Shown here one piece after another: positions 1-64,000 of a stretch of 64,000 nucleotides of DNA. Origin of the DNA: Trogon surrucura. Taxonomy: Eukaryota > Chordata > Aves > Trogoniformes > Trogonidae. A model generated the notes under the pieces. That model had not been told where the DNA came from. It was given only the letters and a program-made list of their open reading frames with translations, and did not search any database. The translations under genes and the position numbers were made by a program. Numbering within the stretch: the stretch's first letter is position 1; each line of letters begins with the position of its first letter. The DNA lies in the NCBI GenBank assembly GCA_020746105.1, contig JAJGST010000022.1, positions 1,518,276-1,582,275 of the forward strand, written 5' to 3'.

Positions 1-290
1 TAAATGCACACTTTAGTTACAGCACAGTAATTGGATCCATATGAAGGAGTTTGGATACTTAATGCCTCTATAAAAGAGTGATTAATGATGTGAAGAACAC
101 CACAAAGTTAGAGAAAACTGGTTATCTCTACTTCCCTTTAACTTGCTGACAGGATCGGCAGTTGTCAGTAGTCAGGAGGAGTAGGGTGTTGAGTGTGATG
201 GTTCCAGCTATGTGAGCTTGGTTCCAGCCATCCCTGAGGTCCTCTGCAATCATATGTCCCTAAAGGTTCCCCTTTGTGCTGAGATGGATG

Positions 291-699
291 AGTTCTATGA
301 GGTGGAGAGCATCTTGCAGGTTGTTTGATTTTTACTGGTTGGTGGATCATTCTGAACTGTTAATTTTTGACTGGTGTAGCAAGTCACCAAGCAAATATTG
401 TTGTATAAGTTTAGTATCCAGCTCCCCACTGCTGCCAAGCCTGGGGCTTCGCCGGTGCCTGCTGGGGGGGGAGGGGGGAAGCTGGGTTCGAAATCGATTT
501 TGTATATATTTGTATATAGTTCATTATTTTTATTATTTCCTTATTAGTACTATTATTGGTTTATTAAAGCAGTTTTAGTTTTCTTTTTCAATCTGTAAGT
601 CTCTCTGCTTTATGAGTTCTATGAGGTGGAGACCATCTTGCAGGTTGTTTGATCTTTACTGGTTGGTGGATCGTTCTGAACTGTTAATTTTTGATTGGT
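291..699 (+). repeat. Local direct duplication (about 85 bp plus 44 bp)
   Basis: A segment at 291-371 recurs at 612-695 with a few mismatches. The stretch that follows it in the first copy (about 369-412) recurs, essentially identical, at about 2184-2227. The second copy of the unit is therefore split by the LTR at 700-2184. In the first copy the unit is followed by an LTR fragment (413-611), in the second by the 3' end of a CR1. This reads as a tandem duplication of roughly 320 bp followed by an LTR insertion into the second copy. No coding content is seen. Confidence 0.75.
413..611 (+). mobile_element. Truncated LTR fragment (ERVL-like family)
   Basis: This stretch matches the 3' third of the solo LTR at 4973-5762: the CCAGCTCCC segment, a G-rich run, TTTGTATATATTTGTATATAG, and a TTATTAAAGC polyadenylation-type signal. 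It stops abruptly where the duplicated flanking unit begins at 612. It lacks the LTR start and the terminal CA. Confidence 0.7.
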
Positions 700-2184
700 T
701 GTCATGGTTCAAGCCGACCACCTAGGCCGACAACAAAGAACCACGTGGTCTCCTGCTCACTCCTTTCCCCACCCCCATCTCCACAGGGATGTGGAGGGAG
801 AAAACTCAACCAAAAGGGCTCAAGGATTGAGATTAAGGACAGAGAGGATAGTAATCTACCACTTAAGATGACGGGTAAAAAACAGACAGACTTGGGCAGA
901 AAACATAAATTTAATTTACCACCACCATTTACGGAGCAGGATAGTGAGAGGAATACATGAATAAATACAACCCGATCTTAAATACACTCCCCCCCCCGTG
1001 GATATCCTACATTTTAGTTAGCTGTGCTGGCAGCACTGCGTTGCAGAGTTAAGACTTTTGTCCCTGAGCTCTTTTCTAAACAAGTACATAACTCTTGCTT
1101 GCTAATAATCAAAAGAGACCCTGACCAGCCAAGTACAGCTCATGTTGGGAGTTTGTCCATGAGAATGAACAGATAAGACACTTCTTGTACACCCGATGTG
1201 CATGGGAGTGAATGGGAGAGTGTGATCAAAACAGACCTGGGAAAGTCTGTTTTCTCTGTGTGATAAGAGAGTGATTGAGGGAGTACATGAGCTAATAACA
1301 ACCCTGGCGGTGTAGTCTGATCTCTTGTTTGTAACCCAAAAATAGTGCTTCTTGAAAGTAAGTATAAATATGTGTGCCTGCTTGCAGTAAAGCGAATTCC
1401 GTTTTCCACCATCTCGGAGTTCGTGCGTGCTTCTCAACACCCCCCACCCCTCCCATCTTCCCGGCTACCTCCTTCCCCCCCCCCCCCCCCCCCCCCCCCC
1501 CCCGCATCGATGCAAGAGGGGGCAGGTGGGGGAGAGGTGTGGTCCACCTGGCCATCATTCATCGTTCGTGACAGCTCCTCCTTGAGAAAGAGGGCTCCTC
1601 GCAGTCTCTCCTTCATGCCACCTCACAGTAGGCAATCCTCTTCCTCCTCCTGAGTCCATCGGAGCCACGGTTCACTTCGGGCTCATCCTCTACTGATGCT
1701 CGGTCTCTTCCCCCTCTCGCATGGGGCTCTTCATGTACCACTGCACCCTGGACCTTCTTGCCATCGTCAATCCCCTCAGCTTGCAGGCAATCATCTTCCA
1801 GCCATCTCACTCACCACAGGACTCCAGGGAAAGGTTCTGCTCCCGCACACTTCTCCCCCTCTTTCTGCTCCTGCACCCTTCCTCCTCCTCTCTTTCTTCT
1901 CAGGACCGTGTTCCTTTGTTTTCCTCTCACCTCCCCTCCTCCAGCAGAAAAGCTCCCAAACACAAAAGACAGAACAGCTCAAGACAAGAACCAAAAGGGA
2001 GAGAGAAAAATAGAGTCCCCTCATAAGTACCTTAATTGCTGAGGCGCTGATTGGCCTGGCCTTGGCCAGAGGCAGGTCCAACTTCTACCTGGGGGCTAGA
2101 GGAGGCTCTCGAATATTTGCAAGACCTATCCCCCACAGCTCTCCCCTCGTTTCCCCAAACACTGCCAGACTCAAACCCATGACA
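700..2184 (-). mobile_element. Solo LTR, about 1.49 kb
   Basis: It begins TGTCATGG and ends CCATGACA, a perfect 8-bp terminal inverted repeat. It is flanked by TTGGT (695-699) and CTGGT (2185-2189), a 5-bp target duplication with one mismatch. The intact site is visible in the first copy of the surrounding duplication near 369. The opening resembles the LTRs at 6031 and 41965 (TGTCNTGGTTTGACCC type), which are read on the minus strand. It contains a 29-C homopolymer at 1475-1503. No provirus interior is present. Confidence 0.7.
1475..1503 (+). repeat. Poly-C tract, 29 C
   Basis: This is an uninterrupted run of 29 cytosines inside the LTR at 700-2184, so G-rich on the minus strand. Its exact length is likely to be unreliable in the assembly. 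Confidence 0.95.
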
Positions 2185-2228
2185 CTGGTGTAGCAAGTCA
2201 CCAAGCAAATATTGTTGTATAAGTTTAC

Positions 2229-4967
2229 TTAAAATCATAGAATCATAGAACAATTTTGGTTGGAAAAGACCTTCAAGATCATCGAGTCCAACCTTTGTCC
2301 CAGCCCTATCAACACCACTAAACCATGTCCCTCAGCACAACATCTACCCAACTCTTAAACACCTCCAGGGATGGCGACTCAACCACCTCCCTGGGCAGCC
2401 TGTTCAATGGCTGACAAACATTTCAGTAAAGAAATTCTTCCTAATACCCAGCCTGAACCTCCCCTGGCGCAATTTAAATCCATTTCCCCTCGTCCTATCA
2501 CTCTTCGCTAGGGAGAACAGACCAGGCCGGTTTAGCTCAGTGGGTTGAGCATGGTGCTTGAAACACCAAGGTCACGGGTTCGATTCCTGTTCGGTTCTCA
2601 CATGTGTTGCCTGATCTAGTCGAGAGGTGGCGTCCCTGCTCACAACAGGGAGGCTGGATTAAAATGATCTCTCAGGTCCCTTCCAGCCCAGGCCATTCTA
2701 TGATGAAATGAAAGATAACCTCTGCCTCTCTCCAAACTCCCTTCAGGTAGTTGTAGAGGGCGATGAGGTCTCCCCTCAATCTCCTCTTCTCTAGGCTACA
2801 TAACCCCAGATCTCTCAGCCTTTCCTCATACGACTTGTGTTCTAAGCCCTTTCCAGCACCTCAGTGTCCCTCTTGTAGTGAGGGGCCCAAAACTGGACAC
2901 AGTACTCAAGGTGCGGCCTCACCAAAGCCAAGTAGAGGGGAATGATCACCTCCCTGCTCCTGCTGGCAATACCATTCCTGATACAAGCCAGGATGCCATT
3001 GGCCCTCTTGGCCACCTGGGCACACTGCTGACTCCTGTTCAGCTGGCTGTCCATCCACACGCCCAGGTCCCTCTCTTCCTGGCAGCTCTCCAGCCACTCC
3101 TCCCCAAGCCTGTAGTGCTGCTGGGGGTTGTGGTCGAAGTGCAGGACCTGGTATTTGGCCTTATTGAAACTCATGTGATTGGCCTTGGCCCAGCGACCCA
3201 GCTATCCAGCCTACTGAGCCTTGAGGGACGCCACTCGTGACCGGCTACCAACTGGATTTAACTCCATTCACCACCACTCTTTGGGCCAGGCAATCCAGCA
3301 ATATTTTTACCCAGCAAAGCGTATGCCCGTCCTTGCCAAGAGCAGTCAATTTCTCTGGGAGAATGCTGTGGGAAATGGTGTCAAAGGCTTTACAAAAGTC
3401 CAGGTAGACAACATCCACAGCCTTTCCTTCATCCACCAAGCAGGTCACATTGTCATAGAAGGAGATGAGGTTAGTCCAGCAGGACCTGCCTTTCATAAAC
3501 CCATGTTGAATGGACCTGATCGCATGATTGTCCTGTACATGCTGCGTGATGGCACTCAAGATGATCTGCTCCGTAACCTTCCCTAGCACCGAGGCCGGGC
3601 TGTCAGGCCTGTAGTTCCCCAGATCCTCCTCCCAGCCCTTCTTGTAAACGGGCATCACATTTGCTAACCTCCAGTCCACTGGGACCTCCCCAGTTATTCA
3701 GGACTGCTGATAATAATGATGGAAAGTGGCTTGGGGAGAACCACCGCCAGCACCCTCAGTACCCTTGGGTGGATACCATCTGGCCCCATAGATTTGTCTG
3801 TGTCTAAGTGGTTTAGCTCAAACCAGGACATTGGTTCAGCAGGTTTCTTACCGTTTCTCCTTGGATTATGGGGTCTTCATTCTACTCCCCGTCTTTCTGC
3901 TCAGGGAGCTGGGTACCTCGAAAACAATTGGTCTCACTATTAAAGACTGAGGCAAAGGAGGTATTAAGTACCTCAGCCTTTTCCTCATCCTTTGTCTCTG
4001 TGTTTCCCCCTGCATCCAAGAAAGGATGGAGATTCTCCTTAGCCCTCCTTTTGCTATTAATGTATTTCTAGAAACATTTTTTATTGTCTTTTACGGCAGT
4101 AGCTGGATTAAGTTCTAGATGGGCTTTGGCCCTTCTAATTTTTTCCTAGCATAACTTCATGATATCTTTGTAGTCTTTGATATCTGAGTTGCCTGCCCTT
4201 TCTTCAAAAGGTCATAAACTCTTTTTTTTTTCCCTGAGTTCCAGCCAAAATACTCTGTTCAGCCAGGCCGGCCTTCTACCCCGCTGGCTCATCTTTTGGC
4301 ATATGGGGATGGCCTCTTTAAGACTTCCTTCTTGAAGAATGTCCAGCTTTCCTGGACTTCTTTGCCCTTCAGGACTGCCTCCCAAGGGACTCTGTCAACT
4401 AGGCCCCTAAACAGGACAAATTCTGCTGTCCAGAAATGTAAGATAGCAGTTCTGCTGACCCCTCTCCTTACTTCTCTGAGAATTGAAAACTCTCTCATTT
4501 TGTGATCGTTATGCTGAAGAGGGCCTCTAACCGTCACATCACCCACAAGTCCCTCTCTGTTCACAAAGAGCAGGTGCAGCGAGGTGCCTTCCCCAGTTGG
4601 CTCGCTCACCAGCTGTGTCAGGAAGTTATCTTCCACACATTCCAGGAACCTCCTGGACTGTTTCCTCTCTGCTAGTAAGCTGAAGTCCCCCACAAGAACA
4701 AGGGCTAGCAATCATGAGGCTTCTCCCAGCTGCTTACAAAGTGTTTCATCTGCCTCTTCATCCTGGTTGGTTGGTGTATAACAGACTCCCGCCACGATAT
4801 CTGCCTTGGCCTTGCCCCTGATTCTTACCCATAAACGCTCAACCCTATCATCACCACCATCAATCTTTAGACAGTCAAAACACTCCTTAACATACAGGGC
4901 TATCCCACTACCTCTCCTTCCTTGCCTATCCCTTCTGAAGGAGCTGCCCAGGAGCTAGCCCCTGTAT
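2229..4967 (-). mobile_element. CR1 LINE, long 5'-truncated copy
   Basis: The 3' tail (AATCATAGAATCATAG) lies at 2229 and the element reads leftward on the minus strand. Degraded ORF2 is recognisable. Around 2842-3174 minus lies the C-terminal part ([35 protein letters not shown]). Around 3245-3679 minus lies the RT region ([35 protein letters not shown]). The endonuclease side (LVLVGDFSLL) is near 4711. The frames are broken and about 3180-3240 carries a deletion. A SINE interrupts it at 2525-2705. It is a non-functional copy. Confidence 0.85.
2525..2705 (+). mobile_element. tRNA-derived SINE with CR1-like tail
   Basis: The head is tRNA-like: A box TAGCTCAGTGGG at 2533-2544 and B box GGTTCGATTCC at 2577-2587, which are internal RNA polymerase III promoter elements. 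The body (GAGAGGTGGCGTCCCTGC) leads into a CR1 3'-end tail (GGTCCCTTCCAGCCCAGGCCATTCTATGA). This is the architecture of songbird tRNA/CR1 SINEs such as TguSINE1, which depend on CR1 for movement. It sits inside the CR1 at 2229-4967. A second copy is at 39572. Confidence 0.8.
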
Positions 4968-4972
4968 CCCAG

Positions 4973-5762
4973 TGTCCTGGTTTGAGCTAAACGAAACCAA
5001 TTCTGTTCAGTGATTTTTGCTTTTCAGCTCAGTCTCTTCTAAGGGACGGCACTTTCTGAAGTCAGCAGCATGTTTTTGCAGACAGTGTGTGCTACTGGCA
5101 GTGATAACACCTGATGTTACGGTTACTGCCTGGGACTGGTATGCAGAAAGGCTTTTGCTTATACTGGTTCCTCTAGTGACCAAGGCCACTGCTGGCTCTT
5201 GTGTGCCACGCTGGGGGTGCCAGGAAGTAAAAGGGGTCACAAGGAAGTAAAAGGTTGCACCTCCGGTGAGTAACAGACAGGACAGGTGACCTACAAGAGT
5301 ATTCCATTCCATCTACATCATATTCAGCATAAAGCTGAGGGATCACGGGGTTTAAGGCCTCTTCTTCAGTGGCCAGCATCCAAGGAGGACTCCATCTGAT
5401 CTTCTGCCTTTGATTCTGATCCTGAGTTCCTGAATCCAGTTCCTGTGTCCAGCTCCCTGCCGCTGCCGAGCTTGGGGCTTCCCGGGTGCCCGCCTGCTCT
5501 GAAGCATCAGTGGGGATTGCTATCGGGGGGGGGGGGGGAGGGGGGGAAGTTGGGTTCAATATTGGGTTTGTATATATTTGTATATAGTACATTATTTTTA
5601 TAATTTCCTTATTAGTACTATTATTGTTTTATTAAAGCTGGTTTAGTTTTCCAGTCTGTAAGTCTCTGCCTTATTCCATTTCCCTTCCTTTTTGGGGGAG
5701 GGAGAGGGGGCTAGAGAGCATCTGTCAGTGTTCAGTGGCTGGCCCAGCCCTAACCCTTGACA
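4973..5762 (+). mobile_element. Solo LTR, 790 bp, ERVL-like
   Basis: It begins TGTCCTGGTTTGAGCTAAA and ends ACCCTTGACA. Both flanks carry CCCAG (4968-4972 and 5763-5767), a perfect 5-bp target duplication. A TATA-like motif (CAGCATAAAGC) lies near 5325 and TTATTAAAGC near 5630 looks like the polyadenylation region. A G-run lies near 5525. It is the same family as the LTRs at 8765, 20756 and 56054. No gag, pol or env is attached. Confidence 0.82.
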
Positions 5763-6030
5763 CCCAGTCTCCCCAGTTACTGCCACCTGGACATGTGAGC
5801 CTCTGAGGTCTGCAACATCACCCCAGTTTCTGGTACAAGACTGTTTCACTCACAGGCTCGTGCACACACTCACATACACACAAACCAAGCCCCCCCTCAG
5901 CAGTCTGGGACTTCCCCAGTCTCTCTGGTAGCTAATCCCATGCCCTCTGGTGTCTCCCTTAGAGACATACACACTTGTCTCAGAGACCACTTCACCTACT
6001 CACTGGGTAGTCTGACTTTCTATTCACTAG
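5763..6030. other. LTR-like remnant, unassigned (left part)
   Basis: This short stretch (CCAGTTACTGCCACCTGG, a CACACA-rich run) resembles DNA on the far side of the LTR at 6031-7219 (TCCAGTTGCTGGCACCAAGG near 7257). It also resembles LTR-like DNA at about 22330-22480. It is probably an older LTR split by the LTR at 6031. No gene is seen. Confidence 0.4.
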
Positions 6031-7219
6031 TGTCCTGGTTTGACCCTGGCCGGCCGCCAGGTACCCACACAGCCGCTCTCTCACTCCCCCTTCACTGCTA
6101 AACAGGGGGAGAAAATATTTCCAAGGGCTCAGGGTTTGAGATAAGGACAGGGAGATCACCCTCATTTACCGTCCCGGGCAAAACAGACTCAGTTTTGGGG
6201 AAATTAGGTACATTTATCTAAAAGAACTAATCAGAGAGGAATAGTGAGAAGTGAGAAAGAGCAAACAGATCTTAACAAACAGAACACCTTCCCCCCATCC
6301 CTCCCTTCTTCCCGGGCTTAACATCAATCCCGGTTTCTCCACCTCCTCCCCCCCGAGCGGCGCAGGGGGACAGGGAGTGGGGGTTGCGGTCAGTTCATTC
6401 GACGTTGGTTTCACCGCTGCTTCACTCCGGGGGAGGACCCTTCACTCTTCCCCAGGTCATTGTGGGGTCCCTCTCATGGGAGACAAGCTTCACGCTCTCT
6501 TCTCCAGCGTGAGTCGTCCCACGAAGGGCAATTCATCACAAACTGCCCAACGTGAGACACCTCACAAGGTGCAGCCCACCCCCTGTGAGTCTGAGGCGCA
6601 GTCCTTCAGGGGAAACTGCTCCAGCGTGAGTCCCCCGCAGCGTCCCAAAAGTCCCACCGGCCAACCTGCTCCAGCGTGGGCATTCCTCTCTTCCACGGGC
6701 TACAGGTTCCGGCAGCGACTTGCTCTGATGCGGGCCTCCCACGGGCTACAGCCCCCTTCAGGCATCCACCCACACGGCGTGGAGTCCTCGGTGGACATCT
6801 ACGCGGTGATCCTCACGGTGGACATCTGCACCTCGCCCATGGGCTGCAGGGGGACAACCCGCTTCACCATGGTCTTCACCACGGACCCGGGGGACTCTCT
6901 CTGCTCCGGCGCCTGGAGCTCATCCTCCCCTCCCCTCCTTCTTCACTGACCTTGGTGTCTGCACAGATTCTCACTCCTCCATCTCTGTGCCAGCTGTTAT
7001 GGCGCAGTTCTTTGTCCCTGTTCTTAAATATGTTTTTCACAGAGGCGTTCCTCTGCTATCACCTTACTGATAGGCTCAGCCTTGGCCAGCGGTGGGTCCC
7101 TCTTTGCAGCCAGCTGACATTGGCTCTGTCAAACTTGGGGAGCTTCTAGCAGCTTCTTGTAGAAGCCACCCTGCAGCTCCCCCCCCGCCGCCAAAATCCG
7201 GCCAGGCCAAACCAAAACA
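6031..7219 (-). mobile_element. Solo LTR, 1.19 kb
   Basis: It begins TGTCCTGGTTTGACCCTGGCC and ends AAAACA. It is flanked by ACTAG at 6026-6030 and 7220-7224, a perfect 5-bp target duplication. The open frames inside it (for example 6251-6949) read through low-complexity and CAC/GTG-rich LTR sequence and have no protein features. The same family is at 41965-43697, where the middle is deleted. Confidence 0.82.
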
Positions 7220-7224
7220 ACTAG

Positions 7225-7566
7225 CAATCATACACTTGCTCACACACCCTGAGTCTCTCCAGTTGCTGGCACCAAGGACACATGGGCCCCTATGACCATG
7301 CAGTATTACTTGGGCTTTGAGCTGTGTTGCAAGATACAAACAACACTGCCCACTAAAATGGAAAAACAACAACAAAAAGTCAACTTGAGATAAACACATA
7401 CATGGCTTCCTTTCTGCAGGCTTCCGACATAGGCGTTTCCTCATCCTTAGTTCAATGACCCCAATAGAGCATTTAAAAAATGTCTGCCTGGTTCATTTCT
7501 TATATATGTGTAATAGCATTGTGTTAGAAGACACGTCTATGCCATTGCTTCTGCTAAAAGATATTT
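7225..7566. other. LTR-like remnant and AT-rich DNA, no gene
   Basis: This stretch continues the remnant interrupted by the LTR at 6031-7219 and then becomes nondescript A-rich DNA. I see no gene, RNA or promoter in it. Confidence 0.4.
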
Positions 7567-7623
7567 AGAATAGAATAGAATAGAATAGAATAGAATAGAA
7601 TAGAATAGAATAGAATAGAATAG
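7567..7623. repeat. (AGAAT)n microsatellite
   Basis: About eleven perfect units of the pentamer AGAAT sit at the 3' end of the minus-strand CR1 that follows. It probably grew from that element's short 3'-terminal repeat. Confidence 0.95.
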
Positions 7624-8764
7624 TTCATTTGAAAGGAACCTACAACAGTCATCTAGTCCAACCGTCTGACCACTAGCTGACCAAAAGTTAAAGCATGTTA
7701 TTAAGGGCATTTTCCAAATGCCTCTTAAACAGTGACAGGCATGGGGCATTGACCACCTCTCTAGGAAGCCTGTTCCAGTGTTTGACCACCCTCTCAGCAA
7801 AGAAATGCTTCCTACAGTCAAGTCTAAACCTCCCCTGGTGCAGCTTTAAACCATTCCCATGCGTGCTGTCACTGGATACCAGAGAGAAGAGATCAGCACC
7901 TCCCTCTCCACTTCCCCTCCTCAGGAAGCTGCAGAGAGCGATGAGGTCATCCCTTAGACTCCTTTTCTCCAAACCTGACAAACCCAAAGTCCTCAGCCAC
8001 TCCTCATAGGACGTGCCATCCAGCCTTTTCACCAGCTTTGTCGCCTTCCTCTGGATACATTCAAGTACCTTAACATCCTTCTTAAATTGCGGGGCCCAGA
8101 ACTGCACACAGTACTCAAGGTGAGGCCACACCAGTGCTAAACACAACGGGATCATAATTTCTTTTGACCAGCTGGTTATAATGTGTTTGAATCATCCCAG
8201 ACTGCAGTTTTCCCTCTTGGCTGCCAAGGGCACATTGATAACTCCGACTGAACCTGCTGTCAACCAGCACCCCCAGATCCCTTTCTGCAGGGTTGCTCTC
8301 CAGCCTCTCCTCTCCCAATTTATACTTGCGTCTGGCGTTACTCCATCCCAGGTGCAGAATCTGGCATTTGTTCTTGTTGCATTTCATGCCAATCTATCTA
8401 GATCCCTCTGCAAGGCTTCTTGTCCATCAAGAGAGTCAACAGCACCTCCCAGTTTGGTCTTATCAGCAAACTTGCTAAGGATTCATTCAACTCCTGCATC
8501 CAGATAACTGATAAAAATATTCAACAGAACTGGCCTCGAACCCTGAGAAACACTGCTGGTCACCAGCAAGATGTAGCCACATTCACTACAACCTTTTGAG
8601 ACCTGCCATTCAGCCAGTTCTTCACCCAGCGCACCGTGTACCTGCGCATCTCGCAGTTGGACAACTTGTCCAGAAGGATGTTGTGAGGGATAGCATCAAA
8701 AGCCTTACTAAAATCCAGAAAAAACTACATCCACCACCTTCCCTTCATCCACTAGATGGGTGAC

Positions 8765-10851
8765 TGTCGTGGGTTAGGGCTAGGCCGGCCACTAAAACGT
8801 GGACAGACGCTCTCTAACTCCCTCTCTAAACCCCTCTCCCCCCCGCCAAATGGGAAGGAAAAGGGAATGAGGCAGAGAGACTTATGAGTTAGAAAAGAAA
8901 ACTAAAACAGCTTTAATGAAACAATAATAGAAATAATCGTGAAATGATAAAAACAAAGAACAGAGAGAGCCTACATCCCCCGCTAGACCCAGAGGAAATA
9001 TAGTAACAAAGGATGAGGATAAGGCTGAGGTGCTTAATGCCACCTTTGCCTCAGTCTTTAGTAGAAGTAACACCTGTACTGAGGGAAGCCAGCCCCCCAA
9101 GCCAAGAGAATGGGACCGGGAGCAAAATGTCTCCCCCAAAATTCACGAGGAGGTGGTCAGGGACCTACTCCTCCACGTCGACGTCCACAAATCTATGGGG
9201 CCAGATGGGATTTATCCTAGAGTCCTGAGAGAGCTGGCAGGGGTGCTCACCAGGCCGCTCTCCTTCATTTATCAGCAGTCCTGGCTGACTGGAGAGGTCC
9301 CAGCTGATTGGAAGACAGCAAATATAACACCCATCTATAAGAAGGGAAGGAAGGATGACCTGGGAAATTACAGGCCTGTCAGTTTGACTTCAGTGCCAGG
9401 GAAGCTGATGGAGCAGATCATCCTGAGTTCCATTAGGCAGCACATGCAGGACAACCAGGTGATCAGACCCAGTCAGCATGGGTTTGTGAAGGGCAGGTCC
9501 TGTTTAACAAACCTGATCTCCTTCTATGACTGGGTGACCCACTTGCTGGATGAAGGAAAGGCTGGGGATGTCATTTATCTCAACTTTAGTAAGGCACTCG
9601 ACACAGTTGCCAGCAGTGTGCCCAGGTGGCCAAGAAGGCCAACGGCATCCTGGCCTGAATCAGGAGCAGTGTAGTCAGCAGGAGCAGGGAGGTGATCATT
9701 CTCCTCTACTCGGCTTCGGTGAGGCCGCACCTCGAGTACTGTGTCCAGTTTTGGGCCCCTCACTACAAGAGGGACGTTGAGGTGCTGGAGAGAGTACAGA
9801 GGCGGGCTGCCTAGGTGGGAAAGGGCTTAGAACACAAGTCGTATGAGGAAAGGCTTAGAGATCTGGGGCTGTTTAGCCTGGAGAAGAGGAGATTGAGGGG
9901 AGACCTCATCGCCCTCTACAACTACCTGAAGGGAGGTTGTAGAGAAGCAGGGGTTGGTCTGTTCTCCCTAGTGGAGAGTGATAGGACGAGGGGAAATGGA
10001 TTTAAATTGCACCAGGGGAGGTTCAGGTTAGATATTAGGAAGAATTTCTTTACTGAAATGTTTGTCAGCCATTAAACAGGCCGCCCAGGGAGGTGGTTGA
10101 GTCGCCATCCCTGGAGGTGTTTAAGAGACGGGTGGATGTTGCGTTGGGGGATATCGTTTAGCCGGTTGATAGGGCTGGGACAAAGGCTGGACTCAATGAT
10201 CTTGAAGGTCTCTTCCAGCTGAAACTATTCTTTCATTCTAACTATATACAACTATATATAAGTCCGGTATCGAACTCGGCTCCCCCTCCCCCGACAGCAA
10301 TCACCACTGGTGCTGCAGAACAGGAGGCACTGGGGAAGCCCCAGGCTCAGTGTCGGTGGGGAGCTGGACGCGGCAGCTGGATTTGGGAACTCAGGATCTG
10401 GATCAAAAGCAGGAGATCGGACGGAGCCCTCCCTGGATGCTGGCCACTGAAGAAAGAGAGAGCGAGCTAAACTCTCGTGATCCCTCAATTTATACTGAAT
10501 ATGACGTATATGGGATGGAATACTCTTGTAGGTCACCTGTCCTGCCTATTACCCCCCCAGAGGTGCAACCTTTTACTTCCCTGTGACCCCTCTTACTACC
10601 CAGCACCCCCAGCGTGACACACAGGAGCCAGCAGTGGCCTTGGTCACTATAGGAATCAGTATAAGCAAGAGCCTTTCTGCATCCCAGTCCCAGGCAGTAA
10701 CTGTAAACATCAGGTGTTATCACTGCCAGTAGCACGCACTGTCTGCAAAAACATGCTGCTGACTTCAGAACGTGCAGCCTCTTAGAAGAGACTGAGCTGG
10801 AAAGTAAAAATCACTGAACAGAATTGGTTTCATTTAGCTCAAACCAGGACA
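8765..10851 (-). mobile_element. ERVL-like LTR carrying a CR1 insertion
   Basis: On the plus strand it reads TGTCGTGGGTTAGGGC to CCAGGACA, the reverse complement of the family seen at 4973. The flanks GTGAC at 8760-8764 and 10852-10856 are a perfect 5-bp target duplication inside the older CR1. The LTR sequence stops near 8962 and resumes near 10236, where a plus-strand CR1 has landed. Without that insert it would be about 810 bp, matching the intact copy at 20756-21568. Confidence 0.85.
8963..10235 (+). mobile_element. CR1 LINE fragment with internal deletion
   Basis: The frame 9030-9674 encodes the linker and RT start of CR1 ORF2 ([55 protein letters not shown]). It then jumps at about 9603, just after RT motif A (VIYLNFSKALDT), into the C-terminal region ([18 protein letters not shown]). 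RT motifs B and C (the FADD box) are therefore missing. The C-terminal frame continues to about 10075 and the 3' UTR ends near 10235. It lies inside the LTR at 8765-10851 and cannot encode an active RT. Confidence 0.82.
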
Positions 10852-11213
10852 GTGACCTTATTGCAGAAGGATATAAAATTGCTTAAACGGGACTTTCCCT
10901 TTGTGAACCCATGTTGACTGTGCCTGATGATTGCATTGTTCTTGAAATGTCTTTCAGTAGTGCCCGGTATGATCTTCTCTATAATTTGTCCAGGTACTGA
11001 GGTTAGACTAACAGGTCTGTAGTTTCCCAGGTCTTCCCTCACGCCCTTCTTTTAAGCAGAATAATGGTGGCTAGCTTCCAGTCAGCAGGGACCTCCCCAG
11101 ACTCCCAAGACCTTTGGTAGATGATCAAGAGGGCTCCTGCCATAACATCCACTTGCTCCTTCAGCACTCTGGGATGAATCCCTTCAGGCCCATGGACTTG
11201 TGAACATTCAGCT

Positions 11214-12520
11214 GATACAGCTGGTAATAATAAAGAAAAAGCTTCCATCATACAGCATTTTAACAGGACTCTGTGGTGGTGCAGCCTCCACAGGGCCACT
11301 CTCAGAGCCCCATTGTGCTGTTATCTTGGTAGCCAGGACCATTATCTCGGTTACAAATGCAGTGAATTGGGAGTCAGGCACTCTCTGGCCTCACCTGGGC
11401 CATCTGCTGCCTGCGACCTGGATGAGGGAACAGAGTGCACTGTCAGCAAGTTTGCTGATGACACAAAGCTGGGAGGAGTGGCTGACTCACCAGAAGGCTG
11501 TACTGCCATTCAGAGAGACCTGGACAGGCTGGAGAGATGGGTAGGGAGAAATTTTATGAAATACAACAAGGGCAAGTGTAGTCTTGCATCTGGGAAAGAA
11601 TAACCCCATGTGCCAGTATAGGTTGGGGACTGCCCTGCTGGAGAGCAGTGTAGGGGAAAGGGACCTGGGGGTCCTGGTGGACAGCAGGATGGCCATGAGC
11701 CAGCAATGTGCCCTCGTGGCCAAGAAGGCCAATGGCATCCTGGGGTGTATTAGAAGGGGAGTAGCTAGTAGGTCGAGAGAGGTTCTCCTCCCTCACCACT
11801 CTGCCCTGGTAAGGCCGCATCTGGAATATTGTGTCCAGTTCTGGGCCCCTCAGTTCAAGAAGGACAGGGAGCTGCTTGAGAGAGTCCAGCGCAGAGCCAC
11901 AAAGATGGTGAAGGGAGTGGAGCATCTCCCTTATGAGGAAAGGCTGCAGGAGCTGGGTCTTTTTAGCTTGGAGAAGAGGAGGCTGAGGGGTGACCTCATT
12001 AATGTTTATAAATATGTAAAGGGCGAGTGTCAGGAGGATGGAGCCAGGCTCTTCTCAGTGATATCCAGTGACAGGACAAGGGGCAATGAGTGCAAGCTGG
12101 AGCATAGGAGATTCTACAAAAACATTAGAAAAAACTTTTTCACTGTGAGGGTGACAGAGCACTGGAAAAGGCTGCCCGGAGAGGTTGTGGAGTCTCCTTC
12201 TCTGGAGACATTCAAAACCCATCTGGACGCATTCCTGTGTGACCTGCTCTAGGTGATCCTGCTCTGGCAGGGCAGTTGGAATAGATGATTATTTGAGGTC
12301 CCTTCCAACCCCTAACATTCTGTGATTCTGAGATTCTGTGATTCTGTGAATGGTACATCAAGATAAGCCCTGCATGCTTTGGGAGAAACTCCCTTTTTTG
12401 CTGTTATCTTGGTCTCAAGTGCTGTTATTTTGGTTGCAAGTGCAGTAGCCTGGATCTGGAGTGACCAGAGACCCCCTGGACATACCTGGGCCACCTGCTG
12501 CCTCGTTTGTATACCAGAGT
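11214..12520. repeat. Related sequences flanking the CR1 at 11419
   Basis: About 11295-11418 and about 12400-12510 are diverged direct repeats. Shared blocks include GCTGTTATCTTGGT, GGTTACAAATGCAGT versus GGTTGCAAGTGCAGT, and ACCTGGGCCATCTGCTGCC versus ACCTGGGCCACCTGCTGCC. They bracket the CR1 fragment. They may be two copies of an unnamed element, or arms of one element duplicated around the insertion. Confidence 0.5.
11419..12350 (+). mobile_element. CR1 LINE 3' fragment
   Basis: It starts at RT motif C ([11 protein letters not shown], near 11448) and runs through the C-terminal ORF2 region. The frame 11584-12252 has 222 codons including [20 protein letters not shown] and [20 protein letters not shown] and closes at the usual CR1 stop. 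The 3' UTR ends in GATTCTGTGATTCTGTG. One frameshift near 11580 separates the FADD region from the rest. It is 5'-truncated and inactive. Confidence 0.85.
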
Positions 12521-13618
12521 GACTCAGCACAAACTGCGGAGAATACTGACAAAAGCCAATCATCTCGAGATCCTATAAATAGTGATCCAAAAGTGAGACC
12601 CTTTGAGTCATTCTGAAAAGAAACTTGGGTTCGGAATGAGATGAAATATTATAAGCAAACCGATTCTTAAGTTATTTTGTCAATTCAAAGCACAAGGATT
12701 TGTGTGGTTATCAGAGCAGTGACAGGCAGTTAGCATTCCAACTTGCAAGAAAGATTAATTAAATTTGACTAATGCATCTCATTTCCCAGGCTTCTCAAGG
12801 CAGCAAGAAAGCTTATTATACAGTGCCAAACTTGAAAATAATGTAGCACATGTTACTTGTTGGACTAATGCTAATCAATTTGTGATATTAAGGAGAGGAA
12901 CTGTTAAGGAAAACCGACAAAGAACAGAAACATGAAAGCGAGTCTCGACAGTAATTCAACCTGAAAACTTTTCCTCTCTGTGTTCCACACATATATTACT
13001 CATATATCGTATATTACTGGTATATCATATAGCCCACATATACATTACCGATATATCACTGAACACAACAATTCCAATGCACATCTCTACAGACTGAAAG
13101 CAATCCATTGTGTGAGCATGATCCCTTGCTGAAAGATTAGGAAAACACTTGGATGGTGCTAGATAGGATGATATTTTAAAGCTACAATGATGAACAACAG
13201 GTTACTGTCTGTAAAACCTGGAGTTGCCATTTCCAAATATAGAAAAGAAAGTCATTGCAAAAAAAACCCTCAGCATTGTTAACTAGTTCAAACCTCAGAA
13301 GACACAAGTGAGAGGAATAAGCCATGCTACTGTGCCTAATGTATTAACAATGACATTGCTACTCTTTGTTACCTGTGAGCGTCAGTAAGGTAAACCATAA
13401 ATATTTAGACTAGCAAGGAAATGTGAGCAAGAAGAAAAATATGCCACAAGAAAAATATATCTTTAATCAACTAAAAAGATTTCCTTGAGTGAAGTAAGTA
13501 CATGTACTTCTTAAAAAGACAGAGAGATTTTAAAGCGTAACACTGAAAGTTAGCTACTGAGCCTGGAAAGCAAACACTATTAGTACAGTAAAATCAACGT
13601 GGTTCATAAAAAAGTGCA
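12521..13618. other. AT-rich DNA with no recognised feature
   Basis: This is nondescript AT-rich sequence. It includes a patch of imperfect ATATATC/ATATTAC short repeats at about 12990-13070. There is no coding frame of note and no LINE or LTR signature. Confidence 0.5.
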
Positions 13619-14091
13619 CCTTGTAAATGGAACTTTTATGCAAACCTCACCTTGTCACTGCCATTGCTGCAAATGTGATCTTGATGGATTAACTGGCATT
13701 GAAACGAAGTGCCAATGCTACCTACAAGAGAAGTGGGGGAGGGGAAGGAAAAAAAAATTCATTAAAATGAAAACCCAATTCCCTTGAACACTAAAATAAA
13801 TATAGACAAGTGTACCAGCCAGAAACTATTTTTACACAGCACAGATATTTACTTGCCAAACATCTATATCATCACACAGCTCTTATATTCAAGACAATAA
13901 GTAGCAGAGAGACATTTGTCAGTGTGCCAGCAATAACTTCACTGAGGTTATTGTTTTTAATGCTTAAAGATAGCAAAACCAGCACTGGTTCATCAATCCA
14001 AACCAAACATATGCAGTAAAATACATATGCACAAACTTAAGTAAGGACTAAGCTGTACTGAACCAAAATAAGGACTAAGCTGTGCCTCTGC

Positions 14092-14343
14092 TCTGCTCGA
14101 ATCGTCAGGGTGCATACAACAAAAGAGAAATTTCAGAAAGGTTATGAACAGATGTTCACGGATGAAATTTTCATAGTAACTGAGGTTGTGAGAAGGGGAC
14201 AGATACTCTTGTACTGCTTAATAGACTATGGTCATGAAGCAATCAAGGGGATATTTTATGTTGAAAAGAATGCTTGTAGACAAGGGTTTTTACATCACGC
14301 TGCGCAGCAATGCCAGTGCCAGAAATTTCCCATGAAACACTAG
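14092..14343 (+). pseudogene. Polinton/Maverick integrase C-terminal fragment
   Basis: The open stretch reads RIVRVHTTKEKFQKGYEQMF, then TDEIFIVTEVV and LIDYGHEAIKGIFYVEK. In Polinton and adintovirus retroviral-type integrases the C-terminal region has the pattern F-x-KGY, then (W/F)T-x-E-x-F-x-V, then Y-x-L-x-DY-x-x-E-x-I-x-G-x-FY. The match is by motif only. No DDE catalytic core was found upstream. A short duplication (TAAGGACTAAGCTGT at 14042 and 14069) precedes it. The frame stops at 14341. The reading direction agrees with the capsid-gene remnants downstream to 18374. Confidence 0.65.
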
Positions 14344-14430
14344 CTCGAACTTCACCTCACAGCTGGTGAGACCCCTGGAGCTCTGAGGCAAGGGGGAGGT
14401 GGGTCTTGCGGAAATACAGTACCCACACAT

Positions 14431-14612
14431 CTGAAATAACATTGACAAAGATACCATCTTTAAAATAGCACTGCGGGGCAAGACATGGCAGTATACTTTG
14501 TGGAAAGGCTGTTATCCAGGCCTCTCCATGTTGATGGAGATCAATCTTATTATGAATAATCTTATTAACCTCCGCAACAAAGCTTCAGCCACTGACTCTC
14601 CAGCAGTAAGCC
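14431..14612 (+). pseudogene. Possible Polinton penton N-terminal fragment
   Basis: One frame reads DTIFKIALRGKTWQYTLWKG and then CYPG before decaying. The spacing of an L-x-G-x-x-W-x-x-L block before a YP pair resembles the N-terminal region of penton-like minor capsid proteins in Polintons. The stretch lies between the integrase remnant and the penton C-terminal remnant, with an LTR inserted after it. About 90 bp of it (14431-14520) recurs inverted at about 25380-25468. The assignment is tentative. Confidence 0.4.
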
Positions 14613-14616
14613 TGGT

Positions 14617-15080
14617 TGTGGTTTAACTCCTACTGGCAGCTAAGCACCACACAGCCACTCACTCACAGTGGAATGGAAGGGTAAAAGTCCAAAACTCGTG
14701 AGTTGAGATAAAGAATAAGTAAAAAACCAAAAATACAAAAAGAAATACAACAAAGAAAAACCCAAGAAAAACAAGTGATGCAAAAACCCAGCAACTGCTC
14801 ACCACCAGCCAAACAATGCCCAACCAGTCTGCAAGCAATGGCAAACTTCCCCCCCCTCCCAGTTTTTATTGCTGAGCATGACATCATATGGTATGGAATA
14901 TCCCATTGGTCAGTTTGGGTCAGCTGTCCTGGCTGTATTCCTTCCCAACTTCTTGCACGCCCCCAGCCTGCTCACTGGCAGGGCAGTGTGTAAAGCAGAA
15001 AATGCCTTGATGTTGTGTAAGTACTGTTCAGCAATAGCTAAAACATGAGTGTGTTATCAACACTGTTTTCACCACAAGTC
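14617..15080 (-). mobile_element. ERVL-type LTR inserted in the Polinton
   Basis: On the minus strand it starts near TGTGGTGAAAACAGTGTTGA, passes CCATACCATATGATGTCATGC, AGCAATAAAAACTGGG and TTATCTCAACTCACGAG, and ends GGAGTTAAACCACA. That is the arrangement of a common avian ERVL LTR. The end points are approximate and I did not find a convincing target duplication. It separates the two penton-like pieces. Confidence 0.7.
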
Positions 15081-15186
15081 CAAAATGTAGCACCATAGGA
15101 GCTACTATGAAAAAAAAAAAACACAACTCCACCCAGGACATTGGTCTACCATCCTGTCATAAGGAAAACAAAGCTTAAAGCGAATG

Positions 15187-15553
15187 AAAATCCTTGACGC
15201 TTTTCCTACAACTGGGGAAATAGAACATATTTTGGGGTCTTCTCCAGGGATTGCTGCCTTTGTGGCAGACATCACTGGAGGGTTTAACTTGCTCTGCCTC
15301 TACACAGACTTTGTAGAGCGCTAGCTTGTTGGGGACGTTTTGTTTTCCCTATTGCACTGTGTTCCAACCAGCAGTAATGACAATGAGACTGTTACAGCGA
15401 CATATGATAAACCGCACTGTGCCAGTAAACTGCCAGAACATCGACACAATCAGCATTGAAATAAAGACTGACCAAAACAATCATGTCTCACTGTGCTTTG
15501 TGAAGGTGACTGTGAAGTTGCATCTGTGGACCCAGAAGTCTCTGAAATTTTAG
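15187..15553 (+). pseudogene. Polinton penton-like minor capsid, C-terminal remnant
   Basis: One frame reads GGFNLLCLYTDFVER, then a TAG at 15322-15324, then LVGDV. A second frame carries RLLQRHMINRTVPVN, DTISIEIKTDQNNHVSL and FVKVTVKLHL to the stop at 15551. The pattern matches the C-terminal half of penton-like minor capsid proteins of Polintons and adintoviruses: an LYVYCD-like strand followed by VGD, then an I-x-I-x-(I)-x-x-D block and K-V-x-V-x-L-H. At least one stop and one frameshift show it is dead. It directly precedes the small virion-protein remnant. Confidence 0.72.
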
Positions 15554-15605
15554 AAACCATTCCAAATAGGTAGTGATAAAGAACTATGAGGAACTGGCCT
15601 TGTAC

Positions 15606-15857
15606 ATGAATTAATACAGAGCCCAGGCTGACAATGGTCTCCCTGGTTTTCAAGGCATTCCTGTGATGTATGGGATGGACACTGGAGGTATATTCCATAG
15701 CCTGTTTAGAAAGGTCATTCTGTTTTTGAAAAGGGGTTTGGAAATTGTTAAGCCATATGTTAAAAGCATCATTCAAGACATGGCAACAAATGTGTTCGGG
15801 TGCATTTCCAAGAACCTCCCGGACAAGCCAGAAACGCCAGCAAAGCAGGAGGTCTGA
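15606..15857 (+). pseudogene. Polinton/adintovirus small glycine-rich virion protein remnant
   Basis: From ATG 15606 the frame reads MN, a TAA at 15612-15614, then YRAQADNGLPGFQGIPVMYG, MDTGGIFHSLFRKVILFLKR, GLEIVKPYVKSIIQDMATNV, ending at 15857 (about 83 codons). A GLP motif near the start, then a GG-I/L-F-x-x-L-F-R stretch and an amphipathic helix rich in K, is typical of the small protein encoded between penton and hexon in adintoviruses and Polintons. The gene order here agrees. The early stop and later decay make it a pseudogene. Confidence 0.75.
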
Positions 15858-16090
15858 AGGTTTGATTATATTCAAAGAAAGAGCTTTAAAAGAGAGAGAG
15901 ATGCTTCATGCCCCCAGAGGGAAGGCTGACCCCAGCCCCTTAAAAGAAATAGGATGGGTGGTGCCAGGCAGCAGTCTGACTAGGGCAGGAAGAAGAAAAA
16001 GAACAAGACAGGCTGAATGGTGTAAAATAAATGGAAAACCCAAAGAATGGGGGCCCATTCTACTTCTAGAAAAGGGGCTATATTTTGACA

Positions 16091-16241
16091 GGGATACCTT
16101 TTGTTCACAGCTCCTCAGAAGAATGTATCAGTTCTGAGCCGGATTTGTTTGAAGTGTCTCCGCTTTTAGCTATCATGGAGCCTACATCTCTGGACTTATT
16201 CATAGCTGGGAATGGAAAAGATACCACAAATATGAACAATC
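16091..16241 (+). pseudogene. Polinton hexon-like major capsid, N-terminal remnant
   Basis: The frame reads PFVHSSSEECISSEPDLFEV and later TSLDLFIAGNGKDTTNMNN. An S-E-E-C-x-x-S-E-x-D-L-F opening followed some 30 residues later by a (V/I)-x-G-x-G-x-D block is characteristic of the double-jelly-roll major capsid of Polintons and adintoviruses. About 15 codons between the two blocks look lost. The frame is cut at 16241 by a CR1 insertion and resumes at 18242. Confidence 0.75.
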
Positions 16242-18195
16242 ATAGAATCATAGAACAGTTTTGGTTGGAAGAGACCTTCAAGATCATCGAGTCCAACCTT
16301 TGCCCTAGCCCTATCAACACCAACAAACCATGTCCCTCAGCACAACATCTACCCGTCTCTTAAACACCTCCAGGGATGGCGACTCAACCACCTCCCTGGG
16401 CAGCCTGTTCAATGGCTGACAAACATTTCAGTAAAGAAATTCTTCCTAATACCCAACCTGAACCTCCCCTGGTGCAATTTAAATCCATTTCCCCTCGTCC
16501 TATCACTCTCCCACAGCATCCTCATTGGTAAACTGAGGAAGTGTGGTCTGGATGACCAAGTAGTCAGGTGGGTCGCTAATTGGTTGAAGGGAAGAAGCCA
16601 GAGAGTTGTGGTCAATGGGACTGAGTCTGGCTGGATGCCTGTGTCTAGTGGGGTCCCTCAGGGGTCAGTGCTCGGGCCGGTGCTCTTTAATATATTTATC
16701 AATGACCTGGACGAGCGATTAGAGAATGTTGTCAGCAAGTTTGCTGATGATACGAAATTGGGAGGAGTGGTTGACTCACCAGAAGGCTGTGCAGCCATTC
16801 AGAGAGACCTGGACAGGCTGGAGGGCTGGGCGGGGAGAAATCTTATGCGGTTCAACAAGGGCAAGTGTAGAGTCTTGCACTTGGGAAAGAATAACCCCAT
16901 GTGCCTATATAGGTTGGGGACTGCCCTGCTGGAGAGCAGCGCAGGGGAAAGGGACCTGGGGGTTCTAGTGGACAGCAGGATGCCCATGAGCCAGCAATGT
17001 GCCCTCGTGGCCAAGAAGGCCAATGGCATCCTGGGGTGTATTAGAAGGGGAGTAGCGAGTCGGTCGAGAGAGGTCCTCCTGCCTCTCTACTCTGCCCTGG
17101 TGAGGCCGCATCTGGAATATTGTGTCCAGTTCTGGGCCCCTCAGTTCAAGAAGGACAGGGAACTGCTGGAGAGAGTCCAGCGCAGAGCCACAAAGATGGT
17201 GAAGGGAGTGGAGCATCTCCCTTATGAGGAAAGGCTGAAGGAGCTGAATCTCTTTAGCTTGGAGAAGAGGAGGCTGAGGGGTGACCTCATTAATGTTTAT
17301 AAATATTTAAAGGGGGAGTGTCAGGAGGACGGAGACAGGCTCTTTTCAGCGGCGTCCACTGACAGGACAAGGGGCAATGGGTGAAAGCTGGAACATAGGA
17401 GGTTCCATAAAAATATGAGAAAAAACTTTTTTACTGTGAGGGTGACCGAGCACTGGAACAGGCTGCCCAGGGAGGTTGTGGAATCTCCTTCTTTGGAGAC
17501 ATTCATAACCCGCCTGGACGCGTTCCTGTGCGCTCTGCTGTAGGGTCCTGCTCCCGCAGGGGGGTTGGACTAGATGATCTTTGAGGTCCCTTCCAACCTC
17601 TAACATTCTGTGATTCTGTGATTCCACTAGGGAGAACAGACCAACCCCTGCCTCGCTACAACCTCCCTTCAGGTAGTTGTGGAGAGCGATAAGGTCTCCC
17701 CTCAGTCTCCTCTTCTCCAGGCTAAACAGCCCCAGATCTCTAAGCCTTTCCTCATACGACTTGTGTTCTAAGCCCTTTCCCACCTAGGCAGCCCGCCTCT
17801 GTACTCTCTCCAGCACCTCAACGTCCCTCTTGTAGTGAGGGGCCCAAAACTGGACACAGTACTCGAGGTGCGGCCTCACCGAAGCCGAGTAGAGGGGAAT
17901 GATCACCTCCCTGCTCCTGCTGACTACACTGCTCCTGATTCAGGCCAGGATGCCGTTGGCCTTCTTGGCCACCTGGGCACACTGCTGGCTCCTGTTCAGC
18001 TGGCTGTCCATCAACACCCCCAGGTCCCTCTCTGCCTGGCAGCTCTCCAGCCACTCTTCCCAAGCCTGTAGTGCTGCTGGGGGTTGTTGTGGCCAAAGTG
18101 CAGGACCTGGCATTTGACCTTATTGAAACTCATGTGATTGGCCTTGGCCCAGTGATCCAGCCCATCCAGATCCCTCTGTAGAGCCTCCCTGCCAT
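16242..18195 (-). mobile_element. CR1 LINE split by a second CR1
   Basis: A minus-strand CR1 has its 3' tail at 16242-16252 and reads to 16511 (C-terminal end). It resumes at about 17626 (GGAGAACAGACCAACCCC) and continues to about 18195. The gap is filled by a plus-strand CR1. This older CR1 sits inside the Polinton hexon remnant. The same subfamily is at 2229. Confidence 0.83.
16512..17625 (+). mobile_element. CR1 LINE fragment with RT catalytic box
   Basis: The frame 16584-17384 (266 codons) carries [52 protein letters not shown] (the RT motif C aspartates) and the C-terminal region [20 protein letters not shown]. Motif A lies upstream of the truncation, so no complete RT is encoded. A stop at 17382-17384 precedes the normal end. 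The 3' end is (GATTCTGT)n near 17610-17622. Confidence 0.85.
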
Positions 18196-18241
18196 ACTCT
18201 GCTATACCTTTGCTGCAAGTTCTCTAAAAGATGCTGGGTCC

Positions 18242-18374
18242 AACTGTGGCGCCGGTGAGGTGTCCATGGGACTGGCAAATTACCTGTTGGCCTCTGTTTT
18301 CAGTCATCTGGACATTATGCCACAGGACCAAGTAATAAGCCAGACTAACAACTGCTGTCCCTATCGCACCTTCA
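18242..18374 (+). pseudogene. Polinton hexon-like major capsid, continued
   Basis: One uninterrupted frame reads VSMGLANYLLASVFSHLDIM and then PQDQVISQTNNCCPYRTFNR. The block NY-x-x-x-S-(I/V)-FS-x-(V/L)-D-(V/I), then (I/V)-SQ-(S/T)-x-N-x-x-PYR, is a conserved core region of Polinton/adintovirus hexons. It lies on the far side of the CR1 nest at 16242-18195, in the orientation and order expected from the piece at 16091-16241, which strengthens both calls. A short CR1 piece follows at 18375. The ATPase, protease and DNA polymerase B genes of a full Polinton are not visible. Confidence 0.78.
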
Positions 18375-18485
18375 ATAGAATCATTTAGGTTGGGAAAGAC
18401 CTTTAAGATCATCAAGTCCAACTGTAAACCTAACACTTCTAAGTCCACCAGGTAAAAAGTGTGAACCCAGTGCTCCAGCATGGGT
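18375..18485 (-). mobile_element. CR1 3' end fragment
   Basis: AATAGAATCATTTAGGTTGGGAAAGACCTTTAAGATCATC is the reverse complement of a CR1 3' end. It abuts the Polinton hexon remnant. The fragment is short and old. Confidence 0.7.
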
Positions 18486-19489
18486 CCTTTCCACAGGATA
18501 CAGTCACTACTTTACTTAAACAAAAAATTGTCAGACATTACAATTGCTTTCAATATTTTTTTCTTGTTTTTAAAGTAGTAAGTCAAGAATCATATGTGAG
18601 TTTTGGTTAATTGGTGTGTACATTCACTTTGCCGTAAACTCATTTTGTTCAAGGACGTGATCTTCAAAGTTAATTGTTCAGAAAAGTTTTAAACCGCTTT
18701 GGCCAGTGGTGGTTCCATCTTGGAGCTGACTGGAACCAACTCTGTCCAACATGGACGCAGTTCCTGTTCTCTTCTCACAGAAGCCCCCCTGCAGCCCCCT
18801 CCCTGATTCTGCTGTCAAAACCATGTCACATAAAGGCGATACAGTTTCACAGGGGTTTTTATTGCTATTATTTTGGTCTATGTTGTAAGAATGAAATAAC
18901 ACCAGTTTTATTTAGGACAACACAGTTTTTCATGTAGATATAGTTTTACATTTTGAAAGCTTCACTGTTAATTCAAACATCAGTCATTATTTTGCTTCAT
19001 ATTCTTTCCGATATTGTTTACAGAGGAATACTTGCTCAAGGTACTAGAAATGGTAGAAGGGTTTTTCACCTTTGGGTACAGTAATTTCTCTCAAGACTAG
19101 GTTGACAGACATCCAAAATAATTATTAGACGTGTGGCCAGTACAAAATGAAAGTGGGAGCCTCCATTTAATTCATAAAGGAGATGCATGCACATTGCAAA
19201 ATCCACTAAAGCGACCCCCATACCACCTATGGTAAATTCTGTGGAATTTAATTTATAATTGTTATATAGGAAGGGAATTATAGTTATAATTGTGGTGTAC
19301 CTGGGTATAAGGGCTGTGCTTGTGTGTAGAGCCAGTGGGCCTAGCCATCAGTTCCCTGGATAGTCCAGGAGCTTACCACCTAGTCTCTGCTACTTGAGAC
19401 AATGGACTGACTTGAAACAAGGTGATTGGTAACTCCTCACCCCTTCACAGCAAAGCATTTGACTAATTGTTACAGGACCTCTCCCAGTG
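18486..19489. other. AT-rich DNA, no recognised gene
   Basis: This is nondescript sequence within the left arm, mirrored at about 58130-59134. It includes a short open frame near 18674-18937 with no protein features. Nothing further is supported. Confidence 0.45.
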
Positions 19490-20470
19490 GGAATGTCAGC
19501 CCAGGAGGCCCGACAGCCTGGCCTCGGTGCTAGGAGCAGATCATCTTGAGTGCCATCGCACAGTACGTACAGGACAATCATGTGATCAAGTTCATTCAGC
19601 ATAGGTTTATGAAAGGCAGGTCCTGCTGGACTAACCTAATCTCCTTCTATAACAAGGTGACCCGCTTGGTGGATGAGGGGATGGCTGTGTGATTCTGTGA
19701 TTCTGTGGATGTTGTCTACCTGGACTTTTGTAAAGCCTTTGACACCATTTTCCACAGCATTCTCCTGGAAAAAAACTGGCTGCTCGTGCCTTAGATGGGC
19801 GTACTCTTTGCTGGGTGAAAAACTGGCTGGATTGCCTGGCCCAAAGAGTGGTGGTGAATGGAGTTAAATCCAGCTGGCAGCTGGTCAAAAGTGGTGTTCC
19901 CCAAGGCTCAGTATTGAGGCCAGTTCTGTTAAAAATCTTTATCAGTTATCCTTCCAGTACCTAAAGAAAGCTGGAGAGGGACTTTTTACAAGGGCATGTG
20001 GTGATAGGACAAGGGTAATGGCTTTAAACTGAAAGAGTGTAGATTTAGATTGGATACAAGGAAGAAATTCTTCACCGTGAGGGTGGTAAGGCAGTGGAAC
20101 AGGTTTCCCAGAGAGGTTGTGGATGTTCCATCCCTGGAAGTATTCAAGGCCAGATTGGATGAGGCTTTGAGCAATCTTGTGTAGTGTCTTTAAGGCCCCT
20201 TCCATCCCAAACCATGATTCTATGATACTGTGATTCAGTGCACCCTCAGTAAGTTTGGAGATGACACCAAGTGGGGTGAGAGTGTTGAGGTTGCTCAGAG
20301 AGGTGGTGGAAGCCCCATCCCTGGAAGTTTTTGAGGCCAGGCTGGATGGGGCTCTGAGCAGCCTGATCTAGCGGGAGATGTCCCTGCCCATGGCAGGGGG
20401 GTTGGAACTAGATGATCTTTAAGGTCCCTTCCAACCCTGACAATTCTATGATTCTACGATTCTATGATCT
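19490..20470 (+). mobile_element. CR1 fragments (mosaic)
   Basis: RT sequence around 19540-19960 ([21 protein letters not shown], then [15 protein letters not shown] near 19705, then [20 protein letters not shown] near 19850) joins directly to a 3' end at about 19965-20240. A second 3' end follows at 20241-20470 with (TTCTATGAT)n. Internal deletions and a GTGATTCTGTGATTCTGTG intrusion at about 19690 break the frame. It is inactive. Confidence 0.75.
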
Positions 20471-21740
20471 GCTTGAGTGTAGGAAGGCTCTACAGAGATC
20501 TGGACAGGCTGGATGGGCTAAGGCCAGTTGTATGAGGTTCAGCAAGGCTAAGTGTCAGGTCCTGCACTTGGATCACAGCCACCCCATGCAGTCCTACAGG
20601 CTTGAGGAAGAGTGGCTGGAAAGCTGCCTGGTGGAAAAGGACCCGGGGGTGTTGGTCAACAGCTGAGTGTATCAGAAATAGTATGACCAGCAGGACTAGT
20701 GAAGTGATCGTGCCTTTTTACTTGGCACTGGTGTGGCCACACCTTGAATACTGTGTGTCGCGGGTTAGGGCTGGGCCAGCCACTAACACGGGCAGACGCT
20801 CTCTAACCCACTCTTCCCCCCTCCTCCCAAACGGGAAGAGAAAAGGGAATGAGGCAGAGAGACTTACGGATTAGAGGAGGAAAAAAACTAGAACAGCTTT
20901 AATGAAAATAATGGGAATAATGGTAAAACGATAAAAGTAAAGAATTATATACAACTATAGATAGTAGCCCGATATCAAACCCGACTCCCTCCCCCGATAG
21001 AAATCACCACTGGTGCTGCAGAGCAGGAGGCACTGGGGAAGCCCCAGGCTCAGCAGCAGCAGGAGCTGGATACAGGGAGCTGGATTCGGGAACTCAGGAT
21101 CCGGATCAAAAGCAGGAGGTCAGATGGAGTCCTCTCTGGACACCGGCCATTGCAGAAAAAGGGCGAACAAAAAGCAAAAAAGGGACAAAACTCTCGTGAT
21201 CACTCAATTTATACTGGATATGACGTATATGGGATGGAATACTCTCGTTGGTCACCTGTCCTGTCTGTTACCCCCCGGAGGTGCCACCTTTTGCTTCCTT
21301 GTGCCCCCCTCTTACTACCCGGCACCCCCAGCGTGGCACCCAAGAGCCAGCAGTGGCCTTGGTCACTAGAGGAATAAGTATCAGCAAGAGCCTTTCTGCA
21401 CACCAGTCCCAGGCAGTGACTGTAAACATCAGGTGTTATCACTGCCAGTAGCACACACTGTCTGCAAAAGCATGCTGCTGACTTCAGAAAGTGCAGCCTT
21501 TTAGAAGACACTAAACTGGAAAGCAAAAGTCACTAAACAGGACTGGGTTTTTAGCTAAACCCAGGACACTGTGTTTAGTTTTGGGCCCCTAACTACAAGA
21601 AAGACATTGAGGTGCTGGAGCAGGTCCAAAGAAGAGCTGTGAAGCTGGTGAAGAGTCTAGAGAACAAGTCTTATTAGGAGTGGCTCAGGGACTTGGGGTT
21701 GTTTAGCCTGGAGAAAAGGAGGCTCAGTTTTAATCCCTCT
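20471..21740 (+). mobile_element. CR1 fragment split by an LTR
   Basis: CR1 C-terminal sequence at 20471-20755 ([10 protein letters not shown]) resumes at 21574 (TTTAGTTTTGGGCCCCT) after the LTR at 20756-21568 and runs to about 21738 (GGAGAAAAGGAGGCTCAG). The split codon context shows one original element. Confidence 0.8.
20756..21568 (-). mobile_element. Solo LTR, 813 bp, ERVL-like
   Basis: It reads TGTCGCGGGTTAGGGC to CCCAGGACA on the plus strand. It is flanked by CTGTG at 20751-20755 and 21569-21573, a perfect 5-bp target duplication in the surrounding CR1. A TATA-like motif (on minus, CAGTATAAATTGAG) lies near 21210. It is the mirror of 56054-56866. Confidence 0.85.
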
Positions 21741-22102
21741 TTTTTTTTTTTTAAATGAAAGAATATTTAAGAACACATCTTTTGGTTATGCACTCCCTCC
21801 TCAAATAATCCCATAATTGTATTTTTGGAAAGGAAAAAATAGCCCCAAAAAATGGTTGAATCTCCCTGTTAGTCTGAACAACCCTCACGCATGATTTCAA
21901 TACACTGAAATTATTAAATTTTACAGACTACTTAATAGTAGATAATTTTAATAAATGGCCATCAAACCTAGATAGATTTTTAGCTTGAACCTAAAAAATT
22001 GATATCAGTTGCAAACTACAAGAATTGATCCAGCTGTCACAGCTTATTTAAAACTGTTAGAATTTGTTCTCACAAGCAGGCTTCGAAGTGAGTCTAGATT
22101 TC
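21741..22102. other. AT-rich DNA, no feature
   Basis: This stretch contains a T-run near 21750 and nondescript AT-rich sequence. Nothing is recognised. Confidence 0.45.
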
Positions 22103-23000
22103 TGTGGTGGGTTAACATTGTCCGTCTGACAGATGCCCACCAAGCCATTCTCTCACTCCCTCTCCTCAGCAAGATGGGAAATTCACGGATCGAGATGAGG
22201 ACAGGGAGATTGCACACAAATTACCGTCATGGGCAAAACAGACTCAACTTGAGAAAATTAATTTAATTTATTGCCAAATAAAAATAGAGTAGGATAGTGA
22301 AAAAGCACCTTCCCCCCACCCTTCTTCCCAGGCTCAACTTAACTCCTGACTTCAATGACTGGCACTCAGAAACCCCTATGCATTTCAGTTGCTGACACCA
22401 CAGGCCAGGGGGCACCTACACCCTGGTCTGACTTGAGTTGCTGGCACCAAATCCATTCATGCCAGTCTCACCAGTAGCTAGAACCTACTCCTTACAGCAC
22501 TCACACACACAGGGTAGAGAGTGATATTACACAGAGAGATACTTAAGAAAGGATTTACTGAAAAGATAGGACAGACTGCACTGATCAGGCACAGGGCTTG
22601 GTCAGACAAGCATATCGAACTGGCCGCTTTCATACCCATTTCTGTCTATTCCCCACTTTGTTCCTCTCCAGTCACCTTCCCCTAAATGTTCCCTAATAGA
22701 TTTTGGAACAGCCACCCCTACAATATCCCACATTCTCATGTGCCTGTTGTTTCCCTCTTATCAGTTACAAAAACCAGGTGGTCCTCTCCAAAGCTACACC
22801 TGTAGTTTCTTGATGGCCATCAATTAGTAAGACATCAGTTACTGAGAGATTTTTGGTCCTTGACATTGTCTCTGTTATCCTTTGTCTACCAAGTTTCTGT
22901 CTCTGTGGTTTCTTGTTAATCTTATCTCCTTTTACATTGAAAAGGCCGTTCATCAGATAACCTTAGTGAAGCAGATGGTCTCCCATGTACCCTTACACTC
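22103..23000 (-). mobile_element. LTR or LTR-like nest, right end not resolved
   Basis: It begins TGTGGTGGGTTAACATTGTCC. Its first 220 bp resemble the LTRs at 6031 and 41965 (GAGATGAGGACAGGGAGAT, GGGCAAAACAGACTCAACTT). Further in, GTTGCTGACACC and GTTGCTGGCACC blocks resemble the remnant at 5763 and the region at 43703. At least two LTR families are probably superimposed. No coding content is seen. It is mirrored at about 54621-55518. Confidence 0.55.
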
Positions 23001-24465
23001 AGTTTGTCCTGTAGCTCTTTTGTACCTATTAACAGTTCCTAGATCCCTCAGTGCTGTAAACACTGCAAGACTCCCAGCAAAACAGATTATTGTCATTTAG
23101 ATCAATTAAATAGCAGAGCTTTTTATCTGTTCTAGAATGAGCAAGACTGTAGGATTCTGTCCATCCCGTCCCCAATGCCTTTTACAATAGTCAGGTGGAC
23201 AGTCTAATCAAAACACAGCTCTCTTTGTAGGAGAGTGATGACCCAATCTTAAAAAAAAATCTGCACTCATATTGTTTAAATTAATAGTGAAAGAATATAA
23301 ACTTGTGTACATTGACAGCTTCAAGACAGATCTGAGCATAATTGCCAGCTTCAAACAGCTGGAGTAGATGAACAAGAATTTTCTCTACACCCTGAACAAA
23401 TATTTCATAAGCTTCATATAGTGATACCTGATATAAATTAACAATACTGTATTCTTCTACACATCACTTAACTCCAAACCTCTTGCTTTGCAGAGGGCTG
23501 CAGTAACCAGGAAGTCACTTCCAGGGGGTCATTTTCTGCCCTAGTAGGACACATTCACTGGCCCATGAGATTCACAAAAGCAATTTACAGTTTATGTCCC
23601 CTGAGGCCCCTGTAAACCCCTTGCCAACAAGATGTTTGAAGTGATACAAAATTAATTTAGTTTTCCTAATTAGTAGTCTTCCTTGTGACAGTGTTTTCAG
23701 TTTTGCTAGCCTGTGAACCAAGGCCCTAGGATTATCAGCACCAGCAGCCCTTTTATGCCCTCCTTCTTGCCTGCCACTTCTCTGTACCAGATAATAATCA
23801 CGGTCTTTCATCTCTGCAACACCCCATTGGCTCTTACTGCTCCCCTTGCTACTTCTGCAGTAGCTGTGGTTTCTAAGAGATAATACTTCCAACCAGTAAG
23901 GTGTACACAGTTATAGGGAAAATTTCCAAGGAAAGTGACAAAGTACGAAAGACTTATCATCATCAAAGAAAACACTAGAAAATATTAAGATGAGTTAGTG
24001 TAAGCACATACATTGAACCACTACAAGTAAAATAACATAACTTTGATTCTAGAACCTTAGGGTAAGGAAGAGGCAAATCTGGGCATTTTACACATTCTGT
24101 ATATTTCGTGTTAAGTATTTTACTTCACTAATCTGTATCATATAAATGTTTAATTTAAGGGAAGAATCTGTCCCTTATTTAGTGCCTGGCAGCTCTTAGT
24201 ACCAGCACTGCTCCTCTGGTGCTTTAATTTTTACATTACTATCGGGCGGTCAGTTTAGCTTTATTTGCCTAAGAACTAAGGAAATAGCTGAATGAGGTCT
24301 CTGAAAGAGACATTCCAAAGTAGTTAAAAGTTGCATCTTTGTAGGTTTATTTACAAATAATAATAGCAAGAAATTAAATGAGCAGGCAATCAGTTAACAG
24401 ATTGCCTAGTCTTGCCTAAGACTGAGAGAAGGTCTAACCATGTATAATGTAGAAATACTTAGACC
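23001..24465. other. Unrecognised single-copy-like DNA
   Basis: The longest frame, 23572-23892 minus (106 codons), shows no domain, signal peptide or repeat and matches no family I recognise. It is likely a chance frame, conserved in the other arm only because the arms are near-identical. No other feature is seen. Confidence 0.4.
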
Positions 24466-24469
24466 GTTA

Positions 24470-24984
24470 TGATGCCGTGAAAAGCTGAAATCAGAACTTA
24501 ATAGCCTTGATGTCTATTAAGCAGGTATTCTTTATTGCTGCGCAGGGCACACAGAGGATAGCTCCGTCTAGTGTGTGCCCCGAGAAAGGTCAAACGTACA
24601 GCTTTTATACAGTTTAGACATACATATTCATGCAATTTCCGAGAACTCATTAACATGTTGCCGCCCACTCCCGCATGCATAATACAGTTTTTCGGTGGTC
24701 ATCAGGTGGTCGTCATTGTAGTCCTCATCGAGGTGTCCTGTTGATGAGCTCCATTCAGTTAACTCCTAGGCTGGTTCTGCATATCTCATTCCATCTTTGA
24801 AGATAAGAACATCCTGTCCTTGAGGAAAAGGTTCCGGGAAAAGCTCCCCTTGTGGAATACCTATCTCACACCTCCATTGTCCCATTGTCCCACTGATTCT
24901 GTTTGCCCCAGCATATTGAGTCTTTTACATACCAATTAAAACTACGGTTCTGGCTATAACCATGGCTCCAGTTCCACGGTTTCA
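24470..24984 (-). mobile_element. Solo LTR, 515 bp, 4-bp target duplication
   Basis: On the minus strand it runs TGAAACCGTGG to CACGGCATCA, with TATA box CTGTATAAAAGC near 24605 and polyadenylation signal AATAAA near 24535. GTTA flanks it at 24466-24469 and 24985-24988, a 4-bp duplication as expected for class I (gamma-type) ERVs. The same family is at 39192-39961. Six of the few arm-to-arm differences found fall in this LTR. Confidence 0.82.
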
Positions 24985-24989
24985 GTTAG

Positions 24990-25380
24990 GACCCAGAGAT
25001 TTCATAAGTTTCAAATTTGCATTTTCTATAAGTAAACATAGCATGACAAGCTGCATTATGTAGTACTTTCCACTGTGAAACACAAAGTCTTAGAAAAAAA
25101 AAACAAACCTCCAATCAGATTGTTCCTGCATTAATCTAAAGACAGTTAGCAATCAGAGGTATTGCAGACTATATGTTTCTTTTCAACTAGTGGAAACATC
25201 TTTTTGTGGAATTATACCAGTGTCAAAATAAAAGGCAAATGGAGTAAAAATGTTTCAAGAAAATAAACTGAATATGGTTGAAAGGCACTGAAAAATAATA
25301 TATCTCTCTATTTACCTTTCATGGGAAGCCATTGTTGGAGTTCAAAGCAAAGTAATATTTTAAGCAATAGCATTTTCCCT
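24990..25380. other. AT-rich DNA, no feature
   Basis: Nothing is recognised in this stretch between two LTRs of the left arm. Confidence 0.4.
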
Positions 25381-25468
25381 GGATAACAGCCTTTCCACAA
25401 AGTATACTGCCATGTCTTGCCCCGCAGTGCTATTTTAAAGATGGTGTCTTTGCCAATGTTATTTCAGA
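25380..25468 (-). repeat. 90-bp module shared with 14431-14520
   Basis: The reverse complement of 14431-14520, with about two differences, ends sharply on both sides. It abuts the LTR-like sequence starting at about 25469. If 14431-14520 is part of a Polinton penton gene, this is a second displaced copy. Confidence 0.7.
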
Positions 25469-25985
25469 AAGCAGGCGTTTCTTTATTGCAGTCGGATGCA
25501 TGGGGGGATAATTCTGCCTACCATGCATGCCGTGTCTCTTACCCGTCCAAGCTTATATCCACCTGTTACATACATAGGCATTAGTTTTCCCAGAAAGATT
25601 ATACATATTCATTCTATTTCCAGGAACTGATTATCATATATACATAGTTATTACACGTGCAGCCCGGATCTCCAAAAGGCTTCCCTGGAGGTCTTTGGTG
25701 GTCTTCTGGTGATCCCTTGTGGCTGATGGAGAGGTGTCTTTTCACAAACTTCCCGTAGAAAGTCTTATCTTTAGCCCATCTCTCTTCTTGACTGGAGCCT
25801 GCTAATCTCTGCATTCCTCCAGGGAATAGCCACAGTTGATTGTCCTTGAAGATAGAGTTGATAGTCCTTGATTGCCAAGGGCCCAGACAACAATTGCCTC
25901 CTCAAGGATGCCATCCACAGTCATATCTTTCCTTGCATTCCTGCCTGAGGCCCATTTTACACATTTCTGTCTATGGTATGTAACA
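25469..25985 (-). mobile_element. Probable LTR
   Basis: On the minus strand it starts TGTTACATACCATAGACAG, where it abruptly interrupts a CR1 (ACTACAAGAAAGACATT at 25986). It ends around GCAATAAAGAAACGCCTGCTT, which has a polyadenylation signal. No matching target duplication was found because the other flank is the 90-bp module rather than CR1. An internal rearrangement is likely. It is mirrored at 51636-52152. Confidence 0.55.
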
Positions 25986-26475
25986 ACTACAAGAAAGACA
26001 TTAAGGTGCTGGAGCAGGTCCAAAGAAGAGCAATGAAGCTGGTGAAGAGTCTAGAGAACAAGTCTTATTAGGAGTGGCTCAGGGACTTGGGGTTGTTTAG
26101 CCTGGAGAAAAGGAGGCTCAGGGGCGACCTTATCACTCTCTACAACTATCTGAAAGGAGGTTGTAGCGAGGTGAGTGTGGGTCTATTCTCCCAAGTAAAC
26201 AAGCACTAGGACAAGAGGAAACGGCCTCAAGTTGCACCAAGGGAGGTTTAATTTGGATATTAGGTAAAATTTCTTCGCTGAAAGGATTACTAAGCATTGG
26301 AACAGGTTACCCTGGGAAGTGATTGAGTCACCATCCCTGGCGGTGTTTAAAAGATGTGGATGTTGCTTAGGGACGTGGTTTGGTGGTGGACTTGGCAGTA
26401 TTAGGTAAACAGTTGGGCTCAGTGATGGTAAGGGTCTTTTCCAATCTAAATGGTTCTATGAATTGATGGATATTA
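25986..26475 (+). mobile_element. CR1 3' end fragment
   Basis: It starts in the C-terminal ORF2 region (ACTACAAGAAAGACATTAAGGTGCTGGAGCAGG) and runs through GGAGAAAAGGAGGCTCAGGGGCGACC to the 3' UTR (GGTTCTATGAATTGATGG). Its frame is broken by an in-frame stop (TTATTAGGAG). Confidence 0.8.
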
Positions 26476-26807
26476 CTTCAAGTCCTGTGATATTTTGGTT
26501 TTCCCTTAAATATCCCTTTTCTGGAGTATTATTTCTGAATGAAAGCTATCAGAACATTCTTTGTTTTTAAAATAAGATTTTTTCTGCACCCAAGGATAGG
26601 GATAGTGACAGAGAGAATGTGCAGATTTTTTTTCCTCATTTCAGCAAGAAAGACCCAACAACAAATGGCATAATAAAACAGGTGCTTTAATATTATAGAA
26701 TAAGAAGAGGAATGCAGATAGCGAGTAAATTCCTTCAAATGCTGGGAACCTTGTTTTCGTACAGCATCGGATGGACCCTGGATATTTTTCTATGGCATGC
26801 TGCACAG
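26476..26807. other. AT-rich DNA, no feature
   Basis: A 69-codon minus frame (26529-26738) has no recognisable domain. Nothing else is supported. Confidence 0.4.
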
Positions 26808-26935
26808 ATCATAGAATCATAGAATCATAGAATCATAGGGTTGGAAAGGACCTTAAAGATCATCTAGTTCCAACCCCCCTGCCATGGGCAGGGACATCCC
26901 CCTAGTAGACCAGGTTGCCCAGGTTATCTAAGCCG
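26808..26935 (-). mobile_element. CR1 3' end fragment with ATCATAGA tail
   Basis: The tail (ATCATAGA repeated four times) is followed by GGGTTGGAAAGGACCTTAAAGATCATCTAG, the reverse complement of a CR1 3' end. Only about 120 bp are kept. Confidence 0.85.
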
Positions 26936-27188
26936 CACAAGGCTCTACCTACTGCTCCTTCCGGGTTCTCCTCCTCATTCCTGGTGGGGGAGGAGCGAAC
27001 GAGTGAGTGACCTCATGGTTCCTGCCGGGCGGTCAGCTCCGAAGCACGAGAGCATGTTACATTTCAAAGAAAAAAATCAAAGAAATTACAAGCGTAAAAA
27101 AGGGTCCATCTGATTCATGCATTGATACTTGAAAGTTTCCACCTCCAAAACAGCATTTTAAGACTTGTTAACAATCATTTTACAACAC
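26936..27188. other. Innermost left arm, unrecognised
   Basis: This is unique-looking sequence next to the spacer. It is mirrored at 50433-50686. No feature is seen. Confidence 0.4.
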
Positions 27189-28253
27189 ACTGCCAGTCCC
27201 TAATCCCTCACCACGACCAATTGCCCCTCCCGTGAACCCAGACAGCGGTTCAGATTCAGATAGTGGCCAGAACAATAGGCGTCTGACCAGAAGCCAGACA
27301 CGAAGCCAGCAACAGCAAGGGAACAGTTTATATCCTCTTAGAGAAATTGCGATGGGAGGTCCACAGGCAGGGATGGGATATGTGGCAGTCCCCCTCAAAT
27401 CAGGTGATGTCCGAGATTTTAAGAAAGAAATGGGGAATTTGTTAGAAGATCCTCTTGGGGTTGCGGAAAGGGTGGATCAGTTTTTAGGTCCTAACGTTTA
27501 CACCTGGGAAGAATTACAGTCCATCCTGAGTATTTTGTTTACAGCAGAAGAAAGGGGGATGGTGAGGAGGGCAAGTATGCAAATTTGGGATGAACAACAT
27601 CAACAGGGTCCTGCAGCAGATATTAAATGGCCCATTCAGAATCCAGGTTGGAATAATCAGGACCCAGTGCACAGGGGACACATGCAGGACTTAAGAATAA
27701 TAGTAATCCAGGGAATACGGGAGTCAGTCCCAAGGGGACAGAATATTAGTAAAGTATTCAACGAACACCAAAAGAAGGAAGAAACTCCCACAGATTGGTT
27801 AGAGTGATTAAGAAAAAGCTTGCAATTATATTCAGGATTGGATCCTAACTCCCCGGTGGGGGAGGCTTTGTTGAAAACGCAGTTCGTAGCTAAGTCATGG
27901 ACGAATATTAGAAAGAAACTAGAAAAGATTGAAGATTGGCAGAATCGGGGGTTAGATGAATTATTGAGAGAAGCCCAGAGGTGTATGTCAGGAGAGAAGA
28001 AGAGAAAGATAAGAGAACTGTTAAAATGATGGTTGCTGCGGTTAGAGAAGGTGCAGCGCAATCACAGCTGCAAAGGTCAAGAGAATATAAACAAGAAGGT
28101 GATAGGAGGAACCGAAAGTTTGAGAGACAGAGATCGCCTGAACAAGCAGAAAGGGAAACCGCCATGACATGCTTCTATTGCGGACGAACAGGGCACATAA
28201 AACGGAACTGCAGAAAAAGAATAATGGATGAGAAAATGTTCAAAGCAGAATAG
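27189..28253 (+). pseudogene. gag: Retroviral gag, broken
   Basis: The frame is open from the truncation. A proline-rich start (before 27240) leads into a capsid region with YPLREIAMGGPQAGMGYVAV and FLGPNVYTWEELQSIL, and a major-homology-like stretch near 27690-27800. A TGA at 27805-27807 interrupts it. The same frame continues to about 27980 (DLNSPVGEALL-type region), where a frameshift moves coding to the frame of 27981-28253. That frame has the nucleocapsid knuckle CFYCGRTGHIKRNC (CX2CX4HX4C) near 28168. It ends at UAG 28251. The matrix domain and start codon are missing through the 5' truncation. Confidence 0.88.
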
Positions 28254-28265
28254 GGGTGTCAGGGA
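28251..28265 (+). promoter_or_regulatory. Gag stop with readthrough-like context
   Basis: The gag stop TAG is followed in the same frame by GGG TGT CAG GGA and the protease frame. Gammaretroviruses express pro-pol by suppression of a UAG followed by a purine-rich octanucleotide and pseudoknot. The purine after the stop and the shared frame fit that scheme. I did not model the downstream fold. Confidence 0.6.
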
Positions 28266-28883
28266 CTCTTTTTATTGGGGACTCGGGAAAAGACAGAGCC
28301 CTTGATAAAGTTAAAAGTGGGTCCCCAACGACAAGAAATAGAATTTTTAATAGATTCTGGGGCAGAAAGATCGACTGTTCAAAATTTACCTTTAGGATGT
28401 ACAATCTCACATGAGACTGTGCAAGTAATTGGGGCGAAAGGGGAACCATTCGGGGTATCCGTAATAAAAAATGTATTAGTGGAAACCGAATCTAAGATGG
28501 GAGTGGGAGCGTTACTTTTAGTCCCGGAGGCGGATTATAATTTATTAGGACGGGATCTAATGGTTGAATTAGGAATAAACTTAGAAATAATAAATAGAAA
28601 AATTGAAGTACGACTGTGTCACCTCAGGGCCGAGGACGAGGCGCAAATTAACCCTGAAGTCTGGTACACCTCAGACTCGGTAGGGAAATTAAACATAAAC
28701 CCTTTTAAGGTAACGATAACAAATCCAGAAGTGCCTGTGCGCATTAAGCAGTATCCTTTATCTGAAGAAGGAAGGAGAGGTTTGAAACCAGAGATTGAAA
28801 GATTGATTGAACAAGGGTTACTGGAACCTTGTATGTCCCCTTTTAACACTCCCATCCTACCAGTAAAGAAGAAAGATGGCAAA
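28254..28883 (+). pseudogene. pro: Retroviral protease and start of RT
   Basis: The frame continues directly from the gag UAG. The aspartic protease active site is EFLIDSGAERSTV near 28340-28380, with the flap and C-terminal region (LLGRDLMVELGI) near 28540. The RT N-terminal segment follows (PVRIKQYPLSEEGRRGLKPE, then PFNTPILPVKKKDGK). A TAG at 28884-28886 interrupts the frame just after the KKKDGK strand, before RT motif A. The next open segment, 28887 onward, is in the same frame. Confidence 0.88.
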
Positions 28884-28886
28884 TAG

Positions 28887-30683
28887 AGATTAGTACATGA
28901 TTTGAGAGAGATTAATAAGCGGACAGTGAGCCGATTCCCAGTAGTTGCCAATCCACATACCTTGTTAACCCAATTAGGACCAGAAGATCAGTGGTATAGT
29001 GTGATAGATTTGAAGGATGCATTTTGGGCTTGTCCTCTCGATGAAGAAAGTAGAAATTACTTTGCTTTCGAATGGGAGGATCCTGACACACATAGAAAAA
29101 GGCAGCTACGATGGACGGTCCTTCCCCAAGGGTTTACAGAATCCCCCAACTTATTTGGGCAGGCTTTAGAGCAAATACTCCAGGATTATGAACGAACGCA
29201 TGGAGTTACCCTAGTGCAATATGTGGATGATTTATTATTAGCGGGGCAAGACGAGAATTTGGTAAGGCAAGGAAGTATTAAACTATTGAACTTCTTAAGT
29301 TTACAAGGCTTGAAAGTATCTAAACCTAAGCTACAGTTTACTGAACAAGAGGTAAAATATTTAGGCCATCGATTGATCAGAGGAACAAAGTGTCTGGACC
29401 CAGAACGAGTAAAAGGCGTTCTGTCCTTACCAGTCCCTGGATCCAAGCGGCAAGTCAGACAAATATTAGGATTAATGGGATACTGTAGACAATGGATTGA
29501 AAATTATAGTAAAAAGGTAACATTTTTATATGAAAAGTTAGCCCAAGATAAACTAATGCAATGGACAGACAAGGATGAAGAACAACTGGAAAATCTAAAG
29601 AATGAGCTGGTGAATGCACCAGTTTTGAGTCTACCAGACTTAAATAGACCCTTTTATTTGTTTGTTAATACGGAAGAGGGAACCGCGTTCAGGGTTCTGA
29701 CGCAGGATTGGGCAGGGCACAAGAAACCTTTAGCATATATGTCTAAATTGTTAGATCCTGTAAGTAGGGGATGGCTGACATGCCTCCAAGCTCTGGCATC
29801 AACAGCCTTGTTAGTGGAGGAGACGCAGAAAATAATATTTGGGGGAGAGTTACGAGTACTAACACCACACAACATCAAGAGCATACTACAACAAAAATGT
29901 GAAAAATGGATAACAGATTCTAGGCTTTTAAAATATGAGGGCATCCTTATCGCATCCCCTAAACTGATATTAGAAACGACCTCTTTGCAGAACCCTGCGC
30001 AATTTTTGTTTGGGGAACCAAACGGAAAATTAGTGCATGATTGCATAAAAACCATGAAAGAACAGACCAAAATTCGACCCGACTTAGAAGAGGACGAACT
30101 ATCCGAAGGGGAAAAATTGTTTGTAGATGGATCCTCTCGGGTAGTGGAAGGGAAACGAAAATCGGGATATGCAGTTGTAGATGGGGAAACATTTCAAGTA
30201 ATAGAATCTGGGCCACTAAGCCCAGGGTGGTCTGCACAAGCCTGCGAATTATATGCAGTCTTGAGGGTCCTATTATACTTAGATGGCAAAAAAGGTACCA
30301 TCTATACAGACTCCAAATATGCCTTCGGGATAATACACACATTTGGTAAAATTTGGGAAGAAAGAGGGCTTATTAACTCACAAGGGAAAAAGTTAGTACA
30401 TCAAGAACTCATTATACAAATACTTCAAGCTATAAGGAAACCAGAAGCGATAGCTGTAGTCCATGTAAAGGGACATCAAAAGGGCACAAACCCCGTAATA
30501 AGAGGAAATAATCTAGCTGATCAAGAAGCAAGAAAAGCAGCTATGATGCCGGTTAAGATATTTAAAATATTGGAAAGCCAATTAGATTGCCCCACTTGTG
30601 GGAGAGGAACAGAATGGGGAGAAGAAGAATTTCCATGTTATGGATGTTGGAAAGACTTTGGAATGGAGGAATGTGTCCTGTAG
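28887..30683 (+). pseudogene. pol: Retroviral RT and RNase H
   Basis: RT motif A is VIDLKDAFWACPL near 29003. LPQGFTESPNLF follows near 29120 and the catalytic YVDD box is at 29219-29230, all intact. The connection domain runs to about 30100. RNase H has its acidic residues in LFVDGSS (near 30120), CELYAVLRVL, IYTDSKYAFG (near 30300) and NNLADQEARKAA (near 30510). The frame ends at 30683, out of phase with the integrase that begins in the frame open from 30598. A one-base-type shift therefore separates them. Together with the TAG at 28884, pol is split into three pieces. Confidence 0.9.
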
Positions 30684-31893
30684 ATGTTACATAGAAATAG
30701 ATGGAAAACCTAAATACGACCATTGTTTCCTTCACGGGGAAATATTCCGACTCTACACCTTTACTGCACAGGAAAAAGAAAAATTGCTACAGTTAGGGGC
30801 AATATCAGAAGGAGAGAAATGGGAACTGGCAGACGGGCGAGAAATACTACCAAAAGCAATCGCTATTAAAGTAATGCAAAGATTTCACGACATCACACAT
30901 TGGGGAACACAAGCCTTGGTAGATCAATTTGCTACCAAATATGCATGTATAGGGGCATACAACCTAGCTAAAAGAATAGTCGGGGACTGTCTAACTTGCC
31001 AAAAGATAAACAAAAATCAGTTAAGAAAAAGTATTCCAGGGGGACGAGAGTTAACACATAGACCATTTGCCAAAATACAGATCGATTTCACTGAATTACC
31101 TAAAGTAGGCAGATATCAATATATGTTAGTGATAATAGATCACCTGACTCACTATGTTGAAGCATTTCCAACGGCCAGAGTTACTGCCCGAACAGTAGTA
31201 AAGTTACTCTTAGAAGAAATTATTCCTCGATACGGAGTACTAGAGACTGTGGATTCAGATAGAGGTCCTCATTTTGCATCTACTATAATAAAAGAGGTTT
31301 TTCAAGCCTTAGGCACTAGATGGCAGTATCACACCCCTTGGCATCCACAGAGTTCAGAAAAAGTAGAAAGAATGAATGGTGAAATTAAGAAACAACTTGC
31401 GAAGCTAATGCTAGAAACAAAGCAATCATGGGTAAAATGTCTACCGTTGGCCCTAATTAATATAAGAACACAGCCTAGAACGGGTTTAGGAGTTTCTCCT
31501 TTCAAAATGTTATACGGAATGCCGTACGATTTAGATATTCCGCCAGATCATCCGCAGATTGAAGACTCCCAAATAGGGAATTACTTGGTACAACTGCTGA
31601 AAAGACGAAAACAATTATGGGAGAAAGGGTTGTCAGTACAAAGACCCCCTTTAGACATAGCAATACATAAACTGAAACCAGGGGACAAAGTATTGATTAG
31701 ATCCTGGAAGGAATCGTCTCTAACTCCCCAATGGGAAGGACCTTATGTGGTTTTACTTACTACAGAAACAGCCATCCGGACAGCAGAGAAGGGATGGACA
31801 CATGCCAGTCGAGTAAAAGGACCTATAAGAGCCACTGAGTGGAAAGTTACACCTACTGGAGACCCGATGAGAATTAAGATACGGAAACAATAA
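30598..31893 (+). pseudogene. pol: Retroviral integrase segment of pol
   Basis: The zinc-binding domain is FHDITHWG (near 30883) and CLTCQK (near 30990). The catalytic DDE residues are in IQIDFTELP (near 31078), DSDRGPHF (near 31255) and KVERMNGEIKKQ (near 31362). The glycine usual before KVER in gammaretroviruses is Glu here (SSEKVER). The C-terminal module has WEGPYVVLL (GPY/F motif, near 31735). The frame is uninterrupted for 431 codons from its first in-frame start but lies in a different phase from RT-RNase H upstream. It ends 435 bp before the env frame opens, unlike the pol-env overlap of simple gammaretroviruses. Confidence 0.9.
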
Positions 31894-31942
31894 ATGAACT
31901 CTGGAATTCAAATAGTACAAGTAGAAAACTTTGGAGGATTAG

Positions 31943-32113
31943 CAGGATGATTTTCAAGTGAAATGCGTTATATCAAATTGTGATTGTTACTCTTTTGTAT
32001 GTTTTAAGTGTATAGTGTGCCAGGAAAAGTGGTGGTGCCATTGTCAAAACGGAATACCCTATTGTGGGGTCTGTGATAATTGTTACAATTTGGAAAAGAA
32101 GGCCACCAAATGA
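31943..32113 (+). other. Cysteine-rich open frame between pol and env
   Basis: This frame is open for 56 codons from the TAG at 31940 to the TGA at 32111, with no ATG. It has eleven cysteines, mostly as CxC, CxxC and CxxxxC pairs (CDCYSFVCFKC, WWCHCQ, PYCGVCDNC), then a lysine-rich end. I recognise no family. Its position between pol and env, the Cys clusters and the lack of a start would fit an internal exon of a spliced regulatory gene. It could equally be decayed coding DNA. Confidence 0.4.
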
Positions 32114-32135
32114 GCCTTAAAAAGTAGAGTATTAA

Positions 32136-32516
32136 AAAGAGAAATATGAATTGAAGACCAAAAACTGGTGGGAATTGTTCGCCTATGGAATAAACCCAGA
32201 AAGGTTTTGTTTCCATGCTAACGAACCGATCCTGTTAAAATTACAAATACTCAAGGTGTGTTGTCGAAGGGCCTTGAGGGAAGTCAAGTGTAATCTCCCT
32301 TTGGTCAGGGATTGCAATTTGACAGCATATGTACAAAGACACATTAAAAAGAAACACCAGGGGCCTCCTGAAGAACACTCCTGCTGCCGAGAAGATGGAA
32401 CACCCCGTGGCTCGAAGCAACCGAGTCGACGGGCGAGGCAGAGGAATGCGAGTCAGTGGAGGCAGAACCCTGAGTGGAACTGCGGTCATATCCTGGCCGA
32501 AATACCTCGATGCTAA
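32136..32516 (+). other. Arginine-rich open frame overlapping the env start
   Basis: This frame is open for 126 codons with no ATG, in a different phase from env, and overlaps the first 188 bp of the env frame. It contains LKVCCRRALREVKC, HIKKKHQGPPEEHSCC and a basic stretch SRRARQRNASQWRQ near 32430-32470. No family is recognised. A basic motif overlapping env is the layout of Rev-type exons in complex retroviruses. This is position and composition only, so the call is weak. Confidence 0.35.
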
Positions 32517-34425
32517 AACCATTCGAAACCACCCTCAAATTATGAAAAGCACAAATTTAATTCGAAATAATGGCAAACGGAGACCCCACGTTTCCTGGCT
32601 CACTGTAATGGTACTTTTAACGTTAGTGCAAGAAGTGCGAACCTCACACCAACCATTTAAGTGGTCTCTAATCAGATGGAGTGATCTGCATGTTATACAA
32701 TCAAAAAATGCAGTCGGGTCCCCGAGTTTCCAGGCCCAACTGTGCCAATTGGCACCCATTAGTCCCTGTTTGAATAAGAAAGGTTTTTATATGTGTCCAG
32801 CATCAAATCCAGGAAAGAGCTATTGTAACTCACCGGGACATTATTACTGTGCCTATTGGGGTTGCGAAACAATAGCGCATGGATTTACACCAGGGGGAGG
32901 TTCGGACAAATATCTAAAAATAGGATGGGGACCGAGCGGATGTCAGCCCTCTGATATAGGATCGGATGGGGGAGTAGGTAACCCTGGGACTTGCGAGTAT
33001 CTATACATAAATGTAACACAACCAAACAATGGGGGATGGCTAATGGGAAGAACATGGGGATTAAGGTATTGGGAACCAGGAACTGATAGAGGAGGATTAA
33101 TCCTCATAAAAAAAGAACCCCTACCCCATGATCATCAGGCCATAGGACCCAACTTTTCACTGACAGGAGAGTTAGAACCAATAGCGAGTGTTACGCAGAC
33201 AGGAGAGTTAGAGCCAATAGCGAGTGCTACGCAGATAACAACAACAAGTGAAACAGAAGATGTAACCATCCATGGAAATCCCAAGGCAAATTCCCTATGG
33301 AACATGATGAAAGCTAGTTATCGAGTACTAAACCAGACCTACCCGAATCTAACCAAACATTGCTGGTTATGTTTTGACCCTAAGCCACCCTATTACGAAA
33401 CCATAGGAATTGATGGAAGTTTCAGAATCATGGATGGATCAAACCCACCACAATGCAGGTGGGAAGAAAATAAACAAGGGATATCTCTACAACATGTTAC
33501 AGGGAAAGGAACATGCATCGGAAAAGTTCCGACAGAAAAACGATCCCTTTGTAAAGATCAAAGAAAACCAGAAATACTTATAAAAAGGGGTCAGTGGGTG
33601 ATACCCGCAAGTAACGCTAACTGGGTATGCTCTAAAATCGGACTTACACCCTGTATTCATTTGAATTATTTGAATACCTCCAGTGATTTTTGTGTACAAA
33701 TAATAATAGTTCCCAGAATAATATACCACCCAGAAAATTATGCGTACGAGCTGGACGCGACTTCCTGGAGTGAACGCTTAATAAAAAGAGAACCCATCTC
33801 AGCCTTGACCCTAGCTACATTAATGATATTAGGAAGTGCTGGTGCAGGCACGGGAATAGCTTCTTTAGTAAAACAAAATCAGGAATTTACGTCATTGAGA
33901 CTGGCCGTAGATGAAGATCTTACAAGAATTGAGCAATCTATAACAGCATTAGAAAAATCAGTACGCTCACTCTCTGAAGTAGTGTTACAAAATCGAAGAG
34001 GTTTAGATTTACTTTTCTTCAAAGATGGAGGATTGTGTGCAGCCCTAAAAGAAGAGTGCTGCATATATGCTGACCACACTGGCTTAGTACGGGACACGAT
34101 GTCTAAATTGCGAGAAAATCTAGAGAAAAGAAAACGAGAATATGAGGCAAATCAAAGTTGGTATGAATCTTGGTTTAAACAATCCCCTTGGTTAACTACC
34201 TTGTTATCCACCATAGCAGGACCCCTGATATTGTTAATCTTAACACTGATGTTCGGACCGTGTATTTTTAATAAATTAATTGCCATTGTTAGAAGCCGCT
34301 TAGAAGCTGCTCACTTAATGCTCGTAAAGGCCCAATATGAGCAATTACCAAACCAAGATGAGTTAGCTGAAACCTTTATATTAAGTAGACAAGAGCTACA
34401 ACGCTTTAATGAACAAAATAAATGA
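32329..34425 (+). CDS. env: Retroviral envelope polyprotein, single open frame of 698 codons
   Basis: The first ATG is 32329, but the first 80-90 codons are basic and unlike a signal peptide. ATG 32395 or 32542 may be the true start. A hydrophobic signal-like stretch (VSWLTVMVLLTLVQEV) is at residues about 87-103. SU is Cys-rich with a CWLC motif near residue 345 and a 12-residue tandem repeat (TGELEPIAS) near 279-302. The cleavage site RLIKR (near 484-488) is followed by a hydrophobic fusion peptide. TM has a heptad region, an immunosuppressive-domain-like stretch (LQNRRGLDLL, near 555), CX6CC (near 570), a membrane span (about 621-645) and a cytoplasmic tail with YEQL. It is unusual in being intact while gag and pol are broken. 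Expression is unknown. Confidence 0.88.
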   Translation: MYKDTLKRNTRGLLKNTPAAEKMEHPVARSNRVDGRGRGMRVSGGRTLSGTAVISWPKYLDAKTIRNHPQIMKSTNLIRNNGKRRPHVSWLTVMVLLTLVQEVRTSHQPFKWSLIRWSDLHVIQSKNAVGSPSFQAQLCQLAPISPCLNKKGFYMCPASNPGKSYCNSPGHYYCAYWGCETIAHGFTPGGGSDKYLKIGWGPSGCQPSDIGSDGGVGNPGTCEYLYINVTQPNNGGWLMGRTWGLRYWEPGTDRGGLILIKKEPLPHDHQAIGPNFSLTGELEPIASVTQTGELEPIASATQITTTSETEDVTIHGNPKANSLWNMMKASYRVLNQTYPNLTKHCWLCFDPKPPYYETIGIDGSFRIMDGSNPPQCRWEENKQGISLQHVTGKGTCIGKVPTEKRSLCKDQRKPEILIKRGQWVIPASNANWVCSKIGLTPCIHLNYLNTSSDFCVQIIIVPRIIYHPENYAYELDATSWSERLIKREPISALTLATLMILGSAGAGTGIASLVKQNQEFTSLRLAVDEDLTRIEQSITALEKSVRSLSEVVLQNRRGLDLLFFKDGGLCAALKEECCIYADHTGLVRDTMSKLRENLEKRKREYEANQSWYESWFKQSPWLTTLLSTIAGPLILLILTLMFGPCIFNKLIAIVRSRLEAAHLMLVKAQYEQLPNQDELAETFILSRQELQRFNEQNK
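33163..33234 (+). repeat. 36-bp in-frame tandem duplication in env
   Basis: Two consecutive 36-bp units (ACAGGAGAGTTAGARCCAATAGCGAGTGYTACGCAG) encode TGELEPIASVTQ and TGELEPIASATQ in the hinge between the SU halves. They differ at two bases. Confidence 0.9.
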
Positions 34426-34443
34426 AGAGAAAAAGGGGGGAAT
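34426..34443 (+). promoter_or_regulatory. Polypurine tract
   Basis: GAAGAGAAAAAGGGGGGAAT lies between the env stop and the TG of the 3' LTR. It would prime plus-strand DNA synthesis. Confidence 0.8.
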
Positions 34444-34977
34444 TGTAATAGAGGCTGCACAATGTTTGTTCATGAAAGCTACCTGATAAGGAAGTGATAA
34501 ATCTCGTGGATAGTGATAGGGAGTGATAGACCTTGTGGAATGCTAGGGAGTGATAGACCTTGTGGAATGCTACAGTGTGCGAGGGTGCGAACCGCAGTAT
34601 CTGGCCAAAGAACTTATCCAAATAGGGGGGAGGGAAGGGGAATTTTACGACTATAAGAACTAATTAGCAGGCCACCTGATGAAGATGATGAGCCTTCCTC
34701 TTCAACGACCACCAGGAGGAAGAAAAAGACCCCCTAGCAACAACAGAAGCATGCGCAGACTACCAGTTACGACGTGGTACCTGGAAATACCACCCGGAGC
34801 TTATAGACTATAAGAACCGCGGTCTTGTTGCTAACGATTGCGAGCCGTTGGAGGAGCTGAGGTTCCCCGGCTGCCCAGCGCTGTTTTGCTTATCACTGCT
34901 TGCTGATTATCTTAATTGGCAATAAAAACTTTGACTATTGTCTCAACCCGGAGTTTGAGTCTCATCAATTTATAACA
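34444..34977 (+). mobile_element. 3' LTR of the provirus, 534 bp
   Basis: It starts TGTAATAGAGGCTGC and ends TTTATAACA. U3 contains a perfect 27-bp tandem duplication (34519-34545 and 34546-34572), like an enhancer repeat. A TATA-like box CTATAAGAACC lies near 34808 and the polyadenylation signal AATAAA is at 34921-34926. The right flank is a CR1 3' end. There is no matching 5' LTR in the window, so the target duplication cannot be checked. Confidence 0.82.
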
Positions 34978-36903
34978 GAAGGGACATCAAAAGATCATCT
35001 AGTCCAGCCCCCTGCCAGAGCATGATCACCTACAGTAGGTCACACAGGAATGTGTCCAGGCGGGTTTTGAATGTCTCCAGAGAAGGAGACTCCACAGCCT
35101 CCCTGGGCAGCCTGTTTCAATGCTATGTCACCCTCACAGGGAAAAAGTTTTTTCTAATGTTTTTGTGGAACCTCCTATGTTTCAGCTTCTATCCATTGCC
35201 CCTTGTCCTGTCAATGGACGCCATTGAAAAGAGCCTGGCACCATCCTCCTGACACAACCCCTTGACGTATTTATAAACATTAATGAGGTCACCCCTCAGT
35301 CTCCTCTTCTCCAAGCTGAAGAGACCCAGCTCCTTCAACCTTTCCTCATAAGGGAGATGTTCCACTCCCTTCACCATCTCTGTGGCTCTGCGCTGGACTC
35401 TCTCCAGCAGTTCCCTGTCTCTCTTGAGCTGAGGGGCCCAGAACTGGACACAATATTCCAGATGTGGCCTCACCAGGGCAGAGCAGAGGGGGGAGGAGAA
35501 CCTCTCTCGACCTACTTGCTACTCCCCTTCTAATACACCCCAGGATGCCATTGGCCTTCTTGGCCACAAGGGCACATTGCTGGCTCATGGTCATCCTGCT
35601 GTCCACCAGGACCCCAGGTCCCTTTCCCCTGCGCTGCTCTCCAGCAGGGCAGTCCCCAACCTATAATGGCACATGGGGTTATTCTTTCCCAAGTGTAAAA
35701 TTCTACCCTTGCCCTTGTTGAACCGCATAAGATTTCTCCCTGCCCAGCCCTCCAGCCTGTCCAGGTCTCTCTGAATGGCAGCACAGCCTTCTGGTGGCAG
35801 CACAACCTTCTGGTCAGTTGCTCTTCCCTTGTCTATTGATGTTGTGACCTTCTCATAGAAGGCCACCAGGTTTGTCAGGCACGATTTGTCCTTGGTGAAG
35901 CCATGTTGAATGTACCCAGTCACCTCTTCGTTATTCTTCTGCCTCAGCAGTGCCTTCAGGAGGATCTGCCCCATAATCTTACCAGGCATGGAGGTGAGAC
36001 TGACTGTCCTATAGTTCCCCGGTTCATCCTTCTTTCCCTTTTTGAAAATGGAGATTATGTTTCCCCTTTTCCAGTCAGTGGGGACTTTACCAGACTGCCA
36101 TGACTTTTGGAGTGTAATAGAGAGTGGTTTAGCAACCTCATCCTCTAGTTCCTTCAGCACTCATGGGTATATCCCATCACGTCCCATGGACTCGTGCACT
36201 TTCAGCTTCATCAGATGGTCACGAACCTGATCTTCACGTACAATGGGCAGTTCTTTCATCCAACCCTTGCCATTATATTCTGTGACTTTTGGAGTGTGGC
36301 TGGAGCCCTTGCCAGTGAAGACAGAGGAAGTCGTTGAGAACCTCGGCCTTCTCCGAATCACTTGTCACCAGTTCACCTGTTTCTTTCTGAGGGGTCCCAG
36401 ACCTTCCCTGGTCTTCTTCTTACCATTAATATACGTAAAGAAACTTTAGCTGTTTCCCTTGATCTCCCTGGCTAGATTTAATTCTAACCGAACTTTTGCT
36501 TTTCTAATGAGGTCTCTTGCTGCTTGGGCAGCTTCCTTATATGCCCCCCACTCTAGCCGTCCTATCTTCCACTCCTTATAAAGTTTCTTTTTGTGTGACA
36601 GTGTGTCCAGGAGCTCCTTGCTCATCCAGGCAGGTCTCCTAGCATTCTTTCCTGCCTTCCTCTTTGTTGGTATACTTTGCTCCTGGAAACAGAGAAGGTG
36701 ATCCTTGAATACTGACCAGCTACCCTGGGCCTCCCTTCCCTCTAGGGCTTTGTCCTATGGCACTTTGGCCAGCAGATCCCTGAAGCGATCCAAGTCTGCA
36801 TGTCTGAAGTCCAGGGTCATAAGCTTGGAATACACCCTCCGAGTTGTCCTGAGGATCTCGAATTCTATCGCTTCATGGTCACGGCAGCCAAGGCTATCCC
36901 TGA
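34978..36903 (-). mobile_element. CR1 LINE, minus, head-to-head with the next
   Basis: The 3' end (ACATCAAAAGATCATCTAG) adjoins the proviral LTR. Minus frames include [20 protein letters not shown] (near 35460), an RT N-terminal region NIISIFKKGKKDEPGNYRTV (near 36080), and the linker [18 protein letters not shown] (near 36830). The RT core between motif A and motif C is deleted near 35795-35815. It reaches its 5' truncation at about 36903, exactly where the plus-strand CR1 starts. Confidence 0.82.
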
Positions 36904-39073
36904 GCCTCGCGATGCAAACTTTGGATTTTTCAAGCAATTACTAGAGAAAATCCCATGGGCAAGGCTGTTTGAAGGTAAAGGGGCCCAAGATAGTTGGTTA
37001 GCGTTCAGGGACTGCTTCTACCGTGCTCAAGATCAGATAATCCCGACACGTAGGAAGTCAAGGAAGGGAGCCAGGAGACCTGCGTGGCTAAACAGGGATC
37101 TGCTGGGTAAGCTCAAGGGCAAGAGGAGAATTTACAGATCTTGGAAGGCAGGGCTGGCCGCTTGGGAAGAATATAAGGCTGTTGTCCGAGGATGTAGGGA
37201 GGCAACTAGGAAAGCAAAGGCCTCCCTAGAATTGAACCTGGCGAGAGGGGTCAAGGACAACAGGAAGAGCTTTTTCAAATACGTGGCAGATAAAACTAAC
37301 ACCAGAGGCAATGTAGGCCCACTGATGAATGAGGTGGGTGCCTTGGTGACACATGATACAGAGAAGGCAGAGTTACTGAATGCCTTCTTTGCCTCTGTCT
37401 ACTCTGCCGGAGGCTGTCCTGAGGAGCCCCGTTCCCCTGAGGCCCCAGAGGAAGTCAGGGCAGTGGAGGAGTTTGCTTTAGTCGATGAGGACTGGGTTAG
37501 GGACCAATTAAGCAATCTGGACATCCATAAATCCATGGGTCCAGACGGGATGCATCCACGGGTGCTGAGGGAGCTGGCTGATGTCATTGCTAGACCACTC
37601 TCCATCATCTTTGCCAAGTCTTGGGAGACGGGAGAGGTGCCTGAGGACTGGAGGGAAGCAAATGTCACTCCAGTCTTCAAAAAGGGCAAGGAGGAGGACC
37701 CGGGAAACTATAGACCGGTCAGCCTCACCTCCATCCCTGGGAAAGTGATGGAACGACTTATCCTTGGTGCCATCTCAAGGCATATCAGGGATAAGAGGGT
37801 CATTAGAGACAGTCAACATGGCTTCACCAAAGGGAAGTCGTGCTTGACTAACCTCATAGCCTTTTATGAGGATATAACAAGGTGGATAGATGATGGCAGA
37901 GCGGTGGATGTGGTCTACCTTGACTTCAGTAAAGCATTTGACACAGTCTCCCACAGCATCCTTGCTGCTAAACTGAGGAAGTGTGGTCTAGACTCTCGGG
38001 TAGTGAGGTGGACTGCGAACTGGCTAAGGGGAAGAAGCCAAAGAGTTGTGGTCAATGGGGCGGAGTCTGGTTGGAGACCTGTATCCAGTGGAGTGCCTCA
38101 AGGGTCGGTACTGGGACCAGTATTATTCAATATATTCATCGATGACTTGGATGAGGGACTAGAGAGTACTATCAGCAAGTTTGCTGATGACACCAAGCTG
38201 GGAGGAGTGGCTGACACACCAGAAGGCTGTGCTGCCATCCAGCGAGACCTGGACAGGCTGGAGGGTTGGGCGGGGAAAAATTTAATGAAATACAACAAGG
38301 GTAAATGTAGGGTCTTGCATCTGGGTAGGAACAACCCCAGGTTCCAGTATAAGTTGGGGAATGACTTATTAGAGAGTAGTGTAGGGGAAAGGGACCTGGG
38401 AGTCTTGGTGGACAGCAGGATGACCATGAGCCAGCAGTGTGCCCTTGTGGCCAGGAAGGCCAATGGCATCCTGGGGTGTATTAGAAGGGGGGTGGTTATT
38501 AGGTCAAGAGAGGTTCTCCTTCCCCTCTACTCTGCCCTGGTGAGACCCCATCTGGAATACTGTGTCCAGTTCTGGGCCCCTCAGTTCAAGAAAGACAGGG
38601 AACTGCTGGAGAGAGTCCAGCACAGGGCAACTAGGATGATTAAGGGAGTGGAGCATCTCCCTTATGAGAAAAGGCTGAGGGAGCTGGGGCTCTTTAGTTT
38701 GGAGAAGAGGAGGCTGAGGGGTGACCTCATTAATGTTTACAAATATATCAAGGGTGAGTGTCACGAGGATGGAACCAGGCTCTTCTCGGTGACAACCACT
38801 GATAGGACAAGGGGTAATGGGCTGAAACTGGAACATAAGAGGTTCCGCTTAAACTCGAGAAGAAACTTCTTCTCAGTGAGGGTGACGGAGCCCTGGAACA
38901 GGCTGCCCAGAGAGGCTTTGGAGTCTCCTTCTCTGGAGACATTCAAGACCTGCCTGGACATGTTCCTGTGTGGCATAGTCTAGGCATTCCTGCTGTGGCA
39001 GGAGGATTGGACTTGATGATCTTTCAAGGTCCCTTCCAATCCCTAACATTCTATGATTCTATGATTCTATGAT
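36904..39073 (+). mobile_element. CR1 LINE with long intact RT frame
   Basis: An uninterrupted frame to the stop at 38981 covers the endonuclease-RT linker ([15 protein letters not shown]), the RT N-terminal region ([20 protein letters not shown]), [19 protein letters not shown], motif [35 protein letters not shown], motif [12 protein letters not shown] and the C-terminal domain ending near 38983. The open frame runs upstream into the adjoining inverted CR1 (from 36800), but CR1 coding starts at about 36905. The endonuclease domain is missing through 5' truncation. The 3' UTR ends with (TTCTATGA)n. It is the best-preserved RT in the window, and young by that measure. Confidence 0.88.
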
Positions 39074-39191
39074 GCTCACCAGCCCTTCCCTGTTGGCGAG
39101 AACAAGGTCTAGCATAGCATCTTTTCTTGTTGGTTCCTCTACCATTTGGAGGAGGAAGTTGTCATCAAAATGCATTCCAGGAACATCCTGG

Positions 39192-39961
39192 TGATGCCGT
39201 GAAAAGGCCGAAATCAGAACTTAATAGCCGTGATGGCTATTAAGCAGGTATTCTTTATTGCAGTGCTGGGCACACAGAGGATAGCTCCACCTAGTGTGAG
39301 CCCCAAGAAAGGCCAGACGTACAGTTTTTATATAGTTTAGATATACATATTCATGCAATTTCCGAGAACTCATTAACATGTTGTCACCCACTCCCGCATG
39401 CAGTCTTTTGGTGATCGTCAGGGTCTCTGGTGGTCGTTTTACTTCATCATCGTAGTCTTCATCGAGGTGTCCTGTTGATGAGCTCCTATCAGTTAACTCC
39501 TTATTTTTGTTAAGAGACGCAGAGGCTGGCCTAGGCTGGTTCTGCATATCTTAATGGCATTTTGAGTGGAGGGCCGGTTTAGCTCAGTGGGTTGAGCATG
39601 GTGCTTGAAACCCCAAAGGTCACGGGTTCGATTCCCGTTTGCCTGACCTAATCGAGAGGTGGCGTCCCTGCCCACAACAGGGAGTTTGGATTAAAATGAT
39701 CTCTAAGATCCCTTCCAGCCCAGGCCATTCTATGATTCTATGATTCTATGATTTGGGAGTCCTGGGGCATTCCATCTTTGAAGATAAGAGCATCCTGTCC
39801 TTGAGAAAAAGTTCTGGGAAAAGCTCTGCTTGTGGAATACCTGTCTCACACCTCCATTGTCCCACTGATTCTGTTTGCCCCAACATATTGAGTCTTTTAC
39901 ATACCAATTAAAACTACATTTCTGGCTCTAACTATGGCTCCATCTAAAAACCACTGCTTCA
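39192..39961 (-). mobile_element. LTR (same family as 24470) with SINE inside
   Basis: On the plus strand it reads TGATGCCGTGAAAAGG to ACCACTGCTTCA. CTGG lies at 39188-39191 and 39962-39965, a 4-bp target duplication that restores the CR1 reading across the site. The TATA box (minus, CTATATAAAAACTG) and AATAAA are conserved. A SINE is inserted at about 39572. Confidence 0.8.
39572..39752 (+). mobile_element. tRNA-derived SINE with CR1-like tail
   Basis: The A box TAGCTCAGTGGG is at 39580-39591 and the B box GGTTCGATTCC at 39625-39635. The CR1-like tail ends CCATTCTATGATTCTATGATTCTATG. It is about 90 percent alike to the copy at 2525, with a deletion after the tRNA part. It sits inside the LTR at 39192-39961. 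Confidence 0.82.
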
Positions 39962-40445
39962 CTGGATTGCTGTTGCCTTGCTGTGTTGTCCCTCCAGCAA
40001 ATGTCAGGGTGGTTGAAATCCCCCACAAGGACCAGGGCCTGTGAATCCAAAGCCACTTCTGTCTGCCTATGGAGGGCCTCATCAGCTTGGCTCTGCTGGT
40101 CAGGTGGTCTGTAGCAGACCCCTACTGTAACATCACCTTCCCCTGCCTTCCCTTTAATCTTAACCCATACACTCTCAACCAGTTCACTGTCCTTTCCCAT
40201 ATGGAGCTCCATCGATTCTAGCTGGTCACGGATGTAGAGGGCAACACCTCCTCCCCTCCTACCCTGCCTGTCCTTCGTAAACAGCTTGTATCCATCTATT
40301 GTTACATTCCAGTCATGGGAATCATCCCACCAAGTCTCAGTTACAACCACTATGTCATGGCTTTCCAGCAGCACAGTGGCTCTTAATTCATCCTGTTTAT
40401 TGCCGAAGCTGCGTGTATTTGCATAGAGAGGTTCAGCCTCCCTCC

Positions 40446-41959
40446 CATATCATGGTGCCTTTTATCTTACACACTGAATCGCATATCCTGACAGACTGGA
40501 GTGTTCTCTCTGTAATAACATCCAACAGCATGCAGCATAGGTCAGCACAGGGCATTCTAGCAGATTCCATTACAGCAGCTCCTCATGCTAGCATATGGGT
40601 TTCTCAAGTCCTAAATACAAGGCCATATAGAGCAAATGTGGCTTGTCCAAGATCACTAAATCCTTAAATACAATGTGTTCTGCAAGGAACTCAATACAGA
40701 CTTTATAGAAAACATACCTGAGAAGAAGAACATAAAACTCCATCAAATGTAAGCAATAAGTTAGAGGAAAAAACATGACACGAGAAAAAAAGAGACATAT
40801 CTTTAAAGTAATTTTTTTAACCAAACTCCTCAATTTTTAGTGTCCAATGTATGATTTCACAGAACTTTTGATTTGGCTGTATAGTCTACACAAATCTATG
40901 CAGACGAAGTGAATTTAGGTAACTTATTAGAGAGCTTTGTATATACCATTGGTTGTAGTTTTTCACTCAGGCAGTCAGAATGTTTAAGGAATCCCAAGTC
41001 TAACCAGTAACAGAAAATGGAAAAAGTAGTATCTCAATATTTCGGAGATTCTGCAACATTTCTAAAATAAAGTTTGATACATATCTGGCATATAAGAATG
41101 TAGAAGGGCACAAGTAGAAAGGCTTATTTATGATTTATGCACTTTTTGCTAACAAAAATCACCAGGAATGGGAGTGATATCTCAGCTATGTGAGAACAGA
41201 GTCATCATATAATAAATTCCTTATATTTACTATTCTTATTATTAAGTTCAATATTTTGCAGTTTTTTACAATGCGAATATTTCAGTATTAGCACTGAATA
41301 TTCCCTTAATACCACTCAAAAATAATGTCAATACTAAAGTAATTTAACAAGTGAAGACAAATAGGGAAGATTAATGCTAATAAATTTGCACATTTCCATA
41401 GCAAAACTAAATTTTACAATGTATGTGTTTGTGTATCCAACGGTAGGAAATTGCAATACACTTCCTTTTTTGTCACATATGTGCATAACAGCCTTTTGAA
41501 AAGTGATTTGATTGCTGAAGAAAGGGCAAGTTGCACCTTTGGCATTGCCATTTGAAAATTCTAATCTACAACAGGTTGGAAGCTTTTTAAAATGGCATAC
41601 TCATCTGGGCTCCCTAACATCATTATGCAGTAACAGTGAAGAGGTACTCTCACAGTCAGTCTGTCACAAGTATATTACTGAGCCCTCTCCCTCTGCTCTT
41701 TTTCCTCTAGAGAGACCAATTTTGAGGGTGTTACTCAATGTTCTCATCAGAAGACCTGACATTTAGCACTGACAATCCTGCTTACTGGAAATTAATTAAA
41801 ACTCAGTATGAAGAAAGCTATATCCTTTTATTTCTTACTTGCTACATGGAGTGTTTGCTGTTTAATTACAAATATATGTTTTCTAGTGGATAGATCAGTC
41901 ATAATGTAAAAGTGAAATTAAGGTGTTACTAAGGCTACTTAAGGATACTAAAGGAATGG
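40446..41959. other. AT-rich DNA, no recognised feature
   Basis: This is single-copy-like AT-rich sequence. The longest frame (41512-41766 plus, 84 codons) has no domain. No LINE, LTR or RNA signature is seen. Confidence 0.5.
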
Positions 41960-41964
41960 ATCTA

Positions 41965-43697
41965 TGTCATGGTTTGACCCTGGCCGGCCGCCAGGTACCC
42001 ACACAGCAGCTCTCTCACTCCCCCTTCACTGCTAGACAGGGGGAGAAAATATTTTAAAGGGCTTAAAGTTTGAGATAAGAACAGGGAGATCACTCTCATT
42101 TACTGTCCCGGGCAAAACAGACTCGATTTTGGGGAAATTAGGTACATTTATCAAAAGAACCAATCAGAGAGGAGTAGTGAGAAATAAGAAAGGCAAAGAC
42201 ACCTCACGAGAGACACCTCACGAGGGGCAGCTGTAAGAGACTCTTTTAAGAATTTTTGCCTCAACCTTGCTGGTGTTAAAACTTGCTAAAATGCCCCATG
42301 AAGATATATTTGTTTCATCCTTGCTAAAAGACTCTGTGAAGAAGAGACTGTGTTAAAACCTAAACGACAAGGCTGCCGTTACAAGCTTGGACCTCTGATA
42401 AGTTCTAAAACAACAACTTCAGAGCCCAGCCCTGATAAGCCAGGGGGCTCGAAGTTCTGAACAACAACTTCTGGGCCTGGCTCAACCGCCGATACAGCTG
42501 TCGTCTTGCAAGCCCACCGGTGTGTGAGCTCACCGATGTAACTGCAGATAAGGCAGCTGTCCTGCAAGCGCGAAAGCTCAACGGTGTGCAAGCGCGAAGG
42601 TACACAAACCGTCAAGTCATCCTACGTCTGCAAAAAATGGGCCCTCCGGACACCTATGCATGCCCCGCTGACAGAGGCGACGCTGGGGGGGGGGGTGAAG
42701 ATCGCTCCTGACGACCCTCACGCGCATGCGCTGAACAGGCGGAGGATAAGCAAAGCGGTTCTTGGAACACTATAAAATGCCACCGTGAACAGCTATTCTT
42801 TGGAGATCTTCCCCACCGAATCGAAACAGGCAGACCTGCGAGACGTCGCTGGATCTGTCGTGGTAGCTATACTGCTTCGTTTTTCCTTTTCCTTGTCTTT
42901 CTTTCCTATTGCTCTCCAGTGGTTGTTAGTCAATAAAGGGTTTTAATTTTGTGACATCTGACACCGTTTGTGTCTTAATTTCACCTTTGCGATCGAAACG
43001 AATCACCTTGACCCTAACCTCTATCAGGTATAAGCGGGTCAAGACAGCAGTCCACCCCTCGTGAGTCTGAGGTGCAGTCCTTCAGGGGAAACTGCTCCTG
43101 CGTGAGTCCCCCGCAGCGTCACAAAAGTCCCACCAGCCAACCTGCTCCAGCGTGGGCATTCCTCTCTTCCACGGGCTACAGGTTCTGGCAGCGACTTGCT
43201 CTGATGCGGGCTTCCCATGGGCTACAGCCCCCTTCAGGCATCCACCCACACGGCGTGGAGTCCTCTACACGGTGGACATCTATGCGGTGATCCTCATGGT
43301 GGACATCTACACCCCGCCCATGGGCTGCAGGGGGACAACCCGCTTCACCATGGTCATCACCATGGATCCAGGGGACTCTCTGCTCCAGTGCCTGGAGCTC
43401 ATCCTCCCCCCCCTCCTTCTTCGCTGACCTTGGTGTCTGCACAGATTCTCACTCCTCCATCTCTGTGCCAGCTGTTGTGGTGCAGTTCTTTTTCCCTGTT
43501 TCTTAAACATGTTTTTCACAGAGGCGTTCCTGTCCTATCACCTTACTGATAGGTTCAGCCTCGGCCAGCAGCAGGTCCCTCTTTGGAGCCGGCTGGCATT
43601 GGCTCTATCAAACTCGGGGAGCTTCTAGCAGCTTCTTGAAGAAGCCACCCAGCTCCCCCCCCACACCGCCAAAATCCAGCCAGGCCAAATCAATACA
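41965..43697 (-). mobile_element. LTR of the 6031 family, carrying another LTR
   Basis: It begins TGTCATGGTTTGACCCTGGCC and ends ATCAATACA. ATCTA lies at 41960-41964 and 43698-43702, a perfect 5-bp target duplication. Relative to the 6031 copy, about 300 bp are missing around position 42180. The plus-strand LTR at 42232-43046 is inserted in it. Confidence 0.83.
42232..43046 (+). mobile_element. Solo LTR, 815 bp, nested
   Basis: It begins TGTAAGAGACTC and ends TCAAGACA. GCAGC (42227-42231) and GCAGT (43047-43051) give a 5-bp duplication with one mismatch. A TATA box CTATAAAATGCC lies near 42770 and AATAAAGGG near 42934. The family is not seen elsewhere in the window. Confidence 0.75.
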
Positions 43698-43702
43698 ATC
43701 TA

Positions 43703-44560
43703 TTCGGTTTAGGGAAGAACAAATGTAGGAAAATAGAGGAATAAAGGGAATGAAAAGAATCAGTTGTGTGGAAACATCTCCTGATCAGTACAACTGCCTG
43801 GCCATGCCCTGAACCTGATCAGCATCGTCTGTCCTGTCTTCTCATTAAACTCCATTTCTAACTTTTCCTGGGTGAGGGACTCTCTGTCCTGTGTGCAAGT
43901 ACGTTTACGGAATCTAAGTGCAAGCAACTGTAGTGGGACCATCGATCAGAGGGCCTTTGCATCTGTGGTGCAAGCAACTGGAGCAAGTGTGGGTGTGTGA
44001 GTGTGTGATCACTAGTGAAAATAAACCTGGAGTAGCTGGCAAGCAGGTGAAGAAACCTGGGAGCCAGGGGAGTGTGTGTCTCTAAGAACAAGTCTACAGG
44101 GGGACTTGGTTACCAGAGGGATCAGGGGAGTCCTGGCCAGCTGCTGGAGATCTCTGTGTGTGAGGAGGTCTGCACTAGCAACTGTAGCAGGACTGCAGTC
44201 TAGGAGGCTCTTATGTCCAGGTGCCAGCAACCAGGGAGACTGGATTCCAGGGATCCCAATCTTTACTGGCCAGACTGAGTGAGCCCAGTTCTTGGAAGGA
44301 TCCACACTGTGCATATGTATATAAACATTTCCCATTAATGGACCTTCATCCTGATTAGCCAGAGAGGGAAACAGGATGAAGTTGTTAGTGCTGTTTGTGT
44401 TTGTGTGAGTACTGAGTGTTTCTGAATGTGTTGAGCTGTGTGGCCAGCAATATGTGTGTGTGTATATATATATATATGTTGTACACATGTGTTTGTGTGT
44501 ATGTTGCTATTGGTTGGGCCTGGTGACATACAGCTGTAGCATCCTCACCTCTGTCGAGCC
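43703..44560 (+). mobile_element. Probable LTR remnant with GT-rich repeats
   Basis: Blocks such as CCTGATCAGCATCGTCTGTCC and TCTCATTAAACTCC resemble LTR-like DNA at about 55030-55080 in the right arm. Repeated GTGCAAGCAACTG units and a (GT)n(AT)n microsatellite (44453-44478) follow. No coding content is seen and the ends are not defined. Confidence 0.45.
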
Positions 44561-44699
44561 ATGTGATTCAGCTCTCCATAACATTGCTGGAAGGTAATTA
44601 TGGACTTCATTTAAAGAACAGACAGGAGTAGATGAACTACTGAGAAACAATCTGTTTTCAAACAAGTGTCCTTATAAAAGAATCCTGAAAATTAGGAGA

Positions 44700-45121
44700 C
44701 TTGACTAAGACTTGACATTAGGAAACATTTCTTTACAGAGAGGGTAATCAAACACTGGAAGAGGATTCCTAGAGAGGTGGTCAATTCTCCGTGCCTGTCA
44801 ATGTTTAAGAGGCATTTGGACAACGACCTTAATACTACGCTTTAACATTTAGTCAGCCCTGAAATAGTCAGGCAGATGGACTAGATGATCACTGTAGGTC
44901 CCTTCCAACTGAATGATTCTATGTTATTCTATTCCAGAACATGTGGTGTGCAAGAAGAATTTTCACCAAAGTTTCATTTCATCCCTGGAGACATTCAAGG
45001 TCAGGCTTGATGGGGCTCTAGGCAATCTGATCTAGTTAAGCTGTCCCTGCTCACTGCAGGGGAGTTGGACTAGATGACCTTTAAAGGTCCCTTCCAGCCC
45101 AACACATTCTATGATTCTATA
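44700..45121 (+). mobile_element. Two CR1 3' end fragments
   Basis: 44700-44935 (TTGACATTAGGAAACATTTCTTTACAGAG to GATTCTATGTTATTC) and 44975-45121 (CCCTGGAGACATTCAAGG to ATTCTATGATTCTAT) are short CR1 3' ends of two different subfamilies. Confidence 0.75.
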
Positions 45122-47100
45122 TAGCACACTCTGACAGAAGACTCTCCACTCAAAATAATTTATAGTCTGTATTAAAACATTAGACTTGACTTGCAAAAAA
45201 ACCTTAGGTGAAGAGAATAACATAAGGACAACAATACTTTAGTTAACTAATTATTTAATTTTAGTCTCATTCTAAGTATATGAAACTGCTGTTCATAAAA
45301 CATATAAATAAGCAGGTTTTGAAAAATGTGGCTCAGCAGCACTGGAAGAGACGGGCTTGCAATTAATTTTTTTAACATCTCAAGCTCACACTCACAGGCT
45401 TATCTTTTACACTTGTGGTGTATTCACCACAGCCAGCAGTGAAGCAGTCCCATGGCTACTTGCTCACTTTTCCCCCCTGACCCAGTATATTACTAAAAAA
45501 TTAAGATGTGATTGCCTTGTTTCCCTATCTCTATGAACTATTTCGGAAATTTCAGGATGACTGAGATTCTGCAAGTGAAATATGACTGAGATGGGAATTG
45601 ATTTTTATTCAGAACTGTTCAGTTTATAAAATATATTGTAGATGAGCACATATACATCCCTACCTCAATCCCCTAGCAAGTCCAAGTAAAACCCAAACTA
45701 ATATCTGACAGCTACACAGTCATTAAAAATACCACACAGTGAGCCTTTTGTTTTTAAAAACCTTTCTGTAGATCATAAAGCAGCAAAAACAAGAATGCAT
45801 TTTGTGAAGGCACAGGTCACCCTAAGGTTGCAGAGAAAGTTTAAGAAATAAAGCATAACTAAGAGAAAGAGACAATGAACTGTTTCTGGAGAAGAAAAAA
45901 ATCAACAACACATAGACAGAGGAATTTCTATGACTGTAATACAATCTACTAGATGCAAGAAAAAATTAAGTAAAACATGAAAGTTCCCTTTGTTCTCTTC
46001 AATGAAAAAAAAATAAATTATTGATCCTGACACCAAAACCTGCTATCCCCCTGCTACCAAAACCTTGCCATGCAAACCCAGTAGAGGAATACACTCTCAG
46101 CCTCACTGCTTGAACCTGCAAATGTGAAAGCAGCAGCTGCATTCATCAGCCTGGGATGGAGACCCTCGAGTCTCTTGGCTGGGCTCCAGCAGCCAGTCAG
46201 GCAGAATCCCCAGGCCCTGTGTTTGTTGCATGCAGAGGCTACTTATAACATCTCTTAACACTGGGGTGACTGATCTGTGTACAGGAAGGTCTGAGTGATG
46301 TCCTCATATTTGAGACCCTGCTACATGTTAATATGTGTCAGCCTACTATTTTAGGGGAATACAAGTTGTGGGAATTTTAAGCTAAACAATAGTGTTATGT
46401 ATCCCAAAATCTGTTTCCTGCTTTTGCATAATAAACTTTTTAATGGTGTTAAGGATGTCAGAAAGGTATTTGATATTTTAATTTCAGTTGAGAATTTCAT
46501 TTTTGGCATGTCACAAAATTTTGGGAGGGTGGGGGAAAACATGGCAGGTTTAAGTTCCAGAAGATTACCTTTTTCTTTTTTTTTTTGAGTTGCATGGCAT
46601 ATGATCTGTTTCCATATTGATAGAACAAAGGGACTAGAACTTTTGGGAGTTTCATGTTTGTTGGAAGGCCGAAGGGAGGGAATCCACCTTTCTTAATGGT
46701 ATTGATTCTATATCAAATTAGAACACCAAATTGCAAAAGCTGATAAAGCTAGTTCAAAACACAGGAAGGATGCATTTTGGAAGAAGATATATGTAGTTTT
46801 GTCCCCAAATATCAGTTTTATCTTTGATTTTTTTATGAGAAAATGCAAAACCATCTTGCACTTTATAGGAGAATCAGGGGAATCCCCAGAAAAAATTACT
46901 TTCTTAAGAATGCTTTGGGATTTTTAATCATGGGGAGATCTACACAGCACGTGGTCTACTAAAACCAGATGGGGTTCAAATGACACAAAGGGGAAAAAGG
47001 ATCCTCAATCATGAGCTGGCGGGACTCACAGTGTGTTCTTTAAACTGGATATGAAGGGGGAAGTGGTGGTAGCCGGATCAAATGAAAATGACCCTGGGAT
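45122..47100. other. AT-rich DNA, no recognised feature
   Basis: About 2 kb of nondescript AT-rich sequence. Short frames (for example 46397-46588) show no domain. No repeat family is recognised. Confidence 0.5.
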
Positions 47101-47105
47101 ACACA

Positions 47106-50053
47106 TAGTGACATCATAAGCAGAGTCACTAGCACAGTTAAAGTACAACTGTACTTCATTGGGGACTCCAGGTACCTTATCAGGGGCCCAACTCAAATGC
47201 CTTTATATGAATGCCTGCAGCTTGGCCAATAAACAAGAGGAGCTAGAGATGCTCGTGAGTCTGCAGCGCTATGACCTGATCGGCATCACAGACACATGGT
47301 GGAATGACTCCTGCGATTGGTGTGTTGGACTAGAAGGGGATAAACTGTTCAGGAAGGACAGGCAGGGGAAACGAGGAAGGGGTGTTGCCCTCTATGTCAA
47401 TGAGCAGCTAGAATGCATGGAGCTCCACCTGGCAAGTGATGATGAAAGAACCGAGTGCCTGTGGACCAGGGTCAAAGGAAGAGTAGGAGACTTTACAGTG
47501 GGGGTGTGCTACAGACCACCCAGTCAGGAGGACCAAGTGGACGAGGCCCTTCATAAGCAGATAGGTGTTGCTGCTCGTTCACAAGCCCTGGTCCTCATGG
47601 GGGATTTTAACCACCCCGACATCAGTTGGAAAAACAAAATGGCAGGGAACAAGCAATCCAGGAGATTCCTGGAATGCATTGATGATAACTTCCTTCTGCA
47701 AGTGATAGAGGAACCAACGAGGAGAAGTGCCATGTTAGACCTCGTTCTCGTCAACAGGGAAGGGCTGGTGGGTAATGTTAAACTCGTGGGTAGCCTTGGC
47801 TGCAGTGACCATGAGATGGTGGAGTTTGAGATCCTAAGGGCAGCTAAGAAAAGCTCAGCAAGCTTGAAACCCTTGATTTCAGGAGAGCTGACTTTCACTT
47901 CTTTAGGAACTTCTTTGCTAGTGTGCCATGGGATAAAGCCCTGGAGGGACCGGGAGCCCAAGAAAGCTGGACAGCTTTCAAGGATCATCTCCTCCAAGCT
48001 CAAATGCATTGCATCCCTAAAAGGAAGAAAGGAGGCAAAAACACCAGTAGACCTATATGGATAAACAGAGAACTCCTGGCGAAAATTAAATACAAAAGGG
48101 GAACTCACAAAGCATGGAAGTAGGGACTGGTAACCTGGAATGATTACGAGGAAGTTGCTCGTGTAATCAGAAATCAGGTTAGAAAAGCTAAGGCCCTGAC
48201 AGAGTCAAATCTGGCCAGAGATATTAGAAATAACAAGAAAGGATTTTACAGGTACGTAAGAGAAAAAAGAAAAATGAGAGAGAATGTGGGGCCTCTCCAG
48301 AGGGATACAGGTGACCTGGTTACCAAGGATGTGGAGAAGGCTGAAGTATTTAACAACTTCTTTGCCTCAGTCTTCACTGGCAACCACTCGAACTACACCA
48401 CCCATATCACAGAGGGTGTTGGCTGGGTCTGGGAGAATGAAGAACCACCCAGGGTAGGAGCAGATCAGGTCCGGGAACACCTAGAGAACCTGAAGGTGCA
48501 CAAGTCCATGGGACCTGATGAGATACATCCATGAGTCCTGAAGGCACTGGCAGCTAAAGTTGCTAGGCCACTAGCCATCATATTTGAGAGGTCCTGGCAG
48601 TCTGGTGAGGTTCTCACAGACTGGAAAAGGGGGAACATAACCCCCATCTTTAAAAAAGGAACAAAAGACAACCCGGGGAACTACAGACCAGTCAGCCTTA
48701 CCTCTGTGCCAGGTAAAATCATGGAACAGATTCTCCTGGTAGCAGTACTAAAGCACATAAAAGATAATCAGTGGTTGGTGACAGCCAACATGGCTTCACC
48801 AGGGGCAAGTCGTGCCTGACTAACTTAGTGGCCTTCTATGACAAAGCTACAGCGCTGGTTGACATGGGAAAAGCAATGGATGTCATTTTCCTGGACTTGT
48901 GCAAGGCATTTGACACTGTCCCACATGACATCCTTGTCTCTAAAATGGAGAGACACGGATCTGACAGATGGACCACTTGGTGGATAAAGAACTGGCTGGA
49001 TGGTCGCACTCAAAGAGTTGTGGTCAATGGCTCGATGTCCACATGGAGACCAGTGACAAGGGGAGTTCCTCAGGGTTCTGTTCTGGGTCCAGTGCTGTTC
49101 AACATCTTTGTCAGCGACATGGACGATGGCATTGAGTGCACCCTCAGCAAGTTTGCTGATGACACCAAGCTGTGTGGTGTGGTGGACTCACTTGAGGGAA
49201 GAGATGCCATCCAGAGGGACCTTGAGAGGCTTGAGAAATGGGCCAGTGCAAACTGCATGAGCTTCAACAAGTCTAAGTGCAAGGTCCTTCACCTGGGTCG
49301 GGCCAATCCTAGGCACAAATACAAACTGGGCACAGAGTGGGTTGAGAGTAGCCCTGAAGAGAAGGATTTGGGGATGTTGACTGATGAGAAGCTCAACATG
49401 AGCCAGCAGTGCGCTTATGCAGCCCAGAAAGCCAACCGCATCCTGGGATGTATCAGGAGAAGCGTAGCCAGCATGTCAAGAGAGGTGATTCTCCCCCTTT
49501 GCTCTGCTCTTGTGAGACCCCACCTCGAATACTGCATCCAGTTCTGGTGTCCCCACCATAAGAGGCACATAGATCTGTTGGAGCGCGTTCAGAGGAGGGC
49601 CACAAAGATGATCCAGGGGCTGGAGCACCTCTGCTATGAGGACAGGCTGCAGGAGCTGGATTTGTTCAGTCTTGAAAAGAGAAGACTTTGGGGGGACCTA
49701 ACAACTGCCTTCCAATACCTGAAGGGAACCTACAGGAAGGCTGGTGAGGGACTTTTTACAAGAGCATCCACTGATAGGACAAGGGGAAATGGATTTAAGT
49801 TGAAGGAGAATAGATTTAGATTAGATCTTAGGAAGAAATTCTTCAGAACGAGAGTGGCAAGACTTTGGAATAAATTGCCCAGAGATGTTGTGGTTGACCC
49901 TTCCCTGGAGGTGTTCAAGGCCAAGTTAGACAGAGCCTTAGGTAGCCTGATCTAGTTGAGAGGCGTCCCTGCCCATGACAGGGAGGTTGGATTAGATGAT
50001 CTCTGAGGTCCCTTCCAGCCTAGGCCATTTTATGATTCTATGATTCTATGATG
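47106..50053 (+). mobile_element. CR1 LINE with endonuclease and RT, decayed
   Basis: The endonuclease frame 47159 to about 47908 has QLKCLYMNACSLANKQEELE, DLIGITDTWWND, LVLMGDFNHPDI and CSDHEMVEFEI. The catalytic Glu usual before TWW is Asp here. A frameshift near 47908, a TAG at 48121, a TGA at 48532 and a frameshift near 48770 follow. The frame 48771-49955 (394 codons) then carries RT motifs [34 protein letters not shown] and [11 protein letters not shown] and the C-terminal domain. The tail is (TATGATTC)n. It is the most complete CR1 in the window but cannot make one protein. Confidence 0.87.
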
Positions 50054-50432
50054 TTTCTAATGTTCACAGTTATATCAAACTTGAGTTATAACACTGCTTT
50101 CTAAAAACAGTAGGTTGCAATAGTAGGGCATAATAGCAATTTTCTTCCTATCCCTTTCTTCCAATACTCCATGTGTGTCTATGTGAAAAAGGGTTTCTAC
50201 AACAGTTACTTTATTTTGTGTCACAAGAATCTTGAACTCATGTTCAGCGAGATCAGCAAGAAACTGAAGACTAGGATTTCTTCATATGTGCCATCATGGC
50301 ATTAAGAAGTTATTGTTTGGTAATACAAAGAACCTGTTTAACTTCACAACATCAAAAGGCAACATTTCACAACTTACCCTTAAAAAGATGTAGTATTTCA
50401 TATATACACAATGCAGTTTTCCATTGTATGTG
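50054..50432. other. Right edge of the spacer, unrecognised
   Basis: AT-rich sequence between the CR1 tail and the right arm. No feature is seen. It has no counterpart next to the left arm, where the provirus lies instead. Confidence 0.5.
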
Positions 50433-50685
50433 GTGTTGTAAAATGATTGTAAACAAGTCTTAAAATGCTGTTTTGGAGGTGGAAACTTTCAAGTATCAAT
50501 GCATGAATCAGATGGACCCTTTTTTACGCTTGTAATTTCTTTGATTTTTTTCTTTGAAATGTAACATGCTCTCGTGCTTCGGAGCTGACCGCCCGGCAGG
50601 AACCATGAGGTCACTCACTCGTTCGCTCCTCCCCCACCAGGAATGAGGAGGAGAACCCGGAAGGAGCAGTAGGTAGAGCCTTGTG

Positions 50686-50813
50686 CGGCTTAGATAACCT
50701 GGGCAACCTGGTCTACTAGGGGGATGTCCCTGCCCATGGCAGGGGGGTTGGAACTAGATGATCTTTAAGGTCCTTTCCAACCCTATGATTCTATGATTCT
50801 ATGATTCTATGAT
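50686..50813 (+). mobile_element. CR1 3' end fragment (mirror of 26808)
   Basis: This is the right-arm copy of the short CR1 3' end with (TATGATTC)n tail. Confidence 0.85.
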
Positions 50814-51145
50814 CTGTGCAGCATGCCATAGAAAAATATCCAGGGTCCATCCGATGCTGTACGAAAACAAGGTTCCCAGCATTTGAAGGAATTTACTCGC
50901 TATCTGCATTCCTCTTCTTATTCTATAATATTAAAGCACCTGTTTTATTATGCCATTTGTTGTTGGGTCTTTCTTGCTGAAATGAGGAAAAAAAATCTGC
51001 ACATTCTCTCTGTCACTATCCCTATCCTTGGGTGCAGAAAAAATCTTATTTTAAAAACAAAGAATGTTCTGATAGCTTTCATTCAGAAATAATACTCCAG
51101 AAAAGGGATATTTAAGGGAAAACCAAAATATCACAGGACTTGAAG

Positions 51146-51635
51146 TAATATCCATCAATTCATAGAACCATTTAGATTGGAAAAGACCCTTACCATCACT
51201 GAGCCCAACTGTTTACCTAATACTGCCAAGTCCACCACCAAACCACGTCCCTAAGCAACATCCACATCTTTTAAACACCGCCAGGGATGGTGACTCAATC
51301 ACTTCCCAGGGTAACCTGTTCCAATGCTTAGTAATCCTTTCAGCGAAGAAATTTTACCTAATATCCAAATTAAACCTCCCTTGGTGCAACTTGAGGCCGT
51401 TTCCTCTTGTCCTAGTGCTTGTTTACTTGGGAGAATAGACCCACACTCACCTCGCTACAACCTCCTTTCAGATAGTTGTAGAGAGTGATAAGGTCGCCCC
51501 TGAGCCTCCTTTTCTCCAGGCTAAACAACCCCAAGTCCCTGAGCCACTCCTAATAAGACTTGTTCTCTAGACTCTTCACCAGCTTCATTGCTCTTCTTTG
51601 GACCTGCTCCAGCACCTTAATGTCTTTCTTGTAGT
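51146..51635 (-). mobile_element. CR1 3' fragment (mirror of 25986)
   Basis: This is the right-arm copy, interrupted at 51636 by the probable LTR. Confidence 0.8.
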
Positions 51636-52152
51636 TGTTACATACCATAGACAGAAATGTGTAAAATGGGCCTCAGGCAGGAATGCAAGGAAAGATATGA
51701 CTGTGGATGGCATCCTTGAGGAGGCAATTGTTGTCTGGGCCCTTGGCAATCAAGGACTATCAACTCTATCTTCAAGGACAATCAACTGTGGCTATTCCCT
51801 GGAGGAATGCAGAGATTAGCAGGCTCCAGTCAAGAAGAGAGATGGGCTAAAGATAAGACTTTCTACGGGAAGTTTGTGAAAAGACACCTCTCCATCAGCC
51901 ACAAGGGATCACCAGAAGACCACCAAAGACCTCCAGGGAAGCCTTTTGGAGATCCGGGCTGCACGTGTAATAACTATGTATATATGATAATCAGTTCCTG
52001 GAAATAGAATGAATATGTATAATCTTTCTGGGAAAACTAATGCCTATGTATGTAACAGGTGGATATAAGCTTGGACGGGTAAGAGACACGGCATGCATGG
52101 TAGGCAGAATTATCCCCCCATGCATCCGACTGCAATAAAGAAACGCCTGCTT
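51636..52152 (+). mobile_element. Probable LTR (mirror of 25469)
   Basis: TGTTACATACCATAGACAG begins it and GCAATAAAGAAACGCC lies near its end. It is followed at once by the 90-bp module (52153-52242). Confidence 0.55.
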
Positions 52153-52637
52153 TCTGAAATAACATTGGCAAAGACACCATCTTTAAAATAGCACTGCGGG
52201 GCAAGACATGGCAGTATACTTTGTGGAAAGGCTGTTATCCAGGGAAAATGCTATTGCTTAAAATATTACTTTGCTTTGAACTCCAACAATGGCTTCCCAT
52301 GAAAGGTAAATAGAGAGATATATTATTTTTCAGTGCCTTTCAACCATATTCAGTTTATTTTCTTGAAACATTTTTACTCCATTTGCCTTTTATTTTGACA
52401 CTGGTATAATTCCACAAAAAGATGTTTCCACTAGTTGAAAAGAAACATATAGTCTGCAATACCTCTGATTGCTAACTGTCTTTAGATTAATGCAGGAACA
52501 ATCTGATTGGAGGTTTGTTTTTTTTTTTCTAAGACTTTGTGTTTCACAGTGGAAAGTACTACATAATGCAGCTTGTCATGCTATGTTTACTTATAGAAAA
52601 TGCAAATTTGAAACTTATGAAATCTCTGGGTCCTAAC

Positions 52638-53152
52638 TGAAACCGTGGAACTGGAGCCATGGTTATAGCCAGAACCGTAGTTTTAATTGGTATGTAAAAG
52701 ACTCAATATGCTGGGGCAAACAGAATCAGTGGGACAATGGGACAATGGAGGTGTGAGATAGGTATTCCACAAGGGGAGCTTTTCCTGGAACCTTTTCCTC
52801 AAGGACAGGATGCTCTTATCTTCAAAGATGGAATGAGATATGCAGAACCAGCCTAGGAGTTAACTGAATGGATCTCATCAACAGGACACCTCAATGAGGA
52901 CTACAATGACGACCACCTGATGACCACCGAAAAACTGTATTATGCATGCGGGAGTGGGCGGCAACATGTTAATGAGTTCTCGGAAATTGCATGAATATGT
53001 ATGTCTAAACTGTATAAAAGCTGTACGTTTGACCTTTCTTGGGGCACACACTAGACGGAGCTATCCTCTGTGTGTCCTGCGCAGCAATAAAGAATACCTG
53101 CTTAATAGACATCAAGGCTATTAAGTTCTGATTTCAGCTTTTCACGGCATCA
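52638..53152 (+). mobile_element. Solo LTR, 515 bp (mirror of 24470)
   Basis: TGAAACCGTGG to CACGGCATCA, flanked by TAAC on both sides (52634-52637, 53153-53156). It differs from the left copy at six sites within about 290 bp, three of them CG to CA or TG changes. Confidence 0.82.
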
Positions 53153-54620
53153 TAACGGTCTAAGTATTTCTACATTATACATGGTTAGACCTTCTCTCAG
53201 TCTTAGGCAAGACTAGGCAATCTGTTAACTGATTGCCTGCTCATTTAATTTCTTGCTATTATTATTTGTAAATAAACCTACAAAGATGCAACTTTTAACT
53301 ACTTTGGAATGTCTCTTTCAGAGACCTCATTCAGCTATTTCCTTAGTTCTTAGGCAAATAAAGCTAAACTGACCGCCCGATAGTAATGTAAAAATTAAAG
53401 CACCAGAGGAGCAGTGCTGGTACTAAGAGCTGCCAGGCACTAAATAAGGGACAGATTCTTCCCTTAAATTAAACATTTATATGATACAGATTAGTGAAGT
53501 AAAATACTTAACACGAAATATACAGAATGTGTAAAATGCCCAGATTTGCCTCTTCCTTACCCTAAGGTTCTAGAATCAAAGTTATGTTATTTTACTTGTA
53601 GTGGTTCAATGTATGTGCTTACACTAACTCATCTTAATATTTTCTAGTGTTTTCTTTGATGATGATAAGTCTTTCGTACTTTGTCACTTTCCTTGGAAAT
53701 TTTCCCTATAACTGTGTACACCTTACTGGTTGGAAGTATTATCTCTTAGAAACCACAGCTACTGCAGAAGTAGCAAGGGGAGCAGTAAGAGCCAATGGGG
53801 TGTTGCAGAGATGAAAGACCGTGATTATTATCTGGTACAGAGAAGTGGCAGGCAAGAAGGAGGGCATAAAAGGGCTGCTGGTGCTGATAATCCTAGGGCC
53901 TTGGTTCACAGGCTAGCAAAACTGAAAACACTGTCACAAGGAAGACTACTAATTAGGAAAACTAAATTAATTTTGTATCACTTCAAACATCTTGTTGGCA
54001 AGGGGTTTACAGGGGCCTCAGGGGACATAAACTGTAAATTGCTTTTGTGAATCTCATGGGCCAGTGAATGTGTCCTACTAGGGCAGAAAATGACCCCCTG
54101 GAAGTGACTTCCTGGTTACTGCAGCCCTCTGCAAAGCAAGAGGTTTGGAGTTAAGTGATGTGTAGAAGAATACAGTATTGTTAATTTATATCAGGTATCA
54201 CTATATGAAGCTTATGAAATATTTGTTCAGGGTGTAGAGAAAATTCTTGTTCATCTACTCCAGCTGTTTGAAGCTGGCAATTATGCTCAGATCTGTCTTG
54301 AAGCTGTCAATGTACACAAGTTTATATTCTTTCACTATTAATTTAAACAATATGAGTGCAGATTTTTTTTTAAGATTGGGTCATCACTCTCCTACAAAGA
54401 GAGCTGTGTTTTGATTAGACTGTCCACCTGACTATTGTAAAAGGCATTGGGGACGGGATGGACAGAATCCTACAGTCTTGCTCATTCTAGAACAGATAAA
54501 AAGCTCTGCTATTTAATTGATCTAAATGACAATAATCTGTTTTGCTGGGAGTCTTGCAGTGTTTACAGCACTGAGGGATCTAGGAACTGTTAATAGGTAC
54601 AAAAGAGCTACAGGACAAAC

Positions 54621-55518
54621 TGAGTGTAAGGGTACATGGGAGACCATCTGCTTCACTAAGGTTATCTGATGAACGGCCTTTTCAATGTAAAAGGAGATAA
54701 GATTAACAAGAAACCACAGAGACAGAAACTTGGTAGACAAAGGATAACAGAGACAATGTCAAGGACCAAAAATCTCTCAGTAACTGATGTCTTACTAATT
54801 GATGGCCATCAAGAAACTACAGGTGTAGCTTTGGAGAGGACCACCTGGTTTTTGTAACTGATAAGAGGGAAACAACAGGCACATGAGAATGTGGGATATT
54901 GTAGGGGTGGCTGTTCCAAAATCTATTAGGGAACATTTAGGGGAAGGTGACTGGAGAGGAACAAAGTGGGGAATAGACAGAAATGGGTATGAAAGCGGCC
55001 AGTTCGATATGCTTGTCTGACCAAGCCCTGTGCCTGATCAGTGCAGTCTGTCCTATCTTTTCAGTAAATCCTTTCTTAAGTATCTCTCTGTGTAATATCA
55101 CTCTCTACCCTGTGTGTGTGAGTGCTGTAAGGAGTAGGTTCTAGCTACTGGTGAGACTGGCATGAATGGATTTGGTGCCAGCAACTCAAGTCAGACCAGG
55201 GTGTAGGTGCCCCCTGGCCTGTGGTGTCAGCAACTGAAATGCATAGGGGTTTCTGAGTGCCAGTCATTGAAGTCAGGAGTTAAGTTGAGCCTGGGAAGAA
55301 GGGTGGGGGGAAGGTGCTTTTTCACTATCCTACTCTATTTTTATTTGGCAATAAATTAAATTAATTTTCTCAAGTTGAGTCTGTTTTGCCCATGACGGTA
55401 ATTTGTGTGCAATCTCCCTGTCCTCATCTCGATCCGTGAATTTCCCATCTTGCTGAGGAGAGGGAGTGAGAGAATGGCTTGGTGGGCATCTGTCAGACGG
55501 ACAATGTTAACCCACCAC
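54621..55518 (+). mobile_element. LTR or LTR-like nest (mirror of 22103)
   Basis: This is the right-arm copy. It ends AATGTTAACCCACCACA. A polyadenylation-like CAATAAATTAAATT lies near 55350. The left boundary is unresolved. Confidence 0.55.
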
Positions 55519-55880
55519 AGAAATCTAGACTCACTTCGAAGCCTGCTTGTGAGAACAAATTCTAACAGTTTTAAATAAGCTGTGACAGCTGGATCAATTC
55601 TTGTAGTTTGCAACTGATATCAATTTTTTAGGTTCAAGCTAAAAATCTATCTAGGTTTGATGGCCATTTATTAAAATTATCTACTATTAAGTAGTCTGTA
55701 AAATTTAATAATTTCAGTGTATTGAAATCATGCGTGAGGGTTGTTCAGACTAACAGGGAGATTCAACCATTTTTTGGGGCTATTTTTTCCTTTCCAAAAA
55801 TACAATTATGGGATTATTTGAGGAGGGAGTGCATAACCAAAAGATGTGTTCTTAAATATTCTTTCATTTAAAAAAAAAAA

Positions 55881-57151
55881 AAGAGGGATTAAAACTGAGC
55901 CTCCTTTTCTCCAGGCTAAACAACCCCAAGTCCCTGAGCCACTCCTAATAAGACTTGTTCTCTAGACTCTTCACCAGCTTCACAGCTCTTCTTTGGACCT
56001 GCTCCAGCACCTCAATGTCTTTCTTGTAGTTAGGGGCCCAAAACTAAACACAGTGTCCTGGGTTTAGCTAAAAACCCAGTCCTGTTTAGTGACTTTTGCT
56101 TTCCAGTTTAGTGTCTTCTAAAAGGCTGCACTTTCTGAAGTCAGCAGCATGCTTTTGCAGACAGTGTGTGCTACTGGCAGTGATAACACCTGATGTTTAC
56201 AGTCACTGCCTGGGACTGGTGTGCAGAAAGGCTCTTGCTGATACTTATTCCTCTAGTGACCAAGGCCACTGCTGGCTCTTGGGTGCCACGCTGGGGGTGC
56301 CGGGTAGTAAGAGGGGGGCACAAGGAAGCAAAAGGTGGCACCTCCGGGGGGTAACAGACAGGACAGGTGACCAACGAGAGTATTCCATCCCATATACGTC
56401 ATATCCAGTATAAATTGAGTGATCACGAGAGTTTTGTCCCTTTTTTGCTTTTTGTTCGCCCTTTTTCTGCAATGGCCGGTGTCCAGAGAGGACTCCATCT
56501 GACCTCCTGCTTTTGATCCGGATCCTGAGTTCCCGAATCCAGCTCCCTGTATCCAGCTCCTGCTGCTGCTGAGCCTGGGGCTTCCCCAGTGCCTCCTGCT
56601 CTGCAGCACCAGTGGTGATTTCTATCGGGGGAGGGAGTCGGGTTTGATATCGGGCTACTATCTATAGTTGTATATAATTCTTTACTTTTATCGTTTTACC
56701 ATTATTCCCATTATTTTCATTAAAGCTGTTCTAGTTTTTTTCCTCCTCTAATCCGTAAGTCTCTCTGCCTCATTCCCTTTTCTCTTCCCGTTTGGGAGGA
56801 GGGGGGAAGAGTGGGTTAGAGAGCGTCTGCCCGTGTTAGTGGCTGGCCCAGCCCTAACCCGCGACACACAGTATTCAAGGTGTGGCCACACCAGTGCCAA
56901 GTAAAAGGCACGATCACTTCACTAGTCCTGCTGGTCATACTATTTCTGATACACTCAGCTGTTGACCAACACCCCCGGGTCCTTTTCCACCAGGCAGCTT
57001 TCCAGCCACTCTTCCTCAAGCCTGTAGGACTGCATGGGGTGGCTGTGATCCAAGTGCAGGACCTGACACTTAGCCTTGCTGAACCTCATACAACTGGCCT
57101 TAGCCCATCCAGCCTGTCCAGATCTCTGTAGAGCCTTCCTACACTCAAGCA
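55881..57151 (-). mobile_element. CR1 fragment split by an LTR (mirror of 20471)
   Basis: This is the right-arm copy. The CR1 is interrupted by the LTR at 56054-56866. One T of a T-run differs from the left arm near 56905, shifting the local frame. Confidence 0.8.
56054..56866 (+). mobile_element. Solo LTR, 813 bp (mirror of 20756)
   Basis: TGTCCTGGGTTTAGC to CCCGCGACA, flanked by CACAG at 56049-56053 and 56867-56871. It has the TATA-like CAGTATAAATTGAG and TCATTAAAGC. Confidence 0.85.
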
Positions 57152-58131
57152 GATCATAGAATCGTAGAATCATAGAATTGTCAGGGTTGGAAGGGACCTT
57201 AAAGATCATCTAGTTCCAACCCCCCTGCCATGGGCAGGGACATCTCCCGCTAGATCAGGCTGCTCAGAGCCCCATCCAGCCTGGCCTCAAAAACTTCCAG
57301 GGATGGGGCTTCCACCACCTCTCTGAGCAACCTCAACACTCTCACCCCACTTGGTGTCATCTCCAAACTTACTGAGGGTGCACTGAATCACAGTATCATA
57401 GAATCATGGTTTGGGATGGAAGGGGCCTTAAAGACACTACACAAGATTGCTCAAAGCCTCATCCAATCTGGCCTTGAATACTTCCAGGGATGGAACATCC
57501 ACAACCTCTCTGGGAAACCTGTTCCACTGCCTTACCACCCTCACGGTGAAGAATTTCTTCCTTGTATCCAATCTAAATCTACACTCTTTCAGTTTAAAGC
57601 CATTACCCTTGTCCTATCACCACATGCCCTTGTAAAAAGTCCCTCTCCAGCTTTCTTTAGGTACTGGAAGGATAACTGATAAAGATTTTTAACAGAACTG
57701 GCCTCAATACTGAGCCTTGGGGAACACCACTTTTGACCAGCTGCCAGCTGGATTTAACTCCATTCACCACCACTCTTTGGGCCAGGCAATCCAGCCAGTT
57801 TTTCACCCAGCAAAGAGTACGCCCATCTAAGGCACGAGCAGCCAGTTTTTTCCAGGAGAATGCTGTGGAAAATGGTGTCAAAGGCTTTACAAAAGTCCAG
57901 GTAGACAACATCCACAGAATCACAGAATCACACAGCCATCCCCTCATCCACCAAGCGGGTCACCTTGTTATAGAAGGAGATTAGGTTAGTCCAGCAGGAC
58001 CTGCCTTTCATAAACCTATGCTGAATGAACTTGATCACATGATTGTCCTGTACGTACTGTGCGATGGCACTCAAGATGATCTGCTCCTAGCACCGAGGCC
58101 AGGCTGTCGGGCCTCCTGGGCTGACATTCCC
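57152..58131 (-). mobile_element. CR1 fragments, mosaic (mirror of 19490)
   Basis: This is the right-arm copy. The A-run near 19772 is one base shorter here, so the local reading frames differ between arms. Confidence 0.75.
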
Positions 58132-59247
58132 ACTGGGAGAGGTCCTGTAACAATTAGTCAAATGCTTTGCTGTGAAGGGGTGAGGAGTTACCAATCACCT
58201 TGTTTCAAGTCAGTCCATTGTCTCAAGTAGCAGAGACTAGGTGGTAAGCTCCTGGACTATCCAGGGAACTGATGGCTAGGCCCACTGGCTCTACACACAA
58301 GCACAGCCCTTATACCCAGGTACACCACAATTATAACTATAATTCCCTTCCTATATAACAATTATAAATTAAATTCCACAGAATTTACCATAGGTGGTAT
58401 GGGGGTCGCTTTAGTGGATTTTGCAATGTGCATGCATCTCCTTTATGAATTAAATGGAGGCTCCCACTTTCATTTTGTACTGGCCACACGTCTAATAATT
58501 ATTTTGGATGTCTGTCAACCTAGTCTTGAGAGAAATTACTGTACCCAAAGGTGAAAAACCCTTCTACCATTTCTAGTACCTTGAGCAAGTATTCCTCTGT
58601 AAACAATATCGGAAAGAATATGAAGCAAAATAATGACTGATGTTTGAATTAACAGTGAAGCTTTCAAAATGTAAAACTATATCTACATGAAAAACTGTGT
58701 TGTCCTAAATAAAACTGGTGTTATTTCATTCTTACAACATAGACCAAAATAATAGCAATAAAAACCCCTGTGAAACTGTATCGCCTTTATGTGACATGGT
58801 TTTGACAGCAGAATCAGGGAGGGGGCTGCAGGGGGGCTTCTGTGAGAAGAGAACAGGAACTGCGTCCATGTTGGACAGAGTTGGTTCCAGTCAGCTCCAA
58901 GATGGAACCACCACTGGCCAAAGCGGTTTAAAACTTTTCTGAACAATTAACTTTGAAGATCACGTCCTTGAACAAAATGAGTTTACGGCAAAGTGAATGT
59001 ACACACCAATTAACCAAAACTCACATATGATTCTTGACTTACTACTTTAAAAACAAGAAAAAAATATTGAAAGCAATTGTAATGTCTGACAATTTTTTGT
59101 TTAAGTAAAGTAGTGACTGTATCCTGTGGAAAGGACCCATGCTGGAGCACTGGGTTCACACTTTTTACCTGGTGGACTTAGAAGTGTTAGGTTTACAGTT
59201 GGACTTGATGATCTTAAAGGTCTTTCCCAACCTAAATGATTCTATTG

Positions 59248-59380
59248 AAGGTGCGATAGGGACAGCAGTTGTTAGTCTGGCTTATTACTTGGTCCTGTGG
59301 CATAATGTCCAGATGACTGAAAACAGAGGCCAACAGGTAATTTGCCAGTCCCATGGACACCTCACCGGCGCCACAGTTGG
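59248..59380 (-). pseudogene. Polinton hexon-like capsid, continued (mirror of 18242)
   Basis: This is the same conserved block as in the left arm (NYLLASVFSHLDIM, VISQTNNCCPYRTF) read on the minus strand. See the entry at 18242-18374 for reasons. Confidence 0.78.
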
Positions 59381-59424
59381 ACCCAGCATCTTTTAGAGAA
59401 CTTGCAGCAAAGGTATAGCAGAGT

Positions 59425-61379
59425 ATGGCAGGGAGGCTCTACAGAGGGATCTGGATGGGCTGGATCACTGGGCCAAGGCCAATCACATGAGTTTCAATAA
59501 GGTCAAATGCCAGGTCCTGCACTTTGGCCACAACAACCCCCAGCAGCACTACAGGCTTGGGGAAGAGTGGCTGGAGAGCTGCCAGGCAGAGAGGGACCTG
59601 GGGGTGTTGATGGACAGCCAGCTGAACAGGAGCCAGCAGTGTGCCCAGGTGGCCAAGAAGGCCAACGGCATCCTGGCCTGAATCAGGAGCAGTGTAGTCA
59701 GCAGGAGCAGGGAGGTGATCATTCTCCTCTACTCGGCTTCGGTGAGGCCGCACCTCGAGTACTGTGTCCAGTTTTGGGCCCCTCACTACAAGAGGGACGT
59801 TGAGGTGCTGGAGAGAGTACAGAGGCGGGCTGCCTAGGTGGGAAAGGGCTTAGAACACAAGTCGTATGAGGAAAGGCTTAGAGATCTGGGGCTGTTTAGC
59901 CTGGAGAAGAGGAGACTGAGGGGAGACCTTATCGCTCTCCACAACTACCTGAAGGGAGGTTGTAGCGAGGCAGGGGTTGGTCTGTTCTCCCTAGTGGAAT
60001 CACAGAATCACAGAATGTTAGAGGTTGGAAGGGACCTCAAAGATCATCTAGTCCAACCCCCCTGCGGGAGCAGGACCCTACAGCAGAGCGCACAGGAACG
60101 CGTCCAGGCGGGTTATGAATGTCTCCAAAGAAGGAGATTCCACAACCTCCCTGGGCAGCCTGTTCCAGTGCTCGGTCACCCTCACAGTAAAAAAGTTTTT
60201 TCTCATATTTTTATGGAACCTCCTATGTTCCAGCTTTCACCCATTGCCCCTTGTCCTGTCAGTGGACGCCGTTGAAAAGAGCCTGTCTCCGTCCTCCTGA
60301 CACTCCCCCTTTAAATATTTATAAACATTAATGAGGTCACCCCTCAGCCTCCTCTTCTCCAAGCTAAAGAGATTCAGCTCCTTCAGCCTTTCCTCATAAG
60401 GGAGATGCTCCACTCCCTTCACCATCTTTGTGGCTCTGCGCTGGACTCTCTCCAGCAGTTCCCTGTCCTTCTTGAACTGAGGGGCCCAGAACTGGACACA
60501 ATATTCCAGATGCGGCCTCACCAGGGCAGAGTAGAGAGGCAGGAGGACCTCTCTCGACCGACTCGCTACTCCCCTTCTAATACACCCCAGGATGCCATTG
60601 GCCTTCTTGGCCACGAGGGCACATTGCTGGCTCATGGGCATCCTGCTGTCCACTAGAACCCCCAGGTCCCTTTCCCCTGCGCTGCTCTCCAGCAGGGCAG
60701 TCCCCAACCTATATAGGCACATGGGGTTATTCTTTCCCAAGTGCAAGACTCTACACTTGCCCTTGTTGAACCGCATAAGATTTCTCCCCGCCCAGCCCTC
60801 CAGCCTGTCCAGGTCTCTCTGAATGGCTGCACAGCCTTCTGGTGAGTCAACCACTCCTCCCAATTTCGTATCATCAGCAAACTTGCTGACAACATTCTCT
60901 AATCGCTCGTCCAGGTCATTGATAAATATATTAAAGAGCACCGGCCCGAGCACTGACCCCTGAGGGACCCCACTAGACACAGGCATCCAGCCAGACTCAG
61001 TCCCATTGACCACAACTCTCTGGCTTCTTCCCTTCAACCAATTAGCGACCCACCTGACTACTTGGTCATCCAGACCACACTTCCTCAGTTTACCAATGAG
61101 GATGCTGTGGGAGAGTGATAGGACGAGGGGAAATGGATTTAAATTGCACCAGGGGAGGTTCAGGTTGGGTATTAGGAAGAATTTCTTTACTGAAATGTTT
61201 GTCAGCCATTGAACAGGCTGCCCAGGGAGGTGGTTGAGTCGCCATCCCTGGAGGTGTTTAAGAGACGGGTAGATGTTGTGCTGAGGGACATGGTTTGTTG
61301 GTGTTGATAGGGCTAGGGCAAAGGTTGGACTCGATGATCTTGAAGGTCTCTTCCAACCAAAACTGTTCTATGATTCTAT
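59425..61379 (+). mobile_element. CR1 split by a second CR1 (mirror of 16242)
   Basis: A plus-strand CR1 is interrupted by a minus-strand CR1 (about 59995-61108). The inner element's frame 60237-61037 minus carries [11 protein letters not shown] and [20 protein letters not shown]. It lies inside the hexon remnant. Confidence 0.83.
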
Positions 61380-61530
61380 GATTGTTCATATTTGTGGTAT
61401 CTTTTCCATTCCCAGCTATGAATAAGTCCAGAGATGTAGGCTCCATGATAGCTAAAAGCGGAGACACTTCAAACAAATCCGGCTCAGAACTGATACATTC
61501 TTCTGAGGAGCTGTGAACAAAAGGTATCCC
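61380..61530 (-). pseudogene. Polinton hexon-like capsid, N-terminal (mirror of 16091)
   Basis: This is the same SEECISSEPDLF and AGNGKDTTNMNN blocks on the minus strand, cut by the CR1 at 61379. Confidence 0.75.
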
Positions 61531-61763
61531 TGTCAAAATATAGCCCCTTTTCTAGAAGTAGAATGGGCCCCCATTCTTTGGGTTTTCCATTTATTTTACA
61601 CCATTCAGCCTGTCTTGTTCTTTTTCTTCTTCCTGCCCTAGTCAGACTGCTGCCTGGCACCACCCATCCTATTTCTTTTAAGGGGCTGGGGTCAGCCTTC
61701 CCTCTGGGGGCATGAAGCATCTCTCTCTCTTTTAAAGCTCTTTCTTTGAATATAATCAAACCT

Positions 61764-62015
61764 TCAGACCTCCTGCTTTGCTGGCGTTTCTGGCTTGTCC
61801 GGGAGGTTCTTGGAAATGCACCCGAACACATTTGTTGCCATGTCTTGAATGATGCTTTTAACATATGGCTTAACAATTTCCAAACCCCTTTTCAAAAACA
61901 GAATGACCTTTCTAAACAGGCTATGGAATATACCTCCAGTGTCCATCCCATACATCACAGGAATGCCTTGAAAACCAGGGAGACCATTGTCAGCCTGGGC
62001 TCTGTATTAATTCAT
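61764..62015 (-). pseudogene. Polinton small virion protein remnant (mirror of 15606)
   Basis: This is the same glycine-rich, amphipathic frame, including MDTGGIFHSLFRKVILFLKR and the early stop. Confidence 0.75.
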
Positions 62016-62067
62016 GTACAAGGCCAGTTCCTCATAGTTCTTTATCACTACCTATTTGGAATGGTTT

Positions 62068-62434
62068 CTAAAATTTCAGAGACTTCTGGGTCCACAGATG
62101 CAACTTCACAGTCACCTTCACAAAGCACAGTGAGACATGATTGTTTTGGTCAGTCTTTATTTCAATGCTGATTGTGTCGATGTTCTGGCAGTTTACTGGC
62201 ACAGTGCGGTTTATCATATGTCGCTGTAACAGTCTCATTGTCATTACTGCTGGTTGGAACACAGTGCAATAGGGAAAACAAAACGTCCCCAACAAGCTAG
62301 CGCTCTACAAAGTCTGTGTAGAGGCAGAGCAAGTTAAACCCTCCAGTGATGTCTGCCACAAAGGCAGCAATCCCTGGAGAAGACCCCAAAATATGTTCTA
62401 TTTCCCCAGTTGTAGGAAAAGCGTCAAGGATTTT
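62068..62434 (-). pseudogene. Polinton penton-like C-terminal remnant (mirror of 15187)
   Basis: This is the same two frames (GGFNLLCLYTDFVER; DTISIEIKTDQNNH to VTVKLHL) on the minus strand, with the same internal stop and frameshift. Confidence 0.72.
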
Positions 62435-62540
62435 CATTCGCTTTAAGCTTTGTTTTCCTTATGACAGGATGGTAGACCAATGTCCTGGGTGGAGTTGTGT
62501 TTTTTTTTTTTTCATAGTAGCTCCTATGGTGCTACATTTT

Positions 62541-63004
62541 GGACTTGTGGTGAAAACAGTGTTGATAACACACTCATGTTTTAGCTATTGCTGAACAGTA
62601 CTTACACAACATCAAGGCATTTTCTGCTTTACACACTGCCCTGCCAGTGAGCAGGCTAGGGGCGTGCAAGAAGTTGGGAAGGAATACAGCCAGGACAGCT
62701 GACCCAAACTGACCAATGGGATATTCCATACCATATGATGTCATGCTCAGCAATAAAAACTGGGAGGGGGGGGAAGTTTGCCATTGCTTGCAGACTGGTT
62801 GGGCATTGTTTGGCTGGTGGTGAGCAGTTGCTGGGTTTTTGCATCACTTGTTTTTCTTGGTTTTTCTTTGTTGTATTTCTTTTTGTATTTTTGGTTTTTT
62901 ACTTATTCTTTATCTCAACTCACGAGTTTTGGACTTTTACCCTTCCATTCCACTGTGAGTGAGTGGCTGTGTGGTGCTTAGCTGCCAGTAGGAGTTAAAC
63001 CACA
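62541..63004 (+). mobile_element. ERVL-type LTR (mirror of 14617)
   Basis: This is the right-arm copy, with AGCAATAAAAACTGGG near 62750 and GAGTTAAACCACAACC at its end. A homopolymer in the U5-like region differs by one base from the left arm. Confidence 0.7.
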
Positions 63005-63008
63005 ACCA

Positions 63009-63190
63009 GGCTTACTGCTGGAGAGTCAGTGGCTGAAGCTTTGTTGCGGAGGTTAATAAGATTATTCATAATAAGATTGATCTCCATCAACATGGAGAGG
63101 CCTGGATAACAGCCTTTCCACAAAGTATACTGCCATGTCTTGCCCCGCAGTGCTATTTTAAAGATGGTATCTTTGTCAATGTTATTTCAG
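63009..63190 (-). pseudogene. Possible Polinton penton N-terminal fragment (mirror of 14431)
   Basis: This is the right-arm copy of the fragment that includes the 90-bp module. It carries the same tentative assignment. Confidence 0.4.
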
Positions 63191-63277
63191 ATGTGTGGGT
63201 ACTGTATTTCCGCAAGACCCACCTCCCCCTTGCCTCAGAGCTCCAGGGGTCTCACCAGCTGTGAGGTGAAGTTCGAG

Positions 63278-63529
63278 CTAGTGTTTCATGGGAAATTTCT
63301 GGCACTGGCATTGCTGCGCAGCGTGATGTAAAAACCCTTGTCTACAAGCATTCTTTTCAACATAAAATATCCCCTTGATTGCTTCATGACCATAGTCTAT
63401 TAAGCAGTACAAGAGTATCTGTCCCCTTCTCACAACCTCAGTTACTATGAAAATTTCATCCGTGAACATCTGTTCATAACCTTTCTGAAATTTCTCTTTT
63501 GTTGTATGCACCCTGACGATTCGAGCAGA
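63278..63529 (-). pseudogene. Polinton integrase C-terminal fragment (mirror of 14092)
   Basis: This is the same KFQKGYEQMF, TDEIFIVTEVV and DYGHEAIKGIFYVEK stretch on the minus strand. Confidence 0.65.
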
Positions 63530-64000
63530 GCAGAGGCACAGCTTAGTCCTTATTTTGGTTCAGTACAGCTTAGTCCTTACTTAAGTTTGTGCATATGTAT
63601 TTTACTGCATATGTTTGGTTTGGATTGATGAACCAGTGCTGGTTTTGCTATCTTTAAGCATTAAAAACAATAACCTCAGTGAAGTTATTGCTGGCACACT
63701 GACAAATGTCTCTCTGCTACTTATTGTCTTGAATATAAGAGCTGTGTGATGATATAGATGTTTGGCAAGTAAATATCTGTGCTGTGTAAAAATAGTTTCT
63801 GGCTGGTACACTTGTCTATATTTATTTTAGTGTTCAAGGGAATTGGGTTTTCATTTTAATGAATTTTTTTCCTTCCCCTCCCCCACTTCTCTTGTAGGTA
63901 GCATTGGCACTTCGTTTCAATGCCAGTTAATCCATCAAGATCACATTTGCAGCAATGGCAGTGACAAGGTGAGGTTTGCATAAAAGTTCCATTTACAAGG

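Follow-up and report, generated by a model that had tools for sequence, protein, structure and literature searches.

A W-linked, transposon-rich inverted repeat in Trogon surrucura and its possible origin by inversion

What produced a large inverted repeat with nearly identical arms in the genome of Trogon surrucura, and are those arms alike because they are young or because they are kept alike? To investigate this, we analyzed a 64-kb window (C61:1518276-1582275, where C61 is contig JAJGST010000022.1, 3,870,694 bases; positions without a prefix count from the window's first base), searched for boundaries in the window plus 100 kb on either side (264 kb of C61), and searched the genome (1,165,559,148 bases in 164 contigs) for related sequences. 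In the self-alignment, 13619-27188 pairs in reverse complement with 64000-50433; the 13,573 columns are 99.867% identical and include 10 mismatches and 7 gap openings, all seven of them length differences in single-base runs. The large inverted repeat that an earlier note had described is thus confirmed, down to its inner coordinates, and its length and identity exclude a chance origin. The same note had placed the outer edge beyond the window, and the longer self-alignment located it: the left arm is C61:1508770-1545463 (36,694 bases) and the right arm is C61:1568708-1605206 (36,499 bases), so the apparent edge at 13619/64000 is simply the end of the window. The arms align in two pieces, at 99.865% and 99.801%, interrupted by a single insertion. 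Within the window, the left arm occupies 1-27188 on the plus strand, starting outside it at -9505, and the right arm occupies 50433-64000 on the minus strand, with its outer end at 86931. Between them lies a spacer of 23,244 bp (27189-50432) that occurs once in the 264 kb examined. The inverted repeat is therefore real and extends beyond the window.

The arms consist mostly of transposable elements, based on reverse transcriptase (RVT_1) frames and repeat matches: 64% of the arm recurs elsewhere in the 264 kb, which gives an approximate transposon share. A first Pfam scan of 10 frames found retroelement domains in nine and no domain in 15450-15902. Within the window part of the left arm, we then scanned 20 stop-to-stop frames: chosen low-repeat stretches held 31 frames of 65 aa or more, of which 19 were taken, together with one other frame. 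None of the 20 reached the Pfam cut-off, and below it three gave weak matches, to XAF1_C, CDH-cyt, and ARMH2. Among the frames scanned in the window part, the view that the arms hold no recognizable host gene was borne out, and no multicopy gene was recognized in either set (10 and 20 frames). The spacer begins with a provirus that lacks its 5' end (27189-34976, plus strand), with gag core, pol, integrase, and env-like frames (Gag_p30, RVT_1, RNase_H, rve, and MLVIN_C) and a 3' LTR-like end at about 34438-34976; the LTR limits and env were named by eye. We found no second copy of this LTR end in the 264 kb, and 26923-34977 has no other local match.

The earlier note had suggested a sex-chromosome setting. 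CHD1-like C-terminal matches occur four times in the genome, on C67, C89, C14, and C24, and MH2 matches occur 28 times, including one on C63 and three on C64 that pair with matches on C67. We take these to be CHD1, SMAD2, and SMAD7, all presumed Z/W genes, and on this linkage we treat C67 (87.9 Mb) as the Z and C63, C64, and C89 (50.9 kb) as pieces of the W. Genome-wide, a 911-bp arm query (13150-14060) matches only three places, namely both arms and C67:45640426-45641265 (66%), and for the arm stretch 50458-50570, the sole full-length partner outside the arms among the 40 scored of 129 candidates is C67:45638180-45638290 (79%). Because the other genome match of these arm segments sits on C67, the palindrome locus is W-linked, as the sex-chromosome suggestion would have it; we place it on the W, with C67 itself identified as the Z through the presumed linkage of CHD1, SMAD2, and SMAD7.

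Since the Z provides an ancestral state, the junctions of a young W palindrome let the sequence of events be read. In the 29 kb of C67 that we compared, segments with Z counterparts include arm 24209-24339 (plus strand, mirror copy 53283-53413; C67:45637702-45637838, 73%), low-copy arm segment 27051-27163 (plus strand, mirror copy 50458-50570; C67:45638180-45638290, 79%), arm 13169-14047 (plus strand; C67:45640426-45641265, 66%), and, as a weak match of 62 columns, spacer 46688-46748 (minus strand; C67:45639518-45639579, 79%). The order on the Z is arm 24209-24339, arm 27051-27163, and then the right end of the spacer, 50309-50192 and 46748-46688. Next to the right arm, the spacer thus continues as a Z-like flank, which we call X (50060-50432, minus strand) and which would be the ancestral inner flank. 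A query of right arm plus X aligns with the Z over positions 10-389, passing the boundary at 147, while left arm plus gag aligns over 10-123 and ends short of it. On its own, X scores 137 against the Z (maximum of 200 shuffles, 74), and the gag side scores 28 (shuffles: median 28, maximum 45); reversed and block-shuffled Z controls gave no hits. Since the Z goes from arm into spacer as at the right inner junction, the left inner junction, where the spacer provirus starts exactly, is the new one: the right inner junction looks ancestral and the left derived.

The outer junctions can be read from a 293-aa open frame, CR1-like by eye (C61:1508092-1508970). This frame spans the left outer boundary, is whole in a third partial copy (C61:1642038-1642916), and is cut at the right outer boundary, where the sequence changes to what by eye is a CR1 3' end. 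On this evidence, the left outer junction looks ancestral and the right outer derived. Each arm therefore has one ancestral and one derived junction, on opposite sides, with the inner ones read by Z alignment and the outer ones by the frame. The homolog of 13169-14047 follows that of X on the Z but precedes X in the W arms; this difference in order indicates that the W had already been rearranged earlier.

Excluding the ten outermost bases, 32 substitutions over 36,478 aligned bases and 18 indels separate the arms; 17 of the indels are 1-4 bp long, mostly within single-base runs, and one is of 193 bp. The last is a SINE in the left arm only (2525-2716, plus strand), with a head called as tRNA by both ARAGORN and Rfam and a tail similar to CR1 3' ends. 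Its family is young, occurring in at least 39 other places at 94-99% identity among those scored of 4,112 candidates. Both the right arm and a related copy of CR1 lack any interruption at this site, so either the SINE was inserted into the left arm after the arms separated or the right-arm stretch was replaced. The earlier note had held that every insertion is common to both arms: this is true of 13619-27188, where none confined to one arm was seen, but not of the full arms, given the SINE. The accompanying proposal that the arms formed after the insertions they share is supported. Polarized by related repeat copies, 14 of the 32 substitutions are derived in the right arm and nine in the left, with nine unassignable, which is the pattern expected from mutation in both arms and is also compatible with conversion. 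Their spacing is uneven. Against 5,000 uniform draws, a cluster of six inside 290 bp (24547-24836) had p 0.001 and a 12.6 kb stretch holding 20 had p 0.017; for windows of 1,100, 2,000, and 5,000, p was 0.050, 0.117, and 0.031, respectively, and all five values are uncorrected for the five window sizes. The longest stretch without a substitution is 6,651 bp (p 0.055). At a rate of 1-2 substitutions per 10^9 sites and year, the divergence of 0.088% would correspond to roughly 0.2-0.4 million years, provided that there was no conversion.

Beyond the arms, the locus carries direct copies. C61:1497605-1505932 is repeated directly at 1624840-1633167 (99.94%), and C61:1505932-1510661 at 1639879-1644607 (99.83%). 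This third partial copy lies about 20 kb past the right arm, and its presence indicates repeated rearrangement of the locus. Three copies of the arm's outer 1.9 kb consequently occur in the 264 kb: those in the left and right arms are the same apart from the edge, and four sites near the end distinguish the third. Between the two halves of the third copy sits a provirus (C61:1633167-1639878) with no visible target-site duplication. Its LTRs differ at 8 of 367 columns (~2.2%; about 97.5% alike), whereas the direct copies around it (C61:1497605-1510661 versus 1624840-1644607) show 12 substitutions over about 13.06 kb (~0.1%). The LTR divergence is too high if the provirus postdates the copying; homogenized flanks, exchange between LTRs, or loss of the provirus from the left copy could explain the mismatch.

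Altogether, we lean toward a recent W palindrome that arose by rearrangement among transposons, as an inversion with a duplicated flank. The W would have started in the order A-arm-X, with A denoting the outer flank and X the one that still accompanies the homologous sequence on the Z. Staggered or replicative breaks, one within a provirus (in gag) and one within a CR1-like frame, would have allowed an inversion that reversed the spacer segment (23 kb) and duplicated its flank, so that a 36.7 kb copy lay at either end; the arms would since have gained ordinary mutations and one SINE. An inversion fits the alternating junctions (left outer old, left inner new, right inner old, right outer new) in one step, and we count the low divergence (32/36,478) in favor of a recent origin. 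At neither new junction are aligned copies of a single repeat joined, which makes end joining or template switching a likelier repair route than recombination between repeats; we infer both this route and the order of a single event. Several observations sit less easily with this reading. A single inversion implies that what now lies past the right outer edge was formerly next to the broken gag; since the LTR end of the spacer provirus has no further copy in the 264 kb, an extra deletion must be assumed. A duplicated flank of 36.7 kb is long for simple staggered breaks, and the uneven differences, the earlier rearrangement of 13169-14047, and the third partial copy also count against the inversion. 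We infer no function: on this reading, the palindrome would be an incidental outcome of a W that is dense in transposons and excluded from recombination with the Z.

The same old/new junction pattern would result if an inverted copy of the arm had been inserted nearby, with two new junctions (in the CR1-like frame and in the provirus gag), and a later crossover between the arms had flipped the spacer and swapped the inner junctions. Near-identical inverted arms are able to recombine, rare inversions between the arms of human Y palindrome P6 provide a precedent in the text available to us (PMC3723533), and the third partial copy speaks for repeated copying at the locus. This course requires two events where one may suffice, and we give it a limited chance. 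We consider it rather unlikely that the palindrome is older and its arms have been kept alike by arm-to-arm gene conversion, for which conversion in a W palindrome of the white-throated sparrow, as cited in PMC3403216, offers a precedent. The patchy arm differences would suit conversion, and later homogenization of the flanks is one route to third-copy LTRs that are further apart (8/367) than the surrounding copies (12 in about 13.06 kb), although LTRs can also diverge through exchange with other copies. Conversion has, however, neither erased the SINE nor copied it across, the differences resemble ordinary single mutations in both arms, and no observation demands more time than a divergence of ~0.1% implies. 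That one stretch was assembled twice in opposite directions is very improbable. The 17 small indels, mainly in single-base runs, could partly be sequencing error, but the 32 substitutions and the 193-bp SINE confined to one arm, the four junctions with different flanks, the match of one inner junction to the Z, and the absence of any N in the 264 kb of C61 argue against an artifact.

Transposon-built palindromes are already known from an avian W, and the trogon locus adds another. Those of the Pekin duck W are, in the available part of the report, 15.2-345.5 kb long and without robustly expressed genes (PMC7787181); the trogon palindrome likewise holds nested transposable elements and has a length within that range, and no gene was recognized among its scanned frames. 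The avian W repeat that includes part of a CHD1W intron is also inverted but, in the account available, shows signs of conversion, whereas the trogon arms hold no recognized host gene and conversion there is a candidate process. A similar contrast holds for primate Y palindromes (e.g., PMC3723533, as far as its available text goes), which share long near-identical inverted arms, a spacer, and a sex-limited chromosome but bear genes. Inverted copy-number variants for which ODIRA or template switching has been invoked also show inverted segments and non-homologous junctions, with spacers up to 34.9 kb after secondary rearrangement, but in the text available these are human disease variants (PMC10766186) and the trogon case is a germline-fixed W locus. 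Transposable-element density on the avian W is given as more than 55% in the part of PMC8310711 available, and the available portions of that paper and of PMC11745021 do not mention palindromes; among titles and abstract openings in the open-licence literature, we recognized no further reports of avian W palindromes.

The locus bears on whether sex-chromosome palindromes exist for gene protection: with no gene recognized, it is a second kind of example. It is doubtful that a gene-free W palindrome and its flanking direct copies were homogenized by conversion with no gene to protect, but if so, conversion would be a property of the chromosome and not an outcome of selection on genes. The sign of such homogenization would be the third-copy provirus, with LTRs 2.2% apart amid copies ~0.1% apart, and the one-arm SINE and the third partial copy can serve as markers for conversion in other individuals.

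The earlier note also named a Polinton in the arms, which the 20 left-arm frames, all below the Pfam cut-off, leave unconfirmed. The only feature seen that could represent Polinton-type terminal repeats is a 91-bp inverted pair, 14430-14520 and 25378-25468, that is 98% complementary.

The palindrome is flanked by a direct duplication on the host contig (C61:1497605-1510661, loci L019-L021, and C61:1624840-1644607, loci L013-L015), and its outer 1.9 kb is common to this duplication. The third partial copy of the arm sequence contains a provirus (L014, C61:1633167-1639878), whose two LTRs differ by 2.2%, compared with ~0.1% between the copies around the provirus. We looked for a target-site duplication of this provirus at C61:1633167-1639878 and saw none. 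Within the arm, a 91-bp inverted pair (window 14430-14520 and 25378-25468; 98% complementary, 10.9 kb separation) may represent the ends of an old element.

The SINE at window 2525-2716 belongs to a young tRNA-headed, CR1-tailed family, with 4,112 first-look candidates in the genome; the 40 of these 4,112 that were scored match at 94-100%. SINEs of this structure in passerines are treated in PMC5729268. A second tRNA-like match (window 39580-39638; Rfam tRNA, 35.8 bits) sits in an older copy of the 2525-2716 SINE.

The W homologue (13169-14047) of a Z segment (L033, G000:C67:45640426-45641265) lies on the opposite side of the locus, an older W rearrangement. Outside the Z and W pieces, there is a fourth, weaker CHD1-like C-terminal match (L032, G000:C24:9399660-9399857).
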